In this document: in pieces, positions 1 through 34,572 of the stretch
How positions within the stretch are numbered: position 1 is the first letter of the stretch
How the letters are laid out: every line of letters begins with the position of its first letter
Source of the DNA: a virus
IMG/VR virus record: IMGVR_UViG_3300032156_000049
Location: 1-34,572 of that record
DNA length: 34,572 nucleotides
Direction: 5' to 3' (one strand)
Made by a program: the position numbers and the translations under genes
The notes under the pieces: model-generated
What the model saw: the letters and a program-made list of their open reading frames with translations, nothing else
What the model was told of the DNA's origin: nothing
Databases searched by the model: none

Positions 1-1256
1 GGAAAACCACCTACACGCTGAATAAAATTCTGGAATGGCTCGGGCCTCCCGATTCCTGCGTCTGGTATATCTGCCCGACGTATAAACAGGGACGCTTGAT
101 TTCATGGTCCGAGATTAAGCGCATGATCCCTCCAGAGGCGATGCATAAAAAACCGAACGATTCCGATCTCATCATTACGCTTAAAAACGGCTCCGAGCTG
201 TATTACATGGGGTCGGATGAGCCCGATTCCCTCCGGGGCCCTGAACCCACGGGCGTCATTTTCGACGAAGCCGCTTACCACCGGGCGGATGTATGGGCTC
301 CCGTCATCCGGCCCAATTTGTCCGTCCATAAAGCCCCGGCCCTTTTTGTCTCTACCCCCAGCGGGTTTAACTGGTTCAAGGATTTAGAGGACGCCGCCAA
401 GGACGATCCCGAATGGGCGGTGTTCCATTACACGATTTGCGACAACCCCTATATCGACAAGGACGAAATCGAGAAAATCAAAAAGAGTTGCGACCCGAGG
501 GTCTGGAACCAGGAATACATGGCAAACTACGAGTCCTCCGTGGGCCGTGTGTTCCATGAGTTCCAAGATACCGACCGCCACGTCCAGGCGTTTCCCATGC
601 CGAAGAGGGGCGATTCCTGCTACCGCGCGATCGACTGGGGAATGCGGGACGACACGGGGACTTTGTGGGCTAAAAAACTCGGCATGAAACTTTTCATTTA
701 CCGGGAACACGCTGAAAATGGGCTCCCGCCTTCGGCTCAGGCCAAGATCATCGAGAACCGGACGACCGTGGATGAGAATATCGTTTCAAACATCATCGGG
801 CACGACGCCGCGAAGTCCGACGCCGAGATGAGGGGGCTGACCGTCCAATGGCATTTCATGAACGCAGGGATCAGACCTCTCAAATTGTCCAGCCGAAAAA
901 AAGAGGGGTCGAGAGCCATGATCCAGCAGTTGATTTCAGAGGATCGTCTCGTGATCCATCCCGAATGCCGGAAACTCCGGAAACAGCTTCTGTCTTATTC
1001 GTGGAAAGACACGGCCATGGAAAAAACCGAGGACGGCGGAAACGATTTAGTCGACGCCCTTCACTACATGGCCGAGATGCTCCAGTACGATTTGCTCCTC
1101 AACCCAAGGAAAGACGAGAATTTGAGCATCGAAGAAAAAATCAAACGCCATCGCGCCGAGATCGAGGACAAATGGAAGCGTCCTCGCTATCCGCTGGAAT
1201 CGGAGAATGAGCCTAAGTCGATTTTCCAAGAAGAATCACTGGCGGGGTATCTATGA
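1..1256 (+). CDS. terL: Terminase large subunit (5' end cut off by the window)
   Basis: This is the ATPase-nuclease motor that packages DNA into the prohead. The frame is open from base 3 and has no start in the window, so the N-terminus is missing. The first visible residues are K-T-T, the end of a Walker A loop. A Walker B (GVIFDEA) lies at about 252-272 and the coupling-type motif STPSG at about 352-366. The C-terminal RNase H-like nuclease shows its acidic positions in AIDWG (about 627-641), GHDAAKSD (about 799-822) and GNDLVDALHY (about 1039-1068). An internal TTG at 96 is not a credible start because it would remove the ATPase P-loop. The stop overlaps the portal ATG (ATGA). The small terminase subunit is not recognisable in the window. 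The family call is secure; the true start is unknown. Confidence 0.93.
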   Translation, partial: KTTYTLNKILEWLGPPDSCVWYICPTYKQGRLISWSEIKRMIPPEAMHKKPNDSDLIITLKNGSELYYMGSDEPDSLRGPEPTGVIFDEAAYHRADVWAPVIRPNLSVHKAPALFVSTPSGFNWFKDLEDAAKDDPEWAVFHYTICDNPYIDKDEIEKIKKSCDPRVWNQEYMANYESSVGRVFHEFQDTDRHVQAFPMPKRGDSCYRAIDWGMRDDTGTLWAKKLGMKLFIYREHAENGLPPSAQAKIIENRTTVDENIVSNIIGHDAAKSDAEMRGLTVQWHFMNAGIRPLKLSSRKKEGSRAMIQQLISEDRLVIHPECRKLRKQLLSYSWKDTAMEKTEDGGNDLVDALHYMAEMLQYDLLLNPRKDENLSIEEKIKRHRAEIEDKWKRPRYPLESENEPKSIFQEESLAGYL

Positions 1257-3007
1257 TCGATCCATTGCTCGCAAACGTCCAGGACGAAATCAAAGAGAAA
1301 GTCGATTTCTGGCGAACAAGGCTTGAAGGACAGCTCGGGAGGTTCAACACCTACGCCGACTACTGGCGTTTGATAAAGCCCGCCCGAAAAGGAGATCTTT
1401 CGGGGTTCTCTAACCCCCAGGTCACAGAAACGACGCGAGCCACGGAAGCCATCGCGACGTTTATGTACCGCGCGATGACCTCCGCCCAACCCAATTTTCA
1501 ATTCGTCTCGAAAAATCCATACGTCACAGCCGAATCACTGTGGATATCCGAACAGCTTGTGGTCTGGCAACAGGTCGCGACGCGCTATAAACGAAAACTC
1601 CTCAAAGCCCTTCGTTCCATGGCTCTTTTCGGAACGGTGGGAATCGAGGAGCCGTGGATGAGCGATAAACCTTACTGGGAATCGACGGATTTTCTTCCCA
1701 GGAGCCTCCTTCAAATGGCGTTTGATCCCCTGTGCTTCGACATCATGTCGTCGCCCTGGTATGCCGTGATTGACTATCTGACCGATGAACAGTTGCGGGA
1801 ACTTTCGATCAAAAATCCCGATGTATGGGACCGGGAGGCCGTGGAGTCCGTCATCTCGGGAGCTTCCGAGAAAACACTTTCCTCTCAGCTCATGGCCCGG
1901 TTGTCGAACGCGGGGTATTGGCCTTTCAGCGGGAGCGGGTCAGCCGCATCAAAACTTTTCGAGGTTATCTCCTATTGCGGCCCGATCAAAAGCGATCCAT
2001 CTGGACGGATGTATTCCGTCGGACTCCTCAACGATACGAAAGTCGCCAGAGGTCACGAATCGTCCTACCGGAGAAAACCTTTCCTGTTCGCCCATATGAA
2101 TGAATTCGAGTTGGAACAATATGCGTATGGAGTCGGGAGACTCGCCGAATCGACCCAGCCCGAACTTAATTCAAACCGAGGACGGATGCACGACACTATT
2201 ACCTTCTCGCTTTTTAATCAGTGGCTCGCCAATCGGTCTGCCAATATCAAGACGAGCCAGATGAAAATAAGGCCGTGGGGAGTGATCGAAGTCGACGGAG
2301 ATCCCGAAACGTCGCTGAAAGCCCTTCGTCCCCAACTCGAAGGCGTCAATTACGGAATACAGCTTGAGAACATGATGAAAACCGAATTCCGTTCCACCTC
2401 GGGGGCGTCCGACAATCTGCAAGCGATGGTCACCGAGGCCACCGCGACGGAAGCCTCGATCGCGCAAACGGAAGCGGTCCGTCGTTTGTCCGTTCTTTCG
2501 GAAGTGGCAAGCGATTCCCTCCTGCGAGAGCATATTTCAAAAATGCACGAGAATAATTTGACGTTCTTGGACCAACCTTTCTCTATCGGCGTTACAGGAG
2601 AACCCCAACCTCTCCGTATCTTCCCGAACTCCCTGGCGCCCGAAGTGGAAGTGATGACCAAGATCGTCACGGACAAGGATTTTCGTCCCCAGAGGAATAA
2701 AGACTTACTGCAATTCCTCCAGGTCATCACCTCCATCCGGAACCAGAACCCCCAGATGGGCCAGGTGGATTTAAAACCTTTCGTGGAGGAATTCGCCATG
2801 GGGATCGGGATGAATCCGAAAACTGTATGGAGAATAATTCCTCAGATCCCAGGAGCAACCGTCCCGGGTCAAATGCCTCCGATGCCGAATGCGATGGACC
2901 AAGTAGAGAGCGGCGTCCAGGCGGCGGAAGGAATGCGATCAAATGCCGGGGAACTTGGAAATGCGGCCCAAGTCAGCGCCGCGGAAGAAATGGCGGGAGC
3001 CCTATGA
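1253..3007 (+). CDS. Portal protein
   Basis: This 584-residue protein would form the dodecameric ring at the capsid vertex through which DNA enters and leaves. The N-terminal half is alpha/beta with many aromatics (YADYWRLIKPA, then a helix near ATEAIATFMYRAMTS). The region with TATEASIAQ and the following helices match the wing and stem region of podovirus-type portals. The C-terminus is rich in Met, Pro, Gln and Ala (about residues 545-584), as portal C-termini often are. Its place directly after the terminase and before scaffold and coat genes supports the call. The start is the ATG overlapping the terminase stop. Length fits portals of short-tailed phages (about 500-720 residues). Confidence 0.85.
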   Translation: MIDPLLANVQDEIKEKVDFWRTRLEGQLGRFNTYADYWRLIKPARKGDLSGFSNPQVTETTRATEAIATFMYRAMTSAQPNFQFVSKNPYVTAESLWISEQLVVWQQVATRYKRKLLKALRSMALFGTVGIEEPWMSDKPYWESTDFLPRSLLQMAFDPLCFDIMSSPWYAVIDYLTDEQLRELSIKNPDVWDREAVESVISGASEKTLSSQLMARLSNAGYWPFSGSGSAASKLFEVISYCGPIKSDPSGRMYSVGLLNDTKVARGHESSYRRKPFLFAHMNEFELEQYAYGVGRLAESTQPELNSNRGRMHDTITFSLFNQWLANRSANIKTSQMKIRPWGVIEVDGDPETSLKALRPQLEGVNYGIQLENMMKTEFRSTSGASDNLQAMVTEATATEASIAQTEAVRRLSVLSEVASDSLLREHISKMHENNLTFLDQPFSIGVTGEPQPLRIFPNSLAPEVEVMTKIVTDKDFRPQRNKDLLQFLQVITSIRNQNPQMGQVDLKPFVEEFAMGIGMNPKTVWRIIPQIPGATVPGQMPPMPNAMDQVESGVQAAEGMRSNAGELGNAAQVSAAEEMAGAL

Positions 3008-3294
3008 ATTCTGAACGGGTCGCGCTCATGTCTCTTTTGGAAGATCCCCGCTATAAACTCCTGCAGGAATTATGGAGAAAACAGGTGGAAAAAGTTCAAC
3101 AGGGCAGGGATAAGGCGGCTTCCCAGGGACGTAAATCGGCCTGGAGATACTGGGCGGGGCAGGAAAAAGGATTCATGCTGGCGATTACATCCATTGATCG
3201 GGCAATCCTTGAGATGGATTCAGTTGAAGATAAGTCGGAAACGCAGATTGAGATCGAAAAAATGATTTACGAAATTCGAGGAGAACCCAAATGA
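3004..3294 (+). CDS. Small helical protein in the capsid module
   Basis: A 96-residue, charged and mostly helical protein of unknown function. The ATG at 3004 overlaps the portal stop in an ATGA junction; longer in-frame starts inside the portal gene are not credible. The sequence is rich in Lys, Glu, Gln and Arg with short heptad-like stretches (residues about 15-45 and 60-90) and no membrane segment. Small proteins at this position in podovirus genomes are often head-assembly accessories, but nothing here identifies a family. Its stop overlaps the start of the next gene (ATGA), so the genes are translationally linked. Confidence 0.75.
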   Translation: MNSERVALMSLLEDPRYKLLQELWRKQVEKVQQGRDKAASQGRKSAWRYWAGQEKGFMLAITSIDRAILEMDSVEDKSETQIEIEKMIYEIRGEPK

Positions 3295-3638
3295 AACGAT
3301 TCCTGATTGCTCTAGTTGTGGCGTCGATGCCGCTCATGGCGATGGCGCTTGAGGTATGGACGTCCAGCCAGACAAACGTTGCCGCCGCGTCTCAGAAATT
3401 GTGCTCTGGTTACAGGGCTGTTCTGCATGGAGTATGCGTATCGAGCGCGACGCAAGCTCAAGTGACATCAAACATCCAGTTGTCCAATTCGAGCTGGACG
3501 GTTTCGGCGTTCCCGACGACGGGGCTGATTGATACCCGCGCTGTCGGATGCCAGGTATTCGACGTGATTTATTCAACGGGAATTTTTTACACAAAGACAG
3601 GAACGTCGAACGTCAACATTCTTTACAACTGTTACTAG
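3291..3638 (+). CDS. Secreted protein of unknown function in the capsid module
   Basis: A 115-residue protein with a clear Sec signal peptide: a basic start (MKRF), a hydrophobic core (LIALVVASMPLMAMA) and a signal peptidase I-like end (MAMA before LEVW). The mature part is about 95 residues, rich in Ser, Thr and Val with predicted beta strands, and has four cysteines that could form disulphides outside the cytoplasm. It starts at an ATGA overlap. Signal peptides are unexpected between portal and scaffold genes. A second protein of similar size and layout follows the coat gene (5447-5836). It may be a surface decoration or an exported host-altering protein; the function is not known. Confidence 0.75.
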   Translation: MKRFLIALVVASMPLMAMALEVWTSSQTNVAAASQKLCSGYRAVLHGVCVSSATQAQVTSNIQLSNSSWTVSAFPTTGLIDTRAVGCQVFDVIYSTGIFYTKTGTSNVNILYNCY

Positions 3639-3649
3639 AAAAGTAAATC

Positions 3650-3663
3650 CGGGCTACGGCCCG
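3650..3663 (+). other. RNA hairpin with UACG tetraloop
   Basis: CGGGC and GCCCG pair in a 5-bp stem around TACG, a UNCG-type tetraloop with the stabilising C-G closing pair. It lies in the 42-nt gap between the secreted protein and the scaffold gene, upstream of the scaffold ribosome binding site. No T run follows, so it is not a classical terminator. It may be an mRNA stability or processing element. Confidence 0.55.
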
Positions 3664-3680
3664 TTACAGGGAGACTCACC

Positions 3681-4535
3681 GTGATCGAGTCAGGAACAGC
3701 CAACGCGGGGGAAGATGTTTCGACCCCCGGAGCAACCGTAAAAACGACCTCCGATATTTCACCGGAGACGGGGAGTGTTGCCCCCGAAGGCGGACAAAAT
3801 CCGTCAGGAGAAAGCGCCGGAGACTCGCAAGAGTTTTCCGAAGGTGGTTCGGACGATGGACGTCAAGGGCGATTCAGTGGACGCTCGAAACTCGGGACCA
3901 TCCGAGAACTTCGAGCGAAACTCCGCGAGGAGCGTTCGCAACGGGAAAGTTTAGTCGGGGATCTGCAATCCCGGCTGGACAACCTCGAAGCGAAACTCCG
4001 CCCCGCTCAGAACGACCAGCGTCCCAGCAGGACGTTTTGGGAAGCTCCAGAGGATGTGTCCCGCGAACTCACTCGGGCTGAATTAAAATCGTTCAAGGAA
4101 GAACTCTTGGGCGAACTCAGGCAGACCGAGCAGGAACGCGAACAGACCGCTGAATGGAAGCAAGAAACGTCGGAAGCCACCAAATTCATCCGGACTCAGA
4201 AGGGCCTCACGCCGGAAGATGAAGAAGAAGTCGCTGACATTGTCCGATCAACGCCGTCTATGATGAATCTTCGCCCGATGGAGCGAGCCGAATACGCGAT
4301 GTTTCTTTGGCAGAAACAGAAGGGTATCGGCGACAAGTCCTCTATCAAAGCGAGAGCGTCGACGGTGGCCGGTTCCACCACGTCCACCGGAGGCAAACGA
4401 ATATGGACGGACGCGGACATGAAGCGTGAAATTGACAAGTTTTCTGGGTCGAAATGGACCCCAGAACAAGTCAAAGCCTTCGACGTCTTAAACCGGGAGT
4501 TTGAGGATGCCGTTCGAGAAAACCGGCTGAAGTAA
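3681..4535 (+). CDS. Capsid scaffolding-type protein
   Basis: A 284-residue, highly charged protein placed directly before the coat gene, the usual site of the scaffold. The N-terminal 70 residues are low-complexity (Gly, Ser, Glu, Pro, Thr). A coiled coil follows (about residues 70-115, with RELRAKLREERSQRE) and then acidic helices. The C-terminus is basic-acidic helical (about 240-284), as in scaffolds that bind the coat with a C-terminal helix. The start is a GTG at 3681 preceded by AGGGAGA. A protease role is not supported because no catalytic motif is visible. The call rests on position, composition and coiled coil; sequence homology was not tested. Confidence 0.75.
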   Translation: MIESGTANAGEDVSTPGATVKTTSDISPETGSVAPEGGQNPSGESAGDSQEFSEGGSDDGRQGRFSGRSKLGTIRELRAKLREERSQRESLVGDLQSRLDNLEAKLRPAQNDQRPSRTFWEAPEDVSRELTRAELKSFKEELLGELRQTEQEREQTAEWKQETSEATKFIRTQKGLTPEDEEEVADIVRSTPSMMNLRPMERAEYAMFLWQKQKGIGDKSSIKARASTVAGSTTSTGGKRIWTDADMKREIDKFSGSKWTPEQVKAFDVLNREFEDAVRENRLK

Positions 4536-4539
4536 TCTA

Positions 4540-4551
4540 GCGGGAAACCGC
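4540..4551 (+). other. RNA hairpin with GAAA tetraloop before the coat gene
   Basis: GCGG and CCGC form a 4-bp stem around GAAA, a GNRA tetraloop. It sits between the scaffold stop and the coat gene, just 5' of the coat ribosome binding site (AAAAAGGAAA). Short stems of this kind can keep the binding site free or protect the 5' end of a processed coat mRNA. Confidence 0.45.
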
Positions 4552-4567
4552 AAAAAGGAAATAAGTC

Positions 4568-5434
4568 ATGGCAAACGAAACTGGCCTCGACTCTACAGGC
4601 ATTTCGACAGCCGTTCCAGCGTGGCTCAGGGCGAGAGCCCTTAAAGCCCGCTATGCGGCGTCGAAGGTGTGGAAACACTGTCTGAACGGGATCGAGGGAG
4701 ACCCTATGGTGAAGGGGAATATCACCCGAGCAGGAGATCGCGTTACGTTCCAGATTTTCCCGGAACTGACGCCCTCCGACATCAGCACAACCGACGGGAC
4801 TTTCACAGACACCGAAATCTCCCCGACGGCGAAATCAGTGACGATCAACAAATGGAAAAACGTCTCGGCCAACTTGGTCGATATCGTGGAAGCTCAGGCC
4901 ATCCTGCAATGGGAAGCGGAATTTGCCGATGCCTTTGGCAAAGCCATTTCTCAAATCCAGGACTCTGACATCCTTGATCTCGTTCCTTCGTTGGGGTCTT
5001 ACACCATCCAGGACGCAGGCCCCATGTCGGACTCGAAAGTCCTTCTGGCGCAACGGTATCTGGACGATGGGGACGTTCCGAAAGACGATCGATGCTGGGT
5101 GCTGGCTCCCGTGGCTCACGCGGACCTCATGGCGATCGATAAGTTCACGCTGGCGAATACCACCGGATTCTCGCGTGGGATTCAAGTCGGCGATGGGCGC
5201 ATTGTCGGTCTCTACGGAACGCCCGTTGAAGTGTCGACGGAAGTCTATACGACTTCCTCGAAACGAGACAACGTGCTGTTCCACCGCGAATGCTTCGGAG
5301 TGGTGATGCAGAAAGACTTCAAGATGGAGAAGTTTGCTCGAACGAAATACGCGACGAACTACGCCGGGTCTGCCCTTTATGGCGTTGCGGAACTCCGCGA
5401 CGATCATGGAGTGTGGGTCCAGAGCGCGGCATAA
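4568..5434 (+). CDS. Major capsid protein
   Basis: A 288-residue protein with the features of an HK97-fold coat protein of the P22-like/podovirus kind. These are an N-terminal helical part, the strand-rich region around GDRVTFQIFPEL (about residues 57-68), a long central helix with EAQAILQWEAEFADAFGKA (about 108-126), and a C-terminal half with the typical G-x-P-V-E-V segment (GTPVEVSTEVYTT). The ending (GVAELRDDHGVW) also resembles coat proteins. It follows the scaffold gene and has a good ribosome binding site (AAGGAAATAAGTC before ATG). No fused scaffold or protease is seen, and no extra insertion domain is obvious. Confidence 0.85.
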   Translation: MANETGLDSTGISTAVPAWLRARALKARYAASKVWKHCLNGIEGDPMVKGNITRAGDRVTFQIFPELTPSDISTTDGTFTDTEISPTAKSVTINKWKNVSANLVDIVEAQAILQWEAEFADAFGKAISQIQDSDILDLVPSLGSYTIQDAGPMSDSKVLLAQRYLDDGDVPKDDRCWVLAPVAHADLMAIDKFTLANTTGFSRGIQVGDGRIVGLYGTPVEVSTEVYTTSSKRDNVLFHRECFGVVMQKDFKMEKFARTKYATNYAGSALYGVAELRDDHGVWVQSAA

Positions 5435-5446
5435 GGGGGGACGACC

Positions 5447-5836
5447 ATGAGAAAACTAATCGTCGTTCTCTCGATTGCGGTTCTGGGACTGGTTTCGGCG
5501 TCTTATGCGTCAAATGTGCGCGGAGCAAAAGGGAAGAAGATCGTGAACTTCTCAGCTTCTGCGGCCTTGGCGTGTTCGGGTCCCGCGACGGTGTATTCGG
5601 TGTTCGCAGGGACAGCAACGGCGGCCATAACGGACTATATTGTGTTGCGGGATTCCAACACCGCTAACACAACGTCCACCCCGTCGTTTTACATTGTAGC
5701 GACCAGCACGGCAGAGAAGCAGGTGACTCTTGATCCTCCCCTTATTTTTCAAAATGGGGTCTCGATCAACGGTCCCGCGACGATGCCGTTCTTCGGCGTT
5801 TCATGTGAAGCGGGCTACGCGACAGGCGGAGAATAA
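5447..5836 (+). CDS. Secreted protein of unknown function after the coat gene
   Basis: A 129-residue protein with a Sec signal peptide (MRKLIVVLSIAVLGLVSASYA, cleavage expected near SYA-S). The mature part is beta-rich (Thr, Ser, Ala, Val) with two cysteines, one near residue 44 and one near 121. A strong Shine-Dalgarno (AAGGGGGG) precedes the ATG. Its place directly after the coat gene would suit a head decoration protein, but an N-terminal export signal argues for a role outside the cytoplasm. It parallels the signal-peptide protein at 3291-3638 in size, export signal and position next to a capsid gene. The function is not known. Confidence 0.75.
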   Translation: MRKLIVVLSIAVLGLVSASYASNVRGAKGKKIVNFSASAALACSGPATVYSVFAGTATAAITDYIVLRDSNTANTTSTPSFYIVATSTAEKQVTLDPPLIFQNGVSINGPATMPFFGVSCEAGYATGGE

Positions 5837-5845
5837 TGTCTCAAT

Positions 5846-5877
5846 CCCGCAGGGGGTTCTTCGGAGCCTCCTGCGGG
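5846..5877 (+). terminator. 14-bp hairpin with UUCG loop between capsid and tail modules
   Basis: Bases 5846-5859 pair with 5864-5877 throughout (12 Watson-Crick pairs and two G-T wobbles). They close on a C-UUCG-G tetraloop, among the most stable RNA loops known. It lies in the longest gap of the capsid module. There is no T run downstream, so it is either a partial or factor-aided terminator, or a processing and stability element that sets coat mRNA above tail mRNA. Confidence 0.6.
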
Positions 5878-5888
5878 GGAGTGTTTGA

Positions 5889-6146
5889 ATGAAAAATTGC
5901 GCTGGTTGCGGAAAGCCTTCTTCGACGCTCCACCTGGACGGGGAGGCGTGGGTATGCAGACATTGTTTCCACGCTCCGGCAGTTCCGGCGGGATGCAATT
6001 TGTTTGAGAGGGGACACGAAAATCCGATGGACCCCGACGGGACCACGGCCCATATTCGAGACATCAAGGCGCGACGGTGGGACCCGAAAGAAAATCGGGT
6101 GTTCTACTACGCGCCTCCCAGGGGATACTCGTTCCCGAAAGGATAA
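5889..6146 (+). CDS. Small zinc-ribbon protein
   Basis: An 85-residue protein with two cysteine pairs near the N-terminus (CAGC at residues 4-7 and CRHC at about 23-26). They frame a short beta hairpin, the layout of a zinc ribbon, followed by a basic, proline-rich tail. It begins after the UUCG hairpin and ends 2 nt before the next ATG. It could bind nucleic acid or protein, or simply be a small structural accessory. No family is recognised. Confidence 0.7.
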   Translation: MKNCAGCGKPSSTLHLDGEAWVCRHCFHAPAVPAGCNLFERGHENPMDPDGTTAHIRDIKARRWDPKENRVFYYAPPRGYSFPKG

Positions 6147-6148
6147 CC

Positions 6149-6556
6149 ATGAACGCCAAAACAGAAGCAACGATCCAGTCCGTCAAAGAACTCCAGAACG
6201 AAATCAACGCATGGGAGGGGAGGCTCTTGGGGGTCAAAAATGACATCCAGAACCTGACGGCGCAGAAAGTGAAAATCCTCAAAGAAATCGAGGACATCAA
6301 AATCGCGTGGTCCCATGAATACGAACAAAAGGCTGGACTTCTCCGCCAGGAATCCGCAAAGCTCCATGAGGAAATGGCGGATCTTAAAGCCAAGCGGGAA
6401 GAAATCAAGCTGGCGGCTTCCGAAGTTTTAAGAGATCGGAATTCCGTTGAGGCGCAGAAATCCAAAGCCGTAGATGCGGAAACGAACTTTCTGGCGATGA
6501 ATGAGAAAATCGGTAAGTTCATCACGCTTGTCCGCCGGGAAGCCGAAAAACTCTAA
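6149..6556 (+). CDS. Coiled-coil protein
   Basis: A 135-residue protein that is almost entirely heptad-repeat coiled coil: it runs from VKELQNEINAWEG through the KREEIKLAASEVLRD region and on to the C-terminus. The ATG at 6149 is chosen because it follows the previous stop by 2 nt and starts the helical part; longer in-frame starts run into the previous gene. There is no signal peptide. Its stop overlaps the adaptor gene start (TAATG). The role in head completion or tail attachment is unknown. Confidence 0.75.
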   Translation: MNAKTEATIQSVKELQNEINAWEGRLLGVKNDIQNLTAQKVKILKEIEDIKIAWSHEYEQKAGLLRQESAKLHEEMADLKAKREEIKLAASEVLRDRNSVEAQKSKAVDAETNFLAMNEKIGKFITLVRREAEKL

Positions 6557-7200
6557 TGGCGAATCGCGTCAGCCTCACCACGCAAGTGCGGATGCTGATC
6601 GACGAGAAAGATTCCAGCAATTCGCATTTTACGGATTCGGAGATTTATTCGTTTCTGAACCAGGCGATCCGCTACTTGGGGGTGGATGTCGAATGGCCCC
6701 TGCAGACAGCGGAAGCCACTTCCGTCGCGGATCAGCCCGTCTATACGCTTCCCGATGATTTCGTTTCGTTATCAGATGTGTATTTCGACGGAACGGATCT
6801 GACGGTCCTCGATCGGTCCGATCTTTCGGTTCTTTCGTCGACCTGGCAGAATGCTCCTTCCGGAACTCCGAGGTACGCCTATAAATCCGACAACGCGAAG
6901 TTCGGACTTTACCCGAAGCCGAACAGCACGGAGTCAGGAAAGATCATCCAGATTCAATACATCAAAGTTCCCCCGGACTTGTCCGACGACGTTTCGACGC
7001 CGGACATTCACTCGGCCTTCAATGATTGTTTGCCGTTTTACGCGGCTTTCATGTGCGAAAAGTCTATGGGAAATATCAAGTCGGCGGACCATAACATGAA
7101 CCTGTACGAGATGCATAAGAAACGCCTCCAGTCGAAGGTTCAGCGTTTCGCGGATGATCTCTTGAGGTTCCGGTGGTCCGACCCGAGGGGATATGGCTGA
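6556..7200 (+). CDS. Head-tail adaptor protein
   Basis: A 214-residue protein resembling the adaptor proteins that sit below the portal in podoviruses. It has an N-terminal helical pair (about residues 5-45, ending FLNQAIRYLG), a beta part with YTLPDDFVSLSDVYFDG (about 75-91), the DNAKFGLYPKP segment (about 114-124), and C-terminal helices. This order of features is typical of the adaptor family found between coat and nozzle genes in short-tailed phages. The start is the ATG of a TAATG junction. The stop overlaps the next small gene by 8 nt. Confidence 0.75.
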   Translation: MANRVSLTTQVRMLIDEKDSSNSHFTDSEIYSFLNQAIRYLGVDVEWPLQTAEATSVADQPVYTLPDDFVSLSDVYFDGTDLTVLDRSDLSVLSSTWQNAPSGTPRYAYKSDNAKFGLYPKPNSTESGKIIQIQYIKVPPDLSDDVSTPDIHSAFNDCLPFYAAFMCEKSMGNIKSADHNMNLYEMHKKRLQSKVQRFADDLLRFRWSDPRGYG

Positions 7201-7411
7201 TTTCACGAATACCATTGAGCAGGGCGTTCCTTTCACCTCCGTTGAATTGGACGAAGGAATCGACTTTGTTGGCGTCGGCGATGCCGGGACCATCACGGTT
7301 GAAGGGTCCGCTTACGGGGAAGGCAATTACGGGGAAGGCCCCTACGGAGGGAGCGCGACCTATATTCTTTCTTACGGGACGACCGAGTGGACGAACGTGG
7401 ATACCCCATGA
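7193..7411 (+). CDS. Small Gly/Tyr-rich tail-module protein
   Basis: A 72-residue protein with a Gly-Tyr-Glu-rich stretch in the middle (AYGEGNYGEGPYGG, about residues 40-53) and beta-prone ends. It overlaps the adaptor gene by 8 nt and the nozzle gene by 4 nt (ATGA), with GAGGGG upstream of its ATG. Small proteins with this composition occur between adaptor and nozzle genes in other podovirus genomes. The function is unknown. Confidence 0.65.
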   Translation: MADFTNTIEQGVPFTSVELDEGIDFVGVGDAGTITVEGSAYGEGNYGEGPYGGSATYILSYGTTEWTNVDTP

Positions 7412-10179
7412 CCGCCCTCATCGAAGAAGCCGAGCAGGTTATCGTCGACGAATGGGGGACGCTTAATACCGCCGCGTCTCCGAGCAAACTCCCAAAGGGA
7501 CATTCGCCAAACAATCAAAATGTATGGATGGACGAGAAGCCCGGATCTGTTATCACGTCCATGGGGTACAGCAAACTGGGGACGCTCCCCAGCGATAACC
7601 CGCCCACTTTTCTACTCAATTTCTTTAAAACATCCGACGGATCATCGAAGCTGATTGTTTCTGACGGAGTGACGGTCTGGTGGACGACGGACTACACGAC
7701 CTATACGCAGATTACGACGGGACTTTCGGAGTATTTCCAGCTTCGCGGGATGGTCATCCGCGATAAGGTATGGCTCACGAACGGATCAGATCCCGTTATG
7801 ACATGGGACGGATCGACCCTCGCCACGTTGGACGGAACGGCCGGAACTCCGAACGTCCCGAAAGGGAAGTTTATTTCCTACCACGATGAGCGCGTATGGA
7901 TGTATGGGATCGACGGAGATTTGTCCGCCGCCCGGTTCTCGGCATTGGCCGATTCGACGGGAGCAGAAATTACTCCGGACGATGCCGATGCCTGGCCAGC
8001 CGATAATGAAATCCAGATTTCAGAGGGCGATGCAGACCGGGGGACGGGGATATTTATTCTTCGCGGGTATCTCTATTGCTCAAAGCAATATTCGATGTGG
8101 CGGATCACGGGTTACGACGAATACAACTACTCGCGCGTGAAAACGCGGTCCTCCACGGGGACTCGTTTTCAGGAATCCATCCAGATTCGCGACAACTTCG
8201 CGGAGTTCATCGGTGTTGACGGCCTCTATGTTTTCGACGGGGAAGAATCCGTCCGCGTCTCGGATATCGTCGATCCGGCGTCGTCGGAAGAAGGGGTGTT
8301 CGCGTTCAGGAACCTCCAGCAATCCCTCCTCAACAACCAGTTTTGGAATGTCTCGGAAGCGACGGACTTTGCTCTCGGGACAGTCCCTGCGAACCTTGTA
8401 ACGACCGACGATCGGCTTACGCTGGTCCCGGCAGATAATGCACAAGCGGATTTCGCCGCAGGAACGCACGATGACACGACGGATTCCGAGAACGCCGGAT
8501 ATCTCCAGCTCGCCCGTGTGAACTCGGGGGCTTACGGGAGCCTTCTTTCGACAGGGAAGTCCTCGTCGATGACCGGATACACCTCTCAAGTCGGAGATGT
8601 CGCTTTCATTACAGACGGGAATACGAGCAACTGGGCGGGGCATCTCAACAATGTAAGTTCCGGGTCTTTTTCCTGGGGGGTCGATCTCGGGGAGGCTTTT
8701 TACGTTTCGAGGATCGTTATCAAAAGTTTTTATGCGGAGTGCCAATCGGATGGTAGTTCTAGTGTTTATATAGCGGCCTTGCGAATAGAATCTTCCAGTG
8801 ACGGGAGTTCCTGGACGGATAGAGGAAGCGTTTTATCTCAAGCTCCCGCGGTTGTTTATTATTACGCAGGGACCGGATCGCCCGTCATGTTCCCGAACAC
8901 ATCGGACTGGGAGTCCCGCGCCGCAACAGATTTAACGCTCGATATCACAACGACAAACGCCCGTTATTGGAGATTGTATTGCGTAGCGAATAAGGCTTAT
9001 TATTTATTGAAGGAAATCGAGATCTATGGCGCCGCTTACGAGACGGATGGAAAATTCATTTCCAGATCGCTTGATTTTGGGACCGCCCCTGCTTCCTACG
9101 GAACACTTGCGGCCGCTATCGTTTCGAACGGAGAGGCTTATCAATTCTTCACGCAATCTTCCACGGATAATTCCACGTGGGATTCCGAGGCGAATGTAGC
9201 GAATGGGGCCGCTATTACTTCGGCGTCGAAACGATATCTGAGATGGGGGGTCTATCTCTATTCGTCTACAGGAGTCTATACGCCTGTCATCGACAAGGTT
9301 TACGTCGGAAGCACCTATATTTCAGAGATTCACAATACCGGGGGCGATATTTTCCAATGGGGAGCCTTCCAGGTATCGCAATTCAAGGCAGGGCAGACCG
9401 TCACCGCCTACTATAGGGCCGCCGCCACTTCCGTCGGTGTTGCCTCTGAATCATGGACGGCGATTGTCCCCGGCGCTTTTCCTTCCGCCGATTTAACGGA
9501 CGTCTATATACAGATCAAACTTGAGCTTTCGACAATAGACGCCACCCAGGCGCCCTACGTCGACAGTTTTACGGTGAACTGGATTCTATCCTCCGGTGTC
9601 GGCGTCAATACTTTGCAGAACGTGGCCTCTATCGTCATTTTGAATCGCTACTGGCTTACGGCGGCCACGCTCGGAGCCGAAGAAAATGACATTATTATCG
9701 TCAGGGGGAAATCCACTTTCAACAGTCCGTGGCATAAGAAAGATTTCAAGGTTTTGTCCTTCTGCCGGTTCCAGGACTACTACATCGCCGGGTCGAGCGA
9801 GGATGGTTCTATTTATCGTCTTGAGTATGGATATTCAAAAAACGGATCGGCGATGGATTCCTACTATGAGACGGCGGATTTCTCGAAAGACGGATTCATG
9901 CTGAAAGGCCGGGAACTCCTCGTGGATACGGAGCGGAGCGGGTCTTACAATTTATCTATTGGATGGTCTACGGATGAAGGACTCACCTACACGGAGAAAT
10001 CGATCGACCTGACAAGGGATTCCGGCGATTCGACCTCTTTCACAAAACGTTTGAATATCAATTTTATGTCCGAGGGAATAAGGTTCCGCGTCAGGATCAA
10101 CGGGGCGGATCAGCCTTTTTGCGTCAATGGGATTACTTGTTATTACAGGGTGAGCCCCCAGCGCGGGAGTATTGAATGA
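7408..10179 (+). CDS. Tail nozzle-like protein with an inserted discoidin-type domain
   Basis: A 923-residue beta-rich protein in the place of the tail tubular B/nozzle protein, which closes the short tail and is built as a beta-propeller. Residues about 1-360 show repeated blade-like segments (WMDEKPGSV, VTVWWTTDYTTYTQ, VWLTNGSDPVMTWDG). Residues about 365-545 look like an F5/8 type C (discoidin) carbohydrate-binding fold. That part includes FITDGNTSNWAG, a W-G-V-D-L-G strand, RIESSSDGSSWTD, and ARYWRLYC near its end. The rest returns to propeller-like strands. The ATG at 7408 overlaps the preceding stop (ATGA); an in-frame ATG at 7387 is less likely because it lies inside that gene. The discoidin-like insert may make the nozzle a glycan binder. 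Confidence 0.75.
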   Translation: MTALIEEAEQVIVDEWGTLNTAASPSKLPKGHSPNNQNVWMDEKPGSVITSMGYSKLGTLPSDNPPTFLLNFFKTSDGSSKLIVSDGVTVWWTTDYTTYTQITTGLSEYFQLRGMVIRDKVWLTNGSDPVMTWDGSTLATLDGTAGTPNVPKGKFISYHDERVWMYGIDGDLSAARFSALADSTGAEITPDDADAWPADNEIQISEGDADRGTGIFILRGYLYCSKQYSMWRITGYDEYNYSRVKTRSSTGTRFQESIQIRDNFAEFIGVDGLYVFDGEESVRVSDIVDPASSEEGVFAFRNLQQSLLNNQFWNVSEATDFALGTVPANLVTTDDRLTLVPADNAQADFAAGTHDDTTDSENAGYLQLARVNSGAYGSLLSTGKSSSMTGYTSQVGDVAFITDGNTSNWAGHLNNVSSGSFSWGVDLGEAFYVSRIVIKSFYAECQSDGSSSVYIAALRIESSSDGSSWTDRGSVLSQAPAVVYYYAGTGSPVMFPNTSDWESRAATDLTLDITTTNARYWRLYCVANKAYYLLKEIEIYGAAYETDGKFISRSLDFGTAPASYGTLAAAIVSNGEAYQFFTQSSTDNSTWDSEANVANGAAITSASKRYLRWGVYLYSSTGVYTPVIDKVYVGSTYISEIHNTGGDIFQWGAFQVSQFKAGQTVTAYYRAAATSVGVASESWTAIVPGAFPSADLTDVYIQIKLELSTIDATQAPYVDSFTVNWILSSGVGVNTLQNVASIVILNRYWLTAATLGAEENDIIIVRGKSTFNSPWHKKDFKVLSFCRFQDYYIAGSSEDGSIYRLEYGYSKNGSAMDSYYETADFSKDGFMLKGRELLVDTERSGSYNLSIGWSTDEGLTYTEKSIDLTRDSGDSTSFTKRLNINFMSEGIRFRVRINGADQPFCVNGITCYYRVSPQRGSIE

Positions 10180-10412
10180 GCGTCAACCCAAAACAGCCCG
10201 TCTTGAAGTCGGGGCTTTACAGGAATGAATCCTCCATGTTCACCGACATGAACGCCCTTTTTCGATCTTTTGCGACGAGAACGCTTCGTCCTTCTCGGAC
10301 CAGCCCTCCCATCGCGGCGGACGTGGACGAATTGACGTTTGTGTACGACAAAACTTTGAACAGGCTCTATACTAAAGTGAATGGAACGCTTCGTTACGCG
10401 GCGTTTACGTGA
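10176..10412 (+). CDS. Small tail-module protein
   Basis: A 78-residue basic protein starting at an ATGA overlap with the nozzle gene. The C-terminal part (about residues 52-78, with FVYDKTLNRLYTKVNGTLRY) predicts a beta hairpin pair of a type often seen in small phage tail proteins. It has no export signal and no known motif. It is probably a minor virion protein; the function is not known. Confidence 0.7.
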   Translation: MSVNPKQPVLKSGLYRNESSMFTDMNALFRSFATRTLRPSRTSPPIAADVDELTFVYDKTLNRLYTKVNGTLRYAAFT

Positions 10413-10420
10413 GGTGAAAA

Positions 10421-10867
10421 ATGGCTCTTTTTGACGCAGGATCTCCGTCGAATCTGGAAGATGTTCTTGGCCGCCAGGCCGAAACGGCCTCCATGGGGGT
10501 TGAGCAGGATGCCGCCAAGAAACGTAGACAGGCAATCGCGCAACAGGCGGCTTCCGGGCGCTTGCGCTCAGGCGTTGCCAATTACACGCTGGCCGATCTC
10601 GATTCGGCTGAATTGTCAGGACTCGGAGGGGTGGAATCTTCTCTTGCGGAATCTTTGGGACAAATCCCGACGAACGATTATGTGACGCAACGCGAATTTC
10701 AGCGTCAGGAAGAATTGGCGAATTTGATCGCCAAGATGAACAAACGAAGCAAGCTTGGCTCCATCATGGGCGGTGTTGGGTCCGGGGCGGCGGCGGGTGG
10801 TGCTGTCGGGGGTCCATGGGGCGCTGTTGCCGGAGGAGTCGCTGGTGGTGTTCTTGGCGCACAATAA
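10421..10867 (+). CDS. Ejection-type protein with C-terminal glycine zipper
   Basis: A 148-residue protein with a helical, Gln/Ala-rich N-terminal two thirds. The C-terminus is a 30-residue Gly/Ala/Val membrane-like segment (from about residue 114, IMGGVGSGAAAGGAVGG onward) with repeated G-x-x-x-G spacing. Such glycine-zipper tails occur in small internal virion proteins that are ejected and insert in the cell envelope. Its position after the nozzle gene and before larger internal proteins fits. A weak Shine-Dalgarno (GTGAGGTG) precedes the ATG. Ejection is inferred from context and composition. Confidence 0.65.
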   Translation: MALFDAGSPSNLEDVLGRQAETASMGVEQDAAKKRRQAIAQQAASGRLRSGVANYTLADLDSAELSGLGGVESSLAESLGQIPTNDYVTQREFQRQEELANLIAKMNKRSKLGSIMGGVGSGAAAGGAVGGPWGAVAGGVAGGVLGAQ

Positions 10868-10879
10868 CAGGAGGATGCA

Positions 10880-11413
10880 ATGGCTTTTTTAACGGCTGGA
10901 GATATCGGGCTCGTGAATCCGCTTAAGAATCCGCTTTCGGATATTGAAGGGAAGCGGAGGGCTTCCCTTGAGACTTCCCTCGGTCGAATCGAGGGGAGAA
11001 ATAGGCAGGGCCAAGTTGTTTCCGGTCGTCCTATGGGAGAATATACGGGAGAAGAACTTGGACGATCTTCGACGATGGCGAATCGCGGTGTTGAGGATAT
11101 GCTCTACGGGGTCCTTGGGAAAGGGTCGTATAAAGACCTCTTAAGCGAACAGGAGCATCAGAGGCAGATGGCATTGGCGAAGAAAGTCGGGAGAGCCTAT
11201 GCGCCGTCTCTCGGGCAGGAGATTATGAGCGGTGTTACGCTGGCGGGCCAGATCATCCCTGCGGTAGCGGGGGCCGGTAAATCGGCCTACAACTATTTCA
11301 ATCAGGCGGGGGAAGTCCCCCTCGGATCAGCGTCGAATCCATATAACCTTGAATCGGCGCTAAGCGGTATCAGGGGATACGACCCCTATCCGAACATGAT
11401 GAGGATGAGGTGA
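10880..11413 (+). CDS. Ejection-type protein related in layout to its neighbour
   Basis: A 177-residue protein with the same layout as the 148-residue protein upstream. It has a short N-terminal part, a Gln/Arg-rich helix (EQEHQRQMALAKKVGRAY, about residues 95-112) and then a hydrophobic Gly/Ala segment (MSGVTLAGQIIPAVAGAG, about 119-136). The tail is polar and ends in MMRMR. AGGAGG precedes the ATG. The two genes may be diverged duplicates. A role as an internal virion protein delivered with DNA is inferred only. Confidence 0.65.
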   Translation: MAFLTAGDIGLVNPLKNPLSDIEGKRRASLETSLGRIEGRNRQGQVVSGRPMGEYTGEELGRSSTMANRGVEDMLYGVLGKGSYKDLLSEQEHQRQMALAKKVGRAYAPSLGQEIMSGVTLAGQIIPAVAGAGKSAYNYFNQAGEVPLGSASNPYNLESALSGIRGYDPYPNMMRMR

Positions 11414-11416
11414 TTT

Positions 11417-12454
11417 ATGGCAAGTGATCTCTACGGGTTATTGGCGGAAGCCTATTCGCGGCCTTCTCGGGCTTCGCAGGATTTAGAGGCGACGCTCGGA
11501 GCTGTTAAGAGCGTCGATGAAGGTTTGAGGGCTTACAAGGCGAGGCAAAACGAGGAACGTCTCAAGAAAATCCAGCTTCAATCTCTGAGCGAGGTCCTCG
11601 GGGATAAAATGCCTCCCGGCGGAGAATGGGCGAAGGATATCCCGCTAGAAACATTATCGACGGTAACGCCGACGCTGAAAGTCCTGGCTGATTATTCACC
11701 GAAGGAGACAAAAACGACGGATCTCCCTCGATGGCAACAGGCGAATTTCCAATATAACGGGAACCTTGTTCTTTTCAACCCGGATCCACGGGACCCCCAT
11801 TATATTGCCGTTACTCCACAAGGACCAAAAAGAATAGGACCGGAGTCTCAGGGATCGTCCGCGCCTTTGCCTATGGATGCTCCTGCGAAGGCCGATTCTC
11901 CCGTATCCTCTATCCCTATCGGGGGTAGCATAACTCCGAGGGTCGCCCCGACAGCTCCGGCGACAGACACGGCGAAGATCGGGGATCTTGGGTATCTAAA
12001 GGATCTCATCAAGACAGCATCTAAGAATTACAGTGATAAATTTACGGGAGCCTCGGACGCGATGATGACGAGAGCCGGACAATTTACCGGAGAAGGCGCA
12101 TCCGAAAAAGCGGCCTACTTTATGAGATCGATCAATGATATGTCCGATGCTCTTTTGAGGGCAAGGAGCGGAGCCCAGATAAATGAGCAGGAATATTCCA
12201 GGCTCAGAAAGTTGGTCCCGTCACAATACACATCGGACCAAGATTTCATCGCGCGATTAAAAGCGTTTGACGAAGCCGTAAGCAGCGTCATCGAAAATAA
12301 GAGATCGTCCATGCAACAGATGGGATATCGCGTTCCCGGAGAAATTTCTTCTTCTAAATCCGGGATACCGAAGTTTTCAACAGAGCGGGATGCAGAGAAG
12401 TCTGGAGCAAAAGGGCTTGTTATTATTGGGAACGAAATGGCGGTGATTGAATAA
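11417..12454 (+). CDS. Internal virion/DNA-ejection-type protein
   Basis: A 345-residue protein. An N-terminal helical region (about 1-95) is followed by a short beta unit and a Pro/Ser/Ala linker (about 155-190). A C-terminal helical domain (about 195-310) contains RSGAQINEQEYSRLRKLVP, a pattern I know from many phage internal or ejection proteins (SGA-I-x-x-x-E-Y-x-R-L-x-x-x-x-P). It starts 3 nt after the previous stop and overlaps the next gene (TAATG). It is likely part of the set of proteins injected before the DNA. Confidence 0.65.
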   Translation: MASDLYGLLAEAYSRPSRASQDLEATLGAVKSVDEGLRAYKARQNEERLKKIQLQSLSEVLGDKMPPGGEWAKDIPLETLSTVTPTLKVLADYSPKETKTTDLPRWQQANFQYNGNLVLFNPDPRDPHYIAVTPQGPKRIGPESQGSSAPLPMDAPAKADSPVSSIPIGGSITPRVAPTAPATDTAKIGDLGYLKDLIKTASKNYSDKFTGASDAMMTRAGQFTGEGASEKAAYFMRSINDMSDALLRARSGAQINEQEYSRLRKLVPSQYTSDQDFIARLKAFDEAVSSVIENKRSSMQQMGYRVPGEISSSKSGIPKFSTERDAEKSGAKGLVIIGNEMAVIE

Positions 12455-13332
12455 TGACTATTCGATATATTGGGGCATCCGCTCCGTCAGAAAAAGAGGA
12501 CATTCCGAATACGATAGATGATTTTAGGAAGTTTTTCCTCCCGGGGAACGAAGAACGGGCGATGCTGTTCCGAAAAGCGGCGAGTCTTTCTCCTTCCCCT
12601 ATGGCTGAATTCGGGGCGACACAAGACCCTGTAGCGACGGCGAAGGCGATCCCCGCCATAACGGGAACCATTGGGGCCATGAGCGGAGTCCCGTTCGGAA
12701 CTGTCGCTGGGACCGTTGGGGGTAGGCAAATATCGAATGCGCTCCTGCGATCCGTCGGGAAAGGGAAAGAAATACCTTCTACGGTGGCTCAGGTCGGAGA
12801 GGGCGTTTTGTCCGGTGTGGGGGATCTCGCTATTGTCCCATGGATAAACAGGATTCGCTTCGGGAAGGAGATAGGATGGCTCGAAAAACAGGCGGGAGTC
12901 CCTAAGACCGTCGAAAGTTTAAAGCGTGTTACCGGCCCCGCATCAACCGTTAAATTCATTGATTCTACGCTAAGAGGTATCGGGGAAGGGAAAATCGGGG
13001 TTTCAAATCCAACACTGTTAAAGCAAATCAAAGACCAGCTCGATTTTATCCGTAAAAATAGAAAGGCCGTCCCCCTCACCGACAACGATATGGGGAAACT
13101 TAAAATGTTGAATCGGTGGGTCCAGGATTCTCTCGGGAAGGCAATCTCCGGGAGGGCAGAGGCGGCGAAGTCTCTTGCCATGTCTCAATCTGTCCCAAGG
13201 GCCATAAAGAATACATGGGCCGCTGTCCCGCGATCTGTTAAGTGGGGACTGGGCGCCGCTACCGGAGCATCGCCTATTATGGGGAGCCTTTACAGGGCCC
13301 TTGGGGGAAGTTCTCAAACTGGACAAAGATGA
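12454..13332 (+). CDS. Membrane-active internal virion protein
   Basis: A 292-residue protein. An Ala/Gly-rich hydrophobic segment at about residues 65-95 (AIPAITGTIGAMSGVPFGTVA) and a further Gly-rich one at about 108-130 could insert in a bilayer. The C-terminal half is basic and helical (about 150-255). The last 30 residues are again Gly/Ala-rich (WGLGAATGASPIMGSLYRAL). The TAATG start overlaps the preceding gene and the stop overlaps the glycosyltransferase start. Together with the three preceding genes it resembles the ejection cassette of short-tailed phages; exact function is unproven. Confidence 0.6.
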   Translation: MTIRYIGASAPSEKEDIPNTIDDFRKFFLPGNEERAMLFRKAASLSPSPMAEFGATQDPVATAKAIPAITGTIGAMSGVPFGTVAGTVGGRQISNALLRSVGKGKEIPSTVAQVGEGVLSGVGDLAIVPWINRIRFGKEIGWLEKQAGVPKTVESLKRVTGPASTVKFIDSTLRGIGEGKIGVSNPTLLKQIKDQLDFIRKNRKAVPLTDNDMGKLKMLNRWVQDSLGKAISGRAEAAKSLAMSQSVPRAIKNTWAAVPRSVKWGLGAATGASPIMGSLYRALGGSSQTGQR

Positions 13333-14054
13333 AACTCCTCGTCTACATGCCCTTGACGTTCGCGTCCATCTCCTCGAAAGTATTTCGGTCGTTCCTAGAG
13401 ATGACGGGCCCGGACGTCCAGAAACAACTCCTGTCAAAAGGGGTCGAACTCGACTATCTCATCCATGACAAATTCCCGATCGACCTGAACCGGAACGAGG
13501 CTTTCGATCTGGCGGTCTCCAATAAATACGAGGCCGACTACCTGATGTGTTGCGACGGGGATCAAGTTTTCAAGAAAGACACGATTCTGCGGCTCCTCCA
13601 GACTCTCGAAGAGGAACCGGAGGCCGGAGCCGTGACGGGGATCTATTTCAGGAAGGCCCTTCCGCATCGGTGCGTTGTGGGGACGTTCAGCCCGTGGTCG
13701 AAATCGCTTGAATGCAAAAGGGCGGCGCTGAACGACTACGGGTTCATCGCCGAGGACGGCCAGCAAACGATTTTCTATAAATCCTTGACCTTTTTCGATG
13801 TCGTCCAGCGCGTCCATGCGTTCGGGATGGGGTGTATCCTATTCCGGACGGAAGTTATCAAGAAACTCGAACGGCCTTATTTTAAATATGTTAATCCGCA
13901 CTCTACCGGTGGCGATTTCACCTTCAACGGCTGTTCGGAGGATATGTGGCTATGTAGCCAGCTTTATCAAAAGGGAGTCAAGGTCTTGTGCGATCCGAAG
14001 GTACAGGCCGGGCATTGCGTTGAGAAGGTTATTTTTGGGAATGAGCATGAATAG
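13329..14054 (+). CDS. Glycosyltransferase, GT-A fold
   Basis: A 241-residue enzyme-like protein that would transfer a sugar from a nucleotide donor. The N-terminus has beta-alpha units. CCDGDQVF (about residues 74-81) carries D-G-D, the metal-binding DxD motif of GT-A enzymes. The later SEDMWLC resembles the acidic catalytic loop seen in GT2-like proteins, and a downstream GHC (near residue 230) supplies a candidate metal-binding histidine. The start at 13329 (ATGA overlap) begins directly with the first strand MKLLVYMP; the in-frame ATG upstream lies within the preceding gene. It sits between ejection and fibre genes. It may glycosylate the fibres or host surface polymers. The acceptor cannot be read. 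Confidence 0.8.
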   Translation: MKLLVYMPLTFASISSKVFRSFLEMTGPDVQKQLLSKGVELDYLIHDKFPIDLNRNEAFDLAVSNKYEADYLMCCDGDQVFKKDTILRLLQTLEEEPEAGAVTGIYFRKALPHRCVVGTFSPWSKSLECKRAALNDYGFIAEDGQQTIFYKSLTFFDVVQRVHAFGMGCILFRTEVIKKLERPYFKYVNPHSTGGDFTFNGCSEDMWLCSQLYQKGVKVLCDPKVQAGHCVEKVIFGNEHE

Positions 14055-14070
14055 GCGGGGGGACAAGAAA

Positions 14071-15186
14071 ATGCGCTCAAAACTGATTCTGGGGGCCTTC
14101 CTGATGATTCTAGGAGGTTGTTGCTATGCCGATACGCTTTCCCCGCGTATTGGACTGACGCTTCCAACGACAGGGCAGGCGGATAGCTGGGGGGCGAAGC
14201 TGAACCGGAATTTCGAGGTTATTGATTCAAGCGTCGCTATCCCTTCCGCCGCAACGACCGTTACGGCCCCGTGGGTTTTCACATCCAGCGTGGCGTTTTC
14301 GACTTTCAGTGTCGCCCAAGTCAGGATCGGTAGCACGTCCTATTCGGGATCAGAAAAGCTGATAGTGGACGGGACAACAAAGTTAATGGGCCCAGCGGGG
14401 ATTCTCCAACTTTGCGATTTAAATGGCGAGAATTGCACTCAATTATACGGAGGATCGGGTGTTTCAACTATTTCTCTGGACCAGGATTCATGGCTTTGGA
14501 TAAATGGCGGTGGATCAAATTGGATTAATTATCAACTTTCTTGCGACCCAGATAGCTATTGTTATAGGTATCAAGACACATTATCGAAAACGGGGGGTGC
14601 CGGTTCTGCAACGCATACCATGTGGAATCCATCCATATCGAACAGCTTTGCTGGGACTGCGGATCTCTTTGGGTTTCTGTTTAGCCCTGAATTTTTTGGT
14701 TCTCCTGGAGGAGTATCCCACCACGCAATTTATGTCGCGAATAGATCTAGTTCTCCTGTTGGAGGAATCAATTACAGCATCCATGTCGTCCCTATAAATA
14801 TATCTACAGGCACTACTTCGGATTATGGGATAAGCGTTGATATGAGCGAAGTAAAAAATGAGAATGCGACAAAAATATCCGGAAAATTTTCAGACGGAGA
14901 ATTTATTGTTGAGGGATCGACTAGAAATGCCTACTCTGTCGTAGTTTCTACCTACGGATCAACCGCATATCATCTTTCTGTATCAACTTCTGGAGCAACT
15001 ATATTCGGAGGCCCTTTTAGACCACAATCAAAAATGAAAGCTCAAATTCAGGCCATTGCTTCTCCTCGCCCGATAGCAGGGGACTCTTATTATTGTTCGA
15101 ACTGCGTTCGAGATTCCGTCTGCACTTCAACGGGAGGGATCAACTCATTCGTCGCCGTCAGCTCGCGGACGCAAGCGTGTAACTAG
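14071..15186 (+). CDS. Tail-fibre-like protein with lipoprotein-type signal
   Basis: A 371-residue protein. The N-terminus (MRSKLILGAFLMILGGCCYAD) has a basic start, a hydrophobic core and L-G-G-C, which fits a lipobox; signal peptidase I cleavage at CYA-D is the alternative. The segment RIGLTLPTTGQADSWGAKLN (about residues 25-44) is the motif found at the start of many phage tail fibres. The rest is Ser/Thr/Gly-rich beta structure, with four clustered cysteines near the C-terminus (YYCSNCVRDSVC). The start at 14071 is favoured by GGGGGGA 8-10 nt upstream; in-frame ATGs at 14041 and 14047 lack a good site. A fibre with an export signal is unusual. Confidence 0.7.
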   Translation: MRSKLILGAFLMILGGCCYADTLSPRIGLTLPTTGQADSWGAKLNRNFEVIDSSVAIPSAATTVTAPWVFTSSVAFSTFSVAQVRIGSTSYSGSEKLIVDGTTKLMGPAGILQLCDLNGENCTQLYGGSGVSTISLDQDSWLWINGGGSNWINYQLSCDPDSYCYRYQDTLSKTGGAGSATHTMWNPSISNSFAGTADLFGFLFSPEFFGSPGGVSHHAIYVANRSSSPVGGINYSIHVVPINISTGTTSDYGISVDMSEVKNENATKISGKFSDGEFIVEGSTRNAYSVVVSTYGSTAYHLSVSTSGATIFGGPFRPQSKMKAQIQAIASPRPIAGDSYYCSNCVRDSVCTSTGGINSFVAVSSRTQACN

Positions 15187-15195
15187 GGAGGATGT

Positions 15196-15468
15196 ATGGC
15201 GAACACTTACGATTCCGTCAGCGTTGATACCAACGCGACGCTTGTTGTCGCGAAGAACCGATTTCGCCGCGGGGTGACGGTCTACAACAACGGGACCGCT
15301 ATTGTTTATATCGGATTCGACGATGCGGTCGATGCAACAAGCGGGATGCCCCTCATCCCAAGAGCAACCGCCTCATTCAACCGTGTTTTCGACGGTTTGC
15401 GCGGGTCTATTTATGGGATAGCGGCCAGCGGGACGCAGGATGTCCGTTACATGGAGTGGGAATCTTGA
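15196..15468 (+). CDS. Small beta-rich structural protein
   Basis: A 90-residue protein predicted to be a compact beta sandwich (VTVYNNGTAIVYIGFDD, about residues 28-44; RYMEWES at the end). AGGGAGGA precedes the ATG. Proteins of this size and pattern are common next to phage fibre genes and may be head or fibre accessories. It has no signal peptide, unlike both neighbours. The stop overlaps the likely TTG start of the next gene. Confidence 0.7.
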   Translation: MANTYDSVSVDTNATLVVAKNRFRRGVTVYNNGTAIVYIGFDDAVDATSGMPLIPRATASFNRVFDGLRGSIYGIAASGTQDVRYMEWES

Positions 15469-18425
15469 AAAAACTACTCCTATCGCTCGTCGCTCTTGTT
15501 TCTCCGATTTTCCTATCAGCGGATGTTAATAGCCCCCCTCTTAATATCGAAGAAATTGACGGATCTCCGTCGGCTTTCCCCTATAAACTCAAGGTGACAA
15601 ATTCTTCACTCACGGACAATGGGGACGGGACCGTTACGCTCACGATTGGAAGCGGTGGGGGCGGATCATCTTCTCTCGCCATCTTTGATGAGGGGGTACA
15701 GATTTCAAGTCCAACCGCCATCGTCAATTTCGTTGGTTCCGGCGTCGCGGCCACGCTGACGGGGGGTGCAACGGCCACCGTCACAATCTCCGGCGGTGCT
15801 GGCGGCGGAGACAACCTGGGTTCTCATGTTTCCACAAAGACGATCACGGCGGACTTCGGGATTCAGGGGTCTACCATCGCCATGAACGCTTTCAATGCTT
15901 CAACAACGAGCATGACGGTGACGGGGAGCGGGGGCATGACGATCAGTTCAAATTCTTACCTCTCTGGCGGTGCGACCATCTTCGCCAATAGACAAGTCCA
16001 CATGACAAAGTTGAAATTCAACTCGGACGGCCCTCTTGTCGCGTCCGTCATGGACATCGCTCCTCCGTCCGTTACGACCGGGACTCCATTTGTCTACCTC
16101 TACGGAAATACAGCCGGAGGGCAGGAACTCATTGGGATAAAGATGGCCGGAGGGGGAACGGGGGCCTGGACGGGGTTTAGGTTCGAGGCCGGGGGGACGA
16201 CGACAAACACGGGGATTCAGATGCAGGGAAGTGCCGGAGGGACAAATACGTTTATCGGCGTTGACTGTTTCAATACAGGGTCAGGGGGAACAAACTCGAC
16301 ATGCTTTAAGGCTGTACCTAGTGTCGCGACGAATCGCGTCGGGTTCTATGCGAGTGCGACAGGCGGGACGATCAACCGCGCTATCCAAGTGGATGCGGGC
16401 GACGTTCAGATGAACCAGTTGACGGCTTCTCAGTTTGTCAAAACGGATGCGAACAAGAACCTCATGTCGGCCAGCAAGGTGAGTCTTTCGACAGAGACGG
16501 TCGGGGATCTTCCAGCTGGACTTGCGGTCGAATTGGCGACGGGCACCATTCGCTCCGATCTCGATCAAGTGAAACTGGATACCGGGACTATCAGGGGGAT
16601 GGTGGAGAACAAAATTGTTTCTCTTTCCACGGGAGTCATGGGGAACCTCCCCGTCACGAACTTGGCCGCCGGATCGGGAGCCACATCTTCGACCTTCTGG
16701 CGAGGGGACGGGAGTTGGCAGACTCCGGCTGGTGGAAGCGGCGGAGGATATGCCGTTGAACCCGCGACCGTTTCTTTCCAGTTGGACCAAGGATTCGACG
16801 CGACGACGGCGACTTTTACAGCCGTAAACCCACTCACATTTCGTTTCGACGGGACGGGTTCATGGACTCGTGATTTTAGTTGGATTTCAAATGGAGGAGG
16901 TGGAGATACAACCGAGGCCAAGTGGGGATTCGCGAACGTGACGCTCGGATCGGAAATTAGGAGATTTCGATTTCAAAATGTATGGGGTGAAGATGTTGGC
17001 GGTTTTAATCTCGAAGATGGGGACGGCCCAGGGTTCTATGCGAGAGCCGATATCTATTCGGAACCACCCCATGTCCCCTATTTCAGACTTTATGACGTTG
17101 ATAACACGAACCACGTTTCCATTAAACCCGCTTCAGCTATAGGGACAAATTACACCATAACCCTACCCGATGCGGTCCCTGGATCTCTCCAGTGTCTCAC
17201 CATGACAACGGGAGGAACGGTTGGATACACAGATTGCGGAGGAGGTGGCGGTTCCTCGTCGTTGGCCGTATTCGACGGAGGAGTAAAGATATCCTCTCCA
17301 ACTTCAATTCTCGCCTTCGACGGTTCGCAGTTCGACATCTCTCTCCTTGGGAGCGCGACAGCCGAAATCGAACTGAGTCCATCCAGCGTTACGCTCCAGG
17401 GGAACTCTCGGACGTTTGAGGGGTTGGCTGTCGCGACAGGAACAATCCGTACCGATCTCAATCAGGTCAAACTCGACACGGGGACCATCAACAGCTCTAT
17501 TGCCGCTGTTGCTCTCGCCACGGGGACTATCCGAACAGACTTAAATACCGTCAAGCTCGACACCGGGACCATCCGGGGGATGGTCGAAAACAAGATCATC
17601 AGCTTATCCACGGGTACTGTCGGAGTCCTTGGATATCAGATCTCCCTTTCTTCTGGATCAATGCAGGATCTATGGAAGGTGTCGCTCTCTACGGGGACGA
17701 TGGCGACTTTGCCCTATCAGGTGTCTCTCGCCACAGGAGTCATGCAGAATCTTTGGAAGGTGTCCTTATCGACAGGCGTCATGGACAACCTCTACTACAA
17801 AGTGTCGCTCGCTACTGGGACTATGGACGTATTGCCTTATAAGGTGTCTCTCTCTACGGGGTCCATGCAGGATCTATGGAAGATCAGCTTATCGACAGGA
17901 ACGATGGGGCTCCTCGGATATCAAGTTTCCCAAGCGACTGGAGTGACGGGAGAGTTTAATCATCAAGTCAGCCTCTCGACGGGGACAACGGGCGTTTTGG
18001 GGTACAAGGTGAGCCTTTCGACTGGCGTAACGGGAGATTTGGCGGGGGGGTTGGCCGTCCAACTCTCGACTGGCATCCTCCGCGCACAGACCAAATCTGT
18101 CGCCATCTCAACGCCGACGGTCGGAGATTCCAACTACGTCCAATTCGCTTTTGCCAAAGCCGTCACGATCACGCGCGTCTACTGCGCGACGGACCAGGGG
18201 ACACTCACGATACAGTTGGACGAACGGGCCGAAGCGACCCCGAACACGGCTGGAACCAATGTCCTCAGCGGGAATCTTGCGTGTGATAACAACACGGAAT
18301 CGACGACGAGTTTCTCGAACGCCCCCATCGCGGCGAATGTCCCGCTGAACCTCCAAATCATCTCCATGGCGAGCGATCCGAATATCGTCCGCATTCATAT
18401 CGACTACACAGTAGATGGAACATGA
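15465..18425 (+). CDS. Large repetitive tail fibre/adhesin with signal peptide
   Basis: A 986-residue protein. TTG at 15465 is chosen as start: it overlaps the previous stop (TTGA), has GGAG about 8 nt upstream and gives a clean signal peptide (MKKLLLSLVALVSPIFLSA); GTG at 15456 would add three residues. The first domain has NGDGTVTLTIGSGGG, a fibre-type shaft start. GSGATSSTFWRGDGSW (about residues 403-418) is a motif common in phage tail fibres. A duplicated unit (SSSLAxFDxGVxISSPT) occurs at about residues 67-82 and 597-612. About ten 13-14-residue repeats (SLSTGTMxxLPYKV type) fill about 713-870. A beta-sandwich end domain follows (about 885-986). It probably binds the host surface and may be exported. 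Confidence 0.75.
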   Translation: MKKLLLSLVALVSPIFLSADVNSPPLNIEEIDGSPSAFPYKLKVTNSSLTDNGDGTVTLTIGSGGGGSSSLAIFDEGVQISSPTAIVNFVGSGVAATLTGGATATVTISGGAGGGDNLGSHVSTKTITADFGIQGSTIAMNAFNASTTSMTVTGSGGMTISSNSYLSGGATIFANRQVHMTKLKFNSDGPLVASVMDIAPPSVTTGTPFVYLYGNTAGGQELIGIKMAGGGTGAWTGFRFEAGGTTTNTGIQMQGSAGGTNTFIGVDCFNTGSGGTNSTCFKAVPSVATNRVGFYASATGGTINRAIQVDAGDVQMNQLTASQFVKTDANKNLMSASKVSLSTETVGDLPAGLAVELATGTIRSDLDQVKLDTGTIRGMVENKIVSLSTGVMGNLPVTNLAAGSGATSSTFWRGDGSWQTPAGGSGGGYAVEPATVSFQLDQGFDATTATFTAVNPLTFRFDGTGSWTRDFSWISNGGGGDTTEAKWGFANVTLGSEIRRFRFQNVWGEDVGGFNLEDGDGPGFYARADIYSEPPHVPYFRLYDVDNTNHVSIKPASAIGTNYTITLPDAVPGSLQCLTMTTGGTVGYTDCGGGGGSSSLAVFDGGVKISSPTSILAFDGSQFDISLLGSATAEIELSPSSVTLQGNSRTFEGLAVATGTIRTDLNQVKLDTGTINSSIAAVALATGTIRTDLNTVKLDTGTIRGMVENKIISLSTGTVGVLGYQISLSSGSMQDLWKVSLSTGTMATLPYQVSLATGVMQNLWKVSLSTGVMDNLYYKVSLATGTMDVLPYKVSLSTGSMQDLWKISLSTGTMGLLGYQVSQATGVTGEFNHQVSLSTGTTGVLGYKVSLSTGVTGDLAGGLAVQLSTGILRAQTKSVAISTPTVGDSNYVQFAFAKAVTITRVYCATDQGTLTIQLDERAEATPNTAGTNVLSGNLACDNNTESTTSFSNAPIAANVPLNLQIISMASDPNIVRIHIDYTVDGT
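17601..18074 (+). repeat. Tandem 39-42-bp repeats in the fibre gene
   Basis: Ten or eleven imperfect units encode S-L-S/A-T-G-x-M/T-x-x-L-x-Y/W-K/Q-V, 13 or 14 residues each. Alternating units end in LWKV or LPYKV, so the higher-order period is about 80 bp in places. The pattern predicts a regular trimeric fibre shaft. Upstream, the related unit ATGTIRTDLNQVKLDTGTI is itself repeated three times (about 16534-16590, 17434-17490 and 17515-17575). Confidence 0.8.
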
Positions 18426-20395
18426 TCCGGTTCCGGTGGGTCGCCCTGTCGGTATTCCTTTTCCCCGCCCTTGCCCACGGGTTGACGACACTTACGGTCC
18501 AGCCTGATGCGACCGCTGGCATAGATACCTACAACCAGAAGAACTTGGCCACCACCACGGACGGGACAGAGGCGAACCCTGCCGTCAACGGAGATGGGAC
18601 TTATACGCAATATGTATTTATAAAGTTTGATGTAACGTCTATCCCGGCTGGAGCCGTTATCAGTAGCGCAGTTGTAACTTTGGTCGCCTCGACCGCCGAT
18701 TCGGCGGTCAATCACTATATGAGGATTTGGAATATAAAATCGGCGAATAGCACATGGACGGAAGCGGGGGCCTGTTGGAATTACACGACCGGGACAACAG
18801 CGTGGGCCGGGGGGAGTAACGGGGGCGGCGTCATCGGGACAGATGTTGACGTTTCAAGCATTGGCGTCACGGAGAATTTAAACAGTCGTGGAGCAGGGGC
18901 GTTGGCAATTTCCATAAGCACTCAGACGGTCTACAGTTGGGTGAATACAGGGAATTACGGAATTGTCATAAATAATGACGCGAGCTATACCAACATTTAC
19001 ACGTCGGACTATGCGACCGCCGGGAGTCGCCCGAAGCTCTATATCGAATACGATACGCCTCCCTTGGATCAAGGAAATTTCAGATTTCGAAACGATGATG
19101 GGTCTGAGACGGGCGCCACGTGGTCGGCGGACGAGAATGCGAACTTAACGCAATCCTCCGGGACCAATGTCCGGTTCCGGGGGGTAGTAGATTCTTCCAT
19201 GGACGTGACATCGGCGCAATACAGACTTGACTACGCGACAGCCTCTGTCGGCGTCACCTTTGGCCAGATCGGGGACGGGACAAGAATTATCGGGTATCTC
19301 ACTCCGGGTACAACCTCAGCGGGGTCGACATCGCTTCTTGTCCCCTACCCGAGCGGTATCAAATCGGGGGATTTACTCGTAATGGCCGTTGGCGTTAGGC
19401 CCGGGACCGTCGTCCCGACCATCCCTCCGGGTTGGACTACGCTTGCCGATTCATCGGCAACGGCAAAATCCGTCGCGGCGGAAGGCGTTGATTCCGGGTC
19501 AGCGAAAGCCATCGTTTTTGTGCGTGAATCCACCATGACGATTTCCGGGAGAGAATCTATTTCCTTATCTGGAGGAAGTTGCGGCCTCGGGACGATGTAC
19601 CGATTCAATAAAACGCCTGGGAATATCTGGGACTTCCAGACCGTCTATGGGAGCGACAGTATTCCCAACAGTGCTGTCTGGCTTTCGACCATGAATACCA
19701 TCCTCAACGTCGTAAGTTCCGATGTGGTGGTGGCTGTATCAGCCATCAATAACGATCAACAGAGCTTTGTATCAGAATCGGTCCAGACCAACGGTGTCAC
19801 GTATAGAGGAGGGGACGGGGAATTGGACGATCTCGCGACCACGACAGGGAACGATATGCGACTCGTCGTCTCGACCTTCGTCGCCATCGCAGGGGAAGCG
19901 GTGCTTCATTCCACCTACACCATGACGGCTTCGACGTGGAGCGGGGCAAGGCCTGTTGGAGGAACCGTCCTGTTAAGGATCAGGGAGATTGAGGCCCCGA
20001 TCCACCTTTCCTCCTCCCCATGGATCACCTCAAGCGGACAGGCGACAACGGCGCAGTTGACATCTCCTGCAGGAAAATCTGGTGCCAATTTTACGACGGG
20101 GAGAATGCAGTACGACGAAAATCCAGCGGATGCGGTCGATATCATCTCGAACTTCTACAGCGAATTCGAGTGGAATCTTGTCGCCAGGAGTACGCCGTCT
20201 GTCTGGGGGAATACCTACTACCTGAAAATCACTTCCAGCGGGACCCTGTTTGACAATTACATTACAACGCCATCATGGACGATAGGGACGTATACCGGAG
20301 GCGGGTCCACGACCACGACCACCACCACAACGACCACCACCACGACGACGGTCCCCGGTGCCTACAAGAGAAAGCGGATTTGGATGATCGAATGA
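18422..20395 (+). CDS. Secreted adhesin with DNRLRE-type domain and poly-Thr tail
   Basis: A 657-residue protein starting at an ATGA overlap. A signal peptide (ALSVFLFPALAHG) ends near residue 20. Residues about 22-215 match a DNRLRE-type carbohydrate-binding domain: FIKFDVTSIPAGAVISSAVVTL, then TWTEAGACWNYTTG with aromatic positions, then a closing PKLYIEYD strand. Residues about 280-530 form a second beta domain (GDLLVMAVGVRPG, PPGWTTL), a type I associate with phage and surface proteins. A third beta segment follows. The C-terminus is a Gly linker, 14 threonines and V-P-G-x-Y-K-R-K-R. The linker plus basic end looks like a cell-surface spacer. A host-binding or display role is inferred. 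Confidence 0.7.
   Translation: MIRFRWVALSVFLFPALAHGLTTLTVQPDATAGIDTYNQKNLATTTDGTEANPAVNGDGTYTQYVFIKFDVTSIPAGAVISSAVVTLVASTADSAVNHYMRIWNIKSANSTWTEAGACWNYTTGTTAWAGGSNGGGVIGTDVDVSSIGVTENLNSRGAGALAISISTQTVYSWVNTGNYGIVINNDASYTNIYTSDYATAGSRPKLYIEYDTPPLDQGNFRFRNDDGSETGATWSADENANLTQSSGTNVRFRGVVDSSMDVTSAQYRLDYATASVGVTFGQIGDGTRIIGYLTPGTTSAGSTSLLVPYPSGIKSGDLLVMAVGVRPGTVVPTIPPGWTTLADSSATAKSVAAEGVDSGSAKAIVFVRESTMTISGRESISLSGGSCGLGTMYRFNKTPGNIWDFQTVYGSDSIPNSAVWLSTMNTILNVVSSDVVVAVSAINNDQQSFVSESVQTNGVTYRGGDGELDDLATTTGNDMRLVVSTFVAIAGEAVLHSTYTMTASTWSGARPVGGTVLLRIREIEAPIHLSSSPWITSSGQATTAQLTSPAGKSGANFTTGRMQYDENPADAVDIISNFYSEFEWNLVARSTPSVWGNTYYLKITSSGTLFDNYITTPSWTIGTYTGGGSTTTTTTTTTTTTTTVPGAYKRKRIWMIE
18691..18709. 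repeat. Perfect 9-bp inverted repeat inside the adhesin gene
   Basis: GACCGCCGA and its exact reverse complement TCGGCGGTC flank a single T. In RNA this gives a GC-rich hairpin within the DNRLRE-encoding part. It is coding (ASTADSAVNH region) and may be chance, given the GC-rich codons used. Confidence 0.4.
20309..20350 (+). repeat. ACN microsatellite encoding 14 threonines
   Basis: Fourteen threonine codons in a row, almost all ACC or ACG, form a slippage-prone trinucleotide tract near the 3' end of the adhesin gene. Changes in copy number by whole codons would alter linker length without breaking the frame. Confidence 0.8.
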
Positions 20396-20898
20396 AAACG
20401 CGCGCAGAACTTAATTCGGGGATCACCACTCTCGGACAAACAGCCGGTGTCGTCGATTCATCTCTTGTTGACCTCTACCGGAATGTTCACCTGGATGCTG
20501 GGTCCATTTTCTCGGTCGGACTCGTCCATGGGAGCAAGGGATCAAACATCCAGATCCCCGTCTTGCTCCTCAAGGGGCACGGGTCTATCAGTGCGCTTCA
20601 ATTTGACCTTCTTCTTCCGACTGGATTCACCTACCAGAGCGTTTCAACGGGATCTGCTTCAACGGCTTCCGGGAAGTCCGCCAGCGCCAATCTGCTCCCA
20701 TCAGGGTTGCGCGTTCTGATTTTTGGCCTCAATCAGAACGTAATCGGTACCGGGGTTCTGGCGACGGTCCAGGTCCGTCTTGAGAGTTCCCTATCGCTCC
20801 CAAATTACTCCATACCGATTTCGGGGATTGTCTCATCTGACCCGAACGGTCTTGTCGTCACAACATCAGGAGTGACGGGGACGGTGATAATCCCATGA
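20392..20898 (+). CDS. Cohesin-like domain protein
   Basis: A 168-residue protein. The ATG at 20392 overlaps the adhesin stop (ATGA). After a short N-terminus (TRAELNSG, residues 3-10), residues about 45-168 follow the cohesin pattern of nine-strand jelly-roll modules. These are a G-S-K-G-S-N-I-Q-I-P-V strand, SISALQFDLLLPTGFTYQSV, an N-rich turn with LRVLIFGLNQNVI, GTGVLATVQVRLES, and a final GLVVTTSG-VTGTVII. Cohesins bind dockerins in cellulosomes but also occur in many unrelated surface proteins. No dockerin is visible in the window. It has no export signal of its own. It may be a virion or surface attachment module. Confidence 0.6.
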   Translation: MKTRAELNSGITTLGQTAGVVDSSLVDLYRNVHLDAGSIFSVGLVHGSKGSNIQIPVLLLKGHGSISALQFDLLLPTGFTYQSVSTGSASTASGKSASANLLPSGLRVLIFGLNQNVIGTGVLATVQVRLESSLSLPNYSIPISGIVSSDPNGLVVTTSGVTGTVIIP

Positions 20899-21179
20899 GA
20901 AAGAAAATTTTAGTCGGAGAAGATGACGCGCTTGAGTTCATTATCAAGGAACTTCAAAGTCTCACAAATCGGATCGAAAGGATGGAACAAAAAATGGCAA
21001 CGCGATTGGAACTGAATGCAGGGTTGGACGGGATCACGGGATCGCTTCTATCGCTTACGGCGGCGATTGATGAGCTGAAGGCGGCGATCGCCTCCGGCGC
21101 TGATTTCCAAGTGGAATTAGACAAGGTGACGGCCATCAATGCGGCGATCCAGGCGGCTATCGCCAACGCTCAAGTCTAA
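20895..21179 (+). CDS. Coiled-coil protein sharing a motif with the cohesin-like protein
   Basis: A 94-residue helical protein beginning at an ATGA overlap. Residues about 10-35 form a coiled coil (IIKELQSLTNRIERMEQKM). ATRLELNAGLDGITG (about 35-49) resembles the N-terminal TRAELNSGITTL of the preceding protein. The last 40 residues are Ala-rich helix. The shared short motif may be an interaction tag for a common partner. The function is unknown. Confidence 0.7.
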   Translation: MRKKILVGEDDALEFIIKELQSLTNRIERMEQKMATRLELNAGLDGITGSLLSLTAAIDELKAAIASGADFQVELDKVTAINAAIQAAIANAQV

Positions 21180-21190
21180 GGGAGGTCAGC

Positions 21191-21487
21191 ATGAAACGGT
21201 TGCTGGTTTTACTGTTACTGGCGACCCCGGTATCAGCGGCGGATATCGTCATCACCATCCCCGACGCGCTGTTGCCTCGGGTGATCGACGGGTTCTGCGG
21301 GGCTTACAACTACGACGTGAACCGCTCATCGGCCACGAGCGAAACGAGGGCGCAATTCTCTCGTCGAATGATGATGGCGGTCATTCGGGCTACCGTGGTG
21401 TCCTATGAGTTCGGCGTCGCTCAGACGAGCGCTCGCCAGGGGCTGGAATCTGTCACTCAGCAGATCCAGAGTGAGGTTGCTTTCTAG
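21191..21487 (+). CDS. Conserved phage protein carrying a signal peptide
   Basis: A 98-residue protein. The signal peptide MKRLLVLLLLATPVSA is followed by ADIVITIPDALLPRVIDGFC and a helical C-terminus with RAQFSRRMMMAVIRATVVSYE. Apart from the signal, this is the pattern of a small protein of unknown function found near fibre and lysis genes in many tailed phages (IPDA-x3-RV, then K/RAQF-x-R-R). As I know that family, it usually begins right at the ITIPDA strand without an export signal, so the signal here is notable. AGGGAGG precedes the ATG. Confidence 0.7.
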   Translation: MKRLLVLLLLATPVSAADIVITIPDALLPRVIDGFCGAYNYDVNRSSATSETRAQFSRRMMMAVIRATVVSYEFGVAQTSARQGLESVTQQIQSEVAF

Positions 21488-21497
21488 GAAAATGCAC

Positions 21498-21803
21498 ATG
21501 AACGAGCATCGACAGCAAAATACGAGATCCTCCGATAAGTTGTCGAGCAAGCTCCTTTCGACCGTTTGGCCCATCTTCGTCGCATCTATTCTCGCCGCCC
21601 TTGCGTGGGGAGCGATGCAGACCGAGATCAAGGGACAAGGTAAAGTTATCGAGAAGCACTGCGAAAAGGACGACAAGATTTCGTCTGAACACGCAGAACG
21701 TCTCGCCCGTCTTGAGGAAGCCATCAAGGTTCTCCCGGAGATCCGACAGGATGTTAAAACGCTTCTTGGGAGTCAGAAGGAGATACTTAGAATTGTGAGG
21801 TAG
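21498..21803 (+). CDS. Membrane-anchored coiled-coil protein in the lysis block
   Basis: A 101-residue protein with one transmembrane segment (TVWPIFVASILAALAWGAM, about residues 19-37) followed by a charged coiled coil to the C-terminus (HAERLARLEEAIKVLPEIRQ). ATG at 21498 has TAGGA about 8 nt upstream; the ATG at 21492 is too close to it. The layout resembles an inner-membrane spanin or an accessory lysis protein, but no partner lipoprotein is recognised next to it. The call stays structural. Confidence 0.65.
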   Translation: MNEHRQQNTRSSDKLSSKLLSTVWPIFVASILAALAWGAMQTEIKGQGKVIEKHCEKDDKISSEHAERLARLEEAIKVLPEIRQDVKTLLGSQKEILRIVR

Positions 21804-21806
21804 AAC

Positions 21807-22001
21807 GTGCCTCCGTGCCCGAAATGTGGCGCAGATCTTCGAGAGGAATGGGACGTTTCACCTTCTGGGGGGATTTGGTTTGTGTGCGATAAATGCACTA
21901 TGCAGTTTCCTGAAACGTCTGACTGGGCGCGACCCTACGTTCAGCCTTTCAATTCCGATCCAGTGGACGGGGTACAAAAAAGTGATCAATCCTCGAATTG
22001 A
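21807..22001 (+). CDS. Small zinc-ribbon protein
   Basis: A 64-residue protein with CPKC at residues 4-7 and CDKC at about 27-30 around a beta hairpin (GGIWFVC), a typical zinc ribbon, and a polar tail. The start is a GTG with GAGG 7 nt upstream. Its 3' end overlaps the next gene by 20 nt. The function is unknown. Confidence 0.65.
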   Translation: MPPCPKCGADLREEWDVSPSGGIWFVCDKCTMQFPETSDWARPYVQPFNSDPVDGVQKSDQSSN

Positions 22002-22398
22002 AGTCCATCGCCAGATCTTCACGGACAAATCCACGATAGGCTCCCTATCGATTGACGGGGTATTCGAGTGCTGGACCTTGGAGGATACGTGCAGGTGGAA
22101 CAGCGAAAAGATAAAAGAAAAGACAGCCGTTCCAGCTGGACATTATGAGGTCATCATCGACTGGTCGACGAAGTTCAAGAAAGACCTCCCGCATATCCTC
22201 GATGTCCCCAATTTTTCTGGAATACGCATCCATTGCGGAAACTCCGACGAGCAGACGGAGGGCTGTATTTTGGTCGGGAACACGAAAGAGGCGGATTGGA
22301 TCGGGGAAAGCCGACTGGCGTTTGACGCTTTTTTCCCGAAGCTCAAAAGATTATTGGAAGAAGGACGGACTTACATCTCCATTATCGGAGGGCGATGA
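21982..22398 (+). CDS. DUF5675-type protein in the lysis block
   Basis: A 138-residue protein matching, from memory, the DUF5675 family common near phage lysis genes. Its features are IEVHRQIFTDKSTIGSLSIDG, the W-T-L-E-D core, TAVPAGHYEVII, and GIRIHCGN followed by TEGCILVG. The His and Cys motif (IRIH, then GCILVG) recalls the layout of L,D-transpeptidase-like enzymes, so a cell-wall role is possible but unproven. The start is taken as GTG 21982, which begins the conserved part and has GGGG about 10 nt upstream; the in-frame ATG at 21826 would overlap the zinc-ribbon gene almost fully. Confidence 0.75.
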   Translation: MINPRIEVHRQIFTDKSTIGSLSIDGVFECWTLEDTCRWNSEKIKEKTAVPAGHYEVIIDWSTKFKKDLPHILDVPNFSGIRIHCGNSDEQTEGCILVGNTKEADWIGESRLAFDAFFPKLKRLLEEGRTYISIIGGR

Positions 22399-22685
22399 TG
22401 TTTAACTGGGTCGGGACGTTGATCGGGAAGTTTATCGGGAAGAAGCTCAATCTACAGGAGGATTCAAAAATGGATGGGACAAAGAAGTGGTTCCAGAGTC
22501 AAACTATATGGGCCGGGATCGTGGGGACAATAAGGGGGATTTATCTTCTCCTGCAAGTGTCCCTTCCTACATTCACAAGCGTACATCTTCCGGATATCCC
22601 ACCATGGGTTGACGGTATTTTAACGACTGTCCTCGGGGGGACCGTTATCCAAGGAAGAACAACGGCGACGGACAAGATCGGATGA
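22395..22685 (+). CDS. Holin-like membrane protein with two possible starts
   Basis: The long form has 96 residues. The internal ATG at 22470 gives a 71-residue form beginning MDGTKKWFQSQTIWAGIVG, which matches the usual start of small phage holin-like proteins (KKW-x-Q-S-x-T-x-WAGIV). It has a near-perfect AGGAGGA 7 nt upstream. The long form starts at an ATGATG overlap with the preceding gene. It adds an amphipathic, basic N-terminus (GTLIGKFIGKKLN), as in phage dual-start holin and antiholin pairs. Membrane segments lie at about residues 38-58 and 72-88 of the long form. No endolysin with a classical active site is visible nearby. Confidence 0.65.
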   Translation: MMFNWVGTLIGKFIGKKLNLQEDSKMDGTKKWFQSQTIWAGIVGTIRGIYLLLQVSLPTFTSVHLPDIPPWVDGILTTVLGGTVIQGRTTATDKIG

Positions 22686-22688
22686 CGT

Positions 22689-22892
22689 ATGTTCATCAAT
22701 ATCGGCCATGGGTGGGAGCCTTGTAGCCCACCGGGATTTGGGATTGTCCACCGCCGCTCCGGGGACTCCATTAAAAAAGAGAAGTTCGTTTCGGACGTCA
22801 GGCAATTAAAGCGGTTCTCGCTGGCAAGGAAGTGGAAGATAAAATTGTACTCGGTCGTTCTCCCGTTCCGGGATCGAATGGAGTTTTACTGA
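22689..22892 (+). CDS. Doubtful small gene at the convergence point, possibly frameshifted
   Basis: A 67-codon frame directly after the holin-like gene. No clear ribosome binding site precedes the ATG. After the A6 run at 22773-22778 this frame looks less natural. The -1 frame from there to the stop at 22924 (RQAIKAVLAGKEVEDKIVLG, then VPGSNGVLLKVLRA) looks more like protein but has no normal start. Either a -1 shift at A6, a sequence error, or no gene at all is possible. It overlaps the minus-strand gene at 22798-23013. Confidence 0.25.
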   Translation: MFINIGHGWEPCSPPGFGIVHRRSGDSIKKEKFVSDVRQLKRFSLARKWKIKLYSVVLPFRDRMEFY

Positions 22893-23013
22893 AGGTCCTA
22901 CGCGCCATCAGCCCTCGCCAGTAGAAACACTCATTCGAAAGTTTATGGACCGCTTCCGCATAGGCGATGCAATGAAGGACCAACTGCTTGCGCGACATGC
23001 TCTTGTAGTCCAT
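22798..23013 (-). CDS. Small protein at the end of the early operon
   Basis: A 71-residue frame with a strong Shine-Dalgarno (AAGGGGG) before the ATG. The first 40 residues (RKQLVLHCIAYAEAVHKLS) are a natural-looking helical sequence with three cysteines or aromatics after it. The last 30 residues are Ser/Thr/Pro-rich and may be over-read. It is the last gene of the leftward unit and converges on the late genes. The function is unknown. Confidence 0.55.
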   Translation of the reverse strand: MDYKSMSRKQLVLHCIAYAEAVHKLSNECFYWRGLMARRTFSKTPFDPGTGERPSTILSSTSLPARTALIA

Positions 23014-23066
23014 TTTGACCCCCTTTTAGCTTCTCCGACGGAAAAATGACGCACAAGGATTCGATT

Positions 23067-23381
23067 CTAGGCCACTGAATTTCTCTGGCAATCCCTTATG
23101 ACCTCCGCTACGAACGACTGGGCGATTCCCTTCCCGAATTGCTGAGGAGTGAACCTAAAAACGCGCCATCCGAGCTTCCCGGCTTCGTTAAATTTTTCCA
23201 TGTCTTTTAAGTAGCCTAATCCACGAGTGTGCCGTCCCCTCGTCCAAATTCCGCCGTCGATTTCAACCGCTATCCGGTATTCAGGGAAGGCGTAGTCGAA
23301 CCTCCATTTGCGCGGCGGGGCGAATCGGTACTCGGGTACAGGGTCCAGATCGAAGGCTTTCCAGAAATAGTTGCTTGTCAT
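23067..23381 (-). CDS. Phage nuclease of the PD-(D/E)xK type
   Basis: A 104-residue protein resembling small endonucleases (Vsr/DUF559-like) that are common in phage recombination modules. The core is RFDYAFPEYRIAVEIDGG (about residues 27-44), where D29 and E40 would bind metal. TRGRHTRGLGYLKDMEKFN and GWRVFRFTPQQF follow, the last being the typical closing strand and helix. ATG 23381 has GGAGGAGAG just upstream and overlaps the stop of the preceding 55-residue gene (ATGA). A longer in-frame start lies inside that gene. A likely role is cutting branched or mismatched DNA during recombination or packaging; substrate specificity is not visible. Confidence 0.75.
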   Translation of the reverse strand: MTSNYFWKAFDLDPVPEYRFAPPRKWRFDYAFPEYRIAVEIDGGIWTRGRHTRGLGYLKDMEKFNEAGKLGWRVFRFTPQQFGKGIAQSFVAEVIRDCQRNSVA

Positions 23382-23545
23382 CTCTCCTCCAGATCCTTGA
23401 AGCACCTCTGGCACATCAGCCCCCAGTTCGTCTTGACCCTACGGTGTCCCCTCATCCCGCACACCCATTCGCAGGGTTTGACGATCACCATGCAGAGGAA
23501 GTTGAGAGCCCACTCAAAGAGTGTTGATATCACTTCGCTTAACAT
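23378..23545 (-). CDS. 55-residue protein with cysteine pairs
   Basis: This gene fills the gap between the nuclease and the coiled-coil gene. The ATG at 23545 has AGAGGA 7 nt upstream. The first 20 residues are hydrophobic and amphipathic (STLFEWALNFLCMVIV). The C-terminal part has CEWVC and CQRC, arranged as a small zinc ribbon. The stop overlaps the nuclease ATG. An internal ATG at 23491 would give a 37-residue ribbon only. The function is unknown. Confidence 0.6.
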   Translation of the reverse strand: MLSEVISTLFEWALNFLCMVIVKPCEWVCGMRGHRRVKTNWGLMCQRCFKDLEER

Positions 23546-23873
23546 TCTTTATCCTCTCGAAGGCATCAATAGCTTCCTGCATGGCTCGCATTGAGCGTTT
23601 CGGATTTTCGTCCGAACAGAAACAGCCCGGCTGTCCGTCGCTCCAACAGACATAAAACTCGAATAACTTCCCGATCGCCTCCCTTAACTTACACGCCAAC
23701 CTCCCCGCCATCCTCCGCCATCGGTCGGCTTCGGTAACGAATTCATCCTTTGCCTCCTCCATACAAGCGAAAGCGTCGTTCAGGCGTTTGTTTTCTTTTG
23801 CCAATCGGTCGCGGTCTGCGGTCAGTTCAATCATCGCGTTTTGCCAGTCGAAATCTTCTTTCACGCCTCGCAT
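23514..23873 (-). CDS. Coiled-coil early protein
   Basis: A 119-residue protein with a coiled coil at about residues 8-60 (ELTADRDRLAKENKRLND) and a Cys-containing middle (CWSDGQPGCFC) that might bind metal. A further helix lies at the end. ATG 23873 is preferred over GTG 23882 because AGAGGTGG lies about 6 nt upstream of the ATG. It overlaps both neighbours slightly. Small coiled-coil proteins of this kind are common in phage early operons. The function is unknown. Confidence 0.65.
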   Translation of the reverse strand: MRGVKEDFDWQNAMIELTADRDRLAKENKRLNDAFACMEEAKDEFVTEADRWRRMAGRLACKLREAIGKLFEFYVCWSDGQPGCFCSDENPKRSMRAMQEAIDAFERIKNVKRSDINTL

Positions 23874-24253
23874 TTGATCCACCTCTCATACCCCGCTATT
23901 TTCTCCAAGCGATCCCATTTCCTTTTCCATTTCACGAACTGCAATGCCAGCGGCCAGATCGGGAGGTGAGATTCAATGAATACCAGTTCCCCGGAATCGA
24001 CGAGAACCCTGTCCGCTTCTACGAGCCACCCGAACTGATTCATGGATGGCGCGGGGAGGTTCGCGATCCAGTCGATTTCGGAGAATGTCTTGTCTCGGAA
24101 CGGAAGCCTTGTCGGAGACGCTTCAACTTGTCCTATGACTTCGTGGTAGCTCGTCACGAAGAAACGGGCGTTCTTGGCATGGTTGGAATATATCGCCAGG
24201 TGGAAATGGGGCGAGGGGACGGCCAAAGCCGCGATGAGGTAGAGGGCGGTCAT
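23861..24253 (-). CDS. Reduced methyltransferase-like protein
   Basis: A 130-residue protein whose middle follows the class I SAM methyltransferase pattern: RLPFRDKTFSEIDWIANL, then EADRVLVDSGELVFIES (like the motif E-x-x-RVLxPGGxLxxxE). The N-terminus is short and hydrophobic and shows no glycine-rich motif I (D/E-x-G-x-G-x-G), so SAM binding as usually seen is lost. It may be an inactive regulatory relative, or a fragment. The start at 24253 is an ATGA overlap with the upstream gene, with AGGGTGA before it; upstream in-frame codons lie inside that gene. Confidence 0.55.
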   Translation of the reverse strand: MTALYLIAALAVPSPHFHLAIYSNHAKNARFFVTSYHEVIGQVEASPTRLPFRDKTFSEIDWIANLPAPSMNQFGWLVEADRVLVDSGELVFIESHLPIWPLALQFVKWKRKWDRLEKIAGYERWIKCEA

Positions 24254-24441
24254 TTCACCCTGTACGTCACGTGCCCCTTGGTGCAGAAGCACCTTTCGGC
24301 GTGGATCACTTTCTCCGGCCATTGGTCACACCTGACGATCGGTTGGGCGCACTTGTCGCAAGCACCGAGATTGAGGGAATCGGCGGTGATTGACGAGGTT
24401 GAGACGGCGACAAGGGCCATCAGAAAGAGCCATCGGGTCAT
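24250..24441 (-). CDS. Small secreted cysteine-rich protein
   Basis: A 63-residue protein with an N-terminal signal peptide (MTRWLFLMALVAVSTSSITA). The mature domain of about 43 residues contains CDKC, a single C and CFC, arranged like an exported zinc ribbon or disulphide knot. A strong double Shine-Dalgarno (GGAGGAATAGGAG) precedes the ATG. A secreted early protein could act at the envelope, for instance in superinfection exclusion; this is only a suggestion. Confidence 0.65.
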   Translation of the reverse strand: MTRWLFLMALVAVSTSSITADSLNLGACDKCAQPIVRCDQWPEKVIHAERCFCTKGHVTYRVK

Positions 24442-24444
24442 CTC

Positions 24445-25038
24445 CTATTCCTCCAGTAACGATAAGCCATAGTTCAAGATGCGGAGTTTTATTTCTCTTT
24501 TTTCGGCGGCGTCGGCGGCGGCGTCGGCGGCGTAGGCGTAGGTGGCGGCGTAGGCGGCGGCGTAGGCGGCGTCGGCGGCGTAGGCGGCGGCGTAGGCGTA
24601 GGTGGCGGCGTAGGCGGCGGCGTAGGCGGCGTCGGCGGCGTAGGCGGCGGCGTAGGCGGCGGCGTCGGCGGCGTAGGCTTCGGCGGCGTCGGCGACGGCG
24701 TAGGCGGCGTAGGCGGCGGCGTAGGCGGGACTCCTCGTTTCTTTCGTGTCATTCGCTAGTACCTTCTTGGCCGCCTCTATTGCTTTTCGAGGGCGTTCGT
24801 CGTTCGGATACTTTTTCTCGAATATTTCAATTACATTCTCAGCCGCATAAATGGCGTAAGCCAAACACTGCGGGCGAGACATGACGCGGATTATGGTCCA
24901 GTTCGCCCAATCGAGTTTGTTTTCTGCAATGAGGGCGCAGAGAACTGGGATCGCTTCTCTCATCTTCTGAGACTTAAACCAATCGACTCCATCTGCACAC
25001 GCGCCTTTTTCTTTCAACCATTCTTCTGTCAGTTCCAT
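24445..25038 (-). CDS. Imm5-like protein with a long Ala/Tyr/Asp repeat
   Basis: A 197-residue protein. Residues 1-95 (TEEWLKEKGACADGVDWF, LDWANWTIIRVM, YAIYAAENVIEIFEKKYP, ERPRKAIEAAKKVL) match a family often labelled putative immunity protein (Imm5-like), which is frequent in phages and bacteria. Residues about 104-178 are nearly all Ala, Tyr and Asp in an (A-Y/D-A-A) pattern and include a 20-residue unit present twice. The end (KLRILNYGLSLLEE) is the family's normal C-terminal helix. GGAGGAATAA precedes the ATG. Ala-rich helices are usual in this family; the exact tandem repeat here is an expansion. The biochemical role of the family is unclear. Confidence 0.65.
   Translation of the reverse strand: MELTEEWLKEKGACADGVDWFKSQKMREAIPVLCALIAENKLDWANWTIIRVMSRPQCLAYAIYAAENVIEIFEKKYPNDERPRKAIEAAKKVLANDTKETRSPAYAAAYAAYAVADAAEAYAADAAAYAAAYAADAAYAAAYAATYAYAAAYAADAAYAAAYAATYAYAADAAADAAEKREIKLRILNYGLSLLEE
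24541..24657 (-). repeat. 60-bp tandem duplication in the Ala-rich gene
   Basis: Bases 24541-24600 are repeated exactly at 24601-24657 and then diverge. Both lie inside a wider tract (about 24505-24730) made of GCG, GTA and GTC triplets on the plus strand (Ala, Tyr and Asp codons on minus). The period is 20 codons, so expansion or loss keeps the frame. Confidence 0.85.
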
Positions 25039-25065
25039 TTATTCCTCCAATCGCAAAGACTCACA

Positions 25066-25271
25066 ACCTCGACGCCGACCCCGACCACAACCTCGACCCC
25101 GACCTCGACCACAACCCCGACCTCGACGCCGACCTCGACGCCGACCTCGACCCCGACCTCGACCCCGACCACGACCACGACCCCGGCCCCAACCACAACC
25201 TCGACCCCGACCTCGACCACAACCTCGACCTCGACCTCGACCTCGACCCCGACCTCGACCCCGACCCCGAC
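25066..25271. repeat. Hexamer-type low-complexity tract
   Basis: About 200 bp consist almost only of hexamers of the form CGACCN or CAACCN on the plus strand (CGACCT, CGACCC, CGACCA, CGACGC, CAACCT). All three minus frames and at least one plus frame are free of stops because of the repeat itself. The plus frame would read Thr-Pro-Ser-rich, like a glycoprotein linker, but it has no start. The minus frames read Ser/Arg/Gly or Val/Glu/Gly. I treat it as a non-coding or decayed repeat. Confidence 0.8.
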
Positions 25272-25303
25272 AAAAAAAGCGTATTGATGTTACCGAGTAC
25301 GCT
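25272..25303 (-). terminator. Terminator-like hairpin on the minus strand
   Basis: On the minus strand AGCGTA and TACGCT form a 6-bp stem with a 14-nt loop, followed at once by a run of seven T. It lies just after the gene at 25319-25642 and before the hexamer tract, so it could stop part of the early transcript there. The short stem makes it a weak terminator. Confidence 0.4.
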
Positions 25304-25318
25304 CGTCATGTCAGCCTT

Positions 25319-25642
25319 CTATTTCGTTTCTTTCGGGCACTTCTTTTCCCATGGGTATGCGTCAACAATAGCCGTAATGGAAACAAAGGCTTTCCCGATA
25401 TACTCGACTTCATTCAGTTCACCCTTCTCGAACGCAACACTGAACCTACCGGAATCGGCCACCCAAGACGCTTCATCCAGGACAAGAAAATTGCCCTTGA
25501 TTGCTTTGACTCGTCCCAAGACGTGATACGTCACGGTCCGGATCAGGTAGGCGTCGCCGATCTCGAACGGACAATCGGACGACGAGGCTCCGTCAGACTC
25601 CAAGGCTTTCTCAAGCAATTTCTCTATGAGTTGCGTTTTCAT
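25319..25642 (-). CDS. Conserved phage early protein
   Basis: A 107-residue protein with a short N-terminal helix (LIEKLLEKAL) and a beta domain: PFEIGDAYLIRTVTYHVLGRV, NFLVLDEASWVADSGRF and ELNEVEYIGKAFVSITAIVDA. I know this pattern (FEIGxxYLIRTVTYxxxGRV, then WVADSGRF) from phage and bacterial proteins without known function. ATG 25642 has AGGAG 8 nt upstream and overlaps the stop of the 51-residue membrane gene. Soluble, no metal motif. Confidence 0.7.
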   Translation of the reverse strand: MKTQLIEKLLEKALESDGASSSDCPFEIGDAYLIRTVTYHVLGRVKAIKGNFLVLDEASWVADSGRFSVAFEKGELNEVEYIGKAFVSITAIVDAYPWEKKCPKETK

Positions 25643-25794
25643 TTTTCAGTCTCCTGTTTTATTTTTAGTTCGCAAAACCACGCCGCCACCCATGTCCCGA
25701 TAAGAAATCCAGCAGTCGCAGAGAGCAGGATCACGAGCCCGTACTCGCCGAGAGTGAGGAAGCGGGGGGAGAGCAGGGATTCGAGGGCGGTCAC
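25639..25794 (-). CDS. 51-residue single-span membrane protein
   Basis: A small gene between two larger early genes. The GTG start overlaps the upstream stop (GTGA) and has AAGGAG about 8 nt before it. The product has a polar N-terminus, one membrane segment (YGLVILLSATAGFLIGTWVAAWF, about residues 18-40, shown here only as its limits) and a basic C-terminus (KIKQETEK). Its stop overlaps the next ATG. Both junctions fit the operon style, which supports it as real. It may act at the host membrane; the function is unknown. Confidence 0.65.
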   Translation of the reverse strand: MTALESLLSPRFLTLGEYGLVILLSATAGFLIGTWVAAWFCELKIKQETEK

Positions 25795-26015
25795 TCCTTC
25801 GACTCCTTCGGTTTGTTGAGTTCGGCGATGAGGGCGTCAGCAAACGCTACAGACTTCACCGCGTAAATCGATGGGTGCGAGTCGATGCTCATGTGCGTAT
25901 TTGCCAATGCTCCGCACATCGCCATCGCCGCGAAGTATTCGCGTTTGGTCAAACCGATCACCCGTAGATGATCTGTCGAATAAGCGTTAAATGCCGGGTC
26001 GTTCGGATCGGTCAT
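25791..26015 (-). CDS. Conserved small phage protein
   Basis: A 74-residue protein with the segment GLTKREYFAAMAMCGALAN (about residues 21-39) and a C-terminal FADALIAELNK. This combination is frequent in small phage proteins of unknown function (L-T-K-R-E-Y-F-A-A-M-A near the N-terminus, ADALI-x-EL at the end). It starts at an ATGA overlap with the upstream gene and has no strong ribosome site of its own, so translation is probably coupled. Confidence 0.7.
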   Translation of the reverse strand: MTDPNDPAFNAYSTDHLRVIGLTKREYFAAMAMCGALANTHMSIDSHPSIYAVKSVAFADALIAELNKPKESKE

Positions 26016-26227
26016 TTCGTTCGCAACTGCACCGAGTTTATTTTTTGGACAATAGAAGAAATCACGCTATCCGGGATATCTCCTTTCTGCCATTTTTCGG
26101 TCAACGCCCATTCAATGTTCATCGTTAAAACTGCCTGATTGGGAATATTATTTATCACCCGCTCTATGCTCGCGATCCTAGCCTCATTCTGTTCGCATCT
26201 TTGGCATTTCGTCGAGAATAACGGCAT
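26012..26227 (-). CDS. Small early protein with CxxC
   Basis: A 71-residue protein with one CQRC pair near the N-terminus (residues 8-11), then a helical stretch (EARIASIERVINNIP) and a basic end. AGGAGG lies 7 nt before the ATG. The single cysteine pair could bind metal on dimerisation. The function is unknown. Confidence 0.6.
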   Translation of the reverse strand: MPLFSTKCQRCEQNEARIASIERVINNIPNQAVLTMNIEWALTEKWQKGDIPDSVISSIVQKINSVQLRTK

Positions 26228-26256
26228 TGACGCCTCCTAGAGAAGTGATTCGATGT

Positions 26257-26406
26257 TCATTTCGATTTATCCATTTCTTCAATTTCCTGCGCCATTGAAA
26301 CGATTTGATTCCCTATTGCTTTTTCATCAATGATCAGGAGGTGATCGACATCAGTTTCCCATATGATTTTCTTCTTGGTCCCCATCACGATAATGGTGAT
26401 CCCCAT
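26257..26406 (-). CDS. 49-residue early protein
   Basis: A short gene with an excellent Shine-Dalgarno (AGGAGGT, 6 nt from ATG 26406). The N-terminal half is two beta strands (GITIIVMGTKKKIIW, then DHLLIIDEK) and the C-terminal half a charged helix. The placement fits the dense operon. The function is unknown. Confidence 0.65.
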   Translation of the reverse strand: MGITIIVMGTKKKIIWETDVDHLLIIDEKAIGNQIVSMAQEIEEMDKSK

Positions 26407-26416
26407 TCGCTACCTC

Positions 26417-26752
26417 CTATAACCCGAATTCCATCGCTACCTGCCGAGGAGATTTCAAAAGCAACTGCTCCTCGTGATCCCTGACCCTCGTCTTAAACTC
26501 AGCGTCGTCAATCAAGATCGTGCGCTCAGTCATCAACCCCGTGATGTTCCACCCCGTCAGCTTGCCCCAATAAGGGCTACGCTTCAAGTAGACGTCGTAG
26601 AGAGCCATGACTTCTGCGGCGGTAAATATCCCGCAGAGCAACTTAAGATGTTTCAAATCTTTCCCCATGAACGGATACCGCCTCCCTTTTTTCTTCTCCC
26701 ACTCTTGGCTTACGTACGCGACGACTTCTTTCCACGACTCCGACTTAGGCAT
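26417..26752 (-). CDS. Conserved phage early protein next to the methyltransferase
   Basis: A 111-residue helical protein: WKEVVAYVSQEWEKKKG, then YPFMGKDLKHLKLLCGIF, then AAEVMALYDVYL. The YPF-x-GKD-x-K-x-LK pattern followed by V-M-AL-x-D-x-Y-L recurs in small phage proteins beside replication and modification genes. The start overlaps the methyltransferase stop (TAATG). It may be a replication accessory; this is inference from context only. Confidence 0.65.
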   Translation of the reverse strand: MPKSESWKEVVAYVSQEWEKKKGRRYPFMGKDLKHLKLLCGIFTAAEVMALYDVYLKRSPYWGKLTGWNITGLMTERTILIDDAEFKTRVRDHEEQLLLKSPRQVAMEFGL

Positions 26753-27630
26753 TACTTGATCCCGAGGAGCCTTTCAAACGCTTCCCGCGCTTGGGCTGGA
26801 ACCACGCTGTTGCCCAGTCCTCTAAGGCGGTCCACTTGGTTTGGTATCCCATAACCCACTCGATCCAATCTGGGTTCGGTTTCCCACCACGACCGTATAA
26901 ATTCTTCAGTTGATTGCAAATTGATCCGCCGTTCCTCAGCGTGTAGCCTTTCCAATCCCGAGCCGTCGGCGTGCTCCATCGAATCTGATCGTTTATAGTT
27001 ACTGCGTGTTTCGATGTCCTCAACGATTCTTGGAATAGTTCCTTTGATTTGGCCCCGCGCTCCCCCATGTTTGCGTCGGGAGTTCTCCGTAACATCTTTT
27101 TCAGCTTCGTTTTTCCGTTTGTCCCTCCGTTGTTCGGGAGGCATGGCGTGGGCCAGTAACCACCATCGGGCTCTTCGGTGGTTCGCTCCCACGTCCGCAG
27201 CGGATAAAATACCCCATCGACAGTCATACCGTAGGCGGCAAAGCTCGCCAACGACTCGCTCTGCTCCTCGAACAGTAATCGCTGCGACGTTCTCCAAAAA
27301 CACGAATCTCGGTCGAATCTCGCCAACGAGCCTGATGATCTCGAAAAATAGTCCGCTACGCTCTCCTCCCAAGCCTTCTCCGCGTCCTGCGACTGAAATG
27401 TCCTGGCAGGGGAAGCCTCCGTAGATGATGTCCACGGGCGGTAACATAGAGCCATGCAACGTTCGTACGTCATCCCATATCGGAGCGAGTGGAAGTGATC
27501 GATCTGACATTCTTGACAGTAATACACATTGAGCGTATCGGTCGTTTTCACAGTAGGCGACGGGCCGAACGTACCCTTGCAGGGAGAGGGTGATTCCTCC
27601 GATACCGCTGAAGAGGTCGAGTCCGTACAT
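26752..27630 (-). CDS. dcm: DNA cytosine-5 methyltransferase
   Basis: A 292-residue enzyme that methylates cytosine C5 in DNA, probably protecting phage DNA from host restriction. Motif I is LDLFSGIGG (residues 4-12) for SAM binding. Motif IV is GGFPCQDIS with catalytic Cys75. Motif VI is FLENV (111-115), motif VIII is HRRARWW (151-157), and motif X is GNSVVP (273-278). The target-recognition region (about 160-265) is shorter than in many family members. No cognate restriction enzyme is next to it, so it is an orphan. No strong ribosome site precedes the ATG at 27630, which may hold expression low. Confidence 0.93.
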   Translation of the reverse strand: MYGLDLFSGIGGITLSLQGYVRPVAYCENDRYAQCVLLSRMSDRSLPLAPIWDDVRTLHGSMLPPVDIIYGGFPCQDISVAGRGEGLGGERSGLFFEIIRLVGEIRPRFVFLENVAAITVRGAERVVGELCRLRYDCRWGILSAADVGANHRRARWWLLAHAMPPEQRRDKRKNEAEKDVTENSRRKHGGARGQIKGTIPRIVEDIETRSNYKRSDSMEHADGSGLERLHAEERRINLQSTEEFIRSWWETEPRLDRVGYGIPNQVDRLRGLGNSVVPAQAREAFERLLGIK

Positions 27631-27652
27631 GATTTAGCCAAATATACCCACA

Positions 27653-28039
27653 TCAGAATGGTATGGGACTGTCTTCCTCTGCCCCTCCAACGGGCCTGAA
27701 ATTCGCCCACTGATCCCGCATATCCCCTGTCTTTTTGTCGGGGACATGGATCACGTCGGCCACGAACTGTTGCCCGACAACCGTTTCGCGGTCCCATAGA
27801 ATATCCCCGGCCTCGTCGGGCTTGAACCCCAACGCCATCAGCAGGGGTTTGGACAGAAAACACATCACAGCCTTGGTCATCTTCTTCCTCTGGCCGCCAG
27901 CGACCGTCGAAGTCTTGAACAGGTAATAGGGGTACCCGTTGGGAGTTTTCCGTTTCTCGACGGGCGCGTCGATGGTGAACACCAGCGCCTTCGATTGCGG
28001 GAACAGCGACCGGCCTTCAAAACTTGTTTTCTCAATCAT
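27653..28039 (-). CDS. SSB-like partner of the recombination ATPase
   Basis: A 128-residue protein. Its C-terminus, GGAEEDSPIPF, is the acidic tip typical of bacterial single-stranded DNA-binding proteins (compare D-D-D-I-P-F), which recruits partner enzymes. The rest is beta-rich with basic patches (KTSTVAGGQRKKMTK) and could be an OB fold. The ATG overlaps the ATPase stop, with GGAGG about 9 nt before it. Phage Sak4-type ATPases are often coded beside an SSB. The OB fold is an inference; the tip is seen directly. Confidence 0.6.
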   Translation of the reverse strand: MIEKTSFEGRSLFPQSKALVFTIDAPVEKRKTPNGYPYYLFKTSTVAGGQRKKMTKAVMCFLSKPLLMALGFKPDEAGDILWDRETVVGQQFVADVIHVPDKKTGDMRDQWANFRPVGGAEEDSPIPF

Positions 28040-29054
28040 CTTCTTTGACCTCCGTATCTTTATGTTCTTCCGCGCTTTTGGCGGTTTCTCGGATTGTCTT
28101 GAGCCCCGCTTCCAGCTTGTCGGCTTGCAGTTGCTCTAGGGCTGAGGTCGCCGCCGTCCCAAACAGGCCCTTAAGCAACCGGATCACCTTCTGTTTATCG
28201 GCATCCGACCGTCCGGGGTATTGCAGGATCAACTCCTGCTTAATCTCCTCAAGGGCTATCTCCCGGCGTTTGTATTCGTAGGATTTCGATTGCGGCGTGT
28301 CGAACAGGGCGGTTGAGTTCCGCGTCAGGTCCACGCCATCGTGCTTGCCGCCAAGGTTCAGCCGTTCGATGTGGGGGAGAAACGTCTCGAACGTCGGGTT
28401 GTCAAAGAATTTCCCGTCCAATTGCCACGCCCGGTCCCCGATGATCCACGCCCGATGCTTCATAAACTTTTCTTCGCGTATTCGTTCCATTTCGACAAGC
28501 AGACTCGGCTCATAGCCAAGATCGGACTCGACCTTCATCTTTGTCCCCGTCTTGACTAACTCTTTGAACCCTTCGTCGTCCTCTTTGAAATCAAACTCGT
28601 ACCCTGCCCTTCCGCACATGATGATGTGGAGTTTTGAATTCAGGAACCTGTCCGAGAACTCCCGCCATTCCTGTTTTATCGGCATCCAATCCTTGAGCGT
28701 CAGGCGTTCGATGTTGCGCTTGATTTGGTAACTCCGAACAACGTCCTGCCAGAAATGAGTTACTGAATCTATCACGCAGATATCGCATTCCTTCTCCGCT
28801 TGGTCAATGTTCTTAACCAGATCATTGAAGGCCCGAGAGTTGTCAACGATGATGCTTAGCCCATCGGCCTCGAAGATCGGGCGCACGAAGGTATGCCCCG
28901 CCTCCGTATCGAGATATGCTATCGGCTTTTTGCTTTGGATATGTTTCGCCAAACCGACGGCGACTTGGCTGGCCGTAAACGTCTTGCCGCTTTTTGGAAA
29001 TCCGAGGATTCCCATTTTCAGGAATGCAAAATTATTCTCAGATTTTTTAAGCAT
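28032..29054 (-). CDS. Sak4-like RecA-fold recombination ATPase
   Basis: A 340-residue protein with Walker A GFPKSGKT (residues 18-25) and Walker B DICVIDS (91-97). AYLDTEAGH (about 46-54), near the start, is typical of the AAA_24/Sak4 group of phage nucleotide-binding proteins. The C-terminal third is charged helix (about 255-340). Such proteins anneal or pair single strands in phage recombination. ATG 29054 has GGAGGG about 8 nt upstream; an in-frame TTG at 29069 overlaps that ribosome site and is rejected. The gene overlaps the endonuclease gene by 8 nt. Confidence 0.8.
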   Translation of the reverse strand: MLKKSENNFAFLKMGILGFPKSGKTFTASQVAVGLAKHIQSKKPIAYLDTEAGHTFVRPIFEADGLSIIVDNSRAFNDLVKNIDQAEKECDICVIDSVTHFWQDVVRSYQIKRNIERLTLKDWMPIKQEWREFSDRFLNSKLHIIMCGRAGYEFDFKEDDEGFKELVKTGTKMKVESDLGYEPSLLVEMERIREEKFMKHRAWIIGDRAWQLDGKFFDNPTFETFLPHIERLNLGGKHDGVDLTRNSTALFDTPQSKSYEYKRREIALEEIKQELILQYPGRSDADKQKVIRLLKGLFGTAATSALEQLQADKLEAGLKTIRETAKSAEEHKDTEVKEDD

Positions 29055-29544
29055 TGGGATTCCCTCCAAAATTTGTCAGCGCAACATTTCCGAAGGCTCT
29101 AATAACAGCGTTGTCGTAGGCTTTCGCTGCGTCAATCTCCGTTTCGAAATCCCCGCGATAAAACGCTCTCCTGTTTTTGAAAACTCTCGCACACCATATG
29201 CTTCTTCGTTTTACCCAATACACGCCTCGGTAGCGCGATGTTTCCCCGACTTTCGATATCTTTCTGTTCAGATAGTTCGCACCCTTGGAAACTAAGCGAA
29301 GATTGGACTTTCTGTTATCAAGTCCATCCCTGTTTCGATGGTCGATGACGCATTTCCTGAACCCGTCAATAATCAATCGTTGCATCGTTAGTGTCGTTCT
29401 CGGTTTTCGACTCCCCTCAAATGTTGTCTGTGCGTATGTTGCATTTGGCCCACGGCAAGGCCACCATTTATGCCTCGAAAGCAGAGGATAGTCCTCATCA
29501 TCGACGAGCGCGATTGTTTTTCCTACGGATATTGCCATCGTCAT
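29047..29544 (-). CDS. HNH homing endonuclease with AP2 domain
   Basis: A 165-residue protein. Residues about 67-84 hold the HNH motif (IDHRNRDGLDNRKSNLRL, with metal and catalytic His69 and the N-x-x-N-L end). Residues about 103-158 form an AP2 DNA-binding domain (RYRGVYWVKRRSIWCARV, ending AKAYDNAVIRAFG). This pair is typical of free-standing phage homing endonucleases, which cut alleles lacking them and spread. GGGAGG precedes the ATG at 29544. It stands just upstream of the recombination ATPase gene and overlaps it, so it may have been inserted into the operon. Confidence 0.88.
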   Translation of the reverse strand: MTMAISVGKTIALVDDEDYPLLSRHKWWPCRGPNATYAQTTFEGSRKPRTTLTMQRLIIDGFRKCVIDHRNRDGLDNRKSNLRLVSKGANYLNRKISKVGETSRYRGVYWVKRRSIWCARVFKNRRAFYRGDFETEIDAAKAYDNAVIRAFGNVALTNFGGNPNA

Positions 29545-29555
29545 TGTTGACCTCC

Positions 29556-29711
29556 CTATTTCACGTAGTAGTCAATTCTCTCCAGATCAACGTCTTTTGT
29601 TAATCCAGCGTAGTAATCCCACAGTTTCCTGATCTGCTCCACCGTCATCCCATCCACGGTTAGACCCATCGCCTCGATGTCGGAGATTTCGTCAGCTTGT
29701 GTGGCGTCCAA
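29556..29711 (-). CDS. 51-residue protein, paralogue of 29874-30029
   Basis: TTG start with GGAGGA 8 nt upstream. The sequence (ISDIEAMGLTVDGMTVEQIR, then VDLERIDYY) aligns along its whole length with the 51-residue protein at 29874-30029 (LDLESMGITIEGLQIKEIK, then IDLEKIDSF). Both are helical and acidic. The equal length supports TTG as the true start. The function is unknown. Confidence 0.65.
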   Translation of the reverse strand: MDATQADEISDIEAMGLTVDGMTVEQIRKLWDYYAGLTKDVDLERIDYYVK

Positions 29712-29856
29712 AGGCTATGTCCTCCGCGAGCCTCATAAGTTGCCCCATTTCGTATATGGGCCCGTAGGTATCGTCTACTATTTCTTTTAGTGTCCATTTT
29801 TTGCCGGTTATCGCGATTCTATCGTCTATGAAAATATAATCGTTGGCGTGAAGAAT
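29692..29856 (-). CDS. Coding-looking frame without a normal start
   Basis: Between the two paralogues, one minus frame reads like a protein to its stop at 29692 (HANDYIFIDDRIAITGKKW, then EIVDDTYGPIYEMGQLMRLA). No ATG, GTG or TTG opens it. The first rational candidate is ATT at 29856, 9 nt after AAGGGGG. An ATG in another frame sits between the two and would give only 11 residues. It could use a rare ATT start, a shift, or be a gene that lost its start. The listed start is the ATT. Confidence 0.4.
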   Translation of the reverse strand: MLHANDYIFIDDRIAITGKKWTLKEIVDDTYGPIYEMGQLMRLAEDIAFGRHTS

Positions 29857-29873
29857 GGCATTGATCCCCCTTG

Positions 29874-30029
29874 TTACCGGCAGAACGAATCTATTTTTTC
29901 TAAATCAATGTCTCCCGTTTTCGACTTGTACCACTCGATGATCTTTTTTATTTCTTTTATCTGCAACCCTTCGATGGTGATTCCCATGCTCTCAAGATCG
30001 AGGGCGTCATCCATGTTTTCGACGGTCAT
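29874..30029 (-). CDS. 51-residue protein, paralogue of 29556-29711
   Basis: ATG 30029 gives 51 residues, the same length as its paralogue. A longer TTG frame overlaps the upstream gene and is rejected. The N-terminus (MTVENMDDALD) leads into LESMGITIEGLQIKEIKKII and IDLEKIDSF. GGCGGGAA precedes the ATG. It overlaps the upstream gene by 23 nt. No known family. Confidence 0.65.
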   Translation of the reverse strand: MTVENMDDALDLESMGITIEGLQIKEIKKIIEWYKSKTGDIDLEKIDSFCR

Positions 30030-30276
30030 ATTCCCGCCTTTCGGTGATAGTCTTACCCCCAGAGGAAACAAAGATTTTGAGTCTTTTCCATCGCTCGTCG
30101 AGCCACTGGATATGGGCGATAGCCTGGTCCTGGTGGCACTTCAACCCACCGTCCCCGTGCAACCACCTCACGTCGGGCTCCGGGAATGCCGCATCAAACA
30201 TTTTCTGGAACTTGTCGCACTTGATGATCCTGTTTTTCTCGTCTTTCACTTTCAGGTATTCCGCGCTCCACATCAT
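30007..30276 (-). CDS. Small early protein of unknown function
   Basis: An 89-residue protein with a helical, charged N-terminus, a central VRWLHGDGGLKCHQDQA region and a basic end. Two ATG codons lie in a row at 30276 and 30273, overlapping the stop of the upstream gene. No family is recognised. Confidence 0.6.
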   Translation of the reverse strand: MMWSAEYLKVKDEKNRIIKCDKFQKMFDAAFPEPDVRWLHGDGGLKCHQDQAIAHIQWLDERWKRLKIFVSSGGKTITERREYDRRKHG

Positions 30277-30539
30277 CCGGCCGCCTTACGACTCAGGTAG
30301 AGGTCTTGGCATTTATTTCTTGAGACGAACTCAACGCCCGGCAACTCTCCAGACTTGATGAGTTTTCTGATGATCGAATAAAGGGTCAAAGGCTTCCGCC
30401 CGATCTTCTCGCAATCGATCCTTGCCGCCTTCCCCAGCGATATGACCTCCGCCAGCTTGATAATGGCGTTTTCTATTTCCCCTGCTTTCGAGTTTGCTTT
30501 TCTTGGGATTTCGTTTATATCAATGAACCTATGAGCCAT
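30273..30539 (-). CDS. Small DNA-binding-type early protein
   Basis: An 88-residue basic protein. IGRKPLTLYSIIRKLIKSG (about residues 46-64) resembles a helix-turn-helix with a following wing (VEFVSRNKCQDLYLS). GGGAGGG lies 6 nt before the ATG. Next to the replication-type gene, it may be a regulator, but the fold is only suggested. Confidence 0.55.
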   Translation of the reverse strand: MAHRFIDINEIPRKANSKAGEIENAIIKLAEVISLGKAARIDCEKIGRKPLTLYSIIRKLIKSGELPGVEFVSRNKCQDLYLSRKAAG

Positions 30540-31134
30540 TGGACCCTCCCTTTGGATGCTTTTTCAGAAAATCTGTAAATGGGTCATCAACATCCAAGTC
30601 GCCGTCAGGTATATTGCTGTTGTCGTTTGTCGTTCCTATAGCCGGTGTTGACGTTGTAGTTGTCGTTTCCCCGTCTTTTTTTTGAAGCGAAGCGAAAACA
30701 ACTTCTTTTTTTCTTTCTTTCTTTCTTACTTCTTCTAATGTTGCCCTTTGCGTGCCCTCTGATTGCCCTCCATTTGCCCTTTCATTGCCCTTTATTTGCG
30801 TTCTGATTGCCAAATATGAAGTCGGATCGTTGTATTTATCATAATCTACAATGCGAATCGATTGCCCTTTGTCTGCCCTTTTTCTTGTTATCAACTGCAC
30901 CTTTTCAAGCCGTTCTAGAGAAAGTCGTGCCCTTTTAAAGCTAAACCCCGTGCCCTCTGCAACTTTATCAATACTGGTCTTAATTTCTCCCCTATCCGTG
31001 ATTGCGCCGTCCCTGTACGAAGCCCTGAAGTAGAGCCAATGGAAAACCTTGAAGTCTGATTCTGGAAGTTGAAAAAGTTGTTCTGTTAAGTCACGCGGGA
31101 TCATTAAATACCCCCTCGATAACTCTACGGCCAT
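30529..31134 (-). CDS. Winged-helix replication initiator-type protein
   Basis: A 201-residue protein. The N-terminal domain (SRGYLMIPRDLTEQLFQLP, then VAEGTGFSFKRARLSLERLE and LITRKRADKGQSIRIVDYD) has the pattern of phage helix-turn-helix replication proteins (G-Y-I/L-M-I/L-P-R start, a wing ending in I-x-DYD-KYN). The C-terminal half is a low-complexity tail with Lys/Glu (VRKKERKKEVVF), Thr-rich and acidic parts. ATG 31134 has GAGGG upstream and keeps the conserved GYLMIPR; ATG 31104, with stronger AGGGGG, would cut it. It is the only replication-type gene seen. Confidence 0.6.
   Translation of the reverse strand: MAVELSRGYLMIPRDLTEQLFQLPESDFKVFHWLYFRASYRDGAITDRGEIKTSIDKVAEGTGFSFKRARLSLERLEKVQLITRKRADKGQSIRIVDYDKYNDPTSYLAIRTQIKGNERANGGQSEGTQRATLEEVRKKERKKEVVFASLQKKDGETTTTTSTPAIGTTNDNSNIPDGDLDVDDPFTDFLKKHPKGGSNGS
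30696..30727 (-). repeat. AAAG/A-run slippage tract in the initiator gene
   Basis: On the minus strand AAGAAAGAAAGAAAG is followed by a run of seven A, coding VRKKERKKE. Tetranucleotide and homopolymer slippage here would shift the frame and remove the acidic C-terminal tail while leaving the winged-helix domain. Confidence 0.5.
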
Positions 31135-31229
31135 AAATAGGCCCTCGCCGGACTTGGAAGGTTTGCGCGCCAGCCGTTGTCGCGGCGAGGGATAAATTTT
31201 CGTCGGGAATAGCTGACGCGCATTTTTCA

Positions 31230-31258
31230 ATTGTGGATTTCATTTTAGATTTTGTCAA
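31230..31258 (-). promoter_or_regulatory. Sigma-70-like promoter upstream of the initiator gene
   Basis: On the minus strand a perfect -35 box TTGACA (31258-31253) is followed by 17 bp and CACAAT (31235-31230, four of six matches). It would fire leftward into the replication and recombination genes. A 50-codon frame starting at 31243 covers the same bases but lacks a ribosome site, so the promoter reading is preferred. Confidence 0.5.
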
Positions 31259-31266
31259 GCCCCATG

Positions 31267-31488
31267 CTACGCGAGGGTCAATTGCCCGTTTTTCTCCGGT
31301 TCATATAGACGGTATTCGTTGTCGGACGGCGTTTTGCCTCTTTTAAAAGTGATCGTCATTCCGTCCCGCCTTGCTTCCGACATCCTGGCGCGGTACTCGG
31401 CGGCCAGCGTCGTGTTCAGGATCTGGCAGAGAGAGAGCTTGTTCCCATTTCGCCTGAAGAGATTAAGAAGATCTTCTTTTTGGCTCAA
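31267..31488 (-). CDS. Small helix-turn-helix early protein
   Basis: A 73-residue protein whose layout is that of a small winged-helix phage protein: KEDLLNLFRRNGNKLSLCQIL (helix, turn, helix), then AEYRARMSEARRDGMTITF (recognition helix and wing strand) and a Y-R-L-Y end. The start is TTG 31488 with AGAGG 7 nt upstream. It may be a regulator of the operon or an excisionase-like protein, but no integrase is present. Confidence 0.6.
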   Translation of the reverse strand: MSQKEDLLNLFRRNGNKLSLCQILNTTLAAEYRARMSEARRDGMTITFKRGKTPSDNEYRLYEPEKNGQLTLA

Positions 31489-31687
31489 GATGGACCTCTA
31501 GCTCTTTCTCGATAAGAACCACTAGTGCTCTGATTCTTTCCTGTTCCACGATGACGTATTGGATTCGGTTCGCCAGCTTCGTCTCTTCTTCCGCCAGCTC
31601 GGACCTTGTGCGCTCCATGAAGTCCAGTTGGGCTAGAAGCTCATCCGTCCGATAGCTTCTTTCTGTCCTGAACTCTTTCGATTGCAA
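31463..31687 (-). CDS. Coiled-coil early protein
   Basis: A 74-residue protein made of a coiled coil (DELLAQLDFMERTRSELAEE and further to the C-terminus). The start is TTG 31687 with GGAG about 8 nt upstream. It overlaps the genes on both sides. The function is unknown. Confidence 0.6.
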   Translation of the reverse strand: MQSKEFRTERSYRTDELLAQLDFMERTRSELAEEETKLANRIQYVIVEQERIRALVVLIEKELEVHLEPKRRSS

Positions 31688-31820
31688 GGTTGATCTCCAT
31701 TTCGGCCCTCGCCAGAACAGCGCGGCACTGGAAAAACAAGTTATCGGGGTTTTCCTTGGCGTCCAACAAAGAGCAGACCAAGGCTCCGGCCCAGTGTTGG
31801 CTAAGCCGCCGGGTTTGCAT
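31641..31820 (-). CDS. 59-residue early protein
   Basis: A gene bridging 31641-31820 with ATG start. It reads naturally (LSQHWAGALVCSLLDAKENP, then QCRAVLARAEMEINLAIERV) as two amphipathic helices. It overlaps the upstream gene by 20 nt and the downstream gene by 47 nt. The ribosome site (GGGGCCC) is weak, so coupling is likely. The function is unknown. Confidence 0.55.
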   Translation of the reverse strand: MQTRRLSQHWAGALVCSLLDAKENPDNLFFQCRAVLARAEMEINLAIERVQDRKKLSDG

Positions 31821-32043
31821 CGGCGGGCCCCATGCTTGAAGTTTTAGGGGGGGATTCCAGTTTTACGGGATCCGCATACCTCGCCGCGGAATCTAGGCAC
31901 AAGCGGGCCCATGCGCTGAAAGATTTGTAGCCCGCCTCCTCTGCCGCCCTGAGATAAGCGGCGCGCCGAGCCGGCGCCGTGTCGGGGTTTCCGATGGCGA
32001 TCGGGATCGTGGTCCATTTGTTATCAAGCTTCTGTTTTGTCAT
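31801..32043 (-). CDS. Small Ala-rich helical early protein
   Basis: An 80-residue protein with the central helix PARRAAYLRAAEEAGYKSFS followed by AWARLCLD, a pattern like small DNA-binding proteins of the ribbon-helix-helix or CopG type (a polar strand TTIPIAI before the helices). GGAGG lies 9 nt before the ATG. A repressor role is possible because the inverted repeat at 32068-32101 lies directly upstream. Confidence 0.5.
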   Translation of the reverse strand: MTKQKLDNKWTTIPIAIGNPDTAPARRAAYLRAAEEAGYKSFSAWARLCLDSAARYADPVKLESPPKTSSMGPADANPAA

Positions 32044-32067
32044 ATTATCAACCTCCGTTGAATTGTT

Positions 32068-32101
32068 TTGACAAACTACAAAGTTATAATGTTCTTGTCA
32101 A
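32068..32101. promoter_or_regulatory. Inverted repeat with -35 boxes, operator candidate
   Basis: TTGACAA and TTGTCAA are exact reverse complements 20 bp apart in an AT-rich gap between two early genes. The minus-strand arm is a perfect -35 box; the best -10 at 17 bp is TAGTTT, weak. The symmetry suggests a dimeric protein binding site controlling the downstream genes. Confidence 0.4.
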
Positions 32102-32334
32102 GGATTGATTGATTGCCACCAATCTTTGAAGCGCTGATCCCGTTCGCATTTTGGGCAATCGCCGGGCTCATATTCATGGAATTCGCCATCGATAACGTCA
32201 GAGTCTCCGCCGCTTGTGATCTTGGCCGTTTGACAATCGCGCCACAGGAGGCGGTGGACGGCGCAATAGTTCCGTTTGCACTCAGCGGCGAAGCATTCCG
32301 AATGATTATATTTCTCGGAAGTTGTTATTCTCAT
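32098..32334 (-). CDS. Small cysteine-rich early protein
   Basis: A 78-residue protein with several cysteine pairs (SECFAAECKRNYC near residues 12-24, and CPKC near 60-63), which suggests one or two zinc sites. GGGGTG precedes the ATG. The function is unknown. Confidence 0.55.
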   Translation of the reverse strand: MRITTSEKYNHSECFAAECKRNYCAVHRLLWRDCQTAKITSGGDSDVIDGEFHEYEPGDCPKCERDQRFKDWWQSINP

Positions 32335-32335
32335 A

Positions 32336-32560
32336 TCAGATCACCCCGTGGACACGAATTTTCGTCAGGAAATCTTCCTGATCGGCGTCTAATTTTGTCA
32401 GATAACAGCAGGTGCAATTCAAGCCAGTGATAGATGGAAGGTCCACAGGCTGGCCGCAGAGCTGGCAATGGTGCTCATCCCATACGGGTCGACAGTCGAC
32501 ACACTGGCCGTCCTGCACCTCTACCCATGAACGGCATTTTTTACACTGATCGTTATTCAT
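32336..32560 (-). CDS. Double zinc-ribbon early protein
   Basis: A 74-residue protein with four cysteine pairs: CKKC, CVDC, CQLC and CTCC. This is the layout of two zinc ribbons in tandem. The ATGA overlap with the upstream membrane gene and AAGGGGCG before the ATG support it. It may bind RNA polymerase or nucleic acids. Confidence 0.65.
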   Translation of the reverse strand: MNNDQCKKCRSWVEVQDGQCVDCRPVWDEHHCQLCGQPVDLPSITGLNCTCCYLTKLDADQEDFLTKIRVHGVI

Positions 32561-32712
32561 TTTATCGCCCCTTTCAGTTCTTCATAGGCCGCGTCGTAAC
32601 CGGCCGCCCAAACTTCCCCGTAGTTATCGCCAAGGCTTGACGTTCTACCCACACAAAACCCGGCGATAAAGATTACCATGATAAACAGACCTAGCACGAT
32701 ATAGGATTTCAT
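32557..32712 (-). CDS. 51-residue membrane protein
   Basis: ATG 32712 with GGAGG 9 nt upstream gives an N-terminal membrane anchor (YIVLGLFIMVIFIAGFCVG) and a short polar, helical tail (WAAGYDAAYEELKG). A longer in-frame start at 32760 lies within the upstream gene. The function is unknown. Confidence 0.6.
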   Translation of the reverse strand: MKSYIVLGLFIMVIFIAGFCVGRTSSLGDNYGEVWAAGYDAAYEELKGAIK

Positions 32713-32729
32713 TCTATTCGCCTCCGTTT

Positions 32730-33017
32730 TTATCTTGTTGCGGGGTGGTCTACCCCGCAAACGTATATATGAAAATGCGCCGTTCCTCTTGGCGGTCTGT
32801 AGGTGTTAAGGTCCACCAAGTTGACGTAACGCATATCCGATCTGGATTTTACCCAGTCGAAAACCTGGTCCGTGTTTACGGCAGGATGACAGGCCCAGGC
32901 GCAACGGGAAACGCCTCCTATCGCCCCGCCCCAGCCAGACAGAAACTTGTCGCGGGAAACGATCCCCCACCAATGCGTTTTCTTTTCCTCTGGCGTTCTA
33001 TCGTCTTGGATTATCAT
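32730..33017 (-). CDS. Early protein of unknown function
   Basis: A 95-residue protein with many aromatics (THWWGIVSRDKFLSGWGGA) and a C-terminal HFHIYVCGVDHP, where three His and a Cys could bind metal. A strong AAGGGGGAA precedes the ATG. The gene starts inside the 3' end of the upstream gene. No family is recognised. Confidence 0.6.
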   Translation of the reverse strand: MIIQDDRTPEEKKTHWWGIVSRDKFLSGWGGAIGGVSRCAWACHPAVNTDQVFDWVKSRSDMRYVNLVDLNTYRPPRGTAHFHIYVCGVDHPATR

Positions 33018-33210
33018 TTGATTCCCCCTTATTTCTGAGTTTTAATTCCTGCGTAACTTCGACTAAACGCTGATCCTCTTCGGCCGTATTGAAAAAGGTC
33101 AGCATTGAAAGCGCCTTTTTCATATTTTGAAGCTCCCATGATGGCCTGGTGCCCCATGGTCGATCCGGGTACTTTTCCCGCATTTCTTGCCCGTAAGTTT
33201 TGTATTTCAT
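32998..33210 (-). CDS. Small charged early protein
   Basis: A 70-residue helical, charged protein with AAGGGGGAA before its ATG, the same ribosome site as the next gene. WGTRPSWELQNMKKALSML forms the central helix. The function is unknown. Confidence 0.6.
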   Translation of the reverse strand: MKYKTYGQEMREKYPDRPWGTRPSWELQNMKKALSMLTFFNTAEEDQRLVEVTQELKLRNKGESNDNPRR

Positions 33211-33227
33211 TTTATTCCCCCTTGTCG

Positions 33228-33665
33228 TTATAGAAGCCCTGCATTTTTTAAACTGTAAAAACCATTTTCCGCAATGACGATATGGTCGATCAGTTCAATC
33301 CCCATGATCCTCCCGGCCTCAGATATTCTTTTCGTCAATATGCAATCTTCATTGGAAGGCGAACATTCTCCCGACGGATGATTATGGACGAGGATGATCC
33401 CCGAAGAATTTGACAAGCAAGCTCCTTTGAAAATTTCTCTTGGATGAGCAAGAGAAGCCGTCAGGGTTCCGATTGAGATAACCTCCCAGCCGATTAAATT
33501 CCGTCGTGCATCCAAGAAATAGACTCGTAGTTGCTCACGGTCTAGCAACTTGAGGTCGGAAGCTATAGCGGCGATATCTTCCGGGAGCTGGATTTTTTTT
33601 GAACCTTCTTTTAATTCCGCCGAATCTTTGACGAGCGAAACTCTATACTGGGTTAGTCGATACAT
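33228..33665 (-). CDS. radC: RadC-like JAB-domain protein
   Basis: A 145-residue protein of the RadC/JAMM type. The metal motif HNHPSGE lies at residues 94-100, followed by S-P-S-N-E-D with the third ligand Asp107, and a glutamate in DREQLRVYF (near 44). It has only the JAB part, not the longer N-terminal helix-hairpin-helix region of cellular RadC. ATG 33665 has AAAGGAG 7 nt upstream; ATG 33707 falls at the predicted transcript start and is rejected. It is the first gene of the leftward unit. Activity of phage RadC-like proteins is not established; a defence-related or recombination role is possible. Confidence 0.85.
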   Translation of the reverse strand: MYRLTQYRVSLVKDSAELKEGSKKIQLPEDIAAIASDLKLLDREQLRVYFLDARRNLIGWEVISIGTLTASLAHPREIFKGACLSNSSGIILVHNHPSGECSPSNEDCILTKRISEAGRIMGIELIDHIVIAENGFYSLKNAGLL

Positions 33666-33705
33666 TTTGATAACTCCTTTCGATTTACGATCAATTTCTT
33701 TTGGC

Positions 33706-33773
33706 ATGATTAATTATAACATGATAATGAAGTAATGCAAGATAAAACATGATAAATGGGATAATATGATAAG
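33706..33773. repeat. ATGATAA repeats upstream of the early operon
   Basis: ATGATAA occurs at 33721, 33749 and 33766, with a near copy ATGATTAA at 33706. The spacing is irregular. They surround the -35 and -10 boxes of the leftward promoter. They could be operator sites or origin-type iterons in a local AT-rich stretch. Confidence 0.45.
33713..33740 (-). promoter_or_regulatory. Leftward early promoter
   Basis: On the minus strand TTGCAT (33740-33735) and a perfect TATAAT (33718-33713) are 16 bp apart. Transcription would begin near 33706 and give a leader of about 40 nt before the RadC-like start codon. Confidence 0.6.
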
Positions 33774-33830
33774 AATTGGCCGAAAGGCCCAGATTGGGCA
33801 TTAATGGCAGTATAATGGGCCTAGGGCGAG

Positions 33831-33860
33831 TTGACAAGTTAAGAGGTATAGAGTTATCAA
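33831..33860 (+). promoter_or_regulatory. Rightward promoter candidate 1
   Basis: TTGACA at 33831-33836 and TATCAA at 33855-33860 (four of six matches) with an 18-bp spacer. It reads toward the late genes. Confidence 0.4.
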
Positions 33861-33941
33861 AATCAGAAAACAGGGGCCTAGAATCGAAAGCATTTGAGGC
33901 CATACAATCGTTATTTTGAAATGGCGATTGTTGGGTCCCTA

Positions 33942-33970
33942 TTGACAAGCCGGAGAATGAATGGTAAAAG
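33942..33970 (+). promoter_or_regulatory. Rightward promoter candidate 2
   Basis: TTGACA at 33942-33947 and TAAAAG at 33965-33970 (four of six matches) with a 17-bp spacer. The expected start is near 33977, only about 75 nt before a terminator. Confidence 0.5.
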
Positions 33971-33976
33971 GGGAAT

Positions 33977-34052
33977 GTGGAAACACAAACCGACCCGGCA
34001 AATGGAACAGCGCGCGCTTGTTGCAACACGCCTAGACCTTGCCGGGTTTTTT
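33977..34052 (+). ncRNA. Putative short leader RNA
   Basis: This is the RNA expected from promoter candidate 2 ending at the terminator, about 76 nt. It contains TGTTGCAACA, a perfect palindrome, and the long-range stem of the terminator. It is not a tRNA: no T-loop or acceptor pairing is visible. It could be a λ 6S-like leader product. Confidence 0.35.
33994..34052 (+). terminator. Factor-independent terminator in the late leader
   Basis: CCCGGCAA (33994-34001) pairs with TTGCCGGG (34039-34046) in an 8-bp GC-rich stem. Six T follow at 34047-34052. The loop is long (37 nt) and holds the TGTTGCAACA palindrome. It lies between the rightward promoters and the late genes. Confidence 0.65.
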
Positions 34053-34215
34053 CTTTGGGCCGACTGGCCGCCCATTCGGCGGAACTAGGAATTCCGCTCA
34101 GATAAAATAACGTCGGCGGGAATAGCACAACAGAGCGAGCCGCCCGCGAATCAAGCGCCAGCCATCTGTCGGATAATTTCCAGCCCTCCCCGCGGAAAGG
34201 AAACCAGAGGAAGGT

Positions 34216-34569
34216 ATGGCCACACCTACGACCAAAAAAACAGAGGATAAATCAGTGAGAGAAATAGCAAATCAGTCAGCAATGCATAGACATACTCATA
34301 ATTTTAGGACGTTGAACGGGTCGCAACAGCGAACCGGAAACGGCATAAAATGGGTTGAGCGTTGCCGATGCGGATATCTGATTATCTGCGAGGCCAGTTA
34401 CAGCTTGGGATTAAACAAACCAGTCGTTACTCGCTCTCTCTTCAACCGCGAAGGCGAGAGGATACCCTTTCCAAATCAGAATAGCGATTCCGAAAACAGC
34501 CAAAGCGAAAACCAAGAGCAAAGCCAAGAGCAAAACCAAGAGGTAGAAATCGGAAAAGGAAGAATATGA
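34216..34569 (+). CDS. First gene of the rightward unit, unknown function
   Basis: A 117-residue protein. The middle has HRHTH (about 24-28) and ERCRCGY (about 48-54), a possible metal site. The C-terminal 30 residues are low-complexity Ser/Glu/Gln/Asn (QSENQEQSQEQNQE), coded by 12-nt repeats. AGAGG precedes the ATG. The stop overlaps an ATG at 34566 (ATGA), so another gene starts at the window edge. It holds the position where a small terminase subunit may be expected, but its size and sequence do not identify it as one. Confidence 0.6.
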   Translation: MATPTTKKTEDKSVREIANQSAMHRHTHNFRTLNGSQQRTGNGIKWVERCRCGYLIICEASYSLGLNKPVVTRSLFNREGERIPFPNQNSDSENSQSENQEQSQEQNQEVEIGKGRI

Positions 34570-34572
34570 GGG

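Follow-up and report, generated by a model that had tools for sequence, protein, structure and literature searches.

Conserved Sec-type signal peptides on tail fibres and head-cluster proteins of tailed phages, and a possible docking of these proteins on virions at lysis

The window analysed here, a linear IMG/VR virus record of 34,572 bases, contains six genes (starting at 3291, 5447, 14071, 15465, 18422 and 21191) whose products begin with predicted Sec signal peptides, and comparison with related contigs reveals that such signals are conserved on two small head-cluster proteins and on the tail fibres of its clade. Sequence features make export of the signal-bearing proteins highly probable. 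Our preferred reading, to which we assign a probability of about 0.45, is that the fibres and the jelly rolls of the head region are exported, reach their fold in the periplasm and attach to virions once the cell lyses. Tail fibres decide the host range of a phage, and the assembly of tailed phages is taught as wholly cytoplasmic. Conservation of an export signal on fibres and on proteins of the head cluster leaves two options: the last steps of assembly can take place beyond the cytoplasm, or some phages cover the infected cell with proteins that resemble fibres. Either would be new, and since the trait is present in cultured phages of Acidobacteriota, both are already open to testing.

All six N-termini display a positively charged n-region, a short hydrophobic h-region and an AXA-type site, as expected of Sec and signal peptidase I substrates, and the same features are present in their homologues. 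The genes lie on the plus strand (a slash marks the predicted cleavage site). SP3291 (3291..3638), located between a portal-side gene and the scaffold gene, consists of a 19-aa signal peptide (3291..3347; MKRFLIALVVASMPLMAMA/LEVW, site AMA/L) and a 96-aa jelly roll with four conserved cysteines. SP5447 (5447..5836), immediately 3' of the major capsid gene, consists of a signal peptide (5447..5509; MRKLIVVLSIAVLGLVSASYA/SNVRG, site SYA/S) and a jelly roll of about 108 aa. The remaining four genes belong to the fibre block. The tail fibre encoded at 14071..15186 carries its signal peptide at 14071..14130 (MRSKLILGAFLMILGGCCYA/DTLSPRIGL), followed by an N-terminal anchor domain (SPRIGLTLPTTGQADSWGAKLNRNFEVIDSS, 14140..14232) and a Cys-rich C-terminus. 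The 986-aa fibre at 15465..18425 (MKKLLLSLVALVSPIFLSA/DVNS) contains the motif TFWRGDGSW and repeated VSLSTG units; it begins with TTG, with a GTG at 15456 as the alternative start, and roughly twelve VSLSTGTMGxLxYK-type units can be recognised over 15456-18425. A 657-aa protein with a Thr-rich C-terminal linker (18422..20395; MIRFRWVALSVFLFPALAHG) and a 98-aa IPDA-family protein (21191..21487; MKRLLVLLLLATPVSA/ADIVITIPD), whose homologue in contig L009 likewise has a signal peptide, complete the set. A small protein within the fibre block (15196..15468, plus strand) is without a signal peptide and serves as an internal control.

The initial annotation had described the six signals as Sec or lipoprotein-type. 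The Sec assignment holds for all six proteins, while the lipoprotein reading of the 14071 fibre has to be abandoned. This fibre is the only one of the six with a candidate lipobox Cys at +1 (LGGC), which is not conserved; its homologues align instead at an AXA-type site without a lipobox Cys (CYA/D here; CHA/G, VHA/G and GYA/A in homologues). The signal is therefore best read, from this alignment, as an ordinary signal-peptidase-I signal. An outer-membrane spanin was considered for the 21191 protein and rejected, as its site is VSA/A and a lipoprotein signal with lipobox was not found.

Misassigned start codons, N-termini that are hydrophobic by chance, or an error in contig assembly might mimic such signals, and some of the starts are indeed GTG or TTG. 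A Shine-Dalgarno (SD)-like sequence precedes the starts at 3291, 5447, 14071, 15465 and 21191; the 18422 start, which overlaps the stop codon of the preceding gene, has none. However, a strong SD core is present at 31 of the 58 signal-peptide gene starts of the clade, compared with 10.6% expected at random, and some SD-like sequence at 46 of 58. The low background pass rate (1.6%, see below) also speaks against an artefact, and conservation of the signals in 12 further distinct contigs and in cultured isolates contradicts it, leaving this explanation hardly conceivable. No conserved internal start between signal and anchor, which would give a signal-less copy, was found in the clade, and production of signal-less isoforms through internal re-initiation is thus unsupported.

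Relatives of the window phage were identified by capsid and portal searches (56-75% identity); their contigs are partly incomplete, and L003, being nearly identical to L002, was not counted separately. Homologues of SP3291 and SP5447 bear signals in all 12 distinct related contigs that cover them (16 and 13 proteins, respectively, including those of the window). In every relative covering the region, the 3291 gene is located between the portal-side gene and the scaffold gene and the 5447 gene right after the capsid gene. The mature parts of these homologues are only 22-51% identical to those of the window, and in L021 the gene at the 5447 position has no BLAST hit, yet it aligns. The 3291 gene also occurs in tandem, with two copies in L002 (8378-9079) and three in L007 (1679-2685), each copy having its own signal. 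An anchor-bearing fibre with a signal is present in all nine readable fibre blocks of the clade, most of which contain one to four more signal-bearing proteins beside it. The anchor domain is found in the 14071 fibre and in its positional counterparts of eight relatives, with an invariant Trp and Asp. Conservation among relatives, which had been named in advance, together with detection outside virions, as support for the observation, is therefore seen both for the two head-cluster families in the 12 distinct contigs and for nine of nine clade fibres.

The frequency of signals was assessed with a simple rule set of our own, not SignalP. Among open reading frames of at least 300 aa, 16 of 20 (80%) in the clade fibre blocks passed the test, against 3 of 189 (1.6%) in 79 other viral contigs (Fisher ~1e-17) and 0 of 38 in the clade head/tail core. 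At internal start codons the background pass rate was 4/1093 (0.37%). It can be argued that the proteins are assembled in the cytoplasm and that their hydrophobic N-termini are not export signals but segments active in membranes or embedded in the virion, since cleavage is only predicted, and by such a rule set. However, the h-regions are short and end in AXA-type sites, their sequences have diverged while the type is kept, signal-less homologues exist elsewhere, and paired cysteines point to an oxidising compartment. We consider this possibility very unlikely.

Even numbers of cysteines and their paired gain or loss are a product of disulfide formation in an oxidising compartment. Of the 16 mature SP3291 proteins, 15 contain four cysteines and one contains two; in the alignment, L004 has lost columns 52 and 96 together, and L024 has lost 128 and gained 46. 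Exactly two cysteines are found in 8 of the 13 SP5447 members and none in the other five, and the pairs occupy five different column pairs (27/134-136, 95/107, 76/122, 70/120 and 62/123). The count is thus even in 24 of 24 Cys-bearing members of the two families, whereas signal-less families of the same contigs give 28 even and 57 odd counts; the corresponding p = 5e-10 overstates independence because the members are related. Cysteine density is 39 per 1000 residues in SP3291 and 4-5 in capsid, portal and nozzle proteins. The large signal-bearing fibres are Cys-rich as well (10.9 versus 4.6 per 1000), with a weaker bias towards even counts (22 even, 9 odd, p = 0.03; one of the odd counts includes a Cys inside the longer L028 signal). 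Cysteines that are even in number and gained or lost in pairs suggest disulfide-bonded exported proteins, and so lend independent support to export.

AlphaFold models of the mature SP3291 and SP5447 domains are small jelly rolls (pLDDT 84.7 and 76.5, respectively). Among solved structures, those with a nucleoplasmin-type fold match best (for SP3291, VIA Z 8.5 and Foldseek E 3e-4; for SP5447, Z 7.7); for SP5447, Foldseek gave no match at or below 0.001. Weaker matches include the HFTV1 turret (Z 7.0 and 6.1 across the two jelly rolls) and the KHP40 cement protein (Z 6.3 to both). Like the modelled domains, the HFTV1 turret and the KHP30/KHP40 cement proteins are small jelly rolls, and they sit on phage capsids; however, the likeness is a fold match only (Z 6-7), with no sequence relationship shown. 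Matches of this middling quality could reflect a common fold only. The models are thus consistent with, but not proof of, a role as capsid or tail decoration. Among predicted viral proteins, SP3291 has many matches of 86-100 aa from uncultured tailed phages, a length that leaves no room for a signal ahead of a domain this large.

The gene order of the window starts with terminase, portal, a small gene, SP3291, scaffold, major capsid, SP5447, two small genes and an SU10-type adaptor, and continues with a small gene, a 930-aa nozzle-like protein, internal genes, a glycosyltransferase, the fibre block (14071-21487) and lysis-side genes. The virion core (portal, scaffold, major capsid, adaptor, nozzle-like protein and internal genes; 1253..13332, plus strand) is without signal peptides except for SP3291 and SP5447. 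In profile searches the SU10-type adaptor scores 76.7 bits (PF24175, cut-off 27), Head-tail_con 27.9 bits (cut-off 27) and SU10_portal 22.7, below its cut-off of 30. In INPHARED, no relative of the window was found by nucleotide search, nor any for the portal, fibre or nozzle proteins; the only matches were for the terminase and, distantly, for the capsid. A prophage search of genome_contigs with the capsid and portal alignments found none. The coat proteins of filamentous phages (Inoviridae) are virion proteins that carry Sec signals and pass the inner membrane, and in this they resemble the signal-bearing proteins described here. However, the window phage has a terminase, a portal and an HK97-type major capsid protein without a signal, and is not a membrane-assembled phage of the Inoviridae type.

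A family 2 glycosyltransferase gene (13332..14054, plus strand) is located upstream of the fibre gene and is present in several relatives; its product could modify exported fibres. A signal-less gene directly 3' of the Thr-rich tail of the 18422 protein (20389-20898) encodes a cohesin domain (PF00963, 31.5 bits, cut-off 24.1), and a homologue with 34% identity is present in the L028 fibre block.

The anchor domain is widespread outside the clade. Its alignment is too variable for a profile scan, and DNA patterns were used instead; the pattern for WGxxxNxNFDxID gave at least 80 viral loci. In 78 of the 79 assessable loci among the matches listed, the anchor lies just behind the start of the protein (MASTYT...), and only one (L070) has a signal. 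Anchor-domain proteins sampled from other viruses match PHROG tail-fibre families. Ordinary tail fibres with T-x-x-x-G-L-x-x-P ... WGxxxNxNFDxID hence share their N-terminal anchor with the clade fibres but differ in what precedes it, a Sec signal being present in nine of nine clade fibres against one of 79 among the wider matches listed. This agrees with the earlier suggestion that several of the six are otherwise ordinary phage proteins. The L070 fibre with signal and anchor (4627-6066) adjoins terminase-like genes in a contig that is otherwise unrelated.

The IPDA family is mixed in the same respect. A single-protein scan with the 21191 protein gave no matches, but a DNA pattern did give relatives: the signal is present in the window, in L009 and in the T7-like contigs L168, L169 and L171, and absent in L170, L172 and L173. 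The signal-bearing 663-aa protein of L171 has a body homologous to signal-less fibre-like proteins of Pelagibacter phages. In L171, and also in L168, a T7-type fibre gene without a signal is followed downstream by four genes in a row whose products bear signals (3496-6987 of L171). Homologues starting after the hydrophobic stretch, which the initial annotation would have taken as evidence against the signals, were not found in the 3291 and 5447 families or among the clade fibres, but only in other phages with the fibre domain or the IPDA protein. Such signal-less homologues, both anchor fibres and IPDA proteins, indicate that the signal is a derived trait.

We propose the following sequence of events. 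The six N-termini would act as working Sec signal peptides, and during infection the two jelly rolls, several large fibres and the IPDA protein would be exported across the inner membrane, lose their signals and fold with disulfide bonds. The signal-less capsid, portal, scaffold, adaptor and nozzle would meanwhile be assembled in the cytoplasm. Lysis would bring the naked virions together with the waiting exported parts; the fibres may then dock through the N-terminal anchor domain that they retain, and the jelly rolls on capsid or tail. Periplasmic storage followed by docking is favoured because the fibres have not lost their anchor and the proteins bear no mark that would direct them to the outer surface. 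The link to the virion is suggested by gene position, the retained anchor, the lack of a conserved internal start and the jelly-roll folds, weakly similar to the HFTV1 turret and KHP40 cement protein. A diderm host fits a periplasmic stay until lysis; if the host is monoderm, export would take the proteins out of the cell.

The main rival to docking is that the exported fibres and jelly rolls are not virion parts and act at the cell surface or outside the cell, coating the cell or its surroundings, masking receptors, blocking superinfection or serving as decoys. Export itself, well supported, suits this reading equally, and a tailed phage exporting a protein to the envelope has a precedent in lambda Lom (PMC12309495). 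Lambda Lom/Bor-type proteins are phage-encoded and envelope-exported, as proposed here, but they are outer-membrane proteins or lipoproteins and not tail fibres with an anchor domain. In the Acidobacteriota phage Tunturi_4 and in L171, a T7-like contig, the exported proteins are accompanied by a distinct anchor protein that has no signal, which implies that an exported protein is not necessarily part of the virion. Signal-less receptor-binding candidates are also found in the clade, and they count against docking. One such candidate is the conserved nozzle-like protein (7387-10179), with an F5/8 type C sugar-binding domain scoring 28.0 bits against a Pfam cut-off of 28.2. However, the clade fibres retain in nine of nine cases an anchor domain used in the tail fibres of other phages, the genes are part of the head and tail-fibre clusters, and neither a lipobox nor any other feature that targets the surface was seen; in a diderm host the proteins would thus stay periplasmic until lysis. 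On the same grounds (the retained tail-attachment domain, no conserved internal start yielding copies without a signal peptide, no outer-surface mark) we do not follow the original proposal that export removes these proteins from virions. We regard action at the cell surface as rather unlikely, and joining of virions at lysis as at least as likely as coating of the cell.

It is also conceivable that the inner membrane is where capsids or tails reach completion, or that the exported proteins serve lysis or release, as adhesins or envelope-disrupting factors, and not attachment. The 21191 gene adjoins a one-TM coiled-coil gene and DUF5675/holin-like genes, and the SP5447 fold matches PBSX XepA (Z 6.8), a lytic-cassette protein (PMC6834076). 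However, the 3291 and 5447 genes are located far from the lysis genes, within the head cluster, in all relatives, and the fibre genes encode typical elongated fibre sequences, which makes a role in maturation or lysis improbable compared with docking on virions.

Signal-bearing virion-type proteins are also present in cultured phages of Tunturiibacter (Acidobacteriota), to which the search for the anchor led. In the podovirus Tunturi_1, signals are found on gp12 (1190 aa), on gp13, where an anchor-like sequence follows, on gp14, which is annotated as a tail spike, on gp16, and on gp17, which is annotated as a virion structural protein; none of the other virion proteins tested has one. The gp13 of Tunturi_2 is 99.7% identical. 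L167, a relative of Tunturi_1, has a different signal-bearing protein in the gp12 position. In the siphovirus Tunturi_4, gp113, gp114 and an extended start of gp111 carry signals, and the neighbouring gp112 is the signal-less anchor protein. As in the clade, signal-bearing fibre or spike proteins of Tunturi_1 and Tunturi_4 stand beside a signal-less virion core; however, their genomes are unrelated to the clade, and no signal-bearing genes were seen in the Tunturi head cluster. No signals were found on virion genes of Tunturi_3 (first 50 kb) or on fibre genes of Tunturi_5. Because phages of one host genus differ in this way, the trait is not simply a host feature. HTVC111P and Pf-WMP3, the nearest cultured capsid relatives of the window phage, have no signals in the virion and late genes tested.

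At least four genome types that are unrelated to one another show the trait. We are aware of no tailed phage whose virion is completed beyond the cytoplasm. We tentatively suggest, at somewhat less than even odds, that several unrelated tailed-phage lineages complete theirs there, with adhesins and capsid decorations that are Sec-secreted, oxidised, stored in the periplasm and added at lysis. A search of freely readable published articles found no precedent for signals on tail fibres or capsid decorations, and the paper describing the Tunturi phages does not mention signal peptides and reports no mass spectrometry (PMC11924767). The initial impression of an undescribed pattern is thus right as regards the literature found but not as regards known phages, since the cultured Acidobacteriota phages do show it. 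A signal peptide has been used to rule out a phage origin of variable receptor-like proteins (PMC6199706); our observations warn that it should not serve this purpose.

Elsewhere in the window, a minus-strand gene (24445-25038) encodes a protein rich in AAYAADA-type repeats, and the opposite strand contains long poly-Arg and poly-Pro frames.

Follow-up and report, generated by a model that had tools for sequence, protein, structure and literature searches.

A promoter and a terminator-like leader hairpin ahead of the predicted late genes of an uncultured phage, with similar pairs ahead of terS in several relatives

Introduction

In the late leader of phage lambda, transcription of a late unit is attenuated near the promoter. 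The loading of Q and the pausing that belongs to lambda-type late control are among the topics covered in PMC7171158. GafYZ, the antiterminator of the Caulobacter gene transfer agent, is described in PMC11150451 as resembling Q neither in sequence nor in predicted fold. Here, we describe a promoter and leader hairpin in an uncultured phage for which an earlier reading of the sequence had proposed lambda-like late control, and compare them with the corresponding regions of related viruses.

Results

Layout of the record and its relatives

The window, meaning the whole stretch of DNA analyzed, is an entire virus record of 34,572 bases, linear and without terminal repeats. Rightward genes run from position 3 to ~23,000, the first of them begun inside the terminase large subunit (TerL), and leftward genes run from the RadC-like gene down to ~24,400; the promoter and hairpin lie in the divergent region between RadC on one side and ORF 34216-34569 on the other (Table 1). 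A second TTGACA is present upstream, at 33831, and no tRNA or tmRNA gene was found in the window.

Relatives were collected from IMG/VR by their TerL, and the closest to the window is IMGVR_UViG_3300031997_000030, a single record that carries two handles, L008 and L018. The first residues of the window TerL align to ~residue 45 of its TerL, and ~2.1 kb separate the end of its ORF-34216 relative from TerL; the window record therefore lacks the stretch expected to hold the terminase small subunit gene (terS), and it ends ahead of that gene. TerL relatives in named phages share ~30% identity and were left out of the leader comparison. No DNA-level relatives of 33700-34572 were found among named phages, a scan of genome contigs gave a single weak match, and a search of openly licensed papers listed nothing on this phage group.

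Two other loci in the record attracted attention. Two long frames on the minus strand, 26745-27863 and 26752-27630, overlap by ~880 nt, one encoding a cytosine-5 methyltransferase (PF00145, E 7.6e-35), the other matching PHROG 1008 (E 7.7e-18); both are open and conserved in one relative, G001 (60% and 49% identity), and the overlap looks like true dual coding. Separately, 24445-25038 (minus strand) encodes long Ala/Tyr/Asp repeats with an Imm5_like match (E 7.4e-6), and its product is possibly an immunity-protein relative.

Table 1. Features of the window that bear on the control region
Feature	Coordinates	Strand	Remarks
Terminase large subunit	3..1256	+	PHROG 2 (E 2.9e-32), PF03237; 5′ end cut by record end
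RadC-like JAB-domain gene	33228..33707	-	PF04002 (E 2.8e-39); first gene of leftward (early) unit
Predicted early promoter TTGTCA-17-TATACT	33809..33837	-	opposite direction; scan, 10/12
GCCTAG site 1	33819..33824	+	motif count
GGGCCTAGAATCGAAA element, 16 nt	33874..33889	+	core GCCTAGAATCGAA at 33876-33888
Promoter TTGACA-17-TAAAAG	33942..33970	+	TGG ahead of -10; predicted start ~33977
Small first leader hairpin TGTG-GAAA-CACA	33976..33987	+	fold
Main leader hairpin	33992..34048	+	9-bp perfect stem, at least 10 bp with G-U; partly paired 37-nt loop
T6 tract	34047..34052	+	predicted 3′ end of short RNA
First gene past terminator, 117-aa protein	34216..34569	+	conserved W-x-E-R-C-x-C and H-x-[HC]

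A promoter and a leader hairpin with a T-run

The promoter that had been called, TTGACA/TAAAAG with 17-bp spacing, is confirmed: read directly from the sequence, the -35 occupies 33942-33947, and a 17-nt spacer separates it from the -10 at 33965-33970. The -10 matches the consensus at four of six positions and lacks the final T, and is weak; the TGG just 5′ of it forms an extended -10 (TGGTAAAAG). The leader ahead of ORF 34216 is ~240 nt long, and the start region is conserved. Two stem-loops are predicted in the leader. In the larger of these, ACCCGGCAA (33993-34001) pairs with TTGCCGGGT (34039-34047), the stem and loop together have an energy of -22.8 kcal/mol, and the loop carries ACAGCG and CGCCTAG. 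The T6 tract is followed by a C and then TTT. The spacing proposed between promoter and terminator was ~75 nt; from the predicted start to the end of T6 there are ~76 nt, which is also the predicted length of the short RNA (72 nt to the end of the stem). Of the 8-bp GC stem and T6 originally described, the T6 stands, and the stem is a perfect 9 bp whose loop is not small. The fold of 33975-34056 has an energy of -27 kcal/mol (z -2.56), equaled in 3 of 200 shuffles.

A stock scanner reported neither promoter nor terminator at 33942-34052, because it requires a T at the sixth position of the -10 and allows loops no longer than 8. Rfam gave no matches in the window at gathering score, by which the leader is not an Rfam-listed leader RNA or riboswitch; at E 10 all hits were sub-threshold, and the cobalamin one, which scored 13.9 bits where the cut-off is 31.5, was taken as chance.

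With a purpose-written scan for a promoter of at least 10 of 12 matches and a hairpin of -15 kcal/mol or lower with a T-run, 30-120 nt apart, the pair at 33942 was the single one on both strands of the 34.6 kb, and a pair arose in 1 of 30 whole-record dinucleotide shuffles; the pairing is non-random. Lowering the promoter limit to 9 of 12 adds a second, weaker pair at 33473/33594, inside the RadC coding region. Neither the 9-of-12 scan nor the stock scan reports a plus-strand promoter from 34052 to 34216.

The hairpin is conserved in the nearest relative and the T-run is not

In L008/L018 the order is that of the window, with a RadC-like gene at the matching position reading leftward; then come a promoter and a hairpin, and behind them a relative of ORF 34216. 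Its promoter, TTGACA-17-TAAACT at L008:3023, occupies the equivalent place. The stem arms, CCAGCGCGA and TCGCGCTGG, are identical to those of the window at four of nine bases per arm, and all nine pairs form in both phages, five of them changed on both sides. The segment ACAGCG(N16)CGCCTAG inside the hairpin is identical between the two, and the word TGGAAACA at the first leader hairpin is also common to both. Stems of nine perfect pairs around a loop of 30-42 nt are rare, with two on one strand of the window and three on one strand of L018, the leader stem included. This comparison of two sequences is good evidence that the leader hairpin is a selected RNA structure; MAFFT put the two stems one column out of register, which precluded a covariance model from the pair.

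The T-run is absent after the homologous L008 stem, where the sequence is ATCGATTTTG, and what lies past the stem (ATCGATTTTGACAA) would be at best a weak terminator. The comparison thus points to a hairpin structure conserved as far as L008, and does not support conservation of termination itself, since the T-run is missing there. Searching viral contigs for the pattern TTGACA-ACAGCG-CGCCTAG returned 13 stretches, of which only L105, another handle for the L008 record, folds alike; the remaining 12 are probably chance matches.

Further motifs in the control region

CTAG is scarce in the record (28 occurrences against ~134 expected), and GCCTAG occurs five times on both strands, with three of these within 33819-34035, at 33819, 33876, and 34030. 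Three sites lie at matching places in L018. The third window site is within the leader hairpin, where the motif could be acting at the DNA level and not in the RNA.

The 13-nt intergenic GCCTAGAATCGAA is present upstream of the promoter in the window, at L018:4082, and at L021:2381; in 300 shuffled triples, no shared word exceeded 10. Its distance to the -35 is ~53-57 nt in the window and L008 and 17 nt in L021. A second window copy, at 23060-23072 on the minus strand, lies ~50 nt ahead of a small leftward ORF (22798-23013). GCCTAGAATCGAA may be an operator. A scan with the 16-nt GGGCCTAGAATCGAAA found 21 stretches, one of which is L105, and most of the other 20 belong to one near-identical group; in none of the 20 do the next 130 nt hold a promoter at the strength tested.

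Promoter and hairpin pairs ahead of terS

We compared the 300 nt upstream of terS in 11 relatives with upstream sequence, among them L020, for which only ~125 nt are available, too short to show a promoter; L019, whose record starts at terS, was excluded from the count. A strong, terminator-like hairpin precedes terS in seven of the 11 (L011, L018, L013, L014, L015, L016, and L020), and a promoter together with such a hairpin in five (L011, L018, L014, L015, and L016), by thresholds that are looser than those of the strict window scan and were set after a first look. Shuffling gave a pair in 0-2 of 100 versions per terS-upstream region. By the same rule, five promoters with a pair fall in the 3,246 bases ahead of terS, compared with nine elsewhere in 270,618 bases (both strands), and two of these nine (L012:2249 and L014:949) are ahead of other genes. 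Across the pairs, 57-106 nt separate the predicted start from the stem end. The T-run ends at the terS ATG, or within one base of it, in L011, L018, L013, and L014.

L018 and L011 have TerL proteins that are 95% identical and TerS proteins that are 88% identical; their leader hairpins differ in sequence, and in both a strong hairpin is followed by a T-run ending at the terS ATG. Immediately 5′ of the hairpin they share ATACGTGAA, of which ATACGT is also found in L013. As a separate observation, ATACGTRAA is kept just 5′ of otherwise different terS terminator hairpins in L018, L011, and L013, and could be a recognition site.

The arrangement is not universal in the clade: in L012 and L017 the promoter sits 4-5 nt ahead of the terS start codon, which leaves no leader, and the same scan found neither promoter nor terminator ahead of terS in L004 and L021. 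The L012 and L017 promoters (TTGACA, at L012:5147 and L017:1522) suggest leaderless terS mRNAs in part of the clade, as their predicted starts are those 4-5 nt from the start codon. Shine-Dalgarno pairing ahead of terS is weak in several relatives (-0.9 kcal/mol in L018, -0.5 in L013, and +1.7 in L016, compared with -9.0 for ORF 34216), and given this weak pairing a part for the U-tract in terS translation is possible. At L014:943-1083, ahead of a gene for a 23S rRNA-intervening-sequence-type protein (PF05635, E 1e-13), a promoter and a T-run accompany two long pairings, of 11 bp (985/1035) and 9 bp (1012/1051), that interleave in pseudoknot order.

L018 has the same first gene as the window, followed by terS with its own leader. 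The prediction that late genes lie downstream holds directly for ORF 34216-34569; for the packaging and structural genes it stands by analogy with the L018 gene order.

Downstream gene and candidate antiterminators

The product of ORF 34216 is a conserved zinc-type protein, encoded downstream of the terminator, with tblastn relatives in four of 10 genomes (G001, G003, G009, and G012). It has no Pfam or PHROG match. Its AlphaFold model (mean pLDDT 68.2) is good over residues ~30-80 and has a confident beta core; Foldseek returned nothing at E 0.001, and the best VIA-align Z of 5.9 was too low for a fold name.

A zinc-ribbon protein among the small early proteins had been proposed as a possible antiterminator, an idea that the comparison does not favor: in 10 relatives, tblastn finds nothing matching the 32336-32560 product and a single match (G003) to that of 32098-32334. 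The early genes 31267 (G001 and G003) and 31801 (G001) are better conserved than these two, and the small early proteins gave no informative Pfam or PHROG match. PMC7171158 gives PF03589, PF06530, and PF06323 as Q families. The lambda-Q and Q21 models, the first two, matched none of the 13 records while recovering their controls, and the Q82-type model PF06323 matched 0 of 13 with its control not recovered either. The -35/-10 spacers, where a lambdoid late leader has its Q-binding DNA element, are few in number here and contain no clear common word between window and L018 or between L018 and L011. Together, the Q-family and early-protein searches yielded no antiterminator candidate.

Discussion

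We favor, at a probability of about 0.5, a promoter-proximal attenuator that keeps late units in check until RNA polymerase becomes resistant. Reading rightward, the promoter at 33942 would fire from host sigma-70-type signals, and the transcript would fold into the conserved hairpin; in the window phage the U-tract at its end would stop most RNA after ~76 nt. The downstream unit, from 34216 on, would then depend for its expression on polymerase that reads through, most plausibly one modified by a phage factor, and in relatives the same device would stand directly ahead of terS. Our confidence is moderate because termination in the window is predicted and the best homologue is without a T-run; the weak -10 of the window and the long terminator loop also count against an attenuator. 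The lambda-late geometry of the original prediction is nonetheless real, non-random, and recurrent at terS; its weak points are the T-run missing in L008 and the lack of a match to lambda-Q or Q21.

That the structure and its inner motifs are kept to L008 while the T-run is not would also fit a leader that is a conserved cis-acting RNA, serving the 34216 gene as a protein-binding site or in translation or stability, for which the T-run of the window is secondary and termination is not the main role. The ~240-nt leader and the conserved start region agree with this, which we regard as unlikely but deserving of weight; against it stand a T-run exactly at the stem foot, improbable by chance (the fraction of 8-mers on the window plus strand holding at least 6 T is 0.0106), and the repeated pairing of hairpin and T-run in the terS leaders. 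Insulation is a role open to intrinsic terminators that lie close to mobile-element ends, as described for Tn916 in PMC11658703, and the hairpin might similarly keep stray transcription from upstream out of the late unit, or act as a passive damper without a dedicated factor. We think this quite unlikely, as the genes upstream read leftward, so that little rightward transcription is expected, and the terminator comes after the promoter that serves the unit itself. The compactness of promoter, folded RNA, and terminator, the conserved inner motifs, and the second upstream TTGACA would suit a free-standing small RNA of ~76 nt, with the downstream gene read from another promoter. However, the L008 counterpart has no terminator, Rfam has no match in the window, and the scans offer no plus-strand promoter between 34052 and 34216, and we hold the small RNA to be improbable.

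Least probable, and in our view a long shot, is that the leader acts in cis as a put-like RNA with two stems, which would load on host polymerase at the 33942 promoter and take it past later terminators, including the one at terS, its own T-run serving as an on/off switch in the window phage. It would amount to an RNA-led timer of late genes. If the attenuator is the correct reading, early termination sets the timing of the packaging genes in a clade of uncultured phages with no recognized lambda-Q or Q21 protein, which would imply an antiterminator or RNA device not described before; the recurring terS leaders would offer a small, cheap reporter set for finding such a factor.

The locus resembles the lambdoid Q leaders (lambda, 21, and 82) in its plan of a strong promoter, a short leader to an intrinsic terminator, and, by prediction, late genes behind, and the window has, as judged from its sequence, an intrinsic terminator in a promoter-proximal leader. 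Unlike those systems, the 13 records here encode no lambda-Q or Q21 family protein, and several relatives have a T-run that abuts the terS start codon; because no Q family was found, we do not file the locus as a lambda-type Q system. The GafYZ system, as presented in PMC11150451, would be similar in that a terminator blocks a phage-like packaging cluster until an antiterminator lets transcription through, but its terminator consists of three 150-bp repeats after the first gene, whereas here one hairpin lies ~76 nt from the start, ahead of the first gene. According to PMC9378689, the HK022 put RNA is likewise an RNA of ~70 nt just past a phage promoter, in which two stem-loops are predicted and unpaired stretches are conserved; put, however, suppresses termination and is without a terminator of its own, whereas the window hairpin ends in a T-run. 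Xp10 P7 may offer a further parallel, being a small phage protein that, as reported in PMC6624301, takes host polymerase past intrinsic terminators.
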